Source: Arthrobacter sp. CDRTa11
Lineage (GTDB): Bacteria; Actinomycetota; Actinomycetes; Actinomycetales; Micrococcaceae
Direction: 5' to 3'
Assembly (NCBI RefSeq): GCF_026427775.1
Contig: NZ_CP044532.1
Span: forward strand, 1,860,001-1,924,000
DNA: 64,000 nt
Shown: positions 1 through 64,000 of the stretch, piece after piece
Numbering within the stretch: the first letter of the stretch is position 1
How the letters are laid out: each line of letters opens with the position of its first letter
Notes under the pieces: model-generated
Databases searched by the model: none
What the model was told of the DNA's origin: nothing
What the model saw: only the letters and a program-made list of their open reading frames with translations
Position numbers and translations under genes: made by a program

Positions 1-686
1 CGCCCGGGCGTCCCGTAACGGGCCGTCCGGGACACTGTTCCGGCATCGGCCAAATACTCCAGGTAGCGCCGTGCCGTGACGCGGGACATGCCCAGCGCAT
101 CCATGACCTCCGCGGCTGAGACAGCCTCGGAGTGTTGCTTCATGTAGTCCTGGACAGACTCCAGTGTTGAAACGGAGAGTCCTTTCGGCAAAGGCATCTC
201 TGACGGCGCCCGGAGGCTTGCGAAGGCCTGGTCCACCTCGCTCTGCGAGGCGCCGGTCCTTCGCGAACCAGAGCCGGGCTCGGGGGAGGCGAGCTGTTGC
301 CGGAACAGGCGGTAGCTGGCCAGCTTGTCCGCGAAGGTGGCGTAGGTGAAGGGCTTGATGAGGTACTGGACAACGCCGATGGCCACGGCGCTCCGGACGA
401 TGGCCAGTTCCCGGACAGCCGTGATGGCGATGATGTCAGCGAGTATTCCGGACGCGCGCATCCGCCGGGCAATGTCCAGGCCATGAAGATCGGGAAGGTT
501 CATGTCCAGCAGGACGAGTTCCACAGGGTCACCGGAGGCGGCAAAGTCGGAGAGGAGGCGGAGCGCGGACTGTCCGTCCGGAGCGGTACCGGCAAGCGTG
601 AAACCCTCAAGCCTGCCCACGTATGCAGCGTGGGCCGCGGAGGCAACCGGCTCGTCCTCCACCACGAGGACGCGGATTTCACTCAC
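1..686 (-). CDS. CitB/DctR-family response regulator (3' end cut by window edge)
   Basis: This is the DNA-binding partner of the sensor kinase that follows it on the minus strand and probably controls the divergent dicarboxylate transporter. The GTG start overlaps the kinase stop by 4 bases (GTGA), so the two are translationally coupled with the kinase first. The receiver domain spans about residues 4-120, with acidic residues E10/D11, phosphoacceptor D61 in LLDMNLPD, and a YLIKPF lysine motif near residue 112. A helix-turn-helix of the CitB type follows (ALGMSRVTARRYLEYL). The visible protein ends ...RYGTPGR at the window edge; the family usually ends about ten residues later, so only the extreme C-terminus is missing. 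The effector genes are inferred from neighbours. Confidence 0.9.
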   Translation of the reverse strand, partial: MSEIRVLVVEDEPVASAAHAAYVGRLEGFTLAGTAPDGQSALRLLSDFAASGDPVELVLLDMNLPDLHGLDIARRMRASGILADIIAITAVRELAIVRSAVAIGVVQYLIKPFTYATFADKLASYRLFRQQLASPEPGSGSRRTGASQSEVDQAFASLRAPSEMPLPKGLSVSTLESVQDYMKQHSEAVSAAEVMDALGMSRVTARRYLEYLADAGTVSRTARYGTPG

Positions 687-2323
687 TGGTACTGCTCCTC
701 TTTGTCGGCACCGGGCGCCATGGCCGGCAGGAAGACATGGAACTGGGCTCCGTCCGTGCCTGTGATGGTCATCGTACCGTCCAGGCGCTGCACTGCCTGC
801 CGGACCAGGGCCAGGCCTACTCCACGTCCGAAGGGGCCAGCCTTTTTGGTGCTGAAGCCGTGCTTGAAGATATGTTCCACCGCTTCGGGGTCAACCCCCG
901 AGCCCGAATCCCGCACGGTGATGTCCAGTCCCTCGGCGTCGGACTCCACTGTCAGTTCCACCTCCCGGGGTGCCTCGCCGTCCGCAGCCGCGTCAATGGC
1001 ATTGTCCAGGAGGTTGCCCAGAATGGTGACGAGGTCCTGGACTGCCAATCCCGTGAGGGAGGCGGAGCCCAGGGTCCTCAGCGACAACTTCACACCCCGT
1101 TCGTTCGCTTCGGACGCCTTGCCCATGATGAGGGCACTGAGGACGGGTTCATCCACTGAGCTGATCATTTCGTCCGTGAGCTGCTGGCTGAGCTCAAGAT
1201 CCTTCGTGGCGAACTCCAGCGCCTCCCGGGTCCGGCCCAGTTCGAGGAGGGACACCATGGTGTGCAGCCTGTTGGCATGTTCGTGTGTTTGGGCCCGGAG
1301 CGCGTCAGAGAGTGTCCTCATGGTCTGGAGTTCGCTGCCCAGGGATTCAATTTCCGTCCGGTCGCGGATGGTGGCCACCGTGCCGAACACGGCGGGGCGG
1401 CGCCCGCCTGGTGCGTCGGGACCAAGGGCGGGGCCCTGGTTTACCACCACGATGCGCGGTCCTGTCAGATGGATTTCGTCGAGGGCGGTGCGCCCCGATT
1501 CAAAAAGTTCCTTCAGGCTGTCGGCAAGGGGAAGGTCGGCCAGCGACGGCGGCTGGGAAGGATCATCGCCCGATCCCCGGGGCTCGAGCCCCAGCAGTTC
1601 AGCAGCCTGGTCGTTATACATGACCACCCTGCCTTTGGTGTCGATCAGGATGAGCCCTTCCCGGACGGAGTGCAGGACGGATTCGTAATAGGCGAAGAGC
1701 TGGGCGAGCTGTTCCGGTCCCCAGCCCCGCGTGACCTTGCGAAGGTAACGGCCCAACAGCCACGAAGCAACCGATCCGCCCACGAGCAAGGCCAGGCCGA
1801 TGCCCAGCAGCGCCGGCAGCCTGCTGGACAGGGCCACGTCGACGGTCCGGACCGTAACGCCGGCTGCGACCAGCGCCTTCACGTTGCCGCCTGCGTCCTT
1901 GACGGGGACGATGGTTCGCACCGACGGTCCCAAGGTGCCTGCCGTGACCTCCGTCAGGACGCCGCCCTGGAGTGCGGCATCGATGGAACCAATGTACGGC
2001 CGGCCGATTTCCTCATCCCGCGGATGGGTCCACCTGGTGCGGTCCGGGGCCATGATCGTGACAAAGTCCACGCCCGCTCCCGCCATCACATCCAGTGCAT
2101 ACGGCTGCAGGACCGCCGTCGGATCCGGGGCGTCCGCTGCCTGGAGCACCAAGGGATTCGCAGCGATGGCCGCAGCCACCCCCGTCATACGGCGCCCGGC
2201 TTCCTCGTAGGCGCGGTCCCGGGCGTCGGTGAACGTTGCGGTGCCCACGATCGCGAGGAAGGCCAGCACAATCAGCAGGTTGGCTACAAACAGCCGGCGG
2301 GCGATACTCCAGCGGTGGATCAT
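683..2323 (-). CDS. CitA/DcuS-family sensor histidine kinase for carboxylates
   Basis: A 546-residue membrane sensor. It has a transmembrane segment near residues 10-30, an extracytoplasmic PDC-like sensor domain to about 170, a second transmembrane segment at about 170-195 and a cytoplasmic PAS domain at about 215-330. The DHp helix carries the phosphoacceptor histidine in QTHEHANRLH (about residue 347), the arrangement typical of CitA/DcuS kinases. A HATPase domain follows, with N-box LLDNAIDAA, G1 DSGSG and G2 GRGVGLALV. Known family members bind citrate or C4-dicarboxylates. The gene diverges from a C4-dicarboxylate symporter and is coupled to the response regulator, so it probably senses extracellular dicarboxylates. 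The start is backed by a GGGAGG ribosome site. Confidence 0.92.
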   Translation of the reverse strand: MIHRWSIARRLFVANLLIVLAFLAIVGTATFTDARDRAYEEAGRRMTGVAAAIAANPLVLQAADAPDPTAVLQPYALDVMAGAGVDFVTIMAPDRTRWTHPRDEEIGRPYIGSIDAALQGGVLTEVTAGTLGPSVRTIVPVKDAGGNVKALVAAGVTVRTVDVALSSRLPALLGIGLALLVGGSVASWLLGRYLRKVTRGWGPEQLAQLFAYYESVLHSVREGLILIDTKGRVVMYNDQAAELLGLEPRGSGDDPSQPPSLADLPLADSLKELFESGRTALDEIHLTGPRIVVVNQGPALGPDAPGGRRPAVFGTVATIRDRTEIESLGSELQTMRTLSDALRAQTHEHANRLHTMVSLLELGRTREALEFATKDLELSQQLTDEMISSVDEPVLSALIMGKASEANERGVKLSLRTLGSASLTGLAVQDLVTILGNLLDNAIDAAADGEAPREVELTVESDAEGLDITVRDSGSGVDPEAVEHIFKHGFSTKKAGPFGRGVGLALVRQAVQRLDGTMTITGTDGAQFHVFLPAMAPGADKEEQYQ

Positions 2324-2356
2324 TTCGTACCTCCCATGACCAATATGAACGCAACG

Positions 2357-2370
2357 GTGAGCTAAGTCAC
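2357..2370. promoter_or_regulatory. CRP/GlxR-like palindrome in the kinase-dctA intergenic region
   Basis: The sequence GTGAGCTAAGTCAC has perfect GTGA/TCAC arms, a 6-base spacer and a central TA. This agrees with the GTGANNTANNTCAC core bound by actinobacterial CRP-family regulators such as GlxR. It lies 34 bases upstream of the kinase start and about 95 upstream of dctA. Carbon-source control of dicarboxylate uptake would make sense; binding is inferred. Confidence 0.55.
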
Positions 2371-2464
2371 GGTGTACCTAATGATGGATATCACACCGGA
2401 CCGACGTGAAGGGCCCAGAGACTGAGCCGAAGCGTCTTCCAGATTATCCATAAGGAGACACATC

Positions 2465-3811
2465 ATGGCTTCTCAACGAGGAGAGTCAGCAGCGCCTGCA
2501 AAGGCCGCCCGCAAGGGGCTGGACAAATCCCACTACCTCTACATTGCCGTCATCGCCGCCGTGATCCTGGGCGCCCTTGTCGGTCTGATGTTCCCCGAGG
2601 TCGGCAAAGCGCTGAAACCGCTTGGCGACGGCTTCATCAAGCTCATCAAGATGATGATCGCGCCGATCATCTTCTGCACCATCGTCCTGGGCATTGGCTC
2701 CATCGCCAAGGCAGCCACCGTTGGCAAGGTGGGCGGCCTGGCCCTGGGCTACTTTGTCCTTATGTCCACCTTCGCCCTGGGCATTGGCCTTGTGGTTGGT
2801 AACCTGATCCACCCCGGTGAAGGTTTGAAGCTGGCCGCATACGACCCCAACAAGAAGGCAGAAGTAGACAGCACCGTTGCCTTCCTCCTGGGCATCATTC
2901 CGGGCGACATTCCGGTTCTGCCCACACTCTTCGCCGCCATCCTCGTAGGCTTTGCCCTCCAGAAGATGGGCCCGCAGGGCGCTCCTGTCCTGAAGGCCAT
3001 CAGCCACGGCCAGGTGCTGGTATTCCGGATCCTCATCATGATCATGTGGCTTGCTCCGGTGGGCGCCTTCGGTGCCATCGCTGCAGTCGTCGGCGCGACC
3101 GGTGTCGCTGCAATCGTCAGCATGTTCACCCTGATGGCCGCCTTCTACATCACCTGCGCCCTCTTCATCGTGGTGATCCTCGGTGGCCTGCTTCAGGTAG
3201 TGACCGGCGTGAACATCTTCAAGCTGATGAAGTACCTGGCCCGCGAATACCTCCTGATCTTCTCCACCTCTTCTTCCGAGGCAGCACTGCCCCGCCTCAT
3301 CGCCAAGATGGAGCACCTGGGTGTGTCCAAGCCGGTTGTTGGCGTCACCGTACCCACCGGTTACTCCTTCAACCTGGACGGCACCGCCATCTACCTGACC
3401 ATGGCGTCACTCTTCGTGGCCAACGCCATGGGAACCCCGTTGGATCTCGGCGCCCAGGTTTCCCTGCTGATCTTCATGATCATCGCCTCCAAGGGTGCAG
3501 CCGGTGTCACCGGTGCAGGCCTGGCCACACTGGCCGCCGGCCTGCAGGCACACAAGCCGGAACTGCTCGGCGGCGTTGGCATGATCGTCGGAATCGACCG
3601 GTTCATGTCTGAAGCCCGCGCTCTGACCAACTTCACCGGCAACGCGGTAGCCACCCTCCTGATCGGTACCTGGGTCAAGGAAATCGACGGCGAGCAGGTC
3701 ACCCGTGTCCTGTCCGGCGAGGAGCCCTTCGACGAGACGACCATGATCGCCGGCCACCACGAGGTCCAGGAAAGCCCGGCCTCGGGCAAGGCTGTTCCCG
3801 CCACCGTCTAG
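2465..3811 (+). CDS. dctA: C4-dicarboxylate:cation symporter (DctA family)
   Basis: A 448-residue polytopic membrane protein of the dicarboxylate/amino acid:cation symporter family, importing succinate, fumarate or malate with Na+ or H+. The serine-rich re-entrant loop reads TSSSEAALPRL near residue 268. The substrate-binding signature NLDGTAIYL follows at about 303, and the GAAGVTGAG segment and NFTGNAVATLL near the end are also family-typical. Length matches DctA. The start has a strong AAGGAG site at 2452-2457. The gene diverges from a CitA/DcuS-like two-component pair that probably induces it, and a GlxR-like palindrome lies upstream. GltP-type glutamate carriers share the fold, so substrate assignment rests on the regulatory neighbours as well as sequence. 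Confidence 0.9.
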   Translation: MASQRGESAAPAKAARKGLDKSHYLYIAVIAAVILGALVGLMFPEVGKALKPLGDGFIKLIKMMIAPIIFCTIVLGIGSIAKAATVGKVGGLALGYFVLMSTFALGIGLVVGNLIHPGEGLKLAAYDPNKKAEVDSTVAFLLGIIPGDIPVLPTLFAAILVGFALQKMGPQGAPVLKAISHGQVLVFRILIMIMWLAPVGAFGAIAAVVGATGVAAIVSMFTLMAAFYITCALFIVVILGGLLQVVTGVNIFKLMKYLAREYLLIFSTSSSEAALPRLIAKMEHLGVSKPVVGVTVPTGYSFNLDGTAIYLTMASLFVANAMGTPLDLGAQVSLLIFMIIASKGAAGVTGAGLATLAAGLQAHKPELLGGVGMIVGIDRFMSEARALTNFTGNAVATLLIGTWVKEIDGEQVTRVLSGEEPFDETTMIAGHHEVQESPASGKAVPATV

Positions 3812-3840
3812 ATCCGCTGGAAAGCAGGCGCCCCGGCGCC

Positions 3841-3882
3841 AGGAAACCACCCGCACAGCTCAGCCTGTGCGGGTGGTTTCCT
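3841..3882 (+). terminator. Rho-independent terminator after dctA
   Basis: An 18-bp perfect inverted repeat (AGGAAACCACCCGCACAG and its complement) encloses a 6-base loop, 30 bases after the dctA stop. The 3' arm ends in TTTCCT rather than a long U tract, but stem strength and position fit termination. Confidence 0.85.
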
Positions 3883-3996
3883 GTTCGGCGGAATTCCAAC
3901 CTTCGACCTCAGGTAAAAGGTAAAGGCTCAAACGCCGTGAAATGTCAAGTTCCATGGAATGCCGTGTCGGCGCTGTAGCCTTGGGTGGAAAGAAGC

Positions 3997-4956
3997 ATGG
4001 GCGCTGGAGAGTCAGCGGCAGAAAAAATCACCGTCATCGAAAGTGTGGATAGATACGTGAGCAGCGAACAGGGTTCAGCAACTCTGGAAGGCACGGAACT
4101 GGATCTGGAAGACGCCGTGATGGGTCCCACCGGGCGCCCGTACCGCGAATTCCCGGAACCTGCCCCTCTGTCGTCCCATGGTCCGGCCCGTGTCATCGCC
4201 ATGGTCAACCAAAAAGGCGGCGTCGGCAAAACCACGTCCACCATCAACCTGGCCGCGGCCTTGGCAGAATACGGCCGCAGGGTCCTGCTGGTGGACTTCG
4301 ACCCCCAGGGCGCTTTGTCCGCCGGCCTCGGTATTAATCCCCATGAACTCGACCTCACGATCTACAACGTCCTCATGGACCGCAAAGTGGACATCCGCGA
4401 TGCCATCCACCAAACGGGCGTCGAGAATGTGGACCTGCTGCCGGCGAATATCGATCTCTCCGCCGCCGAAGTGCAGCTGGTCAACGAGGTAGCCCGGGAA
4501 CAGGTCCTGGACCGCGCGCTCAAGAAGGTGGAGGACGACTACGACGTTGTGCTCATCGACTGCCAGCCTTCGCTGGGACTCCTGACTGTGAACGCCCTGA
4601 CCGCCGCCCATGGCGTCATCATTCCCCTGATCTGCGAGTTCTTCGCGCTCCGGGCTGTCGCACTGCTGGTGGAGACCATCGACAAAGTCCAGGACAGGCT
4701 GAATCCCCGCCTGCAGGTGGACGGCGTGCTAGCCACCATGTACGACGCCCGCACCCTGCACAGCCGTGAGGTCATCACCCGCCTGGTGGAGGCTTTCGGG
4801 GACAAGGTCTTCGAGACAGTCATCAAGCGTTCCATCAAGTTTGCTGATGCCACGGTTGCCGCGGAGCCCATCACCAGCTATGCCGGCAACCACATCGGTG
4901 CCGATGCCTACCGCCGCCTGGCCAAAGAGCTGATCTCCCGCGGTGGCGCACCCTAG
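3997..4956 (+). CDS. ParA/Soj-family ATPase beside scpAB
   Basis: A chromosome-partitioning-type ATPase of the MinD/ParA superfamily. The deviant Walker A box KGGVGKTT starts near residue 73, Walker A' reads VDFDPQG, and Walker B VVLIDCQPSLG is near 183. About 70 residues precede the ATPase core, longer than canonical ParA. It has no parB partner here and instead heads the scpA-scpB run, as Soj-like proteins do in other actinobacteria, which suggests a role in chromosome organisation with the SMC complex. I chose ATG 3997, preceded by GGAAAG; GTG 3985 and GTG 4057 are in-frame alternatives. A TAGCCT hexamer at 3976-3981 could be the -10. scpA begins inside the last codons. Confidence 0.88.
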   Translation: MGAGESAAEKITVIESVDRYVSSEQGSATLEGTELDLEDAVMGPTGRPYREFPEPAPLSSHGPARVIAMVNQKGGVGKTTSTINLAAALAEYGRRVLLVDFDPQGALSAGLGINPHELDLTIYNVLMDRKVDIRDAIHQTGVENVDLLPANIDLSAAEVQLVNEVAREQVLDRALKKVEDDYDVVLIDCQPSLGLLTVNALTAAHGVIIPLICEFFALRAVALLVETIDKVQDRLNPRLQVDGVLATMYDARTLHSREVITRLVEAFGDKVFETVIKRSIKFADATVAAEPITSYAGNHIGADAYRRLAKELISRGGAP

Positions 4957-5776
4957 CCAGGCCGTGCCTGAAACCAAACCCGGCTTTGAGGTCCGGCTGG
5001 CCAACTTCACCGGGCCTTTTGACCTCCTGCTTGGCCTGATCGCCAAGCACCAGCTGGACATCACCGAGGTGGCCATCGCAACGGTCACCGATGAATTCAT
5101 TAAGTACATCAGGAAGCTCCAGAAGCTCGGCGAGGAATGGGCCCTGGATGAAGCCAGTGAGTTCCTGGTCATCGCCGCCACCCTGCTTGACCTGAAGGCC
5201 GCCCGGCTGCTTCCCGCCGGCGAAGTGGAGGACGATGAAGACATCGCACTGCTTGAAGCCCGCGATCTCCTTTTCGCCCGCCTGCTCCAATACAAGGCGT
5301 TCAAGCAGGTGGCGGGCCTGATCGGCGCCACCCTCGAGCAGGAGGCGCAGAGGTTCCCCCGCCAGGTGGCCCTCGAGGAACACTTCGCCGCCATGCTCCC
5401 CGAACTTGTCTGGAAGCACACCCCGGACCAATTTGCCAGGCTGGCCGAGGCTGCGCTGAAGCCCAAGACGCCCAGGCCAACCGAGGTGGGCCTGGCACAT
5501 CTGCACGGCAGCACGGTCAGTGTCAGGGAACAGGCCGAAATCCTTGGCCTCCGGCTGCAGCTGGGGAAGCCTCTGTCCTTCCGGGCCCTGATTGCTGATG
5601 CAGACTCAACCCTGGTGGTGGTGGCCAGGTTCCTCGCCCTGCTGGAGATGTTCCGGGACAAGGTGGTGTCCTTCGACCAGCTTTCCCCGCTGGGGGACCT
5701 CACTGTGCATTGGACCGCTGACGGCCAGGACTGGTCCACGGAAAACTTGAGCGAAGAATATGAGGAGCAGCAGTGA
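4943..5776 (+). CDS. scpA: Segregation and condensation protein A (kleisin)
   Basis: The kleisin subunit that bridges SMC heads, working with ScpB in chromosome condensation and segregation. The N-terminal FTGPFDLLLGLIAKHQLDI motif is the ScpA hallmark, followed by the helical segment ending ATLLDLKAARLLP and an acidic linker; the C-terminal winged helix is rich in leucine. The 277-residue length is normal. The GTG start overlaps the upstream ATPase by 14 bases and its ribosome site is weak; GTG 4964 is an alternative. The end overlaps scpB by 4 bases, so the pair is translationally coupled. Confidence 0.93.
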   Translation: MAHPSQAVPETKPGFEVRLANFTGPFDLLLGLIAKHQLDITEVAIATVTDEFIKYIRKLQKLGEEWALDEASEFLVIAATLLDLKAARLLPAGEVEDDEDIALLEARDLLFARLLQYKAFKQVAGLIGATLEQEAQRFPRQVALEEHFAAMLPELVWKHTPDQFARLAEAALKPKTPRPTEVGLAHLHGSTVSVREQAEILGLRLQLGKPLSFRALIADADSTLVVVARFLALLEMFRDKVVSFDQLSPLGDLTVHWTADGQDWSTENLSEEYEEQQ

Positions 5777-6471
5777 ACGAGGACTTTCCGGATGCCGATC
5801 CAGCTGCCAGTACCGATTCAGCTGGAGCCTCCGGCGCTGAGTCAGGCGCAGACGTTCGGAACCTGCCCGGAGGGGCCAAAGCCGCCATCGAAGCCGTACT
5901 GATGGTTCTTGACCAGCCGGCCACCGCCACCGAGTTGGCATCGGGATTGAACCTGACCGTCGCCGTCGTCGAACAGTTCCTTGCGGAACTGCAGCGTGAG
6001 TATAGCGGCTATACTGTTAAAGCCCCGGACACGGACGTTGCCAGCGACGCTGGCTTCAGCTCCAGCCCCCGGGGTTTTGAATTGCGGAATATCGCCGGTG
6101 GCTGGCGGATCTACTCACGCACGGAATTTGCCGACGTCGTTGGCAGGTTTGTGCTTGAAGGTCAGACAGCCAGGCTCACGCAGGCGGCGCTGGAAACACT
6201 CGCTGTCATCGCGTACCGGCAGCCCGTTTCCAGGGCAAGGGTGTCTGCAATTCGAGGAGTCAATGTTGATTCTGTCGTACGGACACTGACACAGCGCGGG
6301 CTGATCGAAGACTCGGGAACAGACCCCGAGTCGGGCGCCATCCTCTACCGGACCACGTCGTATTTCCTGGAACGGATGGGGATCGGCTCTGTGGCGGACC
6401 TGCCTCAGCTTTCCCCCCATCTTCCGGGGCTGGAAGGCATCGAGGAGTTCTACGACGCCGAAAGAATGTAG
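5773..6471 (+). CDS. scpB: Segregation and condensation protein B
   Basis: The winged-helix dimer that binds the ScpA kleisin in the SMC complex. The 232 residues include an acidic N-terminal tail of about 35 residues and two winged-helix domains. The signature LETLAVIAYRQPVSRARVSAIRG lies in the second half, followed by LIEDSG and LYRTTSYFLERMG. It starts at a GTG within the scpA stop (GTGA). A perfect 16-bp palindrome begins at its stop codon. Confidence 0.93.
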   Translation: MNEDFPDADPAASTDSAGASGAESGADVRNLPGGAKAAIEAVLMVLDQPATATELASGLNLTVAVVEQFLAELQREYSGYTVKAPDTDVASDAGFSSSPRGFELRNIAGGWRIYSRTEFADVVGRFVLEGQTARLTQAALETLAVIAYRQPVSRARVSAIRGVNVDSVVRTLTQRGLIEDSGTDPESGAILYRTTSYFLERMGIGSVADLPQLSPHLPGLEGIEEFYDAERM

Positions 6472-6553
6472 GCGGGAATTCCCGCCTGCGCACAAGAGTA
6501 TTCATCAGGGCAGATAAATTCTGCATGGCTGGTTAGGGTTGTCCTTGGACAAC
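6471..6553. repeat. Two palindromes between scpB and rluB
   Basis: GGCGGGAATTCCCGCC (6471-6486) is a perfect 16-bp palindrome at the scpB stop. GTTGTCC-TT-GGACAAC (6538-6553) is a perfect 7-bp inverted repeat 30 bases before the rluB start. The first may form a weak hairpin that attenuates readthrough. The second has the shape of a dimer-binding operator. Neither matches a motif I recognise. Confidence 0.5.
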
Positions 6554-6582
6554 TTGCCGGCCGACATATCGAAGGACGGGTC

Positions 6583-7839
6583 ATGACACAGGCGGGACGC
6601 CAGGGTTCACCACGTAACAGTTCGGGACGTAACAGTTCAGAACGCAACTCAACAGAGGGCGGCGCAAGCCGCAATCCCGCCCAGGGCGGCGGCAGCCGCG
6701 GCGGTGCGCAGGGCGGCGGGTTCCGCGGCAGTGCCGGCAAGCGCGGCGGCGGCTTCGGCGGTGCCGGCTTTAGCGGCGGCGACCGGCCCTACAAGGCACC
6801 CAGGCCCCGCGAAGAGCGCTTCATCGATCCGGACGAGGCCCCCGCAGCCCAGGACGGACGGGCCACCTCGGACTGGAAGCCCAACGCCAAGCCTTCCTCG
6901 CGTAAGCCTGCCGCCCGCAAGCCTGGCGCCAACAAGGCTCCCGGCACTCCTGGTGCGCTCAAGCCTAAGCCCCGCACCGGCAAGCCGGGAGCGGCGGCAT
7001 CGCGCGCCTTCGGCAGCGAACGTTTTGGCCAGAACCTTGGCCCCGTCCGCAAGCCGGCGCGCAAGCGCGGCCCCCGCGGCGCTGTTCCACAGTCTGAACT
7101 GCACGATGCCGACGGCGTCCGCCTGCAGAAGGTCATGGCCCAGGCCGGCGTGGCTTCACGCCGCGTCTGTGAGGAAATGATCGCTGAAGGCCGGGTGGAA
7201 GTTGACGGCCAGGTGGTCACCGAACTCGGTGTGCGCGTGGATCCCAAAACTGCTGTTATCCACGTCGACGGCCTCCGCATCCAGCTGGATGACAATCTGG
7301 TCTACATGGTCTTTAACAAGCCCAAGGGCGTGGTGTCCACCATGGAGGACCCCGACGGACGTCCCTGCATCAGTGACTTCGTGCGCAAGACCCACCAGGG
7401 CGAACGCCTGTTCCATGTGGGCCGGCTGGACGTCGCCACCGAGGGCCTGCTGCTGCTGACCAACGACGGCGAACTGGCCAACCGGCTGACGCACCCTTCC
7501 TACGAGGTGCCCAAGACGTACCTCGTCCAGGTCCGCGGCCCCTTCCCCCAGGGTGTTGGCGCCCAGCTGAAGGCAGGCGTGGAGCTGGAGGACGGCATCG
7601 CATCCGTTGACTCCTTCAAACTGGTGGACTCCACCCCTGGCCACGTGCTGATCGAAGTGGTCCTGCACTCCGGCAAGAACCGGATTGTCCGGCGCCTCTT
7701 TGATGAGGTGGGCTTCCCGGTCCTGCGCCTGGTGCGCGTCAAGGTTGGACCCATCGGCCTGGGCGACCAGCGCCAGGGCAGCATCCGGAACCTCGGCAAG
7801 CAGGAAGTCGGTCACCTGCTGGCATCCGTAGGGCTCTGA
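6583..7839 (+). CDS. rluB: Pseudouridine synthase RluB/RsuA family with long disordered N-terminus
   Basis: It converts uridine to pseudouridine in 23S rRNA. The S4 RNA-binding domain (RLQKVMAQAGVASRRVCEE) begins near residue 179. The catalytic core contains GRLDVATEGLLLLTNDGEL with the nucleophilic aspartate near residue 283, and the C-terminal part reads GKNRIVRRLFDEVGFPVLRL. The first about 175 residues are low complexity: Ser/Asn/Arg, then Gly/Arg repeats, then Lys/Pro/Ala, probably disordered and RNA-binding. Bacterial RluB proteins often have a basic tail, but usually a shorter one. The ATG follows GGACGGGTC. tyrA begins 3 bases after the stop, so the run to der is probably one operon. 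Confidence 0.92.
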   Translation: MTQAGRQGSPRNSSGRNSSERNSTEGGASRNPAQGGGSRGGAQGGGFRGSAGKRGGGFGGAGFSGGDRPYKAPRPREERFIDPDEAPAAQDGRATSDWKPNAKPSSRKPAARKPGANKAPGTPGALKPKPRTGKPGAAASRAFGSERFGQNLGPVRKPARKRGPRGAVPQSELHDADGVRLQKVMAQAGVASRRVCEEMIAEGRVEVDGQVVTELGVRVDPKTAVIHVDGLRIQLDDNLVYMVFNKPKGVVSTMEDPDGRPCISDFVRKTHQGERLFHVGRLDVATEGLLLLTNDGELANRLTHPSYEVPKTYLVQVRGPFPQGVGAQLKAGVELEDGIASVDSFKLVDSTPGHVLIEVVLHSGKNRIVRRLFDEVGFPVLRLVRVKVGPIGLGDQRQGSIRNLGKQEVGHLLASVGL

Positions 7840-7842
7840 GGC

Positions 7843-8952
7843 ATGTCCGCATTTCGCACGCACGGCCGCGGACACCTTAACGGGCCGGTAGTGGTGATTG
7901 GCACCGGGCTGCTCGGTGCCAGCATCGGGCTTGGCCTGCGTGGACGCGGTGTGCCGGTGTTCCTGTCCGACCCCTCTCCCACCAACCAGGCCGTCGCCGT
8001 TGATATCGGCGCCGGCCTGCCCTTGGGGGAGATCGACGACGGGAAACCGGAGCTTGTGGTGGTGGCTGCCCCGCCCGACGTGACTGCTGATGTGGTGGCT
8101 AAAGCGCTGGCCGACTACCCCGACTCCGTGGTGGTTGATATCGCCAGCGTTAAGGGTGCCATCCTGGACGAATTGCGCAGTCGTGGGGTTGACCTTTCCC
8201 GCTACGTGGGTACCCATCCCATGGCCGGCCGCGAGAAATCGGGACCGGTCGCTGCCCGCGGTGAGCTTTTTACGTCCATGCCCTGGGTGCTCTGTCCGTC
8301 AGAGGAAACGTCAGCCGCCGCTGTGCAGACAGCGCATGCGCTGGCGACGGATCTTGGTGCGGTGGTATCCCAGTTCACCCCGGACGAGCACGACGAAGCG
8401 GTGGCACTGGTGTCGCACCTGCCCCAGGTGATGTCGTCCCTGCTGGCCAGCCGGCTGCAGGGCACGCCGCTCCACGCCCTCTCACTGGCCGGCAACGGCC
8501 TGCGCGACGTCACCAGGATCGCGGCCAGTGATCCCACCCTGTGGGTCCAGATCCTGGGCGGAAACGCACCGAAGGTCGTGGAGATCCTTTACGGCGTCCG
8601 CGAAGACCTCAACCGTCTCATCGGCACGCTGGAAGCACCGGCGGCGCCCGGTGCCAGGCTTGACCTTGCCCAGCTGATCAGCGAAGGCAACGCCGGCCAG
8701 GCCCGGATACCCGGCAAGCACGGCGGCCCTCCGCAGGCCTACTCATGGCTCACAGTCCTGGTGGATGACAAGCCAGGGCAGATCGCGCTGCTCCTCACCG
8801 AAATCGGTGAGATCGGCGTGAACGTGGAGGACCTTCGGCTCGATCATTCCTCCGGCCAGAATGTTGGCATGGTGGAGCTTTCCGTACTGCCGAACAAGCA
8901 TGACCACCTGATCGAAGCACTCAACGACCGCGGATGGCGGGTACTCCAGTAA
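7843..8952 (+). CDS. tyrA: Prephenate dehydrogenase with C-terminal ACT domain
   Basis: It performs the oxidative decarboxylation of prephenate to 4-hydroxyphenylpyruvate in tyrosine synthesis. The Rossmann motif GTGLLGASIG is near residue 20, and the THPMAGREKSG active-site segment is near residue 124. The C-terminal 70 residues form an ACT domain (LVDDKPGQIALLLTEIGEIG), implying feedback control by an aromatic amino acid. The 369-residue length is normal for this architecture. Its stop TAA shares one base with the cmk start (TAATG). Confidence 0.92.
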   Translation: MSAFRTHGRGHLNGPVVVIGTGLLGASIGLGLRGRGVPVFLSDPSPTNQAVAVDIGAGLPLGEIDDGKPELVVVAAPPDVTADVVAKALADYPDSVVVDIASVKGAILDELRSRGVDLSRYVGTHPMAGREKSGPVAARGELFTSMPWVLCPSEETSAAAVQTAHALATDLGAVVSQFTPDEHDEAVALVSHLPQVMSSLLASRLQGTPLHALSLAGNGLRDVTRIAASDPTLWVQILGGNAPKVVEILYGVREDLNRLIGTLEAPAAPGARLDLAQLISEGNAGQARIPGKHGGPPQAYSWLTVLVDDKPGQIALLLTEIGEIGVNVEDLRLDHSSGQNVGMVELSVLPNKHDHLIEALNDRGWRVLQ

Positions 8953-9665
8953 TGACACAGGAACTTCTTGATACCTTGCCTGCGCTGCGCGTCGGCAGGC
9001 CGCTCGTCGTTGCCATTGACGGTCCCTCCGGCTCGGGTAAGTCCAGCGTCAGCAAGGAAGTTGCCCGGCGGCTGCGGCTGGCCTATCTCGATACCGGTGC
9101 CATGTACCGGGCACTGACCTGGTTTTGCCTCAACAGCGGGATCGACCTTAATGAGGCAGCTGCCGTGGAGCAGGCCGCCAGGGACCTTGTCCTGGACGTG
9201 AGCACCAGCCCGCTGGAGGAATTCGTGCGGGTGGATGGCGTCGACGTCACCGGGGCCATCCGCGAACCGGAGATTTCTTCAGCAGTAAGCATCGTCGCCA
9301 CGACGCTTGGCGCCAGGACCGAGCTGATCCGCCGCCAGCGCGAACTGATCGAAAAGCACCACCGCCGGATGGTGGTGGAAGGGCGGGACATTACCACCGT
9401 CGTCGCGCCCGGAGCGGAAGTCAGGATGCTGCTGACGGCAAGCGAAGAGGCCCGGCTCCGCCGCCGGGGAATCCAGCTGGGCGGGACCCAGAACGCGGAC
9501 CAGCTCGCAGCCCAGGTGACCGGGCGCGACGCCAAGGATTCCACGGTGGTGAACTTCACCCAGGCTGCCGACGGCGTGGTCACCCTCGATTCCTCGGAGC
9601 TGGACTTCGCTGAAACGGTGGATGCTGCCCTTGTCATCGTCACAAAGGTCCTCAACCGTGACTGA
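8952..9665 (+). CDS. cmk: Cytidylate kinase
   Basis: It phosphorylates CMP and dCMP to the diphosphates. The P-loop GPSGSGKSS is at about residues 23-31, YLDTGAMYRALT follows, and the NMP-binding motif VVEGRDITTVVAP is near residue 143. At 237 residues it is a typical bacterial Cmk. I chose ATG 8952, which overlaps the tyrA stop by one base, over an upstream GTG at 8934 that lies inside tyrA. The cmk-plsC-der order downstream is conserved in related actinobacteria. Confidence 0.94.
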   Translation: MTQELLDTLPALRVGRPLVVAIDGPSGSGKSSVSKEVARRLRLAYLDTGAMYRALTWFCLNSGIDLNEAAAVEQAARDLVLDVSTSPLEEFVRVDGVDVTGAIREPEISSAVSIVATTLGARTELIRRQRELIEKHHRRMVVEGRDITTVVAPGAEVRMLLTASEEARLRRRGIQLGGTQNADQLAAQVTGRDAKDSTVVNFTQAADGVVTLDSSELDFAETVDAALVIVTKVLNRD

Positions 9666-10377
9666 CCGCTGCGCACGATTGCCCTCCCGCTGGACCATGA
9701 CCTGGAGCCGGCCTGTGGGCTGGATTCTGGACCACCTGGTGTACCGGACCTCGGTCACGGGCAGGGACAACGTACCAACCGGTGGACCCGTCATTTTCGC
9801 CGCCAACCACATCAGTTTCCTGGACGGCCCGGTGATGTTCGGCGCTTCACCGCGGCCCATGCACATCTTGGTCAAAAAGGAGATGTTCAACGGTTTCCTC
9901 GGACGGGTGCTTCGTGCCTCCGGGCAGCTCCCGGTGGACCGCTCCGGAGACCGTGCGGCGCTGCTGCTTAGCAAGGACGTGCTCGACGCCGGCCGCTGCG
10001 TGGGCATACTCCCTGAGGGAACGCGGGGGAGTGGGCAGGCAACGGACATCAGTAATGGTGTCGCGTGGCTGGCGCTGAACTCGGGAGCTCCCGTGGTGCC
10101 GGTCGCTATCCTGGGCACCCGGATAGAAGACGAACACCTCGACTCGGTCCCCAAACTTGGGCGGCGGTTCCACGTCAGTTTCGGCAATGCCCTGACGCTG
10201 AGCCGCAATACCGGCGAAACAGGCCGTGCTTCAATGGACAGGGCGGGAATGGAAATCCGCGCTGCGCTGGCAGGGCATGTCCTGGACACCATCCAATTCA
10301 GTGGGCAGCCTTTGCCCCACGCGGATCTTCCGCAAGAACTTCACGCAGTAGCCGGGACGCCGGCAGATGACCACTAA
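9658..10377 (+). CDS. plsC: 1-acyl-sn-glycerol-3-phosphate acyltransferase (first copy)
   Basis: It acylates lysophosphatidic acid to phosphatidic acid at the membrane. The catalytic NHISFLDGP motif (HX4D) is near residue 50 and the glycerophosphate-binding PEGTRGSG near 118; PVVPVAI lies further on. The chosen GTG start overlaps the cmk stop by 8 bases and gives a 239-residue product; an in-frame ATG at 9622 would add 12 residues encoded inside cmk. A second PlsC gene lies at 28871. Which acylates which acyl chain cannot be told from sequence. Confidence 0.88.
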
Positions 10378-10387
10378 GGAACGTGCA

Positions 10388-11938
10388 ATGAGCGATACGA
10401 CTCAATCCTCCGGCCACTCCGGCGCCGGCGAAGACGAATACACGCCCACCGGCACCGACCAGGTGGCCGAACGGTTGGCTGCCCTGGACGATGACGAAGC
10501 GGAGATGCGCGCGGCGTCGCTCCGCGCCGGTCTGGACGACTATGAGCTGGATGAAGAGGACGCTGCCCTGCTCAGCGGGGAGTACGGCGACGAAGACTTC
10601 GACGGCCCCGTCAAGCTTGATCCTGTACTTGCCATTATCGGCCGTCCGAATGTGGGCAAATCCACGCTGGTTAACCGGATCCTCGGCCGCCGTGAGGCCG
10701 TGGTGGAAGACACCCCTGGTGTTACCCGCGACCGTGTGATGTATTCTGCCACCTGGAACGGCCGCAACTTCACGTTGGTGGACACCGGCGGCTGGGAGCA
10801 TTCCGCCCGCGGAATCCACGCACGCGTTGCCGAGCAGGCCGAAATGGCCGTGGAATTGGCTGACGCGGTGCTGTTTGTTGTTGACTCGGCCGTTGGCGCC
10901 ACCGCCACGGATGAGGGCGTCATGAAGATGCTCCGCAAGAGCAAGAAGCCTGTCATCATGGTGGCCAACAAGGTGGACGACTTCGCCCAGGAAGCTGACT
11001 CAGCCACGCTGTGGGGCCTTGGCTTCGGCGAGCCCTACCCCGTCTCGGCACTCCATGGCCGGGGCGTGGCGGATCTCCTGGACCACGTGATGGACACTCT
11101 CCCCGAGTTTTCCACCATCGAGGGCCTGGAACGCTCCGGCGGGCCGCGGCGCATCGCCCTGATCGGACGCCCGAACGTGGGCAAGTCCTCACTGCTGAAC
11201 AAGCTGGCCGGCTCCGAGCGGGTTGTCGTCGACAACACCGCCGGCACCACCCGCGATCCGGTGGACGAATTCATCGAACTCGGCGGCCGGACCTGGCGCT
11301 TTGTTGACACCGCCGGTATCCGGCGCCGCCAGCATATGGCGCAGGGCGCGGACTACTACGCCTCGCTCCGGACCCAGGCCGCGTTGGAAAAGGCCGAGGT
11401 TGCCGTAGTGCTCCTGGCCGTTGACGAGGTCCTGAGCGAGCAGGACGTCCGGATTCTTCAGCTGGCCATCGAATCCGGCCGGGCCCTGGTCCTGGCCTTC
11501 AACAAGTGGGACCTGCTGGACGACGAACGCCGCACCTACCTGGAGCGCGAAATCGAGCAGGACCTGGCCCACGTGGCCTGGGCCCCGAGGGTCAACATTT
11601 CGGCGCTGACGGGTTGGCACAAGGACCGCCTGGTTCCTGCCCTGGACCTGGCCCTGGAGAACTGGGACAAGCGTATTCCCACCGGCCGGCTCAACGCCTT
11701 CCTCGGTGAGCTCGTGGCTGCGCACCCGCACCCGGTCCGCGGCGGAAAGCAGCCGCGCATCCTCTTCGGCACCCAGGCATCAAGCCGGCCGCCGAAGTTT
11801 GTACTCTTCACCACGGGTTTCCTGGACCCCGGCTACCGCCGGTTCATCACCCGCCGGCTTCGCGAGACGTTCGGTTTCGAGGGCACGCCCATCGAGGTCA
11901 ACATGCGCGTGCGTGAAAAGCGCGGCAAGAAGCGTTAA
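10388..11938 (+). CDS. der: Ribosome-assembly GTPase Der (EngA)
   Basis: A tandem-GTPase ribosome biogenesis factor acting on the 50S subunit. Two G domains are visible: [11 protein letters not shown] near residue 85 with [13 protein letters not shown] and NKVDD, and [12 protein letters not shown] near 260 with DTAGIRRR and NKWD. A KH-like C-terminal domain ends in a basic tail REKRGKKR. About 80 residues precede the first G domain, mostly acidic ([18 protein letters not shown]), an extension common in actinobacterial Der and probably disordered. ATG 10388 is preferred over ATG 10367 because AAGGA sits 8 bases ahead of it. Confidence 0.94.
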
Positions 11939-12085
11939 TTAGGACACACCAGGCCTGTGGCAGTCCCTTAATGTCACAGGCACCCTCCGGAATCGTGTAA
12001 GCTTTTGGAGGTGGTTCGGCCGGACTGCTGAGTGGAAAACGTTGGACATCCAGCGCTGACACGCAGCGGAGAACGGCGGAACTGA

Positions 12086-12162
<77 letters not shown>

Positions 12163-12164
12163 AA

Positions 12165-12199
12165 AAAGCCCCGGTGAGATTCTTTCTCGCCGGGGCTTT
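12165..12199. terminator. Bidirectional terminator between tRNA-Pro and the SDR gene
   Basis: A 14-bp stem AAAGCCCCGGTGAG pairs with CTCGCCGGGGCTTT (one G.U), loop of 7 bases. A-rich and T-rich flanks allow termination in both directions: the tRNA on the plus strand and the SDR gene on the minus strand. Confidence 0.88.
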
Positions 12200-12223
12200 G
12201 TCGTATCTTCAGTGGATCTTGCG

Positions 12224-13153
12224 TCAGGGCGTTGACTGAAGCGTCCGCTGCCGGTGCTCCCGTGCGGCTGCGATTCCGTCCGCATACGCGGTGGGGGTAT
12301 GCCCAAATGTTGTGGTGAAAGCGCTGGAGTCGAAGACGTAGGGCGCCTCGTACTGGTAGGCCATCTCCAGGGTCTCCCTGGCCGCAGGAACAAAGAGTGC
12401 GCCCATACGCAGGGTGCCTGAGGACATGGTCCGGTACGGCGGGCGGGCGCCGGAGAGCCCGAGGTAGTCGGCGCCAGTCAGGGCCGGGGCAGTTGGAAGG
12501 TGCCATATGCGTCCACGGGCGCGTTCGTCCGTGCCCAAGACGGCCAGTGCCCTGCCGATGTCCGGCGTGAAGGTCATCGAATGGGGTTGGTGTGCATCGA
12601 AGAGCCACACCGGTGCCTTGCCCTTGGCGATATTGTCTATGACGAAGTTGTTGAACACACTGGTTGACGCTCCCGGCCCGTAGAAGTCAGCGCTGCGGCC
12701 GATATTACAGCTGAGGCCGCGCTCCCGGGAGGCAGCCTCAAGGATCCTCAAAAGCGAGGCGCGGACGCGGCCCTTCCGGGTACAGGGCCGGATGGGCGTC
12801 GACTCCGTCATGGGGCCTTCCACTTGGCCGTACGCATAGACGTTGTCGAAGAACACCAGGTGGGTGCCATGGGCAAGGCAGGCGTCGATGGTGTTCTGCA
12901 TGATTGTGGGCCAGTCCCGTCTCCATGCCCGGGTTGTGTACGGCACCCCGACGGTGAGGTAGGCAACGTCAGCGCCGCGGAGCGCCACCATTGCTGACTC
13001 CGCGTCCCGAAGGTCAGCCAAGATGGGCGTTGCCGTTGGCAGATTCGGCATGGACCGGGCGACGGAACAGACCGTCCGGCCCTCGGCCAGAAGCGCCCCG
13101 ATGGTTTCCCTGCCAATGATCCCGTTTCCTCCGAGCACTACGTGTTTGCTCAT
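12224..13153 (-). CDS. Atypical extended SDR (NAD(P)-dependent epimerase/dehydratase family)
   Basis: A 309-residue Rossmann protein with nucleotide-binding GGNGIIGRETIGALL at the N-terminus and a typical FFDNVYAYGQVEGP segment near residue 100-115. Where classical SDRs carry the YxxxK catalytic pair, this one has RPCTRKGRVRA, lacking the tyrosine. It therefore belongs with the atypical SDRs, which may be non-redox NAD(P)-binding proteins. A later motif YGPGASTSVFN fits the same subfamily. It is the second gene of an operon with a MerR regulator: the ATG overlaps the MerR stop by 4 bases. The substrate is unknown; chemical-stress detoxification is only a guess from the MerR control. Confidence 0.82.
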   Translation of the reverse strand: MSKHVVLGGNGIIGRETIGALLAEGRTVCSVARSMPNLPTATPILADLRDAESAMVALRGADVAYLTVGVPYTTRAWRRDWPTIMQNTIDACLAHGTHLVFFDNVYAYGQVEGPMTESTPIRPCTRKGRVRASLLRILEAASRERGLSCNIGRSADFYGPGASTSVFNNFVIDNIAKGKAPVWLFDAHQPHSMTFTPDIGRALAVLGTDERARGRIWHLPTAPALTGADYLGLSGARPPYRTMSSGTLRMGALFVPAARETLEMAYQYEAPYVFDSSAFTTTFGHTPTAYADGIAAAREHRQRTLQSTP

Positions 13154-13806
13154 GTCGCTTCCTTTTCTCCTGGGGTTCCTGCCGGCAGCGGAAAGAGGTC
13201 CGCTGTTTCGTTCTGCTGGGCCAGGCGTCTGAGTCCGGCAATCAGCGCGTCGCCCAGGACGGTCCCCACCACCATCAGTTCGGCAATAAGGTCCGGGCGG
13301 GTGCGGCTTCCTAAGGCACTGAGATCGGCCCGCGCGATCAGTGCGGCAGCCTGCGCGTAAGCATCCAGGTACTCGTCTGGGGGCTCAAAGCCGATAGTTG
13401 CAAACGCATCAAGCGTCCGTGCGGCGACCTCGAAGCCAGGATTCTCCTGGCTGGTGTGCCAGCCTTGTGCGTCGACGAGCTGGTTGATCCGGCCTCGCGC
13501 CAGGGGTTCCGCTGTCCCCGCCATCGCCTGGCCAACGCCCAGAGCATGCTGGGCTGCTTCGAACGTATGCGCCAGCGATGTGTCATCCGAGTCCAGGGTG
13601 GCAAGCACACGCTTAGTGGCAGCCACCGACAGGCCGCCCGTGTCGATAAGCGCCCGCACCAGCTTCACCCGCTGGACGTGGCTGTCGTTGTAAACCGTCT
13701 GGTTGCTGTGGACACGCTCGCCGCCGGACACAAGCCCCTCTCGCTGGTAGTACTTCACCGTCGTCGCGCTGACGCCGGTTTGCCGGCACACTTCGGAGAT
13801 CTTCAT
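13150..13806 (-). CDS. MerR-family transcriptional regulator of the SDR operon
   Basis: A 218-residue regulator. The N-terminal MerR winged helix reads ISEVCRQTGVSATTVKYYQREGL, followed by the dimer helix. The C-terminal half has no cysteine cluster, arguing against a metal sensor, and is probably a ligand- or protein-binding domain. It is transcribed with the downstream SDR gene through a 4-base overlap. The promoter directly upstream has the 19-bp spacer used by MerR activators, and the ATG sits 6 bases after its -10 hexamer, so the message is probably leaderless and autoregulated. Confidence 0.87.
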   Translation of the reverse strand: MKISEVCRQTGVSATTVKYYQREGLVSGGERVHSNQTVYNDSHVQRVKLVRALIDTGGLSVAATKRVLATLDSDDTSLAHTFEAAQHALGVGQAMAGTAEPLARGRINQLVDAQGWHTSQENPGFEVAARTLDAFATIGFEPPDEYLDAYAQAAALIARADLSALGSRTRPDLIAELMVVGTVLGDALIAGLRRLAQQNETADLFPLPAGTPGEKEAT

Positions 13807-13812
13807 ACGCTG

Positions 13813-13843
13813 ATAGTAACGCTATCGATAGTTTAACTACCAA
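13813..13843 (-). promoter_or_regulatory. MerR-type promoter with 19-bp spacer and palindromic operator
   Basis: On the minus strand TTGGTA (13843-13838) and TACTAT (13818-13813) are separated by exactly 19 bases, the long spacer diagnostic of MerR-activated promoters. The spacer centres on the palindrome CTATCGATAG, flanked by partly symmetric GTTAAA/GCGTTAC arms. The ATG follows 6 bases after the -10. Confidence 0.75.
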
Positions 13844-13891
13844 TACTTGCGCGTGATATTTTTCGTTGCTGTTTTCCAGCGGGATCAGGGG

Positions 13892-14761
13892 CTATTTAAG
13901 GAATTTCGAGGTTCTGCGGTCGGCCAGGATCTTGCCCTTGGTCTGGCACGTGGGGCAGTACTGAAGGGCGGTATCCGCGAAGGAGACTTCCCTGACAGTG
14001 TCCCCGCACACCGGGCACGCCTGCCCGGTCCGGGCGTGGACCCTCATGTGACTCCGTTTTGCATCCTTGAGTTCGTTCGGAGGCCTGCCTTCGGCTTCCG
14101 CCATGGCAGTGCCCAGGATGCTGTGGATGGCGTCGTAAAGGACCTGCACGGTATCCCGGTCCAGGGACTTGGCGATCGCAAAAGGGGAGATCCTGGCGGC
14201 GTGAAGGATCTCGTCGCTGTACGCGTTCCCTATTCCGGCGATCACGCTCTGGCTGCGCAGGAGGCCCTTGATCTGCTGTGAGCTGGATCCGATGATCTCT
14301 GCCAGCATGCCGACGTCGAACGCCGGGCTGAACGGATCCGGGCCCAGGGCCGCAATCCCCGGGACGTCCAGGGGGTCGCGGACCACGTACACAGCCAGGC
14401 TCTTTTTCGTTCCTGCCTCGGTCAGATCCATGCCCAGGGGACCGTCCTCGCCGGCGAAGGCAAGCCGCGCGGCGATGTGGCCCTTGCCCATCCGCAGTTG
14501 GGTATCAGTGGGGGAGTCCGTGAAACGAACCCATCCAGCCCTGGCCAGATGGAACACAAAGGACGGGCCGTCCGTATCAAGGCTCACGAATTTTCCAAAG
14601 CGCCGCACGCCGGTCACGGTCCTGTCCTGCAGGGCGGTGTACGGCGGATCCGCTGTCTTCAGCACGGCAAACGAAACGATCTGGACTTTACGCACCGTTG
14701 TTCCGCGCAGGTGCTCATCGAGGAAACCGGCCAGGCCTGCGACTTCAGGAAGTTCCGGCAT
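13892..14761 (-). CDS. Fpg/Nei-family DNA glycosylase/AP lyase
   Basis: A base-excision repair enzyme. The start is fixed by MPELPEV, which provides the catalytic Pro2 and Glu3. The H2TH region reads SSSQQIKGLLRSQSVIAGIGN followed by AYSDEILHAARISP, and a C-terminal zinc finger uses C249, C252, C269 and C272 with the family's QTKGK end. At 289 residues the size is normal. The longer in-frame start at 14872 lies inside the upstream gene and is rejected. Whether it prefers oxidised purines (Fpg) or pyrimidines (Nei) is not clear; actinobacteria have several paralogues. It starts 4 bases after the upstream membrane-protein gene. Confidence 0.88.
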   Translation of the reverse strand: MPELPEVAGLAGFLDEHLRGTTVRKVQIVSFAVLKTADPPYTALQDRTVTGVRRFGKFVSLDTDGPSFVFHLARAGWVRFTDSPTDTQLRMGKGHIAARLAFAGEDGPLGMDLTEAGTKKSLAVYVVRDPLDVPGIAALGPDPFSPAFDVGMLAEIIGSSSQQIKGLLRSQSVIAGIGNAYSDEILHAARISPFAIAKSLDRDTVQVLYDAIHSILGTAMAEAEGRPPNELKDAKRSHMRVHARTGQACPVCGDTVREVSFADTALQYCPTCQTKGKILADRRTSKFLK

Positions 14762-14765
14762 GGCC

Positions 14766-15401
14766 TTACCTGCCGTTGGCCCGGTCGGCTGAGGCGGCTG
14801 ATGTTCCGGCATCGATGCTGGTCCCGGCAGGCTTCCCGGCCGTAGCCTCCGTCGCGGCGGACGCTGCGGCACGTGACCGTTCGGCGTCGGCCTTTTTGAA
14901 GGCCTTCACTTTCCTGCCGCGCTGACGCCAGTTGGCCCACAGGAGGGTCCCGGCGGCAAACACCACAACGGCGGCAACAGCCGAGAGCTGCGTCCAGAGC
15001 GGAAACCATGTGGCCTCGGTACCCAGGATCCGCTGGCCGTTATGGGCTGCCGTGGAGTTGCTGATCATGATGGCCGCGGTCAGGAGGTTCGGCGTGGCAA
15101 GCGCCACGGCCACAAGGAGCAACGCGAGCTTCCATGGCCAGCGGACTGCCTTGCGGGTCGCCTGCCAGGCGACCATCACCGGGACAAGCGTGAAGGTGAA
15201 TCCGTAGAACATTCCCAGCAGGATCCCGGCGCCCAGATTGCCGCGGACCTGGTCCCTGATCACGTTTGCCCACCAGACGGGCAGGATGGCCGCCAGGGCA
15301 AAGTAGGCGATGACCAGAACCAGCACAGCCGCCCCGGCGAGGATGATCGTGGCAGCCCAGTTGCCCTTTTTCCGGAGTGTTGCCTGCGCTTGTTCTGTCA
15401 T
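14766..15401 (-). CDS. Small integral membrane protein of unknown function
   Basis: A 211-residue protein with four predicted transmembrane segments: about residues 20-45 (ILAGAAVLVLVIAYFALA), 65-90, 95-120 and 140-165. The C-terminal 45 residues are Lys/Arg/Ala-rich and cytoplasmic in a positive-inside model. I do not recognise a catalytic motif. The stop lies 4 bases ahead of the Fpg-family start, and its AGGTAAGG forms the ribosome site for that gene, so the two are co-transcribed. In-frame ATGs at 15410, 15413 and 15425 are alternatives. Confidence 0.75.
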   Translation of the reverse strand: MTEQAQATLRKKGNWAATIILAGAAVLVLVIAYFALAAILPVWWANVIRDQVRGNLGAGILLGMFYGFTFTLVPVMVAWQATRKAVRWPWKLALLLVAVALATPNLLTAAIMISNSTAAHNGQRILGTEATWFPLWTQLSAVAAVVVFAAGTLLWANWRQRGRKVKAFKKADAERSRAAASAATEATAGKPAGTSIDAGTSAASADRANGR

Positions 15402-15520
15402 GGGTCCCATCATGTCAGAACCCACCTCGAACGCCGGTGGACTTGTGCCTATACTTTCAAGCGGCGGCTTGTTTTCCAGGCCCCGATCGACCCGGTGTTT
15501 GACCCGATGAAAGGCCCGAG

Positions 15521-15907
15521 ATGAGCAACATTCCCGAAGACCTGTCCTACACGGCCGAACACGAGTGGGTCACTGCCCCCAACTCCGACGGCGTGGTCCG
15601 GGTGGGCATCACCGATTTTGCCCAGGACGCCCTGGGAGACGTTGTCTATGCACAGATGCCTGAGGTAGGCACAAAGATCACGGCCAATGAAGTGGTGGGC
15701 GAGGTTGAATCCACCAAAAGCGTGAGTGACATCTATGCGCCGGTCAGCGGCGAAGTGGTGGCCCGGAACGACTCGCTGGACACGGATTCCGCCCTGATCA
15801 ACAGTGATCCCTATGGCGACGGCTGGCTCATTGAGGTCAAACTCGCAGAAGCTGATGCGGTGGAGTCATTGCTCAGTGCATCCGAGTACGAACAGCAGGT
15901 AGGCTAA
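15521..15907 (+). CDS. gcvH: Glycine cleavage system H protein
   Basis: The lipoyl carrier of the glycine cleavage complex. The lipoylation site is K66 in GEVESTKSVSDIYAP; EHEWV near the N-terminus and the C-terminal GDGWLIEVKL segment are family signatures. At 128 residues it is normal. gcvT and gcvP are not in the window; in actinobacteria this copy typically heads the gcvH-garA-ftsR cluster, as here. GAAAGG precedes the ATG. A TATACT hexamer at 15450-15455 is a candidate -10 for a transcript running through garA. Confidence 0.93.
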   Translation: MSNIPEDLSYTAEHEWVTAPNSDGVVRVGITDFAQDALGDVVYAQMPEVGTKITANEVVGEVESTKSVSDIYAPVSGEVVARNDSLDTDSALINSDPYGDGWLIEVKLAEADAVESLLSASEYEQQVG

Positions 15908-16059
15908 AGCTAGCCGGTTCAACCGGTCCGGCCTGAGGCGCAGACTCCATGTCTTCGCATGTCAGGCCCGGATTGGGCCGGCTGCTGGATAGGCGAGGCT
16001 TATCTGGAGGGCAAATGGTGATTGCAGGCTTAGCAGCTGCAGCGGAAGAGGAGGAATCC

Positions 16060-16536
16060 ATGGTTGGCCACAAAAAGAAACCTGCCGACAGGGATTACGG
16101 CGCTGGTGAGGCCAAGTCATCGGAGACCACCTCGATCCACCTCACACCCGTCACCGACGAACCCACCATCACTCCCAGGCTGTCGCCGGAGGAACGGTCC
16201 TCGGTGGAGGCTCTTCCCGCCGGATCCGCGCTCCTGATCGCCCACACGGGCCCCAACGCCGGCGCCCGCTTCCTGCTGGACTCTGACGTCACCACTGCCG
16301 GACGGCACCCCGACGCCGATATCTTCCTGGACGATGTCACCGTTTCCCGCCGCCACGTGGAGTTCCGGCGCACTGAACGTGGCTTTGAAGTGGTGGACAC
16401 GGGCAGCCTCAACGGCACCTACGTCAACCATGACCGCGTTGACAGCGTCGAGCTGAGGTCCGGCAGCGAAGTCCAGATCGGAAAATTCCGACTCACCTTC
16501 TACCTGAGCCCTGCCCGCGCTGCAGGCCGCGGCTGA
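16060..16536 (+). CDS. garA: GarA/OdhI-type FHA regulator of 2-oxoglutarate metabolism
   Basis: A 158-residue forkhead-associated protein. The N-terminal S21-ETTS-25 stretch matches the ETTS segment phosphorylated by Ser/Thr kinases in mycobacterial GarA and corynebacterial OdhI (T23/T24 here). The FHA domain covers about residues 55-150, with GRHPDADIFLDD, VSRRHVEF and SLNGTYVN. Unphosphorylated GarA/OdhI inhibits 2-oxoglutarate dehydrogenase and affects glutamate enzymes. The candidate kinase in this window is the PASTA-domain kinase at 31225-33276. ATG 16060 is chosen because GAGGAGGAA precedes it; an upstream in-frame ATG at 15949 would add 37 unlikely residues. Confidence 0.9.
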   Translation: MVGHKKKPADRDYGAGEAKSSETTSIHLTPVTDEPTITPRLSPEERSSVEALPAGSALLIAHTGPNAGARFLLDSDVTTAGRHPDADIFLDDVTVSRRHVEFRRTERGFEVVDTGSLNGTYVNHDRVDSVELRSGSEVQIGKFRLTFYLSPARAAGRG

Positions 16537-16553
16537 CCCCGGGACAATTGCCT

Positions 16554-17276
16554 GTGGCAATGGCACAACCGGAGCGCCGCGGACCGCAGGTCCTGAACAT
16601 TGGGGAAGTCCTCGCGCAGCTGAGCAGCGACTTTCCGGGAATGACTGCGTCCAAAATCAGGTTCCTGGAAGAAAAGGGACTGATCAACCCGCGACGCACC
16701 CCGGCTGGCTACCGGCAGTATTCCGACGGCGATGTTGAACGCCTTCGTTTTGTGCTCGCCCTCCAGCGGGACCAATACCTGCCCCTGAAAGTCATCAAGG
16801 ACTACCTCGACGCCATCGACAGGGGCGAACGCCCGGAGAACCTGCCTCCCGGCGTCGTGGTTTCCCCGCGCATTGTTTCCGATGAACTCGCGGCCGAACT
16901 CCAGAACCGCGGGCGGAAGCTGAGCGAAGAACAGCTGCGGACGGAATCAGGGGCAAGCGTGCCATTGCTCCAGTCACTGCTGAGCTTCGGGTTGATCAGC
17001 CACAGCAACGGCGCGTTTGACGAGCACGCCCTGCAAGTGGCCCGTGCCTGCGTCCAGCTGGAAAGCCACGGCCTGGAGCCCCGCCACTTCCGTCCGTTCC
17101 AGGCGGCGGCGGAACGCGAGTTCGGGCTCGTGGAGCGGGCCGTGGCACCCCTGGCTTCACGGAAGGATTCCGCGTCCCAGGCCCGGGCCGCCGAAGCCGC
17201 CCGGGAAATCAGCGACCTCTGCCTCACACTGCACCGGGCCCTGGTGCAGGACCACATCTCACGCATGGACATCTGA
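16554..17276 (+). CDS. ftsR: FtsR-type MerR-family transcriptional regulator
   Basis: A 240-residue MerR protein with winged helix FPGMTASKIRFLEEKGLINP near residue 28 and RTPAGYRQYSDGDVERLRFV. The second half contains a further helical domain beginning near ALQVARACVQLE. Order garA - this gene - DUF151 - second MerR matches the conserved actinobacterial cluster (Rv1827-Rv1830 in M. tuberculosis), in which the first MerR is the orthologue of Corynebacterium glutamicum FtsR, an activator of ftsZ. GTG 16554 is chosen with GGGA 9 bases upstream; TTG 16548 and ATG 16560 are alternatives. The stop shares a base with the next start. Confidence 0.88.
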   Translation: MAMAQPERRGPQVLNIGEVLAQLSSDFPGMTASKIRFLEEKGLINPRRTPAGYRQYSDGDVERLRFVLALQRDQYLPLKVIKDYLDAIDRGERPENLPPGVVVSPRIVSDELAAELQNRGRKLSEEQLRTESGASVPLLQSLLSFGLISHSNGAFDEHALQVARACVQLESHGLEPRHFRPFQAAAEREFGLVERAVAPLASRKDSASQARAAEAAREISDLCLTLHRALVQDHISRMDI

Positions 17277-17779
17277 TGATCGAAGTAGAGATCGTAGGCG
17301 TTCGGATCGAACTGCCTTCCAACCAGCCCCTGGTTCTTCTTCGCGAGATCCGCGGCGAACGCCACGTGCCCATCTGGATCGGAACCCCGGAGGCCAGCGC
17401 CATTGCCCTGGCCCAGCAGGGGGTGGTGCCGCCCAGGCCCATGACCCATGATCTCCTCGTGGACGTGGTTGAATCGCTGGGCCACTCGGTGGTCAGCGTC
17501 AATATCGTGGCGGTGGAAGACAACATCTTCTACGGCCAGCTCCAGTTCGAGAACGGAACCACTGTCAGCTCGCGGGCGTCTGATGCCCTGGCTATCGCCC
17601 TGCGGGCCAAGTGCCGGATCTGGTGTGCCGACTCTGTGATGGATGAGGCCGGCGTGCGCATCACCGAGCACGACGAAGGCGAGGACACCGAGCCCGGGCC
17701 TACGGTGGACGAAGAGCGCGAGCTGCGACGCTTCCGCGAGTTCCTGGACGACGTGGAGCCGGAAGACTTCGACGGCTGA
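17276..17779 (+). CDS. DUF151 / bifunctional nuclease family protein
   Basis: A 167-residue protein of the bifunctional nuclease (DUF151) family. The motifs VPIWIGTPEASAIALA and MTHDLLVDVVESLG in the N-terminal half are family signatures, as is DALAIALR near residue 105. An acidic tail follows. A plant homologue has RNase/DNase activity; bacterial function is not settled. It overlaps ftsR by one base (TGATG), so it is in the same operon. Confidence 0.88.
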   Translation: MIEVEIVGVRIELPSNQPLVLLREIRGERHVPIWIGTPEASAIALAQQGVVPPRPMTHDLLVDVVESLGHSVVSVNIVAVEDNIFYGQLQFENGTTVSSRASDALAIALRAKCRIWCADSVMDEAGVRITEHDEGEDTEPGPTVDEERELRRFREFLDDVEPEDFDG

Positions 17780-17785
17780 GGTCAC

Positions 17786-17814
17786 GTTAAGGTTAAAGTT
17801 AAGCCTGAAACTTT
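17786..17814. promoter_or_regulatory. Heptad-repeat element related to the ftsZ upstream site
   Basis: Seven bases past the DUF151 stop, GTTAAGGTTAAAGTTAAG repeats GTTAA(A/G)G units at 6-7-base intervals. AAAGTT (17795-17800) and AACTTT (17809-17814) form an inverted repeat. The 9-mer GTTAAGGTT recurs at 54153-54161 upstream of ftsZ. It is a candidate FtsR operator in front of the second merR gene; this is inference. Confidence 0.45.
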
Positions 17815-18015
17815 CGACACGCCCCTCGAAAGCCCCTTACATCTTTGACCTTGGGACTCAGCAGGCCTAACGTCGAAGGTATCAAGCTCCCATTGCTTAC
17901 GGCAGCCCCGCAAGTCACACTGTAAGTGCGACCCGCGAAATTACATGCATGGACTTCATGCCGGTGAAATGCTGCTGTGCAGTTGTCCCGGGGGCTAAAG
18001 ACAAGGAGGATCCAG

Positions 18016-18612
18016 GTGAGTCCCAAAGGCGAAGCAGGCGAGCTGAAACAGCCCACAACGGCTGGTGCTGCTGTCCCCGCCAGCGGTGCCCAGGGCCTCC
18101 TGTTCACCGAAGATCTTCCCGTCCTGGACGAGGACGCCGGCTACCGCGGCCCGACCGCCTGCAAGGCCGCCGGAATTACCTACCGCCAGCTGGATTACTG
18201 GGCACGGACCGGCTTGGTTGAACCGGCCGTCCGCGGCGCAGCCGGTTCAGGCTCCCAGCGGCTCTACGGGTTCCGGGACATCCTGGTCCTCAAGGTCGTC
18301 AAGAGGCTCCTGGACACCGGCGTTTCGTTGCAGCAGATCCGGTCGGCAGTTGAGCACCTCCGCGAACGCGGAGTGGAGGACCTGGCACAGATCACCCTCA
18401 TGAGCGACGGCGCCAGCGTGTACGAATGCACCTCCGCTGACGAAGTCATTGACCTCGTCCAGGGCGGCCAGGGTGTGTTTGGCATTGCGGTGGGACGTGT
18501 CTGGCGCGAAGTTGAAGGCAGCCTCGCATCACTTCCCAGTGAGCACGCGGCGGTGCAGTCCTTTCCCGACGACGAGTTGAGCAAACGGCGGGCGGCCCGC
18601 AAGACCGGCTGA
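18016..18612 (+). CDS. Second MerR-family regulator of the garA cluster (Rv1830-like)
   Basis: A 198-residue MerR protein with helix-turn-helix ACKAAGITYRQLDYWARTGLV near residue 50 and a GSGSQRLYGFRDILVLKVVKRLLD region, then a coiled dimer helix GVSLQQIRSAVEHLRERG. The first about 40 residues are an unstructured leader containing GLLFTEDLPVLDED, which resembles the N-terminus of mycobacterial Rv1830-type proteins. GTG 18016 follows AAGGAGG at 18003-18009, a strong site that decides the start. A 236-bp spacer from DUF151 suggests its own promoter. Targets are unknown. Confidence 0.85.
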   Translation: MSPKGEAGELKQPTTAGAAVPASGAQGLLFTEDLPVLDEDAGYRGPTACKAAGITYRQLDYWARTGLVEPAVRGAAGSGSQRLYGFRDILVLKVVKRLLDTGVSLQQIRSAVEHLRERGVEDLAQITLMSDGASVYECTSADEVIDLVQGGQGVFGIAVGRVWREVEGSLASLPSEHAAVQSFPDDELSKRRAARKTG

Positions 18613-18656
18613 GCACAGCCGCCGCTGCCCGCGGCCGGACAGCATTTTGAACTGTT

Positions 18657-18701
18657 AAAGTGGAGGCCACCTTCCCTGCTGGGGAAGGTGGCCTCCACTT
18701 T
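18657..18701. terminator. Bidirectional terminator between merR and the ParA-like gene
   Basis: A 20-bp perfect inverted repeat starting AAAGTGGAGGCC with a 5-base loop, followed by TTTT on the plus strand and AAA on the other side. It sits between convergent genes. Confidence 0.92.
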
Positions 18702-18732
18702 TCTGCCTGTAGGTGCGTTGCCCGTCCGGCCG

Positions 18733-19566
18733 CTACCGCTGGCTGCGGCTCCGCAAACCGTTGCCGACGGCGAGAAGGTTGGCCAGGAGGGTGTCGAACA
18801 GCGCCGCGGCTGATTTGGCGGAATCCCCGGGCCAATGGTGGACGGGGTGGGCGGCGCCCTGGATCTGCTGCCAGTTCGCCTGTTCCGGGATCCTGGGGCT
18901 CAAGAGGAGTTCACCAAACATCGACTCCATTTCGGCCAAACGGTACGTATGCTCGGACGAGCCGCTGCGGACACGGTTGGCCACAATGCCGGCCGGGGAA
19001 AGGTTGGGCGCGAATTCCTGCCGGAAAAGCTGGATGGCGCGCATCGTCCGTTCGGTTCCTGCGACGGAGAAGAGCCCTGGCTCTGCTACGAGGGCAACCT
19101 TGTCGCTGGCGGACCAGGCCATCCGTGTCAGTCCGTTGAGGGAGGGCGGGCAATCAATCAGGACCAGCTCGTATTTATCGGCGCCGGCCAGGACAGCCGA
19201 CAACCGGCGCAGATCGCGCCGGCCAAGGTCGGGGCGGTCATAGATTCCGGTATAGGCCGAGCCGACGGCGACGTCCAGGACCGCGGGCCCGGAGCCATTC
19301 GAATGGGCGTGGGCGGTCCAGCTGCTGCCGGCCACGTTCTCGGCGAGCTTCGCCCGGCGCGGGCTCTTCAGCATCCGGCCGATGTCCAGCTGATCACCTG
19401 GCTGCACGCCCATGGCTGTGGTCGCGTCCGCGTGGGGATCCAGGTCCACCACCAGTGTGGGGATGCCTGCGGCCAGCGCCGCAGACGCCAATCCTGTGGT
19501 GACGGAAGTCTTGCCGACCCCGCCCTTGAGGCTGCTGATGCTGACTACTTGCACTTGAGAGACCAA
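18733..19566 (-). CDS. Orphan ParA-like ATPase
   Basis: A 277-residue MinD/ParA-superfamily ATPase. Deviant Walker A KGGVGKTS is at residues 15-22, Walker A' reads VDLDPHAD, and Walker B LVLIDCPPSLNGL lies near residue 135. It differs clearly from the ParA homologue at 3997, with no N-terminal extension and a longer insert after the A' box. It has no ParB neighbour and is a single-gene unit divergent from pyruvate carboxylase. Orphan ParA-like proteins in actinobacteria have been linked to cell division or positioning of other cargo; the cargo here is unknown. Confidence 0.85.
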   Translation of the reverse strand: MVSQVQVVSISSLKGGVGKTSVTTGLASAALAAGIPTLVVDLDPHADATTAMGVQPGDQLDIGRMLKSPRRAKLAENVAGSSWTAHAHSNGSGPAVLDVAVGSAYTGIYDRPDLGRRDLRRLSAVLAGADKYELVLIDCPPSLNGLTRMAWSASDKVALVAEPGLFSVAGTERTMRAIQLFRQEFAPNLSPAGIVANRVRSGSSEHTYRLAEMESMFGELLLSPRIPEQANWQQIQGAAHPVHHWPGDSAKSAAALFDTLLANLLAVGNGLRSRSQR

Positions 19567-19763
19567 AACCTAACGACGGCTGCCATGTTGGGGGTAGTGT
19601 TTGCTCCGGCAGTGCCGAAGCCGGGCGGCTCCTGCCGCCCTACTCATCATATGTTGATGCACTGGCGAATCCCGCCTTATCGGGCGTCGGCATGGCACCG
19701 CTGACGATGTGTTAGGCCTTTGCCGTTTGCACAGCTTGTAGTACGGGTGATGACGGACGGATT

Positions 19764-19779
19764 TGTGACAGTCGCCACA
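19764..19779. promoter_or_regulatory. Weak CRP/GlxR-like half-sites upstream of pyc
   Basis: TGTGACAGTCGCCACA has TGTGA and CACA outer arms in the 16-base spacing of the GlxR consensus, but the right arm lacks the TCACA match and the centre is not TA. It lies 76 bases before the pyc start, in a 289-bp divergent intergenic region that also holds a small GGGCGGC/GCCGCCC hairpin (19623-19640). Weak evidence only. Confidence 0.25.
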
Positions 19780-19855
19780 TTGATTTGTATTTCTAAGCGC
19801 GGGTCTTAGACACTGTGACCACTTACCGATACACCCGCAATGATGCAGGAGAAGT

Positions 19856-22800
19856 ATGTTTTCCAAGATTCTGGTGGCCAACCGCGGCGAAATCGCGATC
19901 AGGGCATTCCGGGCCAGCTACGAGCTGGGCGCCAAGACCGTTGCTGTTTTTCCGAACGAGGACCGCAACTCGATCCACCGCCAGAAGGCCGATGAGGCTT
20001 ACCTGATTGGTGAGGAAGGCCATCCGGTCAGGGCTTACCTCGACGTGGCCGAGGTGGTCCGTGTGGCCAAGGAATCCGGCGCCGACGCCATCTACCCCGG
20101 CTACGGCTTCCTCTCGGAGAACCCGGACCTGGCCCGTGCTGCGAAGGAAGCGGGCATCACGTTCGTTGGTCCGCCGGCTGAGGTCCTGGAGCTGGCGGGC
20201 AACAAGGTTGCCGCCTTGGAAGCTGCCCGAAAGGCCGGCGTCCCGGTCCTGAAGTCCAGCCAGCCGTCTAAGGACCTCGACGAGCTCATCGCTGCGGCTG
20301 ACGAAATCGGGTTCCCCATCTTTGCCAAGGCAGTCGCCGGCGGCGGCGGGCGCGGCATGCGCCGGGTGGACACCCGCGATGCCCTTCCGGAAGCCCTGCA
20401 GTCTGCCATGCGCGAAGCGGATGCGGCGTTCGGTGATCCCACCATGTTCCTGGAGCAGGCCGTCCTGCGGCCGCGGCACATCGAGGTCCAGATCCTCGCC
20501 GATGCCGAAGGCAACGTCATGCACCTCTTTGAGCGTGACTGTTCCATCCAGCGCCGCCACCAGAAGGTTATTGAGATCGCCCCCGCGCCCAACCTTGATG
20601 AGGGGATCCGCCAGGCGCTGTACCGGGACGCGGTCAAGTTCGCGAAGGCACTGAACTACGTCAACGCCGGTACGGTCGAGTTCCTGGTCGACACAGTCGG
20701 CGAACGGGCCGGCCAGCACGTGTTCATCGAAATGAACCCGCGCATCCAGGTGGAACACACTGTTACCGAAGAAGTCACGGACGTGGACCTGGTGCAGGCG
20801 CAGCTGCGGATCGCCTCCGGCGAAACGCTTGCGGACCTGGGGCTCTCCCAGGAGTCGGTCCAGCTCAAGGGCGCAGCCCTGCAGTGCCGCATCACCACCG
20901 AGGACCCTGCCAACGGGTTCCGGCCCGACGTCGGGAAGATCACCGGCTACCGTTCCGCTGGCGGCGCCGGTGTAAGGCTCGACGGCGGCACCGTGTACTC
21001 AGGTGCCGAAATCAGCCCGCACTTCGACTCCATGCTGGTGAAGCTCAGCTGCCGTGGCCGCGATTACCCTGCCGCCGTGGCCCGCGCCCGCCGTGCCCTT
21101 GCCGAGTTCCGAATCCGTGGCGTCTCCACGAACATTTCGTTCCTGCAGGCCGTCCTGGACGACCCCGACTTCATTGCCGGCAACGTGGCGACCAACTTCA
21201 TCGACGAGCGTCCCCAGCTCCTGAAAGCCCGGGTTTCCGCTGACCGCGGCACCAAGCTGCTGACCTGGCTGGCCGAGGTCACGGTGAACAAGCCCAACGG
21301 CGAGCTCACCGTCCATTCCAACCCCGCAGCCAAGCTGCCTTCGGTTGCGGGCACGCAACCGAAGCCGGGATCCCGCCAGCGGCTCCTGGAACTGGGCCCG
21401 GAGGGCTTCGCCAAGGCCCTTCGCGAGCAGACAGCCGTGGCTGTCACGGACACCACCTTCCGCGACGCCCACCAGTCCCTGCTCGCCACCCGGGTCCGGA
21501 CCCGCGACCTGGTGGCTGCCGGCCCGGCCGTCACGGCCCTGCTCCCGGAACTGCTCTCCGTTGAGGCCTGGGGCGGCGCCACCTACGACGTCGCCCTGCG
21601 CTTCCTCGGCGAGGACCCGTGGGACCGCCTTGCCGCGCTCCGGAAGGCGCTGCCGAACGTGTGCATCCAGATGCTGCTCCGCGGCCGGAACACCGTGGGG
21701 TACACGCCGTACCCCGAGGAAGTCACGGAGGCCTTCGTCAACGAAGCAGCCGCCACTGGCATCGACATTTTCCGGATCTTCGATGCGCTCAACGACGTCA
21801 ACCAGATGGCGCCTGCCATCCGTGCAGTCCGGGCCACCGGCACCGCCGTGGCCGAGGTGGCCCTCTGCTACACGGGCGACCTTCTGAACCCCGACGAGAA
21901 GCTGTACACGCTCGACTACTACCTCGAGCTGGCACAGAAGATTGTGGATGCCGGCGCGCACATCCTTGCCATCAAGGACATGGCGGGCCTGCTCCGTCCC
22001 GCAGCCGCCGCCAAGCTGGTTGCCGCGCTCCGTGAGCGCTTCGACCTTCCGGTCCACCTGCACACCCACGACACCGCAGGCGGCCAGCTGGCCACCCTCT
22101 TGGCTGCTGTGGACGCAGGCGTGGACGCGGTAGACGTAGCGTCTGCATCGCTGGCCGGAACCACCAGCCAGCCCTCGGCGTCGGCCCTCGTGGCGGCGTT
22201 GGCGCACACACCGCGTGACACCGGGCTTAGCCTGGCCGCCGTGAGCTCCCTGGAGCCCTACTGGGAGGCCGTGCGGCGGGTCTACGCGCCGTTCGAGTCC
22301 GGCCTGCCGGGCCCCACTGGCCGGGTATACCTGCACGAAATCCCGGGCGGCCAGCTCTCCAACCTCCGTCAGCAGGCCATGGCACTGGGCCTGGGAGAGC
22401 GCTTCGAAGCCATCGAGGACATGTACACCGCGGCAGACCGCATCCTGGGCCGGCTGGTGAAGGTCACGCCGTCTTCAAAGGTGGTGGGCGATCTCGCGCT
22501 CCACCTCGTGGGACTCAACGCGGACCCCGCGGACTTCAACGAAAACCCGCAGAACTACGACATCCCCGACTCCGTCATCGGCTTCCTCTCCGGTGAACTC
22601 GGCGACCCGCCCGGAGGCTGGCCGGAACCGTTCCGGACCAAGGCCCTCCAGGGCCGCAGCATCAAGGTCCGCGACGTTGAGCTCAGCCCAGAGGACAGCG
22701 CCGCACTGCAGGGCGATTCCAAGACCCGCCAGCACACGCTGAACAGGCTGCTCTTCGACGGTCCCACCAAGGACTACCTCAAGAGCGTCGAAACCTACGG

Positions 22801-23254
22801 GAACATTTCTGTGCTTGACACCCGCGACTACCTTTACGGTCTTCAGCGGGGAGAAGAACACGAGATCCAGCTGGAGAAGGGCGTCCGGCTGATCGCTTCC
22901 CTCGAGGCTGTCTCGGAGCCGGACGAAAAGGGAATGCGTACCGTGATGTGTACGCTGAACGGCCAATCCCGGCCTGTGGTGGTGCGGGACCGTTCGGTGG
23001 TCAGCAACGTCAAGTCCGCTGAGAAGGCTGATCCTGCCCAGCCGGGGCACGTCGCTGCGCCGTTCGCCGGTGCCGTCTCGGTCACCGTCGCCGTGGGTGA
23101 CACCGTGAAGGCCGGCGATACCGTAGCCACCATCGAAGCGATGAAGATGGAAGCGTCCATTACGACGCCGGTGGGCGGCAAAGTATCGCGGCTTGCCATC
23201 TCCTCGGTGGAACAGGTCCAAGGCGGGGACCTGCTCCTGGTCGTGGAGCAATAA
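19856..23254 (+). CDS. pyc: Pyruvate carboxylase
   Basis: A biotin enzyme that carboxylates pyruvate to oxaloacetate (anaplerosis). The 1132 residues cover all domains. The biotin carboxylase ATP-grasp domain occupies about 1-450 (KILVANRGEIAIRAFRA, AGGGGRGMR). The carboxyltransferase occupies about 500-800, with TTFRDAHQSLLATR and the metal-binding HLHTHDTAG. After the allosteric/PC domain, the biotinyl carrier domain has K1097 in EAMKMEA. Length matches single-chain bacterial Pyc. AGGAGAAGT precedes the ATG. It is monocistronic, ended by a strong terminator. Together with DctA it feeds oxaloacetate-level carbon to the TCA cycle. Confidence 0.97.
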   Translation: MFSKILVANRGEIAIRAFRASYELGAKTVAVFPNEDRNSIHRQKADEAYLIGEEGHPVRAYLDVAEVVRVAKESGADAIYPGYGFLSENPDLARAAKEAGITFVGPPAEVLELAGNKVAALEAARKAGVPVLKSSQPSKDLDELIAAADEIGFPIFAKAVAGGGGRGMRRVDTRDALPEALQSAMREADAAFGDPTMFLEQAVLRPRHIEVQILADAEGNVMHLFERDCSIQRRHQKVIEIAPAPNLDEGIRQALYRDAVKFAKALNYVNAGTVEFLVDTVGERAGQHVFIEMNPRIQVEHTVTEEVTDVDLVQAQLRIASGETLADLGLSQESVQLKGAALQCRITTEDPANGFRPDVGKITGYRSAGGAGVRLDGGTVYSGAEISPHFDSMLVKLSCRGRDYPAAVARARRALAEFRIRGVSTNISFLQAVLDDPDFIAGNVATNFIDERPQLLKARVSADRGTKLLTWLAEVTVNKPNGELTVHSNPAAKLPSVAGTQPKPGSRQRLLELGPEGFAKALREQTAVAVTDTTFRDAHQSLLATRVRTRDLVAAGPAVTALLPELLSVEAWGGATYDVALRFLGEDPWDRLAALRKALPNVCIQMLLRGRNTVGYTPYPEEVTEAFVNEAAATGIDIFRIFDALNDVNQMAPAIRAVRATGTAVAEVALCYTGDLLNPDEKLYTLDYYLELAQKIVDAGAHILAIKDMAGLLRPAAAAKLVAALRERFDLPVHLHTHDTAGGQLATLLAAVDAGVDAVDVASASLAGTTSQPSASALVAALAHTPRDTGLSLAAVSSLEPYWEAVRRVYAPFESGLPGPTGRVYLHEIPGGQLSNLRQQAMALGLGERFEAIEDMYTAADRILGRLVKVTPSSKVVGDLALHLVGLNADPADFNENPQNYDIPDSVIGFLSGELGDPPGGWPEPFRTKALQGRSIKVRDVELSPEDSAALQGDSKTRQHTLNRLLFDGPTKDYLKSVETYGNISVLDTRDYLYGLQRGEEHEIQLEKGVRLIASLEAVSEPDEKGMRTVMCTLNGQSRPVVVRDRSVVSNVKSAEKADPAQPGHVAAPFAGAVSVTVAVGDTVKAGDTVATIEAMKMEASITTPVGGKVSRLAISSVEQVQGGDLLLVVEQ

Positions 23255-23268
23255 GCTTCAATTCATAG

Positions 23269-23311
23269 AACAACAAAAAGGTCCTCCCGGTGGGAGGACC
23301 TTTTTGTTGTT
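23269..23311. terminator. Bidirectional terminator between pyc and fadD
   Basis: A 20-bp perfect stem (AACAACAAAAAGGTCC...), 3-base loop, with a T5 run inside the 3' arm on the plus strand and the mirrored run on the minus strand. It separates two convergent genes. Confidence 0.93.
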
Positions 23312-23358
23312 CGTCGCGCGGGGCCTGCCGGCATAACCTCAGGCGGCCCTTGTGGTCA

Positions 23359-25170
23359 TCAGGACCTGGGAGCCGCGTACATCTCTTCGATGACAGTTTC
23401 GAAGTCCTTCATCACCTGTGCCCGCTTCACCTTCATGGAGGGGGTCAGGTGTCCGGAAGTTTCGGTGAAGTCAGCCGGCACGATCCGGAACGACTTGATG
23501 GCTTCCGCCTGGGAAACAGACCCATTGGCGGCGGTGATCAGATCCTGGACCGCTGCCTTGACTACCGGGTTGGCGGCGGCGTCGGCCAGGGAGGTGTTGG
23601 ACGGGAGGCCATGGCGCTGGAGCCAGCCCGGCAGGGCCTCCTGGTCCAGCGTGACCAGGGCGCCGATGAACGGCCGGTTGTCGCCGACCACCAGGACCTG
23701 TGACACGAGGGCATCGGCCCGGATCTGGTCCTCGAGCAGGGCGGGGATCACGTTCTTTCCGCCGGCAGTAACGATGATCTCCTTCTTCCGCCCAGTGATC
23801 CAGAGGAAGCCGTCCTCGTCCAGCCGGCCGATGTCACCCGTGCGGAACCAGCCGTCGTCGGAGAACGTCTCCGCCGTCAGGTCCTCCCGCTTGTAGTAGC
23901 CGCGCATGACGCAGGCTCCCTTGGCGAGGATCTCGCCGTCGTCGGCAATTTTGACGGCATTGCCGGGAAGCGGCTTGCCGACTGAACCGATCTTGATCAG
24001 GGACGGCGTATTGACGGAGATGGGAGCCGTGGTTTCGGTCAGCCCGTAGCCTTCCAGCACCTGCAGCCCGATGCCCTGGAAGAAGTGGCCCAGCCGTTCG
24101 CCCAGGGGGCCGCCACCGGATACAGCGTGCGCAACATGGCCACCCATGGCGGCCCGGAGCTTGCCGTACACCAGCCGGTCGAACAGGGCGTGCCGCAGTT
24201 TCAGTCCCAGCCCCACGCGTCCCTCCTGGCGTGCCTTGGAGAAAGCGATGGCGGTATCGGCTGCCTTATGGAAGATGGCACCCTTGCCGCCGTCCTCGGC
24301 CTTGGTGAGGGCTGAGTTGTAGACCTTCTCGAACACACGAGGCACGGCCAGGATGAAGGTGGGCTCGTAGCTCTGCAGGTCCGAGAGCAGGTTCTTGATG
24401 TCAGGAGTGTGCGCCACCGTTGTTCCGGCGGCCATGGCCAGGACGGAGATGAACCGCGCGAAGACGTGTGCCAGGGGCAGGAACATGATGGTCTTGGCGT
24501 TCTCGTGGACGATCTCGCCAATGATGGCCAGTGCGTTGTCCGACAGTTCGACGAAGTTGCCGTGGGTCAGTTCGCAGCCCTTGGGACGGCCCGTGGTTCC
24601 GGAGGTGTAGATGATCGTGGCGCGGTCCGTGAGCTTTGCCGATGTCCGGCGGGACTCCAGCTCGTCGTCGCTGACGGCACGGCCGGCCTCGCGAAGCGCG
24701 TCCAGTCCTGCACCCTCCAACTGCCAGACGTGCTGCAGCGCGGTCAGGCCTTCGGCAGTGGCGGCCTGGCGGATGACGTCCTCATGATGGGCTGCTTCGC
24801 CAAAGGCGGCAACGGCACCGGAGTCACCCAGGTTCCATGCCACCTGTGACGGCGATGAGGTTTCGTAGATGGGGACGGAGATGCCGCCGGCGAACCAAAT
24901 GGCGAAGTCCACCAGGGCCCATTCGTAGCGGGTGCGGGACATGATTCCCACCCGGTCCCCGGCGCCCACGCCGCTGGCAATCAGGCCTTTGGCCAGGGCC
25001 GTGACGTCTGCCAGGAAGTCGGTGGCGGACACGTTCTGCCACGTGCCTGAGGAATCCAGCCGCGAGAACAGGGCCGGATTGCTGGGCTTCGCTGCCTGGC
25101 GCAGCACCAGATCGGTGATGTTGGTTTCAGGTGGGACAACAACCAGCGGCGGAACACTGAATTCGCGCAC
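23359..25170 (-). CDS. fadD: Long-chain acyl-CoA synthetase (AMP-binding)
   Basis: It activates fatty acids to acyl-CoA through an acyl-adenylate. The P-loop-like YTSGTTGRPKG motif is near residue 185, YGLTETTAP near 380, and the GWFRTGDIGRLDEDG and GRKKEIIVTAGGKN motifs mark the C-terminal hinge. About 603 residues, normal for the bacterial long-chain class. The start is GTG 25170 because AAAGGAG lies 6 bases ahead; in-frame ATG 25191 and a farther start lack such a site. The leader contains an inverted repeat (25197-25233). It sits near two hydrolases and a PlsC, so lipid turnover is the likely context. Confidence 0.9.
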   Translation of the reverse strand: MREFSVPPLVVVPPETNITDLVLRQAAKPSNPALFSRLDSSGTWQNVSATDFLADVTALAKGLIASGVGAGDRVGIMSRTRYEWALVDFAIWFAGGISVPIYETSSPSQVAWNLGDSGAVAAFGEAAHHEDVIRQAATAEGLTALQHVWQLEGAGLDALREAGRAVSDDELESRRTSAKLTDRATIIYTSGTTGRPKGCELTHGNFVELSDNALAIIGEIVHENAKTIMFLPLAHVFARFISVLAMAAGTTVAHTPDIKNLLSDLQSYEPTFILAVPRVFEKVYNSALTKAEDGGKGAIFHKAADTAIAFSKARQEGRVGLGLKLRHALFDRLVYGKLRAAMGGHVAHAVSGGGPLGERLGHFFQGIGLQVLEGYGLTETTAPISVNTPSLIKIGSVGKPLPGNAVKIADDGEILAKGACVMRGYYKREDLTAETFSDDGWFRTGDIGRLDEDGFLWITGRKKEIIVTAGGKNVIPALLEDQIRADALVSQVLVVGDNRPFIGALVTLDQEALPGWLQRHGLPSNTSLADAAANPVVKAAVQDLITAANGSVSQAEAIKSFRIVPADFTETSGHLTPSMKVKRAQVMKDFETVIEEMYAAPRS

Positions 25171-25196
25171 TATAGCTCCTTTGATATCCATAGACC

Positions 25197-25233
25197 CGCA
25201 CAGGGTATGTCTAAAGACTAGTACCCCTGTGCG
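25197..25233. promoter_or_regulatory. Inverted repeat upstream of fadD
   Basis: CGCACAGGG (25197-25205) and CCCTGTGCG (25225-25233) are perfect 9-bp arms separated by 19 bases, and the symmetry nearly extends through GTA/TAC. It lies 27 bases upstream of the fadD start and in the fadD-glk divergent region, where it could be an operator or a leader hairpin. No known motif is recognised. Confidence 0.45.
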
Positions 25234-25333
25234 CGGCCGTGCAGTTACAAATCTACTGATGAGTAACTTAGCAGTCAACGAGCCAATGCGCTGCCGCCGG
25301 GAGTGCCTGCCGGAGGGCGCCGCGGGCCGCGCC

Positions 25334-25339
25334 TAGAAT
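25334..25339 (+). promoter_or_regulatory. -10 hexamer of glk
   Basis: TAGAAT lies 8 bases before the ATG at 25348, with no Shine-Dalgarno sequence between. This suggests a leaderless or near-leaderless transcript. Confidence 0.5.
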
Positions 25340-25347
25340 GGGAAATT

Positions 25348-26439
25348 ATGTACGCACCGCCCCCCGGCGAACAGGCCGGTCCGCTCAGACGCCCTGCACC
25401 GTGGAGGCGGCGGCCGCCAACCCTGCGGGCCCGGTCCCGGCATGGGGAGGGCTTCCGCGAACACCTCCGGCTCGGCCGGAAAGGACTGGCCATCGGCATA
25501 GACATCGGCGGAACGAAGGTGGCCGCCGGCGTGGTGGATGCAGACGGCCGGATTCTCAATGAAGCGCGGCGTTCCACCCCCGGCAACGATCCGCGTGCCG
25601 TGGAGCGGGTCATTGTGGAGCTGGTACAGGAATTGGGTGCCGGTCACCGCGTCTGGTCAGTGGGCATCGGCGCAGCCGGATGGATGGATCTGGACGGCGG
25701 CACCGTTCTTTTCAGCCCGCACCTCGCCTGGCGCAATGAACCGTTGCGGGCCAACCTGCAACGGCTGCTGCGGCGGCCTGTGCTCCTCACGAACGACGCC
25801 GATGCGGCGGCATGGGCGGAATGGCGCTTCGGTGCAGGGCAGGGCCAGGACAGGCTTGTCTGCATCACCCTGGGGACGGGCATTGGCGGCGCCATGGTGA
25901 TGGATGGCCGCGTTGAGCGCGGACGCTATGGCGTGGCCGGTGAATTCGGTCATCAGATCATCATGCCGGGCGGCCACCGCTGCGAGTGCGGGAACCGGGG
26001 CTGCTGGGAGCAGTACGCCTCCGGAAACGCGCTGGGACGCGAAGCGCGGATCCTGGCACAGGCCAACTCTCCGGTTGCCCAGGAACTCCTGGCGGCTGTT
26101 GACGGGCAAACCGACGCCATCACCGGAGCCATCGTGACCGAACTTGCCCTCGCAGGAGATCCGGCGTCCCGGGAACTCCTGGTTGAGGTGGGCGAATGGC
26201 TGGGCCTGGGACTCGCCAACCTTGCCGCTGCACTGGACCCCGGCATGTTCGTGATTGGCGGCGGGCTGTGCTCCGCCGGTGACCTGCTGGTGGAGCCTGC
26301 CCGGAAGGCGTTCGCCCGGAACCTGACAGGGCGTGGCTTCCGCCCGGCCGCAGGCATCGAGCTCGCTGCGCTGGGCCCCAGCGCCGGCCTGATCGGGGCC
26401 GCAGATCTTTCCCGTGTCAGCAGCCGAATGCGCAGCTGA
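25348..26439 (+). CDS. glk: ROK-family glucokinase
   Basis: It phosphorylates glucose with ATP (possibly polyphosphate in some relatives). The phosphate-binding IGIDIGGTKVAAGVVD is near residue 50, CITLGTGIGGAMV near 175, and the ROK zinc motif CECGNRGCWEQYASG near 212. The 363 residues exceed the usual 310-320 because about 45 basic, Pro/Arg-rich residues precede the kinase core; if these are not translated, an internal start would be needed, but I see no good one. ATG 25348 lies 8 bases after TAGAAT. No helix-turn-helix is present, so this is a kinase, not a ROK repressor; another sugar specificity remains possible. Confidence 0.85.
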   Translation: MYAPPPGEQAGPLRRPAPWRRRPPTLRARSRHGEGFREHLRLGRKGLAIGIDIGGTKVAAGVVDADGRILNEARRSTPGNDPRAVERVIVELVQELGAGHRVWSVGIGAAGWMDLDGGTVLFSPHLAWRNEPLRANLQRLLRRPVLLTNDADAAAWAEWRFGAGQGQDRLVCITLGTGIGGAMVMDGRVERGRYGVAGEFGHQIIMPGGHRCECGNRGCWEQYASGNALGREARILAQANSPVAQELLAAVDGQTDAITGAIVTELALAGDPASRELLVEVGEWLGLGLANLAAALDPGMFVIGGGLCSAGDLLVEPARKAFARNLTGRGFRPAAGIELAALGPSAGLIGAADLSRVSSRMRS

Positions 26440-26505
26440 GCGCCCAGTTTCAGCTTCGACATCCTCGGATGCCTATGACGTTTCAGTTAGCGCAGGGTGC
26501 GTCAC

Positions 26506-27129
26506 TCAGACGCGGGCGCCGTCGTCGTTCTCATCCTTTTCCTGGGGGAGCTTCATGATGAGGTACACCACGGCAAGGATAAATACGGCGAGGATTCCCA
26601 GGATGGCCAACAGGGGAGCGGAGCGCCAGAACATTGCCGACAGCAGGAGGGCCACGGGGCCGCCGACTGCGCCAAGCCAGGCAAGCATGGTCAGCGGGTC
26701 CGTCCCTGCCAGGCTGGGCGGCTCGTCCGGAACGAAACCGTCGTCGTCGTCCTCCAGGCCGTAGTCCCGGGGGCCGCCTGGGGCGTCGCCATCTTCTGGG
26801 GCAGCATGCTTTGGCGGGGCTGGTGAAGCGGCGGCCTGGCGCTCCGCCGCTGACAGTTCCGTAGGTGCGGCCAGGCCAAGGGGGTCAAAGTCCCGGAAGC
26901 CGACGTGCCTGCCGGCGGCAGCGGGGTTGTCGGAGGCATCCGCGGACCCCTGTGGACCTGTGCCTGTGGCAGGACTGGTTCCGGAAAGGTCTGCTGTGTC
27001 TGAAGGTCCGGGCTCCTGGCCGCTGGTGGTGTCTGGAGTGGATCCTTCCAGGCGCGCCACCAGGTCCAGCCAGACGGCATCATCCTGGTTTGCGCTTTGG
27101 TCCGGTGAGCCCGAGTCTGGCCTAGGCAT
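26506..27129 (-). CDS. Unrecognised acidic protein with C-terminal membrane segments
   Basis: A 207-residue protein I do not recognise. The first about 145 residues are acidic and low complexity (Asp, Ser, Pro, Gly, Ala), probably disordered, with GLEDDDDGFVPDEPPSLAG just before two hydrophobic segments (about 152-172 and 174-195). A short charged tail QEKDENDDG follows. Its ATG overlaps the end of the upstream hydrolase gene by 8 bases, so it is the third gene of that operon. A longer reading frame upstream lies within the hydrolase gene and is rejected. Confidence 0.7.
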   Translation of the reverse strand: MPRPDSGSPDQSANQDDAVWLDLVARLEGSTPDTTSGQEPGPSDTADLSGTSPATGTGPQGSADASDNPAAAGRHVGFRDFDPLGLAAPTELSAAERQAAASPAPPKHAAPEDGDAPGGPRDYGLEDDDDGFVPDEPPSLAGTDPLTMLAWLGAVGGPVALLLSAMFWRSAPLLAILGILAVFILAVVYLIMKLPQEKDENDDGARV

Positions 27130-27958
27130 TGGTTGTTCCCTCCGTGTCCGCCAGGACTGATGGACGCTCCGTGGGGGTCTGTCCGGTTGACGGCGGTGCT
27201 GACGCCGAAACCACGGAGCGGATGAATTCGGATGAGCCCCGGAAAATTTCCTCTGCATCGTTGTCCAGCGTGGCCACGTGGTAGCTGTTGCTCAGGCTCG
27301 TCAGGTGGAGGGGCGCATGGGTCAGGCCGCGGCGCAGTGCCACTATGCTCGTGTCCGACACCACGTGGTCCACAGTGGAGCGGAAGACCCGCACCGGTGC
27401 CGTCACCCGGGGGAGAAGCCGGATGGTGTCTTTGAACATTTTGTTCAATTCGTGGGCGGCCGCAACGGGGGTCCGTGGGTAGGCGCCTTCGTCCATTCCC
27501 GGTTTGAGAATGTCATTGGCAATGGCCGGTGTGCTTTTGAGTACCAGCTTGAGGATTCCGGCCAACGGGGCGCGGGGATCGTCGATGACCAGGCCTGGAT
27601 TCACCAGGATGACACCGGCCACGGGCCTGGTGGCGGCGATCCTGAGGGCCAGCGCGCCTCCCATGCTCAGCCCGGCGGCGAAAACGTAATCACAGGAACC
27701 GTCAAGTTCCAGGTAGGCGTTGTCCAGCTCGGTGTGCCATTGGGTCCACCGGGTGCGGGCGAGTTCCTGCCAGCTGGTGCCGTGGCCAGGAAGTAAGGGC
27801 ATCCGGACTGCAAAACCGGCATCGGCGAGGGACTGGGCCCAGGACCGGAGTCCGTGCGGGCTGCCGGTGAAGCCGTGCGAGAGGACCACTCCGATGCGGG
27901 GGCCATCGCCGTCTTGGAAGGTGCTGCTGAACGGGCTGTGGTCCGGAAGCGTGGTCAT
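27122..27958 (-). CDS. Alpha/beta hydrolase, esterase/lipase type (second of tandem pair)
   Basis: A 278-residue serine hydrolase. The oxyanion-region motif LSHGFTGSPHGLR is near residue 27, nucleophile Ser lies in GLSMGGA near 115, and the C-terminal acid and histidine are in STVDHVV and YHVATLDND. The closely matching neighbour upstream overlaps it by 4 bases (ATGA). The GHGTSWQELARTRW segment is typical of carboxylesterases and monoacylglycerol lipases with a lid. Substrate unknown; the adjacent PlsC and nearby acyl-CoA synthetase suggest acylglycerols. Confidence 0.85.
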   Translation of the reverse strand: MTTLPDHSPFSSTFQDGDGPRIGVVLSHGFTGSPHGLRSWAQSLADAGFAVRMPLLPGHGTSWQELARTRWTQWHTELDNAYLELDGSCDYVFAAGLSMGGALALRIAATRPVAGVILVNPGLVIDDPRAPLAGILKLVLKSTPAIANDILKPGMDEGAYPRTPVAAAHELNKMFKDTIRLLPRVTAPVRVFRSTVDHVVSDTSIVALRRGLTHAPLHLTSLSNSYHVATLDNDAEEIFRGSSEFIRSVVSASAPPSTGQTPTERPSVLADTEGTTNA

Positions 27959-28758
27959 GATGTCTCCGACGTGATGTTGTGGGACGGCTTGCTGGGAGCA
28001 GCATGCTGAAGGAAGAACGTGGTGGATCGGGCAAAAATCTCAGGAGCGTCAACGTCAAGGGTAGCCACGTGGCCGCTGTTGTGGAGATCCACCACCTCGA
28101 CGAGGCGCGGGCCCAAACGCCGTTTCAGCACGGCCAGGGACGTGGGGGGCACCACGGCGTCGGCCCTGGATTTGAAGACCTGTACCGGGGCCGCCACCTG
28201 GGGGAGGCCCCGGGCAGCTGCGCCGAACAGCTTCTTGAGCTCGTGCACCGAGGCGAGTGGAGTCCTTGAATAGTCACCGTCCTCGGTGGCTTCCGCGGTG
28301 GGCTCGTCCTCCTGGATGGGCAGGGTTGTGTGCTGGAAATATTTGAGGACTCCCACCACCCTCACCCGCCGGTCATAAAAGCTGAGGCCCGGGTTGACCA
28401 CCGACACGCCGGCCACGGGATGCCTGGATGCCGTCAGCAAAGCGATAGCCCCGCCCATGGACAGTCCGGCCACAAAGCATTGGTCGGTGCGCGCCGCGAG
28501 GTCCAGGTATGCGGCCTCGAAGGTCCCGTGCCAGTCACGCCAGCTCGTGCGTGCGAGTTCTTTCCAATGCGTGCCATGTCCAGGCAGCAGCGGCACCGAT
28601 ACGGCAAACCCCTGGGCGGCAAGGTGCTCAGCCCAGGGCAGGACGCTGAGCGGACTGCCGGTAAAGCCGTGGCTAATGGCAATTCCGGTCCTTGCGTTGG
28701 CACCGTGGCCGGGGTAGCTGAAAGCAGCAGGCCGGGAGGGGATGCTGCTTTCTGTCAT
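27955..28758 (-). CDS. Alpha/beta hydrolase, esterase/lipase type (first of tandem pair)
   Basis: A 267-residue paralogue of the next gene. It shares ISHGFTGSPLSVLPWAEHL, GHGTHWKELARTSWRDWH, the nucleophile motif GLSMGGAIALL and a C-terminal GHVATLDVDAPEIF with the catalytic histidine. The two proteins align along their whole length, so this is an old tandem duplication in which both copies keep the serine and histidine. It is the first gene of a three-gene minus-strand operon and diverges from plsC2. Confidence 0.85.
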   Translation of the reverse strand: MTESSIPSRPAAFSYPGHGANARTGIAISHGFTGSPLSVLPWAEHLAAQGFAVSVPLLPGHGTHWKELARTSWRDWHGTFEAAYLDLAARTDQCFVAGLSMGGAIALLTASRHPVAGVSVVNPGLSFYDRRVRVVGVLKYFQHTTLPIQEDEPTAEATEDGDYSRTPLASVHELKKLFGAAARGLPQVAAPVQVFKSRADAVVPPTSLAVLKRRLGPRLVEVVDLHNSGHVATLDVDAPEIFARSTTFFLQHAAPSKPSHNITSETS

Positions 28759-28870
28759 GAGACCATCGTGTCACTGTTCGGGACAAATCTCACTAGAGTA
28801 GGGTTGCATTGGAGTGCCCGGACAGGCCCGACGAAGGGCCGGCCCGCCGCCCTCAGGAGAGGTTCATCAC

Positions 28871-29554
28871 GTGTTCTATTGGGTCATGAAAAGGATCTTC
28901 CTGGGTCCGGTTTTGCGGCTGCTTTTCCGTCCCTGGGTCAAGGGTTTGGACAACGTTCCGTCGGAGGGCGCGGCGATCATCGCCTCCAACCATCTGTCCT
29001 TCTCGGATTCGATCTTTATGCCACTGATGGTGTCCAGGCCGGTTGTCTTCCTCGCCAAGTCTGAGTACTTCACCGGCACAGGACTTAAAGGCAGGCTCAC
29101 CGCACTCTTCTTCAGGCTGACCAACCAACTCCCCATGGACAGGTCCGGCGGCGCGGCTTCGGCTGTCTCACTGAACGCCGGCATGGACGTGCTGACCACC
29201 GGCGGCCTGTTGGGGATCTATCCGGAAGGCACGCGCAGCCCCGACGGAAAGCTCTACCGGGGCAAGGTGGGAGTGGCACGGCTGGCCCTTCAGGCAGGGG
29301 TGCCTGTGATTCCCGTTGCAATGATCGGGACGGACAAAGTACAGCCCATCGGCAAAAGGATGCCCAATATCCGGCGGATCGGAATGATTTTCGGTGAACC
29401 GCTCGACTTCAGCAGATATCAGGACCAGGCCGAAGACCGGTTGGTCCAGCGCAAAGTGACTGACGAAATTATGTTCGAGCTCATGCGCCTCTCCGGCCAG
29501 GAGTACGTGGACGAGTACGCGGCAGTGGTGAAGCTCCGGCTCGATGGAAAGTAA
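28871..29554 (+). CDS. 1-acyl-sn-glycerol-3-phosphate acyltransferase (second copy)
   Basis: A PlsC-family acyltransferase of 227 residues: NHLSFSDSIF (HX4D) near residue 40 and YPEGTRSPDG near 117, followed by VPVIPVAMIG. GTG 28871 is preferred because AGGAGAGG (28857-28864) precedes it at good distance; ATG 28886 and an upstream in-frame start at 28814 are alternatives. The frame stops at TAA 29552-29554, but the same frame stays open to 29701, encoding a repeat-bearing tail. It is a paralogue of the plsC gene at 9658, from which it differs in sequence outside the motifs. Confidence 0.85.
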   Translation: MFYWVMKRIFLGPVLRLLFRPWVKGLDNVPSEGAAIIASNHLSFSDSIFMPLMVSRPVVFLAKSEYFTGTGLKGRLTALFFRLTNQLPMDRSGGAASAVSLNAGMDVLTTGGLLGIYPEGTRSPDGKLYRGKVGVARLALQAGVPVIPVAMIGTDKVQPIGKRMPNIRRIGMIFGEPLDFSRYQDQAEDRLVQRKVTDEIMFELMRLSGQEYVDEYAAVVKLRLDGK

Positions 29555-29701
29555 ACGGAGACGGCGCCTGGGGCAGACAGCACCGTGCAGGACCCCCGGC
29601 AGGGAGACAAACAGGAACCCCGGCAGGGAGACAAGCAGGAAGACATACAGCAACGCACCATGGAGCCGGAAGGCGATGGCGAGGCGTCGGCAACCGGATA
29701 A
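29555..29701 (+). other. Open frame continuing past the plsC2 stop, with tandem 24-bp repeat
   Basis: After the TAA at 29552-29554 the same frame runs 48 codons to TAA 29699-29701. It contains two copies of a 24-bp unit (29594-29617 and 29618-29641) differing at one base, encoding PRQGDKQE twice, then acidic residues. A GTG at 29585 could start a 38-residue peptide but has no ribosome site. It is either a former C-terminal tail cut off by a stop mutation, or noncoding. Confidence 0.45.
29594..29641 (+). repeat. Tandem direct repeat, 2 x 24 bp
   Basis: Two adjacent 24-bp copies beginning CCCCGGCAGGGAGACAA, identical except A versus G at position 18 of the unit. The unit length is a multiple of three and keeps the frame described above. 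Confidence 0.9.
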
Positions 29702-29760
29702 CTGTGACGACGCTCTCAGGTCGCGTGACGGTCCGGTGCCATCATGGCGCCCGGGGCCAT

Positions 29761-29766
29761 TAGGCT
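29761..29766 (+). promoter_or_regulatory. -10 hexamer of the DAHP synthase gene
   Basis: TAGGCT is followed by exactly 6 bases and the GTG start at 29773; no Shine-Dalgarno sequence is present. This fits leaderless transcription. Confidence 0.5.
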
Positions 29767-29772
29767 TAGAGG

Positions 29773-31164
29773 GTGACTGAGCTATCCGCAAAACCTGCCT
29801 TCTCGCTTTCCAGCACCGCCCAGAGCGGAGCAGCCAACTATCCCGGCCTGGATGATTGGCGCGATCTTCCCGTATCGCAGCAGCCCAGCTGGCAGGACAG
29901 TGACGTCTTCGACGCCTCAGTGAAGGAACTCTCCGTCCTTCCGCCGCTTGTTTTCGCTGGCGAGGTGGACATCCTGCGCGAGCGGCTTGCTGCCGCAGCG
30001 CAGGGCAAGGCATTCCTGCTGCAGGGCGGTGACTGCGCGGAGACGTTTGAAGCCGCCACCGCGGACAGGATCAGCGCCCGCGTCAGGACCATCCTCCAGA
30101 TGGCTGTGGTGCTCACCTATGGTGCAGCCATGCCGGTCATCAAAATGGGCCGGATGGCCGGCCAGTTCGCCAAGCCGCGTTCTTCCAATGACGAAACCCG
30201 CGACGGCGTGACCCTCCCCGCATATCGCGGCGACATCGTCAACGGCTACGACTTCACGCCCGAATCACGCGGGCACGATGCCTCCAGGATGCTCAAGGCG
30301 TACCACACCTCGGCTTCCACGCTGAACCTGATCAGGGCGTTCACGCAGGGCGGCTTCGCCGACCTCCGCCTGGTGCACCACTGGAACAAGGGCTTCACCG
30401 AAAATCCCGCCCATGCCCGCTACGAGTCCCTTGCCCGGGACATCGACCGCGCAATCCAGTTCATGGCGTCCTGCGGTGCGGACTTCGAAGCCCTGAAGCG
30501 GGTGGAGTTCTTCGCCAGCCACGAGGCATTGCTGCTGGACTACGAGCGCGCGCTGACCCGCATTGACTCGCGAACGGGCTTCCCCTATGACACGTCGGCG
30601 CACTTCCTGTGGATCGGGGAGCGCACCCGCGAGCTTGACCACGCGCACGTCGATTTCCTCTCAAGGGTGCGGAATCCCATTGGCGTAAAGCTCGGCCCGT
30701 CCACCACCGGGGATGACGCCCTCCGCCTCATCGACAAGCTGGACCCCGAGCGGGAACCGGGCCGCCTGACCTTCATCACCCGCATGGGAGCCGGAAACAT
30801 TCGCGAGAAACTCCCTGCCGTTGTGGAGAAGGTCACCGCCTCCGGGGCCCAGGTCCTCTGGGTTACCGACCCGATGCACGGCAACACCGTTACGTCGCCC
30901 AATGGCTACAAAACCCGCAATTTCGACGACGTCATTGACGAGGTGCGCGGGTTCTTCGAAGTTCACCATGGGCTGGGAACAGTTCCGGGCGGCCTCCACG
31001 TCGAGATGACCGGCGACGACGTCGCCGAGTGCCTCGGCGGTGCCGATCCTGTGGACCAGGAGGCATTCCTGGACAGGTATGAGTCGGTCTGCGACCCGCG
31101 CCTGAACCACATGCAGTCGCTCGAAATGGCCTTCCTGGTGGCCGGCGCGCTCGCCAAGAACTGA
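29773..31164 (+). CDS. aroG: Class II 3-deoxy-7-phosphoheptulonate (DAHP) synthase
   Basis: First enzyme of the shikimate pathway, condensing phosphoenolpyruvate and erythrose 4-phosphate. The 463-residue product is of the class II (plant/mycobacterial) type: LQGGDCAETFE near residue 80, KMGRMAGQFAKPRS near 125, SHEALLLDYERALTR, a VTDPMHGNT metal/substrate motif and HVEMTGDDVAECLGG. Class II enzymes can be feedback-inhibited synergistically by aromatic amino acids through extra helices. It is followed by a hairpin shared with the convergent kinase gene. It provides the precursor flow used by tyrA at 7843. Confidence 0.94.
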   Translation: MTELSAKPAFSLSSTAQSGAANYPGLDDWRDLPVSQQPSWQDSDVFDASVKELSVLPPLVFAGEVDILRERLAAAAQGKAFLLQGGDCAETFEAATADRISARVRTILQMAVVLTYGAAMPVIKMGRMAGQFAKPRSSNDETRDGVTLPAYRGDIVNGYDFTPESRGHDASRMLKAYHTSASTLNLIRAFTQGGFADLRLVHHWNKGFTENPAHARYESLARDIDRAIQFMASCGADFEALKRVEFFASHEALLLDYERALTRIDSRTGFPYDTSAHFLWIGERTRELDHAHVDFLSRVRNPIGVKLGPSTTGDDALRLIDKLDPEREPGRLTFITRMGAGNIREKLPAVVEKVTASGAQVLWVTDPMHGNTVTSPNGYKTRNFDDVIDEVRGFFEVHHGLGTVPGGLHVEMTGDDVAECLGGADPVDQEAFLDRYESVCDPRLNHMQSLEMAFLVAGALAKN

Positions 31165-31199
31165 TAGACGGCACTGTCTAAGCGCCACCCTGACCAGTG

Positions 31200-31234
31200 G
31201 GTGGTGTGGCCGGCACGGAGCCGGCTACACCACC
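31200..31234. terminator. Bidirectional terminator between aroG and pknB
   Basis: A 15-bp stem GGTGGTGTGGCCGGC with GCCGGCTACACCACC (one G.U), loop of 5. It contains the pknB stop codon complement at 31225-31227 and lies 36 bases after the aroG stop. Confidence 0.75.
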
Positions 31235-33276
31235 GTCAGCGTGATGACGGAGCCTTCAGGTACTTCGGTATTGACCGGATCCTGGCTGCGGACCGTTCCG
31301 AAGAAGCCGCCCAGGATCTCGTTGACCCGGACTTCAAACCCCAGCTCTTCCAGTGCTTCCCGGGCGTCGTCGGCCTGCTTTCCGATGTAGCTGGGTACTT
31401 TGACGAGCTTGGGGCCCTTGGACACGGTCAACGTTACGGTGCCGCCCCTGGTAAGTGTTCCGGACGCGGGTGATTGGCTGGCCACCGCGCCCTTGGGCAC
31501 GTTCCTGTCGTTAACCTCTTGCGGTGCGATGACGGCCTTGAGTCCTGCCGCTTCGATCGCGGCCACGGCGTCCTCGGCGGCCTCGCCGACGACTGCCGGC
31601 ACCGGGATGGGCTGGGGACCTTTGGATACAGTCAGGCTCACCGGCGTGCCATGCCGGCTTGGTGTTCCGGGGGCAGGGTCCTGTGCCAGGACCACACCCG
31701 CGGCCACCGCCTCATCAAACTGCTCGACGACGGTGCCCAGCGCCATTTCAGCCTGGTTGAGTTCTTCCTTGGCCTGATCCAGTGTCTTCGCCGTGAGGTT
31801 CGGCAAATCAAACAGCTGGGGTCCCTTGGACACGAACAACGCGACAGGCTGGAACTTCCGGATTTCGGTTCCTGCCACTGGCTCGGAACCCACCACCAGC
31901 CCGGACGGGACGTCGTCATGGAAGACGTCGCTGGTCCGTGACTGGAAGCCCGCCTCGCTGAGCAGTTGCTGGGCCTGGGCCACCGTTTTGTTGGCCACCT
32001 GCGGAACGGTTCCCGGGGAGCCGGGGCCCATGCCGAAGAACCAGCCGGCCCCGGTAGCCAGAAGGGCGGCAATGATGAGGATGACTGCCCAGAGGACACC
32101 CCGGCGTCGCGGATTGCCTTCCCGCAGGGTCTTCAGCGGCGTGGCGGCCGCCCGGGACCTGGCTTTCTCATCCTCCCTGTCGGCTTTGCGCTGGGCGCGC
32201 TTACTCAGCGGGACCGGCGTCTGGGGAGTTAATGGTCCGTAGTCCGCAGGAGGCCTCTGTGGCGGAGGCATTGTGGAATAGACCGAGGTGGCTGGGGAGT
32301 CCGCGGCGTACTGTGGCTGGGGCCGGCCAAACGGCGACATCACCGCCGTGGGGTTGCTGTTGCGGGTGATGATTTCGGTAGGGTGTTGCTGGCCGGGGCC
32401 GATGGCCGCCGGCGGCTGGAGGTCAAGCTCGGAGTCTGTGAGGTTGGTCCGGATATGGCGGAGCTCCTGGAGCAGCGCATTGCCGTCCACAGGGCGGTTC
32501 TCCGGATCATTGGCTGTGCACCACTGCACCAGTTCATCCACTTCGGCTGCCAGGCCAGGCACCAGGGCGGAGGGCGGTCCCACCGTGCCGTTTACGTGCT
32601 GGTAGGCAACCTGGATGGGTACGTCGCCGTCGAACGGCTGCTGGCCCGTGAGCATCTCGTAGAGCATGATCCCCACGGAATAGATGTCGCTGCGGGCGTC
32701 AGCCTGCTTCCCGAGCACCAGTTCGGGGGAGAGGTAGGCGACGGTGCCGATCAGGGCGCCGGTGCTCGTGGAGGTAGTGACCGCGCGCGCCAGGCCGAAA
32801 TCGCCAATCTTGATCCGCCCGTCGTCGGCGATCAGGACGTTTTCAGGCTTGACGTCCCGATGGATCATCCCGGCGGCATGCGCGGCTCCAAGCCCCTCCA
32901 CCACGGGATCGATGAGCGCGAGGGCAAGCCGGGGCGGGAGTGCACCCTTGGCATTGATGACGTCCCGGAGCGTGTGGCCCTTGATGTATTCCATGACGAG
33001 GTAGGCAGTCTGACCGTCGTTTCCCTGGTCGAGGACGCTCACAACGTGGGCATGCGAGAGCCTCGCCGCAGACTTCGCCTCACGTCCCAGCCTGCCAAGG
33101 AAGGTGTCGTCTTCGGCCAGGTGCGGGTGCAGTACTTTGAGCGCCACGTCCCGTTCCAGCCGCTGGTCCGTGGCCAGGTAAACGGTGGACATACCCCCGC
33201 GCGCCAGCTTGGACTGGACGGCGTAGCGGTTATCCACCAGCGTTCCAACAAGTCGGTCAGACACGTATTCCTGCAC
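31225..33276 (-). CDS. pknB: PASTA-domain Ser/Thr protein kinase (PknB type)
   Basis: A membrane receptor kinase linked to peptidoglycan sensing. The kinase domain occupies about residues 15-275: glycine loop ARGGMSTVYLA, VALKVL, catalytic HRDVKPENVL near 136 and DFGLA. A juxtamembrane region of about 120 residues follows, then one transmembrane helix near 392-415 and four extracellular PASTA repeats to the end, each opening with a VxLxVSKGP-like motif. It is not in the usual pknA-pbpA-rodA cluster but alone, convergent with aroG. Its likely targets include GarA at 16060. GTG 33276 lies 6 bases after TAGGAT, so I take this leaderless start; GTG 33264 preceded by AGGA is the alternative. Confidence 0.92.
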   Translation of the reverse strand: MQEYVSDRLVGTLVDNRYAVQSKLARGGMSTVYLATDQRLERDVALKVLHPHLAEDDTFLGRLGREAKSAARLSHAHVVSVLDQGNDGQTAYLVMEYIKGHTLRDVINAKGALPPRLALALIDPVVEGLGAAHAAGMIHRDVKPENVLIADDGRIKIGDFGLARAVTTSTSTGALIGTVAYLSPELVLGKQADARSDIYSVGIMLYEMLTGQQPFDGDVPIQVAYQHVNGTVGPPSALVPGLAAEVDELVQWCTANDPENRPVDGNALLQELRHIRTNLTDSELDLQPPAAIGPGQQHPTEIITRNSNPTAVMSPFGRPQPQYAADSPATSVYSTMPPPQRPPADYGPLTPQTPVPLSKRAQRKADREDEKARSRAAATPLKTLREGNPRRRGVLWAVILIIAALLATGAGWFFGMGPGSPGTVPQVANKTVAQAQQLLSEAGFQSRTSDVFHDDVPSGLVVGSEPVAGTEIRKFQPVALFVSKGPQLFDLPNLTAKTLDQAKEELNQAEMALGTVVEQFDEAVAAGVVLAQDPAPGTPSRHGTPVSLTVSKGPQPIPVPAVVGEAAEDAVAAIEAAGLKAVIAPQEVNDRNVPKGAVASQSPASGTLTRGGTVTLTVSKGPKLVKVPSYIGKQADDAREALEELGFEVRVNEILGGFFGTVRSQDPVNTEVPEGSVITLTVV

Positions 33277-33282
33277 CCTACG

Positions 33283-33288
33283 ATCCTA
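33283..33288 (-). promoter_or_regulatory. -10 hexamer of pknB
   Basis: TAGGAT on the minus strand, followed by exactly 6 bases and GTG 33276. The same spacing occurs at aroG, dinB and dnaE in this window. Confidence 0.5.
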
Positions 33289-33301
33289 ATCCCGCAAGGA
33301 A

Positions 33302-33334
33302 ACGGGTCCGAACCGCCATGGGATCCGGACCCGT
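33302..33334 (-). terminator. Inverted repeat after the LysM/SLT gene
   Basis: ACGGGTCCG and CGGACCCGT form a 9-bp perfect stem with a 15-base loop in the 111-bp gap between the LysM/SLT gene end (33388) and the pknB start. No U tract; it may be a weak terminator. Confidence 0.4.
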
Positions 33335-33387
33335 ATCGTTACGCCTTGGACGGTTCCCGGCGATGCCCCGGCGTGGGTGCTGAAGGC

Positions 33388-34791
33388 TCAGCCGAAGTTC
33401 TTCTGGTGGGCCTTGATGGCCGCCACGTAGGCCTTCGTGTCGTCGTACATTCCGTACTTGCTCACGGAGTACTGGCCCTGGTAGTAGCCGGCGATCGCGG
33501 TGTCCATGTCCTTGCTTGTGGCGATCAGGCGGCTGATGATTGCCACGCCGGCGGTCGCGTTGTCATAGGGATCCAGCAGGTTGAGTTTGCGTCCGACGAG
33601 GTCCGAGGCCCACTGCCCGGAGGCGGGAATGACCTGCATTGTCCCGATGGCATTTGCCGGTGACACCGCGCGCTGGTCAAAACCCGACTCCTGGTGGGCG
33701 AAAGCAAGGGCAAGGGACGGTTCCACTCCCATTTGACGGGCAGTGTCGGCAACGATGGTCCGCATCTGTTCCCGGGACGGCACGGGGGACGCGTTCAACA
33801 GCGCCTTGTTCTCGTTTGCGGAGCTGACCACTGCGGCGGGGTAGCTGAATCCAAGGAAGGTGCTCGGCACCAGGGGGGTCACACTGGCGGCAGGCTGGCT
33901 CGACGCCGGTTGCACGGATCCTGTTCCGGCGCCCGGGATCACCAGTTTGTTGCCGGGGTAGATCACACTGGTCATGCTGAGCTGGTTGGCTGACAGGACG
34001 TCAGACAGCTTGACACCGTGCCTTGCCGCGATGGCGGACAAGGTGTCGCCGGCCTTGACCGTGTAGCTGCCTGCCGGGGCGGAAACAGGGGCGGAAACAG
34101 GGGCGGAAACAGGAGCGGGGGCCGCCGGAGCCGCAGCCGGCTGTGGGGCGCTTGCGGGCGCCGGCGCTGCGCCGCCGGCCGAAACCTTGATCTTCTGGCC
34201 CGGGTAGATGATGGAGCGCATGTTCAGGCCATTCCAGCTGAGCACATCGGACAGGCCCACGCCATGCCGGAACGCTATGGCGCCCAGAGTGTCGCCGGGC
34301 TTGACCGAATAGCTGCTCCCGCCATTTGCAGGAGCGGCAGGGGCGGCTGGAGCAGGCGCGGCGGCAGGCGCGGAAGGTGCGGAGCCGGAGAGTTTGATCT
34401 TTTGGCCAGGGTAAATGATGGTGTTCGGCTGGAGGTTGTTGAGCTTAAGGATCTCGTAGGTGTCGAGTCCGTACTTTCCTGCGATTGCGCTGATCGTATC
34501 CCCGCGGGCGATGGTGTATTCAGCAGGGGCAGAGGACTGGGCCGGACGGAAGGCTGCCGGCACCGTAGTGGAAACGGACGCTGCCGGAATGACAGAGGCC
34601 GTGGCCGCGGCAGCCTGTGCCTTCATGGCGGCGGACAGCGTGGAAGGTATGGCGCGGGGGCGCGGTTCCGCAGTAGCAGGTTGGGCGAGGGCAAGAGACG
34701 ACAGAACGACCGCAGGCAACGCTGCCGTGGTGGCGGCAATCATGGGCAGGCTGGGCCTGGTGGGCTGCTTGGGCGAGCGGGACGTCGTCAT
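33388..34791 (-). CDS. Secreted LysM-repeat lytic transglycosylase
   Basis: A 467-residue exported wall hydrolase. The N-terminus has basic residues and a hydrophobic signal core ending ALAQPATA, with cleavage likely near residue 41. Three LysM domains start near 90, 160 and 241 (YTIARGDTISAIAGKYG, YSVKPGDTLGAIAFRHG, YTVKAGDTLSAIAARHG), each ending with an IIYPGQKIK- or VIYPGNKLV-like strand. They are joined by Pro/Ala linkers; one linker is a tandem 12-bp repeat giving PVSA copies (34078-34112). The C-terminal SLT domain from about 355 has ALAFAHQESGFDQRAVSPANAIGTMQV with the catalytic Glu. It cleaves glycan strands and is anchored by the LysM repeats. Confidence 0.9.
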   Translation of the reverse strand: MTTSRSPKQPTRPSLPMIAATTAALPAVVLSSLALAQPATAEPRPRAIPSTLSAAMKAQAAAATASVIPAASVSTTVPAAFRPAQSSAPAEYTIARGDTISAIAGKYGLDTYEILKLNNLQPNTIIYPGQKIKLSGSAPSAPAAAPAPAAPAAPANGGSSYSVKPGDTLGAIAFRHGVGLSDVLSWNGLNMRSIIYPGQKIKVSAGGAAPAPASAPQPAAAPAAPAPVSAPVSAPVSAPAGSYTVKAGDTLSAIAARHGVKLSDVLSANQLSMTSVIYPGNKLVIPGAGTGSVQPASSQPAASVTPLVPSTFLGFSYPAAVVSSANENKALLNASPVPSREQMRTIVADTARQMGVEPSLALAFAHQESGFDQRAVSPANAIGTMQVIPASGQWASDLVGRKLNLLDPYDNATAGVAIISRLIATSKDMDTAIAGYYQGQYSVSKYGMYDDTKAYVAAIKAHQKNFG

Positions 34792-35051
34792 GGAAAGAAT
34801 CCTCTTCTCAACTGCGGGGATGCGTGATGCCTGGCGATCGGTGGTACTAGTGTTGCTTAAGTTATTGATGTTACAAATGTGATCTATGTGAATCTCTCAC
34901 GAAATTCCAATTAGCACAAGAAATCCAGGAAATCCGGCAAGGCCCTTTTTTGGAGTGTCGCTGCTCCCCATCCCGTCGGCGTTTCGGCCCACGCTCCATC
35001 CGTAATTCACCGGACTAGGTTCAAAGGCGCCCGTCATGGCAACCTTGATCC

Positions 35052-35405
35052 GTGAGTAATGTAGAAAGCCTTGTGGGCGAATGGTTGCCCCTGCCCGATG
35101 TAGCAAAGTTGTTGGACGTTTCCATTACGAAAGTTCACAGCCTGATCGATGAACGGGCCCTGGCCGCCCTGCGGGTTGGAGAACGCCGGATACGGTCAGT
35201 GCCGGCGGAGTTCATCCAGGACGGACATGTAGTCGAAAGCCTTAAAGGGACCATCGTGGTCCTGGCCGACGCGGGCTATTCGGACGAGGACCTGATCGTC
35301 TGGCTGTTCACTGCAGACGAGTCACTGCGGGGGCGTCCCATCGATGCGCTGCGCGAAGGCCGGAAGACGGAAATTCGGCGCCGGGCTCAAACGCTGGCCT
35401 GGTAA
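35052..35405 (+). CDS. Rv2175c-family DNA-binding protein
   Basis: A 117-residue protein with an N-terminal helix-turn-helix like an excisionase/MerR fold (LPDVAKLLDVSITKVHSLIDERALAALR) and a conserved C-terminal domain with VVLADAGYSDEDLIVWLFT and IDALREGRKTEIRRRAQTLAW. It matches the actinobacterial Rv2175c family, which in mycobacteria binds DNA and is a Ser/Thr kinase substrate. The convergent polyprenyl synthase neighbour is also conserved in that genomic context. It has a GTG start without an obvious ribosome site. The 260-bp region upstream, shared with the LysM gene, shows no confident motif. Confidence 0.85.
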   Translation: MSNVESLVGEWLPLPDVAKLLDVSITKVHSLIDERALAALRVGERRIRSVPAEFIQDGHVVESLKGTIVVLADAGYSDEDLIVWLFTADESLRGRPIDALREGRKTEIRRRAQTLAW

Positions 35406-35412
35406 GTCCTCT

Positions 35413-35429
35413 TTCCTGAGAATCAGGAA
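35413..35429. terminator. Short hairpin between convergent genes
   Basis: TTCCTGA-GAA-TCAGGAA is a perfect 7-bp stem with a 3-base loop, overlapping the stop of the polyprenyl synthase gene and 8 bases after the Rv2175c-like stop. Small for a terminator. Confidence 0.45.
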
Positions 35430-36517
35430 GCGCGGCTGACTGTTGCTTCGGCAAGCCTGCGAAGAGCTGTCTTGGGCAATTCTTCCAGGGGCAGCATGTC
35501 CAGGGCATGAAAGGCAGCCGCCCCGAATTCCCCGATGAGCACCTCCGTTGCCTGCAGGGCTCCGGATTCTTCGATAATGCGGCGAATTTCGGCCACGTCC
35601 CCATCACCAAGATCCGGGCTGCCGAGTTTTGCGTCAATAAAAGCCGACTCGTGGGGAGAGGCCTGGTCCAGGGCCAATGCCACCAGCACTGTCCTTTTAC
35701 CTTCCCGGAGATCATCACCGGCGGGCTTGCCTGTGGTGACCGGATCGCCGAATACTCCCAGGATGTCGTCGCGCAGCTGGAATGCCTCGCCCAGCGGCAG
35801 CGCAAAGGCTGAATACCCCCTGAGCAGGTCGTCAGAGGCTCCGGCCAGCGCTCCGCCCAGGGCCAGGGGGTGTTCCGTTGAGTATTTGGCCGACTTGAAC
35901 CTGATGATTGACTGGGCCCGGTTGACTGCCCCGGCCCTGTCCCTGACCGGCCCCGCCACTTCTTCGAGGATGTCCAGGTATTGGCCTGCCATGACCTCGG
36001 CGCGCATGAGGTTGAAGATCAGCCGGGCGCGGCTCCCCGACGCCGCCTGTTCACCGATGTCGGTGAAGGCCTCTTCGCTGAATGACAGACAGAGATCGCC
36101 CGTCAGGATGGCGGCCGCGTGCCCGAACCTTTCGCTGTCCAGGGCCCACCCCTGGGCATGATGCAGCTGGGTGAAGCGCCGGTGGACGCTGGGACCGCCC
36201 CGCCTGGTGTCGGAACGGTCGATGATGTCGTCGTGGATCAGTGCCGCGGCCTGGAACAGCTCAAGTGCTGATCCGGCCGTCACGATGTTGTGGGCCTCGG
36301 GGTCCCCGCCCGCGCCCCGCCAGCCCCAGTAACACATCAGGGCACGGAGCCTTTTGCCTCCCGTCACCAGGTTTGAGATCGAGCCCATGATGGGGTCGAT
36401 ATCGGGAGAAATGCCGGCCATGACTGCCTGCCGGGTGGAGAGGAAATCGGTCAGCTCGCCGGCAACGGCAGCCACGAACGCGGTTTGTTCCAGCCGCAGC
36501 TGCTCGGCGACCGTCAC
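35423..36517 (-). CDS. Polyprenyl (geranylgeranyl-type) diphosphate synthase
   Basis: An isoprenoid chain elongation enzyme of 364 residues. The first aspartate-rich motif is in LIHDDIIDRSDTRRGGPSVH near residue 92 and the second in LRDDILGVFGD near 250; CYWGWRGAGG precedes the first. Product chain length is not determined from sequence alone; IdsA-type enzymes of actinobacteria make geranylgeranyl diphosphate for menaquinone or carotenoids. It is coupled to the upstream lipoprotein gene by a 4-base overlap (GTGA), with the lipoprotein translated first. Confidence 0.88.
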   Translation of the reverse strand: MTVAEQLRLEQTAFVAAVAGELTDFLSTRQAVMAGISPDIDPIMGSISNLVTGGKRLRALMCYWGWRGAGGDPEAHNIVTAGSALELFQAAALIHDDIIDRSDTRRGGPSVHRRFTQLHHAQGWALDSERFGHAAAILTGDLCLSFSEEAFTDIGEQAASGSRARLIFNLMRAEVMAGQYLDILEEVAGPVRDRAGAVNRAQSIIRFKSAKYSTEHPLALGGALAGASDDLLRGYSAFALPLGEAFQLRDDILGVFGDPVTTGKPAGDDLREGKRTVLVALALDQASPHESAFIDAKLGSPDLGDGDVAEIRRIIEESGALQATEVLIGEFGAAAFHALDMLPLEELPKTALRRLAEATVSRAS

Positions 36518-37041
36518 TGGGCCGACTCGGCTGCCACATTTGCGCCGATGGTAAAGGTGGAAACCCCGGCGGCCTCCACTACTGCAAGATTGACCGTCTC
36601 GTTATCGCCCCTGACGAAATCCTTGGACGCGACGGAGCCCACGGCCTCACCTGGCACTGCCTTGAAGCCCTGCGCCTCCAGCTGCTTGGTGTAGAAATCG
36701 ACGACGGCGGGAGTGGGGGAGGTAACCGTTGCGACCAGCGCCACGGTGGCCGGCGTTGCCGACTTGTCAAAGCTGCTGGAAACCACCGTTGCCCCGGGCA
36801 TCAGGGGCAGGAGCTTGCCGGGAAAACCTTCGACGAGGGCCCCCACTGTGGCTGAGGTCCCCGGCGACGCCGAGGGGCTCGCGGAAGCGGTGGCCGTGGG
36901 CTGGCTGGTTGTCTGCGACGTGGTGCCTGAGGATGCCGTGGTCACTTCCGGGCCCGCAGGACTGCAGGCGGAGAGCGCCAGCGCAGCGCCCGCCACCAAG
37001 GCGGCCAACGCTGCCGGCTTAAGATTTCCAATGACCGTCAC
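36514..37041 (-). CDS. Putative lipoprotein
   Basis: A 175-residue secreted lipoprotein. The signal peptide ends in lipobox LALSAC with Cys26, followed by a Ser/Thr/Ala-rich tether (about 27-65) and a compact domain with VVDFYTKQLEAQGFKAVPGEA, a pattern seen in small actinobacterial lipoproteins. No function is recognised. It would be processed by the lipoprotein signal peptidase at 58886. It is translationally coupled to the polyprenyl synthase and diverges from dinB. Confidence 0.8.
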   Translation of the reverse strand: MTVIGNLKPAALAALVAGAALALSACSPAGPEVTTASSGTTSQTTSQPTATASASPSASPGTSATVGALVEGFPGKLLPLMPGATVVSSSFDKSATPATVALVATVTSPTPAVVDFYTKQLEAQGFKAVPGEAVGSVASKDFVRGDNETVNLAVVEAAGVSTFTIGANVAAESAQ

Positions 37042-37102
37042 AGAGACATTCCTCCTGGTGTTGATGCCGGATTCAGCCTCCAGTTTAGTCAGTACCAGCG
37101 GC

Positions 37103-37108
37103 TAGGAT
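37103..37108 (+). promoter_or_regulatory. -10 hexamer of dinB
   Basis: TAGGAT, exactly 6 bases before the GTG at 37115, with no Shine-Dalgarno sequence. No SOS (LexA) box is visible in the short intergenic region. Confidence 0.5.
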
Positions 37109-37114
37109 TGCAGG

Positions 37115-38341
37115 GTGGGCCCGGAGCGGAACAACGAGGAAACCGAAGTGAGCCTTCGGGAGCTTCGACGCAGCTCCATTCTGCATGTGGACATGGATGC
37201 ATTCTTTGTGTCCGTCGAGCTGCGTACCCGCCCGGAGCTCCGGGGCCGGCCCGTCATTGTGGGCTATCCGGCAGACCGGTCGGTTGTCCTCTCGGCATCG
37301 TACGAAGCCAGGGCCTTCGGCGTAAAATCTGCCATGCCCATGGTGATAGCTGCCAGGATGTGCCCCAAGGCGGTCATCATCGAACCGCGGCACAGGTTGT
37401 ACTACGAGGTCTCCGCGCAGATCATGGCTATTTTTGAATCCATCACCGAACTGGTGGAGCCCCTCAGCGTCGACGAGGCGTTCCTTGATGTTGGCGGTGC
37501 CATCCGCCGGCTGGGTGCGCCCCGGGAGATCGGGCAGCTGGTCCGCCGTCGGGTTTCGAATGAGCTGGGCATCACTGCCTCTGTGGGTATCGCTGCGAGC
37601 AAGTTCGTAGCCAAGATTGCCTCAACACGCTGCAAGCCGGACGGGCTGCTGCTGATCACTCCGGAAGAGACCGTCCCATATCTTCACAGCCTGCCGGTCG
37701 GTGCATTGTGGGGAGTCGGGGCCAAAACAGCGGACGTGCTCGCCAGAATGGGCATCAGGACGGTTGCGGATGTTGCTGCTACGCCTGTGGCTTCCCTTAA
37801 GAAGGTCCTGGGCGCCACCGGTGAACACGTCTACCGGCTCTCGTGGGGAATCGATCCACGTCCCGTTACACCAGTCCGGCTTGAAAAGAGTATCGGCGCA
37901 GAAGAGACCTTCGCCGTGGATACCGGGGATGACGCCATTCTTCACCGCGAACTGCTGCGTCTCTCCCACCGGACAGCGGAGCGCTTGCGCAGTTCCGGGA
38001 TGGTGGCCAGGACGGTCGCTTTGAAATTGCGCTACGCCGACTTTTCCACCATCACCCGGAGCCGTACGGTCCATACTCCAGTGGACAGCGCACAGCTGAT
38101 CTACGCGGTGGCCGTGCAGCTTTTGGAGTCGATCGGAACCCGGACAATGACAGTGCGCCTGGTGGGGATCCGCGCGGAGCAACTCGAAGATGCCGGGCAG
38201 ACGTCCCTCCAGCTGAGCCTCGATCGAAGGGACGATAACTGGCGCGCGGCCGAGCAGGCACTGGACAGGGTGAGCCGAAAATTTGGGAATAAATCCGTCC
38301 TTCCTGCCCGGCTGCTGGATTCCGGAAACGGGTCCGGGTAA
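37115..38341 (+). CDS. dinB: DNA polymerase IV (Y-family)
   Basis: A translesion polymerase of 408 residues. Catalytic acidic residues lie in HVDMDAFFVSVELR near residue 27 and PLSVDEAFLDVGG near 117; the YEARAFGVKSAMP fingers segment and helix-hairpin-helix GVGAKTADVLARMGI are visible. The little-finger domain contains VGIRAEQLED. No terminal beta-clamp motif of classic QLxLF form is obvious, but QTSLQLSL near residue 366 could serve. The leaderless-type start is shared with dnaE in this window. Confidence 0.93.
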   Translation: MGPERNNEETEVSLRELRRSSILHVDMDAFFVSVELRTRPELRGRPVIVGYPADRSVVLSASYEARAFGVKSAMPMVIAARMCPKAVIIEPRHRLYYEVSAQIMAIFESITELVEPLSVDEAFLDVGGAIRRLGAPREIGQLVRRRVSNELGITASVGIAASKFVAKIASTRCKPDGLLLITPEETVPYLHSLPVGALWGVGAKTADVLARMGIRTVADVAATPVASLKKVLGATGEHVYRLSWGIDPRPVTPVRLEKSIGAEETFAVDTGDDAILHRELLRLSHRTAERLRSSGMVARTVALKLRYADFSTITRSRTVHTPVDSAQLIYAVAVQLLESIGTRTMTVRLVGIRAEQLEDAGQTSLQLSLDRRDDNWRAAEQALDRVSRKFGNKSVLPARLLDSGNGSG

Positions 38342-38402
38342 ACCGGCGGCACGGGGCCAAAGGCAGGGTTCGGAAAGTCATTGCCGTCTTTCAGATCGGC
38401 CC

Positions 38403-38431
38403 CTGACAAACTATCCTTAGATGTACATAGT
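38403..38431 (+). promoter_or_regulatory. Candidate promoter of the DUF3040 gene
   Basis: CTGACA (38403-38408) and CATAGT (38426-38431) are 17 bases apart. The predicted 5' leader is about 165 nt and holds the hairpin at 38480-38534. Confidence 0.35.
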
Positions 38432-38479
38432 TTTCAGATACTGCCGGACCTCCTGGACATGCTGCCACTCCCGCGGCCA

Positions 38480-38534
38480 CATGCCGTGGCTCCCATTCCG
38501 CCACCGTCGGCGGGGCGGGAACCTCCACGGCATG
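38480..38534 (+). other. Large hairpin in the DUF3040 leader
   Basis: CATGCCGTGG (38480-38489) and CCACGGCATG (38525-38534) are perfect 10-bp arms enclosing 35 GC-rich bases that contain a smaller CCGCC/GGCGG stem. It ends about 55 bases before the ribosome site. It does not match a riboswitch class I know. Confidence 0.5.
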
Positions 38535-38602
38535 CCGGTCGTTATCGGAGCAGAAGTACTGGCTGGGACCAGCCGGACGTTGGCCTACTTAAGGAGGTCG
38601 TG

Positions 38603-38974
38603 ATGCCCCTCTCGGAGCACGAACAGAAGCTGCTTGAGCAGTTGGAGAAGCAACTGCACGAGGACGATCCAAAGTTCGCTAATTCCATGGGTTCGGATCC
38701 GGGCCGTTCGTGGTCCACCCGGCACGTGGTGATTGGAGTCCTTGGCGCGTTGGCGGGCATCTTCCTTCTGCTGGTCGGCGTCACGATCCAGAACATATTT
38801 GTTGGCGTGCTGGGGTTCATCGTTATGGGCGGCGGGGTCTACTTCGCCACGATGCGCAGCTCCGGAGGCGGCAAGCAACGCTCCGGCAGCCCAGGGAAGC
38901 CCGGCAAGTCAAGAAGTTCGTTCATGAGCAGCCTGGAAGAGCGCTGGGATGAAAGGCGCCGCGGAGAATCCTGA
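38603..38974 (+). CDS. DUF3040 small membrane protein
   Basis: A 123-residue protein of the actinobacterial DUF3040 family. The N-terminal MPLSEHEQKLLEQLEKQLHE amphipathic helix and DDPKFA are the family signature. Two transmembrane segments follow at about 42-62 and 67-85, then a basic Ser/Gly/Arg-rich tail with SLEERWDERR. It typically lies immediately upstream of mraZ in actinobacteria, as here, which suggests a link with envelope or division. AAGGAGG 5 bases before the ATG fixes the start. Confidence 0.9.
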   Translation: MPLSEHEQKLLEQLEKQLHEDDPKFANSMGSDPGRSWSTRHVVIGVLGALAGIFLLLVGVTIQNIFVGVLGFIVMGGGVYFATMRSSGGGKQRSGSPGKPGKSRSSFMSSLEERWDERRRGES

Positions 38975-39058
38975 CGGAGAGCCCTGAAGCTGGCCGGTTT
39001 GGGCCACAGCCCTCCACTTTCCTCCCCGTTTCACTCCAGCCGGTCCACGGACCGCAGC

Positions 39059-39090
39059 AGAAGACCCGCCACGGCGGGTCTTCTGCTTTT
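39059..39090 (+). terminator. Rho-independent terminator after the DUF3040 gene
   Basis: AGAAGACCCGC pairs with GCGGGTCTTCT around a CACG loop, followed by GCTTTT. It separates the DUF3040 gene from the division cluster. Confidence 0.88.
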
Positions 39091-39274
39091 AATGCCACGG
39101 AAGAGGTCCTTTGCCCGGAACGGACGGGCTGCGGGCCTTAGCAGCCTCCTGCCCCGTCACCGGAGGCTGTGACGGGGGACGAGGACCGCCGTCGGCCCGC
39201 CCGGACGCCCGCCGATTGCCTCCACTGCACACCACCCCAGGCTTCCGCGGATTTTTGCGTCCGTATTCCTCCAA

Positions 39275-39333
39275 ATGGGGGACAAATGGGGGATTCTGCG
39301 TTGACTGTGGGGGAAAGTGGAGTAATGTGGAGG
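39275..39333 (+). promoter_or_regulatory. MraZ box array overlapping the mraZ promoter
   Basis: Three boxes, GTGGGG (39307-39312), GTGGAG (39317-39322) and GTGGAG (39327-39332), repeat at an exact 10-bp period. Two ATGGGG boxes lie upstream at 39275-39280 and 39286-39291. The array overlaps TTGACT (39301-39306) and TAATGT (39323-39328), spacer 16. MraZ is known to bind such repeats to repress its own operon. Confidence 0.8.
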
Positions 39334-39397
39334 ACATAAGAGGGTAGTTGCAACACAGGGGATGTGCAGTTCCTGACGGCAGACGGGCGGTGGGCCA

Positions 39398-39826
39398 GTG
39401 TTTTTGGGCACCCACTCACCGCGTTTGGATGAAAAGGGCCGGATTATCCTCCCCGCCAAGTTTCGTGAGGAACTTGCCGGCGGGCTGGTGCTCACAAGGG
39501 GCCAAGAGCGTTGCATCTACGTCTTCAGTGAGCAGGAATTTGCGCGGGTCCACGAGCAAATGCGGGAGGCACCTATTTCCTCCAAGCAGGCGCGCGACTA
39601 CATCCGTGTCTTTCTCTCTGGAGCCTCCGACGAGGTACCTGACAAGCAGGGGCGCGTGACAATTCCGCCGGCGCTCCGGGAGTATGCAGGCCTCGGCAGG
39701 GAACTGGCCGTTATCGGCGCAGGAACCCGAGCCGAGATCTGGGACGCCCAAGCCTGGAACGAGTACCTGGCAGAGAAGGAGACCGCCTTCTCTGAAACTG
39801 ACGACGCCATTCCGGGGATCCTCTGA
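39398..39826 (+). CDS. mraZ: Transcriptional regulator MraZ
   Basis: A 142-residue AbrB-fold protein that heads the division and cell-wall cluster. The two characteristic repeats are [20 protein letters not shown] and [20 protein letters not shown]. MraZ assembles as a ring and represses its own operon by binding repeated GTGG boxes, which are present in the promoter here. The GTG start has only a weak G-rich ribosome site. Confidence 0.94.
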
Positions 39827-39992
39827 TCAACGGGACGGTACGGCGGACCGCTTCTTGAATCAGATCTCCAGCCGCCCATCGGACGGCCAACCTGGCTCAC
39901 TTCCCCGGAGCCAGGCGGGCACACGATAGGCGCGGATGGGGATCTGGCCCAAGAAGCAACAATCGAGCAATCACGGCAAGAAAGGACGAGGC

Positions 39993-40985
39993 ATGAACGA
40001 CCATCCCAAGCCGACGTCCGAACGCCATGTGCCGGTCCTCAGGGACCGGTGCATCAATTTGCTGGCCCCTGGTTTTGAAGCCGCGCGGCTGCGGGGCGAA
40101 ACCCCCGTGGCGATCGACGCCACGCTCGGCATGGGAGGCCACTCGGAGGCCATGCTGCAGCGCTTTCCCGATCTGCACCTGATCGGCATCGACCGCGACG
40201 AAGAAGCCCTGGCCCTCTCCGGTGAACGGCTCGCTCCGTTCGCGGCCCGCACCGACCTGGTGCACGCTGTCTATGACGAAATCGCCGATGTCCTCGAGGA
40301 CCTCGGCGTCACTGAGGTCCACGGCATCCTGATGGACCTGGGGGTGTCATCGCTGCAGCTGGACGAGCGGGAGCGCGGCTTCGCCTACTCCTTTGATGCC
40401 CCGCTGGACATGCGGATGGATACCAGCCGAGGCCAGACTGCTGCTGACGTGGTGAACAACTACAGCGAAGACGAACTTGTGAGGATCATCCGGAAATGGG
40501 GCGAAGAAAAGTTCGCCGGCCGGATCGCCAACAGGATCGTGGCAGCCAGGGCCGTCAAGCCGTTCACCACCACAGGGGAGCTTGTCGAACAGATCCGCTC
40601 GGTGGTTCCGGCCGGAGCTGCCAAGACTGGCGGACATCCAGCCAAGCGGACATTCCAGGCCCTGCGGATCGAAGTCAACGAGGAACTGGACGTGTTGGAG
40701 CGAGCTGTACCCGCCGCGGTGGATGCCATAGCCCTGGGCGGACGCATAGTGGTGATGTCCTACCACTCGCTTGAGGACAAGATCGTCAAGAGTGTGTTCC
40801 AGGCCCGCTCCAAATCCTCTGCGCCCCTCGGATTCCCCGTGGAACTTGAAGAACACAAGGCCGAACTGAAAACCCTGACTAAAGGCACCGAGGTGCCCAC
40901 CGCCGTCGAGATCGCCGAAAATCCGCGGGCAGCTTCCGCCAGGCTGCGCGCAGTGGAACGAATCAGAGCCAGGAGAGCAGCATGA
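39993..40985 (+). CDS. rsmH: 16S rRNA (cytosine1402-N4)-methyltransferase
   Basis: It methylates C1402 of 16S rRNA using S-adenosylmethionine. Motifs: [13 protein letters not shown] at the start, the SAM-binding [43 protein letters not shown], and [14 protein letters not shown]. 330 residues, normal length. ATG 39993 is preceded by AGGACGAGG; an in-frame start at 39936 has no such site. It overlaps the next gene by 4 bases (ATGA). Confidence 0.95.
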
Positions 40986-41674
40986 GCACCGCCGCCGTCA
41001 AGAACTTGCCGCTCGTCTCAGGCAGCTCTGCTCGGGCCCTTGGCACCAATCCGGCAGGAGCCCCCGGCGATGGCCGGAAGGTCCGCACGCCCCTGTCCGT
41101 GGTGCGCTCCGCACCCAGGAAGCGCCGCGCGCCCTTTGTGGTGATGTGCTTTGCCCTGCTCGCCGTCGCCCTGGTGGCGGTCCTGGTGCTGAATATCTCG
41201 GTTTCCACCGCGCAGTATCAGCTCGTGGAACTTCGGAGCAAGCAGAGCACCCTCACCAAGCAGAACCAGGATCTGGCCCAGCAGGTCCAGAACTTCCAGG
41301 CTCCGCAGAACCTGGCTGCGAAGGCGTCCGACTTGGGCATGGTTGCTTCCACTGTCAAAGGCCAGATCGATCTTTCCACACTTGCCGTTTCCGGGAAGGC
41401 AACTCCTGCCGTGAAGGGTGATGCCGCCGCAGGTGCCGTCATCCCGGCTCCGGCAGTTGCAGGCGTGATGACTGTTGTGCCGCCGGCAAGCACCGGCGAA
41501 CCACTCGCCAGCCGCAAGCCGGCCGAGGGCGCCGCGCCTCCAGCGGCCCCGGCGGAACCGCAGGCTCCGCCGGCAGCAGCGCCCGCCCCCGCAGCTCAGG
41601 CAGCTGCTCCGGCCGTGGAACTTCACGGTGGTTCCGTGCCGGCTCCCCAGCAGAAGGCGCCGGGCCGTAACTGA
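40982..41674 (+). CDS. ftsL: FtsL-like septum protein with long Pro/Ala tail
   Basis: A 230-residue bitopic protein in the normal ftsL position between rsmH and the PBP. A basic cytoplasmic segment (residues 1-48) and one transmembrane helix (about 50-73, [19 protein letters not shown]) precede a coiled-coil ([20 protein letters not shown]). The remaining about 115 residues, placed outside the membrane, are Pro/Ala-rich. Typical FtsL proteins end soon after the coiled coil, so the tail is unusual. Identification rests on topology and position, as FtsL sequences are poorly conserved. Confidence 0.8.
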
Positions 41675-41715
41675 CAGGATCGATCAGCAGCAGGGCGAAC
41701 AGCAAGGAACTAAGG

Positions 41716-43512
41716 GTGGCGCAAAGGACCGGCAAGGCGACGAGCGGCAAGGTGCCTAACGCCAGGCGGCGATTGCGGCTGGGCCTGGGGATCATGCTGA
41801 CGCTCCTGCTGGTGGTGGGTGGAAAACTTTTCCTGGTCCAGGGCCTGGACGTCGGGGGAATGGCCGAGGCCGCACTGGACAAGCGAATGCGGGCAACAGT
41901 CCTTCCGGCTGAACGTGGCAGCATCCTTGACTCCGGCGGCACAGTCCTCGCCAACAGTGTCATCCGCTACAACGTGGTGGTGGACCAGACGGTGAACACT
42001 AAAACGGAGAAGTTCAAGCGCCTCGTTGAAGGCCAGGACAAACTGGAGGACGTCACCCGCGATCAAGCCATCAAGGAATTGGCCGCCGTCCTGGGGATGG
42101 ACATCGACGAACTCAGGAATGCCGTGACGGGCGACTCGAAGTATCACATCATCGCCAAAGACCTTAAGCCCGACATGGAAGACGTGGTTTCAAAGCTTCA
42201 GGTACCGGGCATCGTTACTGAAGGCGTCAGCAAACGCGTCTACCCGAATGGCTCCGTTGCAGGCGGGATTATCGGCTTCCTCCAGGACGGCTCCACGGGC
42301 CAGGCTGGAATTGAGCAGACCCAGGATGAAATCCTGAGGGGGACGGACGGCAAGCGGCTCTTCGAAATCGGAGCGGACGGTCTCCGGATCCCCGTGGGCG
42401 TCGATGAACTGACGCCGCCGCAGGACGGTAAAGACGTCAAGCTCACCCTTAATTCCGACCTCCAGTATTTTGCCCAGCAGGCCATCCAAAGCCAGTCGGA
42501 CAAGCTGGGAGCTGAATGGGGTGTCATCATCGTGATGGATGCCAAGACGGGCGACCTCATCGCCATGGCCGACACGAATTCCCCGGATCCCAACGATCCC
42601 GGCAGGGTCGCTGCGAAGGACAGGGGCGTGCGGTCAGTGACGGCAGCCTACGAACCGGGGTCGGTGGAGAAAATGATTACCGCCGCAGCACTGATCGAGG
42701 AAGGAAAGTCCAGTCCCCTGGACACCTTTACCCTCCCGCCGTCCTACACGGTGGATGGCCAGACCTTCAGTGATTCGTTTGCGCACGGGACCGAGGAGCG
42801 GACTCTGGCCGGCATCCTCGGCTGGTCAATGAACACCGGAACGGTGATGGCCGGGCAGCGCCTGACCAAGGATCAGCGCCACGACTGGCTGCAGAAGTTC
42901 GGTATCGGCGAGGCGCCTGATATCGGGCTGCCAGCCACAGCTTCGGGAATTCTGACGCCTGCGGACCAGTGGGATGGCCGGCAGGAGTACACGGTCCTGT
43001 TCGGACAGGGTGTGTCACAATCCACGCTCCAGACGGTGCGCGCGTTCCAGGCGGTGGCCAACAACGGCGTCATGCTCCAGCCGCGCCTTATTGACGCTTA
43101 CGTAGCCCCGGACGGTACTGAGGAAAAGGTGGAGCCGAAGCCGTCCCGGCAGGTGGTGTCGGACAACACTGCACAGCAGGTCCAGGACATCCTCGAAAGT
43201 GCCGTTACGGAAGGCCAGATCAAGGACGCCGCCATTGACGGTTACCGCGTAGGCGCCAAGACCGGAACGTCTGAATCACCGTGCGACGACGGCAAATCCG
43301 GTTTCTGCGGTTACACCGCCTCGATCGTGGGCATGGCACCCATGGATGATCCTCGGTTTATTGTGGAGGTGGTACTGCAGCGGCCCAAGGGCAGCATCTA
43401 CGGCATCACGCAGGGTCCTGTCTTCCGCTCGGTCATGAGCCAGGCGCTGCGGAGCTACAACGTTCAGCCGTCCACAGGTGAACCCGCCAGGCTGCCGCAG
43501 TACGCAAAATAG
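41716..43512 (+). CDS. ftsI: Division transpeptidase, class B PBP (FtsI/PBP3 type)
   Basis: It crosslinks septal peptidoglycan. A 598-residue bitopic protein with one N-terminal transmembrane helix (about 20-40), a dimerisation domain and a transpeptidase domain. The active-site motifs are SVEK (S316, K319), SMN (S371) and KTGTSE (K515). Position after ftsL matches FtsI. It starts at GTG 41716 with AAGGAACTAAG ahead of it. No PASTA domain is seen. An 84-bp gap to murE holds no evident feature. Confidence 0.93.
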   Translation: MAQRTGKATSGKVPNARRRLRLGLGIMLTLLLVVGGKLFLVQGLDVGGMAEAALDKRMRATVLPAERGSILDSGGTVLANSVIRYNVVVDQTVNTKTEKFKRLVEGQDKLEDVTRDQAIKELAAVLGMDIDELRNAVTGDSKYHIIAKDLKPDMEDVVSKLQVPGIVTEGVSKRVYPNGSVAGGIIGFLQDGSTGQAGIEQTQDEILRGTDGKRLFEIGADGLRIPVGVDELTPPQDGKDVKLTLNSDLQYFAQQAIQSQSDKLGAEWGVIIVMDAKTGDLIAMADTNSPDPNDPGRVAAKDRGVRSVTAAYEPGSVEKMITAAALIEEGKSSPLDTFTLPPSYTVDGQTFSDSFAHGTEERTLAGILGWSMNTGTVMAGQRLTKDQRHDWLQKFGIGEAPDIGLPATASGILTPADQWDGRQEYTVLFGQGVSQSTLQTVRAFQAVANNGVMLQPRLIDAYVAPDGTEEKVEPKPSRQVVSDNTAQQVQDILESAVTEGQIKDAAIDGYRVGAKTGTSESPCDDGKSGFCGYTASIVGMAPMDDPRFIVEVVLQRPKGSIYGITQGPVFRSVMSQALRSYNVQPSTGEPARLPQYAK

Positions 43513-43596
43513 CGGCAGCAGCCAGCAGTACCCAGCAGCGCCCGCGAACGAAGCAATTCGCCGCGGGCATGATCCACTAGCACCATCGGAGATCCC

Positions 43597-45234
43597 TTGT
43601 CAGAGCACCATGTACCCGGCCCCGACCCTGCCCAGGCCGGGGGATCGGCCAACGGCCGCTTCCGCCCGGAAACGGTAGCCGCGGTCCGCCTGGACGCCAT
43701 TGGTGAAGCAATAGGGGTACCCGTTCCCGGCCATACCGCCGCCGTCGACGTCACCGGAATCTCGCTGAACTCCCGGACGGTGGAACCGGGTGACCTGTAC
43801 GTCGCCCTGCCGGGCGCTGCCCGTCATGGCGTGGATTTCGCGGAACAGGCCATTGCCGCCGGGGCAGTGGCGGTCCTGACTGACGACGCCGGGGCGCGCA
43901 CGCTGGCGCTGTCGGCAGAAACTGCCGTACCCGTGCTGGTGGTGGACCGGCCCCGGAACGTTGTTGGGCCACTTTCTGCCCTGATCTACCAAAGCCATAC
44001 TTCAGCCGAGGGGAGTTTCCGGCTGTTCGGCGTCACGGGCACAAATGGCAAGACCACCACCACGTACTTCATCAATGCGCTGCTGCGTTCGCTGGGCCTG
44101 AAGACCGGCCTGATCGGGACCATAGAGATTCTGGCAGGCGGCGAAGCGATTCCCAGCCTGCTGACCACCCCCGAATCAACCGACCTCCACGGGCTGCTGG
44201 CCCTGATGCGGGAGCGGGGGCTGGATGCCGCTTCGATGGAGGTCTCCTCGCACGCCGTTTCCTTCCAGCGCGTGGATGGTGTTGTTTTCGACGTTGCAGG
44301 CTTCACCAACCTGACCCAGGACCACCTGGACCTGCACGGAACCATGGATGAATACTTCAACACCAAGGCCGCGCTTTTCACTGCTTCCCGTGCCCGGGCA
44401 GCAGTGGTGACTGTCGATGACTCATGGGGACGCCGGCTTGCCGATACGGCTGACGTGCCCGTCACCACGCTCGCCACGACTTCGTCCGGTGAGGCGGACT
44501 GGGTGGTCACCCACACCACTGCCCGCGGCCTGGGAACCGACTTCACACTGCAGGGCCCCGATGGTGTGTCAGTGAACGTGCACACCGGCCTGCCCGGCAG
44601 CTTCAATGTTGCCAATGCTGCCCTTGCTCTGGTGATGGTACTGACCAGCGGGGTGGCCCCCGACGTGGTTCAGTCGGCCCTGGACAGTCATGATCCTTTC
44701 ACTGTGGCGGTCCCCGGACGGATGCAGCTGGTCTCGGAAGAGCCGGCAGCCGTGGTGGATTTTGCCCACAACACTGACGCGCTGGCGCGTGCCCTGGAGG
44801 CAGTACGGCCACCGGTCCCGGGAGCGAAGCTGATTGTAGTGTTTGGCGCCACCGGGCAGCGGGATGAGGGTAAGCGCCCGGCCATGGGAGCCGTGGCGGC
44901 ACGGCTCGCGGACACAGTTATCGTCACAGACGACGACCCCCACGACGAGGACGCAGCAGCCATCAGGGCAGACGTTCTGGCCGGGGCCAGGGCAGCCCAG
45001 GAACAGGACTCGCTGGAATGCAGCATTGTGGAGGTGTACCCGCGCGACGCAGCCATCCGGCATGCTGTGGAACTCGCGGATGCCCGGGACACCATCCTGG
45101 TTGCAGGCCGGGGCCATGAGGTCTGGCAGGAAGTCAAGGGTGTCAACCTGGCACTTGATGACCGGGTGGAGCTTCGGAATGCCTTGACAGCCAGGGGATT
45201 CACCGTTCTCCAAGACGACCGGATAGAGTCCTAA
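43597..45234 (+). CDS. murE: UDP-N-acetylmuramoyl-tripeptide synthetase (probably L-lysine type)
   Basis: It adds the third amino acid of the stem peptide. The ATP-binding motif [14 protein letters not shown] is near residue 146, VSSHAVSFQRVDG near 220 and FTNLTQDHLDLHGTMDEYF near 240. At the substrate-recognition motif, meso-diaminopimelate enzymes carry DNPR; here the residues are D446-D447-P448-H449, with no arginine. That fits addition of L-lysine, as in Arthrobacter cell walls, but the substrate is inferred. 545 residues, longer than E. coli MurE by about 50 because of an N-terminal extension. TTG start with GGAGAT ahead. Confidence 0.9.
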   Translation: MSEHHVPGPDPAQAGGSANGRFRPETVAAVRLDAIGEAIGVPVPGHTAAVDVTGISLNSRTVEPGDLYVALPGAARHGVDFAEQAIAAGAVAVLTDDAGARTLALSAETAVPVLVVDRPRNVVGPLSALIYQSHTSAEGSFRLFGVTGTNGKTTTTYFINALLRSLGLKTGLIGTIEILAGGEAIPSLLTTPESTDLHGLLALMRERGLDAASMEVSSHAVSFQRVDGVVFDVAGFTNLTQDHLDLHGTMDEYFNTKAALFTASRARAAVVTVDDSWGRRLADTADVPVTTLATTSSGEADWVVTHTTARGLGTDFTLQGPDGVSVNVHTGLPGSFNVANAALALVMVLTSGVAPDVVQSALDSHDPFTVAVPGRMQLVSEEPAAVVDFAHNTDALARALEAVRPPVPGAKLIVVFGATGQRDEGKRPAMGAVAARLADTVIVTDDDPHDEDAAAIRADVLAGARAAQEQDSLECSIVEVYPRDAAIRHAVELADARDTILVAGRGHEVWQEVKGVNLALDDRVELRNALTARGFTVLQDDRIES

Positions 45235-45240
45235 ACCGAG

Positions 45241-46707
45241 ATGATTGCATTTACTGCGGCGGAAATCGCCGAAATCACACACGGCCGCCTGGACGCCGAT
45301 CCCGGCATCACACCCCTCTCGGTGGTCACGGATTCGCGCGAGGCAACAACGGGATCGCTCTACGTTGCGAAGCCGGGTGAACACGCCGACGGCCACGACT
45401 TCATCGGGGCTGCCTTCGACAGGGGCGCGTCACTGGTACTTGCCGAGCGCCCTGTGGCGCACCCGGAGGGAACCGCTTATCCGGCCGTGGTGGTCAAGGA
45501 CGCAGTCCTGGCCATGGGGGAGTTGGCCGCGGAGGCGGTACGCCGGATCCGTGCCGCCAGGCAGGCCGAAGGCGAAGACCTGACGGTCATCGGAATCACC
45601 GGCTCCGCCGGCAAAACCACCACGAAAGACCTGCTCGCCGGAATCCTGGAACAGCAGGGAACCACCGTTGCGCCGCAAGGCTCGTACAACGGTGAAGTGG
45701 GTGTGCCGCTGACGGTATTCCGCGCCGATTCCAGCACCCGCTTCCTGGTGATTGAAATGGGAGCCACCGGAATCGGACACATCCGTTACCTGGCCGACAT
45801 GGTGAAACCGGACATCGGTGTGGTCCTTGGGGTCGGAACAGCCCATGCCGGTGAGTTCGGCGGGGTGGACAACATCGCCCGGGCCAAGGGGGAACTGCTG
45901 GAAGCGCTCTCTGCCACCGGCACCGCCATCGTCAACCTCGACGACGACCGGGTGGCGGCCATGCGTTCGCGCACCAGCGCCGCTGTCCTGGGCTTCACGG
46001 CCAACGGCCACAGCGACGGTGCTGTACTTGCCGCTTCTCCGGACACCAACACCGCAGGCAATCCGGAATTCGATCTCGTACTTCCCAGCGGTGACCCCGG
46101 CCTGCACGTCAGCAGCCGGCTCATCGGTGCCCACCATCTGGGCAACCTGCTTGCAGCCGCGGCCGCAGCATTTGCCGCGGGAGTTCCCGGCCGCGATATC
46201 GCAACCTCACTGAGCACGCAGGCGGCGGCGAGCCGCTGGCGGATGGAACGCACTGAACGCCCCGACGGCGTTACGGTCATCAACGATGCGTACAACGCCA
46301 ACCCGGAATCCATGCGCGCGGCGCTCCGCACCCTGGCTGACCTGGGCCGCGGCCGCCGTACCTGGGCAGTCCTGGGCGCCATGCTGGAACTGGGGCCCGA
46401 TTCCATCCGGGAGCACACTGCCGTGGGCACCCAGGTGGTGCGGCTGAACATCTCCAGGCTGCTGGTGGTAGGCCGTGAGGCGCGTGCCTTGTATGTTTCC
46501 GCCGTCCAGGAAGGCTCCTGGGGCGATGAATGCCTGTTCGCTGAGACCGCCGATGAGGCTTATGAACTGCTCAATGCCGAACTTGCACCGGGCGACCTGG
46601 TGCTCTTCAAGTCCTCCAACAGCGTTGGACTGCGCCATTTGGGCGATCGGATAGCATTACCCCCACACCCCCCGGTACCTGCCCATGAAAGGAGCGAGCA
46701 GCTGTGA
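45241..46707 (+). CDS. murF: UDP-MurNAc-pentapeptide synthetase (D-Ala-D-Ala adding)
   Basis: It adds D-Ala-D-Ala to the UDP-MurNAc tripeptide. ATP-binding [16 protein letters not shown] is near residue 118, [19 protein letters not shown] near 165, and [18 protein letters not shown] near 344. 488 residues, normal. The stop overlaps the mraY GTG by 4 bases. No ddl gene for the D-Ala-D-Ala substrate is in the window. Confidence 0.95.
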
Positions 46708-47813
46708 TTGCACTTCTTATCGGCGCCGGACTGGCCCTGCTGTGCGCCCTGGTGGGAACCCCGTTGTTTATCCGCCTGCTCGTCCGCAGGAGCTACGGAC
46801 AGTTCATCCGGGATGACGGACCAACCTCACACCACACCAAACGCGGGACCCCCACCATGGGCGGAACCGTGGTGGTGGCTGCCGTGCTGCTCAGCTACGG
46901 GCTGACCCACCTGATCATGTGGATGATGAACCCGGAGTCCGCCGGTCCGTCCGCATCTGCCCTGATCCTGCTGTTCCTTATGGTGGGGATGGGCCTGGTG
47001 GGTTTCCTGGACGACTACATCAAGATCTCCCGCCAGCGAAGCCTTGGCCTCAATGTCAAGGCCAAGCTTTTCGGCCAGGGCGCCGTGGGCGTCATCTTTG
47101 CCGTCCTGGCCCTGAATTTCCCTGACGAAGACGGCCTCACTCCAGCCTCCACCAAGGTTTCCCTGGTCCGCGACCTGCCGTGGTTGGACCTGGCCTTCGC
47201 CGGGACCGTGGTGGGCGCCATCCTCTTTGTCCTGTGGTCGAACCTGATCGTGACAGCTGCCACCAATGGCGTGAACCTCACTGACGGCCTTGACGGCCTG
47301 GCGGCCGGGGCTTCCATCATGGTGTTCGGGGCGTACACGCTGATGGGTATCTGGCAAAACAACCAGGCCTGCGGATCACCCCGGGAAGCTGGAAGCGGCT
47401 GCTACATGGTCCGCGATCCCCTTGACCTTGCTCTGCTGGCGGCCATCATGAGCGCTGCCCTGGTGGGCTTCCTCTGGTGGAACACGTCGCCCGCCAAGAT
47501 CTTTATGGGCGACACTGGCTCCCTCGCCATTGGCGGTGCCATCGCCGGGTTCGCGATCCTGTCCCGGACCGAGCTGCTCCTGGGTGCCATCGGCGGCCTT
47601 TTTGTGCTGATCACGTTGTCCGTGCTGATCCAGGTTGGCTACTTCAAAGCCACAGGTGGCAAGCGCTTCTTCAAAATGGCACCGCTCCAGCATCACTTCG
47701 AGCTCAAGGGCTGGGCTGAAGTGACGGTCGTTGTCCGGTTCTGGATCCTGGGCGGGCTCTGTGTGGCCATGGGCCTGGGAGTTTTCTACGCTGAATGGGT
47801 TGTGCTGCTGTGA
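46704..47813 (+). CDS. mraY: Phospho-N-acetylmuramoyl-pentapeptide transferase
   Basis: It transfers phospho-MurNAc-pentapeptide to undecaprenyl phosphate, making lipid I in the membrane. Ten hydrophobic segments over 369 residues. Motifs: [13 protein letters not shown] near the N-terminus, FLDDYIKI (Asp-rich catalytic), [25 protein letters not shown], and [11 protein letters not shown] near the C-terminus. GTG start inside murF; TGA end overlaps murD GTG by 4 bases. Confidence 0.96.
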
Positions 47814-49372
47814 CTGTTTCCCCCCGCCTCGCAGGCCTCGTCAGCTGGGACTCGGACTGGGCGGGTTTACGCGTTGTTGTCACCGGCATCGGTGTTTCCG
47901 GCTTCGCCGCGGCGGACACGCTGATAGAGCTTGGTGCCCGGGTGGTGGTGGTTGACGCCGCCACCAGCGACAAAGCAAAAGCCCAGGCGGACACGCTGAA
48001 GATTGTCGGGGCCGTGGACGTCCTCCTGGGAGAAGCCGCCGTGCGGAGCATCCCCAGGATCGACGGCGCCTTGCCGGAGCTCATCGTTACCTCGCCCGGC
48101 TGGCGGCCCGACCAGGCGTTGTTGGCAGCCGCCGCACGCGGCCATATTCCGGTCTGGGGCGACGTCGAACTGGCCTGGCGCCTTCGGGAGCGCGCGGGAC
48201 GCAAGACCGCCGACTGGCTGACCATCACGGGCACCAACGGCAAGACCACCACCGTGGGCCTCACCGAGGCCATGCTCCAGGCAGCCGGCCTGAAAGCCAT
48301 TGCCGTGGGGAACGTAGGCACGCCCATCCTGGATGCCCTCCGTGACCCCGTCGACTACGATGTTTTCGCCGTTGAGCTTTCCAGCTTCCAGCTCCACTGG
48401 TCCGAGTCGCTCTCACCTGTGGCCAGCGTCTGCCTGAACGTGGCCGAAGACCACGTGGACTGGCACGGCTCGTACACGTCCTACCTCGCGGACAAGGCAA
48501 AGGTTTACGCGGGAACCCAGAAGGCGTGCATCTACAACGCGGAGCAGATTGAAACCGAGCGGATGGTGGAAAACGCCGACGTCATGGAAGGCTGCCGCGC
48601 AGTGGGCTTTACTACCCTTACTCCGGCCATCAGCATGCTCGGCGTGGTGGAAGGGCTGCTGGTGGACCGCGCCTTCATCGAAGAGCGGAAGGACAGCGCA
48701 GCCGAACTGGCGTCCATGGCAGATCTGGGGCCCTTCGCCCCACGCCACATGGTGGCCAACGCCCTGGCCGCAGCCGCCCTGGTACGCGCCTACGGTGTGG
48801 AGGCCAAAGCCGTACGCCGGGGAATCCAGGACTACGTGCCGGGTAACCACCGCATCCAGCCCGTTGCCCGACAGGACGGCGTGCTCTGGGTGAACGATTC
48901 CAAGGCCACCAACCCACACGCGGCTGCGGCATCGCTGGCCACGTTCGAGAACGTGGTCTGGATTGCCGGGGGCCTGTCCAAGGGTGTCAGTTACGACGAT
49001 CTTGTCCGTGACCATGCCTCCAGGCTCAAGGCCGTAGTGCTGATTGGCAGTGACACCGCACCCCTGGCCGAGGCGCTCCGGCGACACGCACCGGATGTCC
49101 CCGTGATCCCGGCGGGGGAGGGCGACACTGAGAATATGCAGACTGCCGCAACGGGCGGAACCATCGCAGGAAGCCCTTCTGATTCCGGCGAGGCAGTAAT
49201 GTTCCGGGCCGTCGCGTCGGCGGCGCAGGTGGCCGCAGCAGGCGACACTGTGCTGATGGCTCCGGCAGCTGCATCCATGGATCAGTTCTCCTCCTATGCT
49301 CACCGAGGCGACGCCTTCATCGAAGCTGTCCGCGAGCTGGTGGAAGGACAGGCCAAGACCGGCGAGGAGTAA
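47810..49372 (+). CDS. murD: UDP-N-acetylmuramoylalanine--D-glutamate ligase
   Basis: It adds D-glutamate to UDP-MurNAc-L-alanine. ATP-binding [15 protein letters not shown] near residue 140, ELSSFQLHW near 190, and [17 protein letters not shown] near 360. About 520 residues with an N-terminal Rossmann-like region ([15 protein letters not shown]). GTG 47810 is chosen because it overlaps the mraY stop (GTGA); an upstream in-frame start at 47795 lies within mraY. Confidence 0.95.
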
Positions 49373-49374
49373 AA

Positions 49375-50676
49375 ATGGCCAGCACGCCCACCCGGTCCCC
49401 GGCCTCGTCCTTCACGCCAAAACGTCCGCTGCCTGCCAGGATCCGGGGCTGGTACCGCGGTTTCTGGTCAGCGCTGGAAGGCACGGGCACGTCCCGGAAC
49501 GGATCCACGTACTACCTCATCCTGGGCTCCACCCTGGCACTGACGGCCATCGGCATCATGATGGTGCTCTCCGCATCCAGCGTGGAGTCAATCGCCGCGG
49601 GGAAATCACCGTACGGTGATGCCCTGAAGCAGGGGATGTTCGCGGCCATCGGAATCTTCACCATGTTCGTGCTCTCCCGGATTAACGTGGTCTGGCTCAA
49701 GCGCCTGGCGTGGCCGGGGCTGGGGGTGGCGCTGGTTCTCCTGGTCCTGGTCCAGGTGATTGGTGACGAGGTCAATGGCAACAAGAACTGGATCGACCTC
49801 GGCGGCATCACGTTTCAGCCCTCGGAGGCCTCCAAGCTTGCACTGGCACTCTGGATGGCCACTGTCCTCTCTGTTAAGGGGAAGCTGCTTCGCCGCTGGC
49901 AGCACGCACTGATCCCCGCCGTCCCCTTGGCGGGGGCGGTGATCGGCCTTGTTTTGCTTGGCAATGACCTCGGCACTGCCATGATCATTATGATGATCAC
50001 GGCCGCTGCGCTCTTCTTTGCAGGCGTACCTCTGTATCTTTTCGGATTTGCCGCCATTGCCGCCGCCGCCGGAACCGCCGTCATGGCCATCTCCAGTTCG
50101 AACCGGGTCTGCCGCATCACGTCCTGGTGGACGGGCCAGTCCTGCGCCGATGGAGTTGATGCCAACTACCAGGCCACCCACGGGCTCTACGGGCTGGCCT
50201 CCGGCGGCTGGTTTGGCGTTGGCCTGGGCCAAAGCCGGCAGAAGTACAGCTGGATCCCCGAAGCCCACAACGACTTCATTTTTGCCATCATCGGTGAGGA
50301 ACTCGGACTCGTGGGCACCGTCGTCGTCCTGATCCTTTTCGCCATCCTCGGCGCTGCCATCTACCGGGTAGTGGTGGCGCAGGAGGCCATGTTCCACCGG
50401 GTCCTGGCCGGCACCATCATGGTGTGGCTGCTCGGGCAGGCCACCGTCAATATGTCCGTCGTCACGGGACTGATGCCCGTGATCGGCGTGCCGTTGCCTT
50501 TCATCTCCTACGGCGGTTCCGCACTGCTGATGTCATTGTGTGCCGTGGGCGTGGTGTTATCCCTCGCCCGGGAGCAGATGGCCCCTGCGATGCGCCCCAA
50601 ACGGATGCTGAAGTTTGGCTCCAGAAAACGCCGCGAAACAACCGGCACCAAGAAAACCGCAAGAAAGCGTACCTAG
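49375..50676 (+). CDS. ftsW: Septal peptidoglycan polymerase FtsW (SEDS family)
   Basis: A lipid II polymerase working with the class B PBP. The 433 residues have about ten transmembrane segments after a cytoplasmic N-terminus of about 40. Conserved motifs: FQPSEASKLALALW, GNDLGTAMIIMMITAA, NYQATHGLYGLASGGWFGVGLGQSRQK and VIGVPLPFISYGGSALL. The C-terminal tail is basic (KRRETTGTKKTARKRT), probably cytoplasmic. The start lies 2 bases after the murD stop. Confidence 0.95.
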   Translation: MASTPTRSPASSFTPKRPLPARIRGWYRGFWSALEGTGTSRNGSTYYLILGSTLALTAIGIMMVLSASSVESIAAGKSPYGDALKQGMFAAIGIFTMFVLSRINVVWLKRLAWPGLGVALVLLVLVQVIGDEVNGNKNWIDLGGITFQPSEASKLALALWMATVLSVKGKLLRRWQHALIPAVPLAGAVIGLVLLGNDLGTAMIIMMITAAALFFAGVPLYLFGFAAIAAAAGTAVMAISSSNRVCRITSWWTGQSCADGVDANYQATHGLYGLASGGWFGVGLGQSRQKYSWIPEAHNDFIFAIIGEELGLVGTVVVLILFAILGAAIYRVVVAQEAMFHRVLAGTIMVWLLGQATVNMSVVTGLMPVIGVPLPFISYGGSALLMSLCAVGVVLSLAREQMAPAMRPKRMLKFGSRKRRETTGTKKTARKRT

Positions 50677-50682
50677 CACCAG

Positions 50683-51783
50683 ATGACTTCCAAGAACCTT
50701 TCCATTGTCCTTGCGGGCGGCGGAACCGCCGGCCATATCAGCCCCCTCCTGGCGATTGCCGCGGCGCTTCGCGCGGCTGCCCCGGAGGCGAGGCTCCTGG
50801 CCGTGGGCACGCCGTCGGGCATGGAGACCGCGCTGGTTCCCGCCGCAGGCGTTGAGCTGGCCACTATCGATCGCGTCCCGTTTCCCCGACGGCCCTCCCT
50901 GGACCTGGTGCGGCTGCCTGTCCGGCTGGCCGGAGCCGTGAGCCAGGCAGGCCGAATCCTGGACGAAGCCTCCGCGGACGTCTTGGTGGGCGTTGGGGGT
51001 TATGTCTGCACTCCCATGTACCTGGCAGCGCGGCGCCGGAGGATCCCCATTGTGATCCATGAGGCCAACACCAGGCCCGGCCTGGCCAACCGGCTGGGCG
51101 CCCTGATGACCCGGCACGTCGCAGTCGCCTTTGAGTCCACTCGGCTGCCCCATGCCCGCCACGTGGGAATGCCCATGCGCGTGCAGATCTCCGGCCTGGA
51201 CAGGGCAGCCGCACGCGCTGCTGCCCGCGCGGCGCTGGCCCTGGATGCCGCCAAGCCAACCCTGGTGGTCACGGGTGGATCTTCCGGCGCCCAGAGCATC
51301 AACCGCACCATTGCCGCTACTGTCCAGGACCTGGCATCCGCCGGGATCCAGACGCTGCACATCACCGGCCGCGGCAAGTCGGTCACGGGTCCCGACGGAG
51401 AACCGCTCGCCGCCGACGGATACCGGCAGCTTGAGTATGTGGACGGCATGGAACTTGTCTACGCTGCGGCGGACGTGCTGCTCGCACGGTCAGGGGCGGC
51501 CACGGTTTGCGAAGTGGCGGCTGTGGGGGTTCCCGCCGTTTTCGTGCCCCTGCCCATCGGCAACGGGGAACAGGCGCTCAATGCCGCCGGGGTTGTGGAC
51601 GCGGGCGGCGCCCTGCTGGTCAAGGACGGCAGCTTTACCCCCGAGTGGGTCCGCACGGAACTCATTCCGCTGGTTACCGACAGCGCCCGTTTGGAAACGA
51701 TGGCGGCCAACTCCCGCCGTCTTGGCATCAGAAACGCCGATCAGCGCATGGCTGGTCTTGTCCTGGAAGCGGTAGCCGCATGA
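50683..51783 (+). CDS. murG: UDP-GlcNAc:lipid I N-acetylglucosaminyltransferase
   Basis: It converts lipid I to lipid II on the inner membrane face. N-terminal [17 protein letters not shown] is the glycine-rich GT28 motif; [20 protein letters not shown] and [13 protein letters not shown] follow. The C-terminal donor-binding half has [12 protein letters not shown] and [23 protein letters not shown]. 366 residues. Its stop overlaps the murC ATG by 4 bases. Confidence 0.96.
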
Positions 51784-53156
51784 CCTCCCTCAATATCCCC
51801 AGCCAGGAGTCCCTGGGCAGAGTCCATTTCATCGGCATCGGCGGGGTGGGCATGTCCGCCGTCGCACGCATCATGGTTGCCCGCGGAGTGCCCGTGAGTG
51901 GCTCGGACGCCAAGGACCTTCCGGTCATGGCCGATCTGGCCGCGGCCGGCGCCACCATCTCAGTGGGATACTCCGCGGAAAACGTCGGCGATGCGCAGAC
52001 CGTAGTTGCCGGATCCGCGATCCGGGAGGACAACCCGGAACTGGTTGCCGCGCGCGCGGCAGGGCTGCCGGTGCTGCACCGTTCAGAGGCGCTTGCCGCC
52101 ACCATGGGCGGCGACCTGGTGGTCACCGTAGCCGGTACCCACGGCAAGTCCACGACGACGTCGATGATCACCGTCCTGCTGCAGGGTGCCGGGCTGGATC
52201 CGTCGTTCGCCATCGGCGCCAACGTTCCTGCGCTGGGCGTCAACGCCGCCCATGGAACCTCCGGGGTGTTTGTTGCCGAAGCTGACGAGTCGGACGGCTC
52301 CTTCCTGAACTACCGGCCGCGGATTGCTGTGGTCACCAACGTCGAACCTGACCACCTGGACCACTACGGCACCGCCGAAGCTGTCTACGAATCCTTCGAC
52401 CGGTTCACCGCGCTGCTTCCGTCCGACGGCGTGCTGATTGCCTGTGCCGACGACGCCGGTGCCCTCGCCCTCGCTGACCGTACACAGGCGCGTGGAAACA
52501 CCCGCGTGGTTCTGTACGGCACCTCTGACCGCTCCAACCTGGTGCTCCACGACGGCGGCCCCGGGGACGTGGCAGTGTCCTCGCCGTCGGGGCGTTTCGG
52601 CCTCGAGCTCCAGGTTCCGGGCCGGCATAACGCACTGAACGCGGCCGCTGCTTTTGCTGTTGCCCTTGAACTGGGGGTTGATCCGGACGCTGCCGCCCGG
52701 GCACTGGCCAACTTTTCGGGCGCATCGAGGCGTTTTGAGCTCAAGGGCGAAGCCCGCGGAGTCCGGGTCTTTGACGACTACGCCCACCATCCCACAGAGG
52801 TCCGCGCCGCCCTGGCTGCTGCCAGGTCCGTGGCGGGCAACCACAAGGTCCACGTCCTTTTCCAGCCCCACCTTTTTTCGCGCACCAGGGAATTCGCCGC
52901 CGAGTTCGCTGACGCCCTGAACCAGGCCGACACCGCCCTGGTGCTGGACATTTACCCCGCCCGCGAGGACCCCATTCCCGGGGTCAGCAGCGATCTGATT
53001 GCGCGGCACCTGAATCCGGGCGGCAGGCTCGTCGCCAGCGGTGAGGCCGTGGCGGCCATTACGGCAGCAGCCTCCGACGGCGACATTGTGCTGACAGCCG
53101 GAGCGGGCGACGTCACGGCCTTCGGACCACGGATCGTTGAGGCCCTGGATGGCTAG
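51780..53156 (+). CDS. murC: UDP-N-acetylmuramate--L-alanine ligase
   Basis: It adds L-alanine to UDP-MurNAc, the first stem-peptide step. [15 protein letters not shown] near residue 14, ATP-binding [13 protein letters not shown] near 117, [14 protein letters not shown] near 165, and [14 protein letters not shown] near 330. About 458 residues. ATG 51780 overlaps the murG stop (ATGA); a longer in-frame reading lies inside murG and is rejected. Confidence 0.95.
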
Positions 53157-54033
53157 TTCCCGCCGCCCCACCTACACCGGGACGGGGCGCCGGCCGGCAG
53201 CTCCCCACGAAGAGCCCATTGTCATCACTGCGTCCAAGAGCGTGCCGGATCCAGAACCTGCGGAGCCCACCGGCCGGAAGAAGCGGAAGGACCGTGAGCC
53301 CGTGCCCGGCGGCAATGTGCTGGCCTTTCCCGAGCCCCGGGGACGGCGGCTCAAGCGAAACATCGTTATCGCAGCCTGCATCACCGCGGCCATGGTCGCC
53401 GGACTCCTGGCGGTCGCCATTTTTTCGCCGGTACTGGCTGTTGGCACCATCACTGTTTCGGGAACAAAAATCCTGACTGAAGCGCAGGTTAAGACCGCAC
53501 TGGAGCCGCTGCGGGGCAGGCCGCTTCCGCAAATCAGTGACGAAGAGGTGACGCGGCTCCTGGGACCGCTGGTCCAGGTCAAGTCGGTCTCCAGTGAGGC
53601 GCGGCCGCCGTCGGAACTGGTGGTAAAGGTGCTGGAGCGGGCACCTGTTGCCCTGGTAAAGCAGGGGGAACAGTACCAACTGGTGGACGTTGAGGGCGTG
53701 CAACTGGCTGCCACGGACGATCCTTCATCTGTTTCCCTGCCCGTGATCGACGGCGGGGCCGGAGCCATCGGCAAGGATCTGTTCCAGGCAACTGCGGCCG
53801 TCCTGGGCGCCCTTCCTCCGGATGTCCTGGCAAAGCTGTCGAACGCCTCTGCGCAGTCCGTGGACGCCGTGGAACTCAAGCTCGTTGATGGCCAGACCAT
53901 CGTCTGGGGCAACGCGGGGGAGAGGGAACTCAAGGCAAAGGTCCTTGAAGCGCTCCTGAAGGCTCCGGCAGATCCCAAGAACCCCGTGCGCGTGTACGAC
54001 GTCAGCGTGCCGCGGCACCCCGTAACACGCTGA
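53149..54033 (+). CDS. ftsQ: Division protein FtsQ/DivIB
   Basis: A 294-residue bitopic divisome protein. It has a disordered basic cytoplasmic N-terminus (about 1-68), one transmembrane helix (about 70-92, VIAACITAAMVAGLLAVAIF), a POTRA domain (GTITVSGTKILTEAQVKTAL) and a beta domain. It bridges FtsL and the PBP to the Z ring. ATG 53149 overlaps the murC stop by 8 bases. The gene order moves directly from ftsQ to ftsZ with no ftsA. Confidence 0.92.
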   Translation: MASSRRPTYTGTGRRPAAPHEEPIVITASKSVPDPEPAEPTGRKKRKDREPVPGGNVLAFPEPRGRRLKRNIVIAACITAAMVAGLLAVAIFSPVLAVGTITVSGTKILTEAQVKTALEPLRGRPLPQISDEEVTRLLGPLVQVKSVSSEARPPSELVVKVLERAPVALVKQGEQYQLVDVEGVQLAATDDPSSVSLPVIDGGAGAIGKDLFQATAAVLGALPPDVLAKLSNASAQSVDAVELKLVDGQTIVWGNAGERELKAKVLEALLKAPADPKNPVRVYDVSVPRHPVTR

Positions 54034-54123
54034 ATCACCCTATTTCCCCGGTATTCCCACGACACGCGGCGCCGGTCATTGAATGTCGGAACCAGAGGAA
54101 ATAGCGTCACAGACATGAGTTAC

Positions 54124-54161
54124 TTGACATAACTATAACCTTCAACTCGAAGGTTAAGGTT
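54124..54161 (+). promoter_or_regulatory. ftsZ promoter region with inverted repeat (candidate FtsR site)
   Basis: TTGACA (54124-54129) is a consensus -35. Starting 7 bases later, AACCTTC (54137-54143) and GAAGGTT (54149-54155) are perfect 7-bp arms around AACTC, followed by a further AAGGTT (54156-54161). GTTAAGGTT here is shared with 17786-17794 beside the ftsR operon. No clear -10 sits 17 bases after the -35, as might be expected if an activator is needed. Confidence 0.6.
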
Positions 54162-54222
54162 CCAGGCTTCAAGCTCGACTCCATCAGTTTTCGCAACAGA
54201 ACACGAACAAGGGACACGTAAC

Positions 54223-55464
54223 GTGGCAGCTCCGCAGAATTACTTGGCCGTCATCAAGGTCGTCGGCATCGGCGGCGGTGGCGTGAACGCAGTCAACCGC
54301 ATGATCGAGGTGGGCCTTCGAGGCGTTGAATTCATCGCCATCAACACGGACGCGCAGGCCCTGCTGATGAGTGATGCGGACGTCAAGCTTGACGTCGGGC
54401 GTGAGCTGACGCGCGGGCTGGGTGCCGGTGCCAACCCTGAAGTGGGCAAGCAGGCGGCAGAGGATCACGCTGACGAGATCGAAGAGGTCATCCGTGGCGC
54501 GGACATGGTGTTCGTGACTGCCGGTGAAGGTGGCGGAACCGGCACCGGCGGTGCCCCCGTGGTGGCGCGCATCGCCCGGTCCCTCGGTGCGCTGACCATC
54601 GGTGTGGTCACCAGGCCGTTCACTTTCGAAGGCCGCCGCCGCGCCGGCTCCGCCGAGGCGGGCATTGACGCCCTCCGCGACGAAGTGGATACCCTGATCG
54701 TCATTCCAAACGACCGGCTGCTGTCCATCAGCGACCGCAACGTCTCCGTGCTCGATGCCTTCCGTTCCGCGGACCAGGTCCTGCTGTCCGGTGTCCAGGG
54801 CATCACGGACCTCATCACCACGCCCGGCCTGATCAACCTTGACTTTGCGGACGTCAAGTCGGTCATGCAGGGTGCGGGCTCGGCCCTGATGGGCATCGGT
54901 TCGGCGCGGGGCGAGGACCGGGCCGTGAAGGCCGCGGAACTGGCCATCGCCTCACCGCTGCTGGAAGCCTCGATCGACGGCGCCCACGGCGTGCTGCTTT
55001 CCATCCAGGGTGGTTCGGATCTTGGCCTCTTTGAGATCAACGAAGCGGCCCGCCTCGTTCAGGAAGTGGCCCACCCGGAGGCAAACATCATCTTCGGCGC
55101 TGTTATCGACGATGCCCTCGGCGACGAGGCCCGCGTGACAGTCATCGCGGCCGGTTTCGACGACGTCAAGGCCACCTCGCCCTCCATGGACCAGTCCCAG
55201 CCCCAGGTTGCCCCGCAGCGCCCTGCCGCGCCGTCGGCTGCTCCTGCCCCTGTCCAGGCACCCTCGGCAGGCGGCAGCCACCAGATGAATGTACAGCCCG
55301 TCCACGCCGGTATTGGCGCTTCGGGACTGAGCAATTGGGGCCAGCAGCGCCAGTCCGCAGTCCCGGCGGACTCAGGCTTCGACGTCGACCTTCCCTCAGT
55401 GGTAGAGCCCGATCTTTCCGGTCAGCACTCCGATGACCTGGATGTCCCCGATTTCCTGAAGTAG
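54223..55464 (+). CDS. ftsZ: Division protein FtsZ
   Basis: The tubulin-like GTPase forming the Z ring. The tubulin signature GGGTGTG is at residues 103-109; [15 protein letters not shown] opens the GTPase domain, and [19 protein letters not shown] follows. A Pro/Ala/Gln linker (about 317-395) leads to the C-terminal peptide [10 protein letters not shown], which in actinobacteria binds SepF and FtsW. GTG start; GGGACACG precedes. It has its own promoter with an inverted repeat in the 189-bp gap after ftsQ. 413 residues. Confidence 0.97.
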
Positions 55465-55472
55465 GCCACGGA

Positions 55473-56162
55473 TTGTTCCATTGGCGGGCCGAGGTCCTTC
55501 CGGGCGTGTCGGTGGCATTCACCGACACCCGTGCCGGAAACCTGGCGCTGCATGTGGGGGACAACCCCTCAGAGGTAATGCTGCGGCGTGAAGCCCTGGA
55601 GCGGGCAGCCGGCATAGGGCCCGGTTCACTGCGGTTCATGGACCAGGTTCACGGCACGTCCGTTGCGGTGATGGAAGCGGGCAGCCCCGCGCCACGGTCC
55701 GATGCCATGGTTTCCACCGGCCTTCCGCTGGCCGTCATGGTTGCAGACTGCGTGCCGGCGGTGCTGGTGGGCGAAACAGCCGGCGGGCCCGTGCTGGCTG
55801 CGGTACATGCCGGACGCCCGGGAATAGCGGCGGGAATCATCCCGGCCGCGCTGGACAGGATGCGCTCACTGGGCGCCTCCGGTATCCGCGCCTGGCTTGG
55901 TCCGTCAATCTGTGGCGCCTGCTACGAAGTTCCGGCATCACTGCGGGCAGAAGTGGCCGCGGACGTCCCCGCAACCTGGGCTACAACGTCATGGGGGACG
56001 CCCGCGCTTGATCTTCCGGCCGGCGCCCGAAGCCAGCTGGAAGCGGCAGGGGTCGCCGTCGAGTATGCCGGACCATGCACCCTTGAGAATGCTGCCCTCT
56101 TTTCCCACCGCCGAAACAACCGCAGCGGCAGGTTTGCCGGATTGGTGTGGCAGCATGGATGA
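55473..56162 (+). CDS. pgeF: Polyphenol oxidase/YfiH-family protein (laccase-domain)
   Basis: A 229-residue protein of the multicopper-oxidase-like YfiH family, now associated with purine nucleoside phosphorolysis and with peptidoglycan editing. Conserved histidine and cysteine residues: FMDQVHGTSV near residue 53, VADCVPAVLVGETAGGP near 90, AAVHAGRPGIAAGI near 110, and IRAWLGPSICGACYEVP near 140. TTG 55473 lies 8 bases after the ftsZ stop; no strong ribosome site is present. It overlaps yggS by 8 bases. Confidence 0.86.
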   Translation: MFHWRAEVLPGVSVAFTDTRAGNLALHVGDNPSEVMLRREALERAAGIGPGSLRFMDQVHGTSVAVMEAGSPAPRSDAMVSTGLPLAVMVADCVPAVLVGETAGGPVLAAVHAGRPGIAAGIIPAALDRMRSLGASGIRAWLGPSICGACYEVPASLRAEVAADVPATWATTSWGTPALDLPAGARSQLEAAGVAVEYAGPCTLENAALFSHRRNNRSGRFAGLVWQHG

Positions 56163-56895
56163 GCGCCGGGCCGTGGATGAGTCAGAGCGAATGGCAGAGC
56201 TGACATTGCGCCTTGCTGCTGTGCGGAAGCGCATAGTGTCCGCCGCAGAGGCGTCCGGCCGGACCGGGCAGTTGCCCACCCTGATTGTGGTGACCAAATT
56301 CCATCCCGTTGAGGACATCAGACGCCTTTCGTTGTTGGGTGTCAGGGATGTGGGGGAGAACCGGGACCAGGAGGCAGCCGGAAAGTCGGCGGAACTGGAA
56401 GGGCTGGGCCTGAGATGGCATTTTGTCGGCCAGCTTCAAAGCAAAAAGGCCAAATCGGTGGTCCGCTACGCCCACTCTGTCCATTCGGTGGACCGCCTGC
56501 AGCTCGCGGACGGTTTGGCGAAGGCCATGGCCGCCGAGCAGGACAGGACAGGACGCGGACCCCTGGACTGCTTCATTCAAGTCAGCCTGGACGACGACGC
56601 CTCCGCCCACCGCGGCGGAGCGGCACCAGACGAAATTCCCGCCTTGGCCGAACGCCTTGCTGCAGCTGAGGGGCTGGTGCTCGCAGGGGTGATGGCAGTG
56701 GCACCGCTGGGCGCCGTGCCCGGGGAAGCCTTCGAAAAACTGGCGTCAATTTCTGCCCGTCTCGTCCAGGACCACCCGTCCGCAACAGCCATTTCTGCCG
56801 GCATGAGCCAGGACCTGGAGGCGGCCATCCAGTTTGGTGCGACACACCTGCGAATCGGCTCGGATATTCTCGGATCGCGTCCGGCCGTGGGGTAG
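56155..56895 (+). CDS. yggS: YggS-family PLP-binding homeostasis protein
   Basis: A pyridoxal-phosphate-binding protein involved in PLP homeostasis. PLP lysine K48 lies in LIVVTKFHPVEDI; VGENRDQEAAGK and WHFVGQLQSKKAK follow, with GMSQDLEAAIQFGATHLRIGSDILG near the C-terminus. 246 residues. ATG 56155 is chosen (overlapping the pgeF stop by 8 bases); earlier in-frame starts lie within pgeF. Position between pgeF and sepF is conserved in Gram-positive bacteria. Confidence 0.92.
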   Translation: MDERRAVDESERMAELTLRLAAVRKRIVSAAEASGRTGQLPTLIVVTKFHPVEDIRRLSLLGVRDVGENRDQEAAGKSAELEGLGLRWHFVGQLQSKKAKSVVRYAHSVHSVDRLQLADGLAKAMAAEQDRTGRGPLDCFIQVSLDDDASAHRGGAAPDEIPALAERLAAAEGLVLAGVMAVAPLGAVPGEAFEKLASISARLVQDHPSATAISAGMSQDLEAAIQFGATHLRIGSDILGSRPAVG

Positions 56896-56982
56896 CGTCA
56901 AACTATTGGAAGCGAATGGCGGGGGATTCCAGTGCTGTCAAGTCATATGGCGCCCGCCTACGGACACGATTAGGAGTCGACC

Positions 56983-57513
56983 ATGGCCGGCGCTCTGCGC
57001 AAGACAATGATCTATCTTGGGCTCGCCGATGGCGATGAACATTATGAGTCCGAGCACCACATCACACGTAAGGACGAGGACGATTCCATGGAATTTGACC
57101 GCGAGGAACGCCGTGCACCCGCACCCGTCCGCGAGGTTGGCCGCGACTCGTCCTACGCCCCTGAAGAGGAATATCGCGCACCAGTGACCCCCATCAAGCG
57201 TGCGGCCTCCAGCCGCGAAGAATCCACAGGGCTTCGGCAGATCACCACGATCCACCCACGCTCCTACAATGACGCGAAACTGATCGGCGAGAGCTTCCGG
57301 GACGGCATCCCTGTGATCATGAACGTCACTGACATGGGTGAAGCCGACGCCAAGCGCCTGGTCGATTTCTCCGCCGGCCTTGTTTTTGGGCTTCGGGGGA
57401 GCATTGAGCGTGTCACCAACAAGGTTTTCCTCCTGTCGCCGTCGTACGTTGAGGTCATCGGCGATGACAAAAAGGTCAGCGAGACGCAGGCCAGCTTCTT
57501 CAACCAAAGCTAG
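56983..57513 (+). CDS. sepF: Cell-division protein SepF
   Basis: A 176-residue membrane anchor for FtsZ, replacing FtsA in actinobacteria. The N-terminus [19 protein letters not shown] forms an amphipathic membrane helix, followed by an acidic linker (about 30-85) and the DUF552 domain beginning [19 protein letters not shown] with [28 protein letters not shown] precedes the ATG. With ftsA absent, SepF is the likely tether. A hairpin (57531-57560) follows. Confidence 0.95.
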
Positions 57514-57530
57514 CCACTAAGCTTGTAGCG

Positions 57531-57560
57531 GATGCCAGACGGGTACACCTGTCTGGCATC
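57531..57560 (+). terminator. Hairpin between sepF and yggT
   Basis: GATGCCAGAC and GTCTGGCATC form a perfect 10-bp stem with a 10-base loop. There is no U tract, so it may be a partial terminator or an mRNA stabiliser. Confidence 0.5.
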
Positions 57561-57635
57561 TGTGCTGAAATAGACAAGAAAGCTCGTCAGGACACTGCGG
57601 TATCCGTCAATGGACATGGAGATATGAGTTAAGTC

Positions 57636-57923
57636 ATGGGAATTGTTTTCGGACTTGTCTATATCGCCCTTTTACTGTTCCTGGTGGCCCTCATTGTCCG
57701 GTTGGTCTTTGACTGGGTCCAGATGTTTGCCAGGGAGTGGCGGCCCCGCGGGGCTGCCCTCGTGACCGCACATGCTGTGTACTCCATCAGCGATCCGCCA
57801 CTCAGGGTACTGCGCAGGCTGGTCCCGCCCCTCAGGCTGGGCGGCATCACACTGGACCTGGGCTTCCTGATCTTGTTCATCGCCGTCAGCGTGGCGATGA
57901 TGATCACCAGGGGCTTCGCATAG
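57636..57923 (+). CDS. yggT: YggT-family membrane protein
   Basis: A 95-residue protein with two transmembrane segments (about 5-27 and 70-92). The conserved cytoplasmic stretch ISDPPLRVLRRLVPPLRLGGITLDLGF is the YggT signature. It lies in the usual sepF-yggT-divIVA order. Function unclear, possibly envelope/osmotic homeostasis linked to division. Confidence 0.9.
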   Translation: MGIVFGLVYIALLLFLVALIVRLVFDWVQMFAREWRPRGAALVTAHAVYSISDPPLRVLRRLVPPLRLGGITLDLGFLILFIAVSVAMMITRGFA

Positions 57924-57997
57924 TTTTCGATTAGACCCAGCAGGGCAGGCATAGATCCGAAGGGAACTGTTGCCCGCACACCGAAGAAATCTTCTGT

Positions 57998-58039
57998 TTG
58001 ACACCACAGTGTTGAATTAGAGGAACCAGACCATATTTA
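57998..58039 (+). promoter_or_regulatory. Candidate divIVA promoter(s)
   Basis: TTGACA at 57998-58003 is a consensus -35 with no clear partner at normal spacing. TTGAAT (58012-58017) with TATTTA (58034-58039), spacer 16, is the better pair. Both lie in the 176-bp gap before divIVA. Confidence 0.4.
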
Positions 58040-58099
58040 GGTACCGTAGTTTTGACGGCCGGAAGGCCTACTGACTAACTAGACCAATGAGGTGACCAG

Positions 58100-58795
58100 A
58101 TGGCTTTGACGCCAGAAGACGTTGTCAACAAGCGCTTTCAGCCGACCAAGTTCCGCGAAGGCTACGACCAGGATGAAGTTGATGACTTCCTGGACGAAAT
58201 CGTCGTTGAGCTCCGGCGCCTGAACCAGGAGAACGACGAGCTCCGCAAGAAGCTTGCAGAAGCCGGTTCCGGCGTTCCTGCAAGCTCCGCGGCAGCGGCC
58301 CCTGTGGTCGAGAAGGTCCCCGCGCCCGTCAAGGCGGACAAGGACGAGGCCCGCGCCAAGGCCGAGGCCGAGGCAAAAGCCGCCGAGGCAAGCAAGAAGA
58401 AGGAAGCGGAGCAGGCTGCGCCGGTCGCGGCTGTTCCTGCTGCTGCTCCGGCTCCGGCCGCCAGCACCGCCTCCGCTGAATCCGCTGCCGGCCTGCTCGC
58501 CATGGCCCAGCAGATGCACGACCGCCACGTAGCCGAGGGCCAGGCGCAGAAGGACAAGATCATCGCCGAAGCGCAGATCGAAGCCAGCAGCCTGGTCAAC
58601 GATGCCCAGGAGAAGTCCCGCAAGATCCTGGGCGCCCTGGAGCAGCAGCGTTCAGTCCTGGAGCGCAAGGTAGAGCAGCTCCGCGGCTTCGAGCGCGACT
58701 ACCGCTCACGTCTGAAGGCCTACATCGAAGGCCAGCTGCGTGACCTGGATGCCCGTGGTTCTGTTGCCGCTCCGGAAGTCGAAGCCAACAGCTAG
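58100..58795 (+). CDS. divIVA: Polar growth/division scaffold DivIVA (Wag31)
   Basis: A coiled-coil cytoskeletal protein that recognises membrane curvature at poles and septum. N-terminal TPEDVVNKRFQPTKFREGYDQ is the conserved crossed-loop domain, followed by VDDFLDEIVVELRRLNQEN. An Ala/Lys/Glu-rich low-complexity linker (about 55-125) separates it from the C-terminal coiled coil (QQRSVLERKVEQLRGFE). 231 residues; AGGTGACC before ATG. It follows sepF and yggT in the conserved order. Confidence 0.95.
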   Translation: MALTPEDVVNKRFQPTKFREGYDQDEVDDFLDEIVVELRRLNQENDELRKKLAEAGSGVPASSAAAAPVVEKVPAPVKADKDEARAKAEAEAKAAEASKKKEAEQAAPVAAVPAAAPAPAASTASAESAAGLLAMAQQMHDRHVAEGQAQKDKIIAEAQIEASSLVNDAQEKSRKILGALEQQRSVLERKVEQLRGFERDYRSRLKAYIEGQLRDLDARGSVAAPEVEANS

Positions 58796-58885
58796 TCTGT
58801 CAAACACGTATTCTGAAAGCCGGTGGCTGAGGATTCCTCGGCCGCCGGCTTTTGAGATTAACATCGGTTCCTGAACGAAAGCACC

Positions 58886-59458
58886 ATGACTGACGAACTT
58901 GCCCCTGACGCCGCACGCCCGGTCCCATCTACACCACGGACCCGCCGCGCCGTCCTGCTGTCCCTCTTCGCAGGTTTTGCGGTCTTTGCCTATGTGTTCG
59001 ACCAGCTGACCAAACTCTGGGTCACATCCAGCATGGTGGAAGGCGAACGAATCCCGGTCCTGCCGCCACTGCTGCATTGGTACTTCATCCGTAATTCCGG
59101 CGCCGCGTTCTCCATCGGGGAAAATGTCACGTGGGTGTTCTCCATCATCATGGCCGGAGTGGCCATTGCCATTCTGTTCCAGGTACGCAAACTGGGCTCG
59201 GCCTGGTGGTCACTGGCGCTTGGCCTGCTGCTCGGCGGGGCGCTGGGAAACCTGACGGACAGGCTGTTCCGCGAGCCCTCATTCGGGATGGGCCATGTGG
59301 TGGATTTTATCCAGCTGCCAAATTTCGCAATCTTCAATATCGCCGATTCCGCGGTGGTGTCCGCGGTGGCAATCATCTGCATCCTGACTCTGCGCGGTAT
59401 TTCCCTCGACGGATCCCGGCACGTCGGAGCCCACCGTGAGAAGACCCGGGATGCCTGA
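58886..59458 (+). CDS. lspA: Lipoprotein signal peptidase (signal peptidase II)
   Basis: It cleaves prolipoproteins after lipid modification. Four transmembrane segments in 190 residues. The catalytic aspartates are D125 in GNLTDRLF and D154 in FNIADSAV. Conserved DQLTKLWV and NSGAAFSI lie earlier. The N-terminus has a Pro/Arg-rich cytoplasmic leader. Its stop overlaps the next gene by 8 bases. The lipoprotein at 36514 is a likely substrate. Confidence 0.95.
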
Positions 59459-60377
59459 GCGCCTTGTAGTGGCCGATGAACTCGGCGGGGTACGGGCCGA
59501 CGCCGGACTGGCCAGGCTGATGGGGATCTCCCGGTCGCTTGCCGCCACCCTGATCGCCGAAGGCAATGTGCTGAACCGGGGCAAGGCTGTGGGCAAGTCC
59601 GCGCGGCTGGTGGCCGGCGACGTCCTGGACGTCACGGTGCCGGAACGCCGGGACCCCCTTGAAGTGGTGGAGGAAGTTGTGGAAGGCCTGAAAATCCTGC
59701 TCGACGACGACGACTTTGTGGTCGTCGATAAGCCAGTGGGCGTCGCCGCGCATCCGTCGCCGGGCTGGGTGGGACCCACCGTGGTGGGCGGCCTTGCCGG
59801 TGCCGGATACCGGATCTCGACGTCCGGCTCGCCCGAACGGGCCGGCATCGTACACAGGCTGGACGTCGGAACCTCCGGGGTGATGGTGGTGGCCAAATCA
59901 GAACGCGCTTACACAGCGCTGAAGCGGGCCTTCAAGGAGCGCAGCGTGGACAAGGTCTACCACGCGGTGGTCCAGGGCCTTCCCGACCCCCTGGAAGGCA
60001 CCATCGATGCCCCCATCGGCCGCCACCCCGGACACGACTGGCGTTTCGCCGTGATCGAAGACGGACGGCCGTCCATTACGCACTACGAGGTCCTTGAGGC
60101 TTTCGGCAAGGCAACGCTGGTTGAGGTCCACCTCGAAACGGGGCGGACGCATCAGATCCGCGTGCATTTCTCAGCCCTGCGGCACCCGTGCGCCGGCGAC
60201 CTCACCTACGGGGCGGACCCGCGGCTGGCTGCAACGCTGGGCCTCACCCGGCAATGGCTCCATGCCCGCGAGCTCGGTTTCGACCACCCCGTGACCGGCG
60301 AGCGTGTCACTGTCACCAGTGACTACCCGCAGGACCTGGCTTACGCCCTGGAAGTCCTCGAATCCGGACAGGCCTGA
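59451..60377 (+). CDS. RluA-family pseudouridine synthase (RluD-like)
   Basis: A pseudouridine synthase of about 308 residues with an N-terminal S4 domain ([22 protein letters not shown]) and catalytic D138 in [16 protein letters not shown]. The [13 protein letters not shown] motif is also present. RluA-class enzymes act on 23S rRNA or tRNA; lspA-adjacent members usually resemble RluD (U1911/1915/1917). ATG 59451 is favoured; GTG 59436 with GGAG upstream is possible. It is translationally coupled to lspA. Confidence 0.9.
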
Positions 60378-60401
60378 CCAATCCAGGGCCGGGGGAGCGC
60401 A

Positions 60402-60407
60402 TAGAAT
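60402..60407 (+). promoter_or_regulatory. -10 hexamer of dnaE
   Basis: TAGAAT is followed by exactly 6 bases and the GTG at 60414; no Shine-Dalgarno sequence intervenes. This fits a leaderless transcript separate from the lspA operon. Confidence 0.5.
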
Positions 60408-60413
60408 AGTGCG

Positions 60414-63971
<3,558 letters not shown>

Positions 63972-64000
63972 CAGCCGGCGGCGGCAACCGGATCCTGGGT

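Follow-up and report, generated by a model that had tools for sequence, protein, structure and literature searches.

We consider it probable, on comparison of sequences, that two elements separated by 36 kb in the 64,000-nt window of Arthrobacter sp. CDRTa11 DNA (the window being the whole stretch analysed), one upstream of ftsZ and the other upstream of a second merR gene of the mcdR/resR type, are FtsR operators in composite promoters into which WhiA/WhiB2 also feeds. Since both promoters carry an FtsR-like box and a candidate WhiA/WhiB2 site, both inputs would feed ftsZ and mcdR. A preliminary description of this DNA had also read both elements as FtsR operators tying the second MerR protein to ftsZ control; that conclusion is supported here by a profile free of mcdR sequences, by conservation across numerous relatives and by controls with column-shuffled profiles, but the reasoning from a shared 9-mer is not. 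To our knowledge, FtsR has been known mainly as an activator of ftsZ in one species.

The genome itself encodes an FtsR protein: the ftsR gene (16548..17276, + strand) matches NCBIfam NF050798 at 274.8 bits against a cut-off of 150. Between it and mcdR sits a gene with a bifunctional-nuclease domain (17276..17779, +; PF02577, 131.8 bits), and the second merR (18016..18612, +; Pfam MerR_1, start codon inferred from the ribosome site) closes the garA-ftsR-nuclease cluster, which is our basis for naming its product McdR/ResR-type; no NCBIfam model exceeded its cut-off for this protein. The position matches that of cg1633, the Corynebacterium glutamicum equivalent, and the gene order odhI/garA-ftsR-nuclease-merR is alike in that species (PMC6683498, in the part available to us). 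Among 158 genomes of the class, an mcdR-type match is present in 151 and FtsR lies above its cut-off in 143. Elsewhere in the window are ftsZ (54223..55464, +; TIGR00065, 416.6 bits), a ParA-like ATPase gene (3985..4956, +) whose top NCBIfam matches, below cut-off, are ParA/RepA partition proteins, and next after it scpA (4943-5776; segregation/condensation protein A models, below cut-off). One gene in the genome has a WhiA domain (70.4 bits) and two are of the WhiB family, one of which was scanned and gave no NCBIfam match. The distance of 510 bp from the end of the ftsR-like gene to the first element is confirmed. With the nuclease-like gene (stop at 17779) on one side of it and the second merR on the other, this element is part of the promoter of the second merR and not of ftsR.

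The 25-bp FtsR profile drew upon the ftsZ promoters of relatives and two published FtsR sites, with mcdR sequences excluded. A seed profile from the two published sites only gave ambiguous registers, and a weighted profile was therefore built from ftsZ blocks: the block at 54131-54161 has at least 20 of its 31 letters matching a consensus in 26 of 29 relatives, and these 26 were used for training, leaving out L105, L110, L111 and the window's own ftsZ block. One of 30 ftsZ loci was dropped as too short (L116), and 8 of 80 mcdR loci were dropped when no nuclease gene was found upstream (L033, L038, L042, L046, L060, L063, L069, L072). Scores of the ftsZ boxes are partly circular because the training set includes close relatives whose ftsZ block is identical; those of the mcdR and parA boxes are free of that circularity. 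Both the promoter pattern and the threshold of 15 bits were fixed after data inspection, and the loci are not independent. As background, none of 16 unselected 20-kb genome stretches held a box of at least 14 bits; 4 of the 20 background stretches had been picked for pattern hits, and every hit of at least 14 bits came from those 4.

Upstream of mcdR the profile finds an FtsR-like 25-bp box at 17789..17813 (+) with 18.9 bits, much weaker than the ftsZ boxes, a score that none of 200 column-shuffled profiles reached within 17751-17870; an overlapping, weaker register (13.0 bits) starts at 17783. The conservation before the second merR that the preliminary description called for is borne out in the form of this 25-bp box: of 72 loci from relatives, 49 have their best box within the nuclease-mcdR gap and 23 do not, against a mean of 7.5 and a maximum of 33 loci with it there for 100 column-shuffled profiles. 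Boxes of at least 15 bits occur in the gap at 43 of the 72 loci, with a column-shuffled maximum of 3. The 10 Streptosporangiaceae-type loci have neither a 15-bit box nor the word CGACACG, and among 40 class-level regions, hand-picked across many families from the 151 matching genomes, the box reaches 15 bits in 13 and CGACACG is found in 12. Absence of FtsR was considered as the reason for missing boxes but does not account for them, given the 143 of 158 class genomes noted above. The nine published FtsR peaks of C. glutamicum, as given in the accessible part of PMC6683498, include ftsZ and not cg1633, and the link between FtsR and mcdR is therefore not universal.

At ftsZ two boxes overlap with a 6-bp offset: box 1 at 54131..54155 (+; 33.0 bits) and box 2 at 54137..54161 (- strand; 35.0 bits), both scores being partly circular, with one mismatch and none, respectively, to an IUPAC 25-mer. 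Allowing up to 3 mismatches, this 25-mer has 8 hits in the genome, 4 of them at other places outside the window, and the mcdR box of the window is absent from the 8. A third FtsR-like box precedes the parA-like/scpA operon (3898..3922, +; 21.7 bits). Of 30 relatives, 23 carry a box scoring 15 bits or more ahead of parA; 200 column-shuffled profiles gave at most 2. Thus at mcdR, parA and ftsZ alike we observe a fit to a 25-bp imperfect inverted repeat, in a promoter position, that is kept in the orthologous promoters of relatives, and from this we infer binding of FtsR. The repeat before ftsZ and a box whose centre is well ahead of the start are likenesses to C. glutamicum, where FtsR binds the ftsZ promoter (box at -73 at its ftsZ versus a predicted ~-79 at mcdR here), whereas the two overlapping boxes at ftsZ are unlike the C. 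glutamicum arrangement as described in that portion of PMC6683498.

The 9-mer GTTAAGGTT indeed occurs at 17786-17794 and 54153-54161, with no third copy in the window, where 0.09 copies were expected and 1 of 100 shuffles gave two or more. Genome-wide there are 6 copies versus 21 for a reversed-pattern control, and the 9-mer is therefore not special by itself. It shares 6 bp with the mcdR box and forms the outer right arm of the longer 25-bp dyad at 54137-54161 of ftsZ, so that its register differs between the two places, and it is found at mcdR in 8 of 15 Arthrobacter-group loci (L007-L021); on the genome count, the registers and these 8 loci we reject it as the operator unit. Of the 4 copies outside the window, the surroundings of 2 were read: one lies in a gap between apparent ATP-synthase genes and another before an apparent membrane-protein gene, both labels given by reading, without a family search. 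The units at the first element, described as heptad-spaced, have period 6: GTTAAG-GTTAAA-GTTAAG, three hexads including the 9-mer, at 17786..17803 (+). In the AAAGTT/AACTTT inverted repeat proposed there, the AACTTT arm is poorly conserved, with GAAACTTTCG in 3 and GAAAGTTTCG in 9 of the same 15 loci. At ftsZ, the AACCTTC-N5-GAAGGTT repeat is present at 54137-54155, but the 9-mer said to lie inside it overlaps only its last 3 bp; the TTGACA box upstream (54124..54129, +) is confirmed and may be the -35 of a putative second ftsZ promoter. Overlooked at that stage were CGACACG before both genes, the box at 3898-3922 and the McdR-like dyad in the mcdR leader.

CGACACG before both genes is a stronger shared feature than the 9-mer. 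A WhiA/WhiB2-type site, CGACACGC, matching the published WhiB2 site, lies 1 bp past the FtsR-like box of mcdR (17815..17822, +) and again, conserved, upstream of ftsZ (54060..54067, +). CGACACG is found at mcdR in 57 of 72 loci and in the 230-nt ftsZ upstream regions of 25 of 29 relatives; with 11 copies against 14.1 expected, the window shows no enrichment of this word, and conservation and position alone therefore speak for it. Before the parA-like gene it stands reversed (3963..3969, -), with CGACAC or GTGTCG within 170 nt upstream of that gene in 12 of 30 relatives. Among the mcdR loci, 41 have CGACACG as well as a box that reaches 15 bits; in 25 of these the box ends 1 bp before CGACACG (a 26-bp offset), 14 of them being Arthrobacter-type or Psychromicrobium and 11 Nocardioidaceae. 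Each of 6 searched genomes of the window's genus, its own included, has one copy of this composite and none of the reversed control; with up to 3 mismatches allowed, just 14 of 120 genomes of the family match the Arthrobacter form, and the composite therefore drifts in sequence outside the genus.

Downstream of these GACAC words are predicted promoters, TTGACC-17-TAACGT for mcdR (17845..17873, +), conserved in an alignment of relatives, and TTGAAT-17-TAGCGT as the upstream promoter of ftsZ (54079..54107, +), with a similar pattern in relatives; sigma-70 consensus scans found no promoter at either site. The spacing is conserved: from CGACACG to the -35 it is 18-21 or 29-33 bp in 50 of 52 named mcdR loci and in all 9 measured class-level regions, and 19-20 bp in all 24 ftsZ loci in which the pattern was found, out of 25 relatives with CGACACG. 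Grouped by record label (29 groups), the phasing has a Rayleigh R of 0.71 at 10.5 bp, the last CGACACG being taken where a gap had several.

Within the leader of mcdR lies a dyad, AATTACATGCATGGACTT (17939..17956, +), that resembles an McdR site: it differs at 2 positions from the published consensus for McdR (AATnACAnnnnTGTnATT, PMC9040748), which makes autoregulation possible. In 14 of the 15 loci L007-L021 the gap's closest match to that consensus falls at this place, +124 to +127 from CGACACG, and in 38 of 71 loci the McdR-like box is better inside the gap than in the rest of the locus, which was the sole control. Such a box also precedes a WhiB-family gene of this genome. A weak dyad was seen at L207:9107.

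That the 25-mer before mcdR is instead the autoregulatory site of McdR seems to us quite unlikely: it does lie within the promoter of mcdR, and self-regulation is common among MerR-family proteins, but the 25-mer fits a profile derived from ftsZ sites and is unlike the McdR site, which another conserved dyad, in the leader and before the WhiB-family gene, does resemble. Alternatively, the A/T-rich hexads might serve the alpha subunits of the polymerase as an UP-element, the likeness to FtsR sites being an effect of composition. GTTAAGGTTAAAGTTAAG is A/T-rich against a genome of 63% G+C (sampled stretches) and lies upstream of the predicted promoter, and intergenic AT-richness alone can raise an AT-rich profile, as in the one shuffled profile that reached 33 of 72 loci; yet the Nocardioidaceae dyads at the same place are G+C-richer (e.g., AACCCTCAACCTCAGGTTGAGGGTA), and at 15 bits no shuffled profile exceeded 3 loci against the 43 real ones, leaving this explanation little credibility.

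A further possibility is that mcdR depends on the WhiA/WhiB2 site alone, the 25-mer being a remnant or a part of WhiA/WhiB2 binding. Deletion of the conserved region_1 of the M. smegmatis mcdR promoter left WhiB2 activation unchanged (PMC9040748, in the part available), and several loci retain CGACACG without a 15-bit box, but the 1-bp junction and the dyad are retained together in two distant groups, and we think such a reading rather unlikely. That the match of the two 9-mers is a coincidence lacking any function we regard as highly improbable: the counts of 6 versus 21 and the differing registers do suit it, and it holds for the 9-mer as a unit, but not for the pair of 25-bp boxes into which the 9-mer partly extends.

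Under the preferred reading, in which both elements are operators within composite promoters, FtsR would sit as a MerR-type dimer on the 25-bp imperfect inverted repeat, at ftsZ in two overlapping boxes just after TTGACA and at mcdR in one box centred ~79 bp before the predicted transcription start and abutting CGACACG, the expected binding place of WhiA with a WhiB2-class partner. WhiA/WhiB2 would occupy a fixed helix face relative to the -35 of mcdR and of the upstream ftsZ promoter, at the distances given above, and its input would join that of FtsR at both genes and probably at parA-scpA. By analogy with C. glutamicum, FtsR would activate ftsZ here. The circuit would be closed by McdR, acting both at a whiB-type gene and at its own leader. 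More tentatively, FtsR and WhiA/WhiB2 might bind side by side, perhaps cooperatively, on the composite of 25-bp box, 1 bp and CGACACG, with its distance to the -35 held in fixed helical turns.

In M. smegmatis, mcdR is activated by WhiB2 via cGACACGc, and mycobacteria likewise have CGACACGC before an mcdR-type gene and an McdR-like box before a whiB-type gene, whereas here an FtsR-like box abuts the WhiB2-type site and a dyad lies in the leader, where none is described for mycobacterial mcdR in the available part of PMC9040748. The targets of Streptomyces WhiA include ftsZ and a parA-like gene, and the S. venezuelae WhiA/WhiB regulon resembles the present case in these targets and in its GACAC word; according to the parts of PMC3781837 and PMC4850268 available to us, that word has no consistent orientation or further associated motif, in contrast to the single CGACACG orientation at mcdR and ftsZ, the helical phase to the -35 and the FtsR-like neighbour at mcdR found here.

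If correct, this reading adds to the likely FtsR targets, in other actinobacteria, both a second regulator of division (mcdR) and a chromosome-segregation operon (parA-scpA), neither of them among the nine C. glutamicum peaks described in the portion of PMC6683498 at hand. Composite binding would help explain how WhiA/WhiB chooses few of many GACAC words, and it would join ftsZ, parA-scpA and mcdR in one division-and-segregation circuit in much of the Actinomycetes. The constant helical phase between CGACACG and the -35 amounts to a specific rule for WhiA/WhiB promoters that experiments can test.

We note that the gene cluster at the first element is ordered gcvH, a garA/odhI-like FHA gene, ftsR (NF050798, 274.8 bits against a cut-off of 150), a nuclease-domain gene (PF02577) and a second merR, the same order as in the published C. 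glutamicum listing odhI-ftsR-cg1632-cg1633, with the element itself lying between the nuclease gene and the second merR. The latter (18016-18612) matched no NCBIfam model above cut-off, and is named here mcdR/resR-type from its position and MerR domain; the closest named McdR, from an Arthrobacter, is 96% identical to the window protein. Rv1830 is described as McdR/ResR (PMC10336103, PMC9040748).

The 9-mer on which the preliminary description was built, GTTAAGGTT, is indeed present at 17786-17794 before mcdR and at 54153-54161 before ftsZ, with no further copy in the window, and occurs 6 times in the single-contig 5.16-Mb genome, of which the window covers 1860001-1924000, as compared to 21 times for the reversed pattern. 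The letters are therefore real, but the description needs correction, since the units at 17786-17803 repeat every 6 bp rather than with the claimed heptad spacing, and the ftsZ copy, although found at the place named, shares only 3 bp with the inverted repeat said to contain it. The two copies also stand in different registers: at ftsZ the 9-mer is the outer arm of a 25-bp FtsR-like box (54137-54161), whereas at mcdR it overlaps just the first 6 bp of such a box (17789-17813).

In C. glutamicum, FtsR is reported to bind a 25-bp imperfect inverted repeat at ftsZ in EMSA, with nine in vivo peaks (PMC6683498). A profile trained on the ftsZ upstream blocks of 26 relatives plus two published sites, with the window and all mcdR sequence excluded, placed its best window scores at ftsZ (35.0 bits at 54137, minus strand, and 33.0 bits at 54131), values that are partly circular because close relatives carrying the same block were used in training. 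The other top places were 3898 (21.7 bits) and the mcdR box at 17789 (18.9 bits), the next separate place being 27697 (14.6 bits). Across the whole genome an IUPAC 25-mer allowing at most three mismatches gave 8 matches (three at ftsZ, one at 3898 and four elsewhere) against none for the reversed control, and the mcdR box was absent from these. The window's mcdR box is a weak one, a point against FtsR acting there. Identical FtsR-like 25-mers (20.9 bits) were also seen about 109 kb apart, at genome positions 2133331 and 2242707, perhaps in a duplicated element.

Conservation before the second merR held for the 25-bp box, the 9-mer itself being found in 8 of 15 Arthrobacter-group loci (L007-L021). 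Among the 72 of 80 named mcdR loci with an upstream nuclease gene, the highest-scoring box anywhere in the locus (mostly about 6.6 kb) fell within the nuclease-mcdR gap, 3.2% of positions, in 49 and outside it in 23; with 100 column-shuffled profiles the number of such loci averaged 7.5 and reached at most 33. Forty-three loci reached 15 bits, as compared to a shuffled maximum of 3, and 41 of these 43 also carry CGACACG, a WhiA/WhiB2-type site. For 25 of the 41, comprising 14 Arthrobacter-type or Psychromicrobium loci and 11 from Nocardioidaceae, the 25-mer begins 26 bp ahead of CGACACG and so ends 1 bp before it. Three loci (L028, L031 and L036; two titled Glutamicibacter, one Arthrobacter) have the box starting 5 bp after the CGACACG start, 31 bp off the usual place and close to three helical turns. 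The ten Streptosporangiaceae-type loci have neither CGACACG nor a 15-bit box. Of 40 class-level regions of our choosing, 13 contained a box scoring 15 bits or more; among 903 control windows taken from the remaining parts of the named loci the number was 7. That many class-level regions have no box though FtsR is nearly everywhere counts against FtsR acting at mcdR, as do two published observations: cg1633 is not marked among the C. glutamicum FtsR peaks (PMC6683498), and WhiB2 activation of the M. smegmatis mcdR promoter is described as not needing conserved region_1. FtsR control of an mcdR-type gene was not found among the titles and abstract openings matched in searches of open-access PMC.

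CGACACG lies at 17815 before mcdR and at 54060 before ftsZ; cGACACGc is given as the WhiB2 site of mycobacterial mcdR (PMC9040748) and includes the GACAC of WhiA. The motif is not enriched across the window (11 seen, 14.1 expected), and is present in 57 of 72 mcdR loci and 25 of 29 ftsZ upstream regions of relatives. Measured with a promoter pattern written after the alignments had been seen, the spacing between CGACACG and the -35 falls at 18-21 or 29-33 bp in 50 of the 52 mcdR loci having such a pattern and in 9 of 9 class-level regions measured, and 19-20 bp in 24 of 24 ftsZ loci. The two spacing classes are about one helical turn apart (Rayleigh R 0.71 at 10.5 bp over 29 groups defined by record label, 26 of which have their median in range; p ~5e-7, a value that ignores relatedness). 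This phasing fits the speculation in PMC6282962 that WhiA binds further upstream in a class I activator-like manner. CGACACG also occurs at 49082-49088 within a murD-like coding sequence, 293 bp before an ftsW-like gene (both names our reading of the frames); a Streptomyces WhiA table lists a distance of 269 for ftsW.

A third promoter, that of a ParA-like gene followed by scpA, has an FtsR-like box at 3898-3922 and a reverse-strand CGACACG at 3963-3969. Among 30 relatives, 23 have a box scoring 15 bits or more before the parA-like gene, where 200 shuffled profiles yielded no more than 2, and CGACAC or GTGTCG lies within 170 nt upstream in 12 of 30. A parA-like gene is reported as a direct WhiA target in S. 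venezuelae (PMC3781837/PMC4850268), and the window's ParA-like gene may be the same gene.

Elsewhere in the genome (3249107-3249131) a weak dyad of FtsR type was seen that contains CGACAC and is flanked by what we read as a short gene and a tyrosine-recombinase-like gene. An McdR-like dyad with two mismatches lies about 35 bp away. The McdR consensus, at up to two mismatches, matches 47 genome places versus 14 for the reversed control. One such dyad (genome positions 1500790-1500807) lies upstream of a WhiB-family gene, ending 41 or 86 bp before its candidate starts, and another (17939-17956) lies in the mcdR leader. In 14 of the 15 Arthrobacter-group loci the gap's closest fit to the McdR consensus is found at +124 to +127 from CGACACG, and 13 of these fits have two mismatches. 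Such placement suggests that McdR may act on whiB and on mcdR itself.
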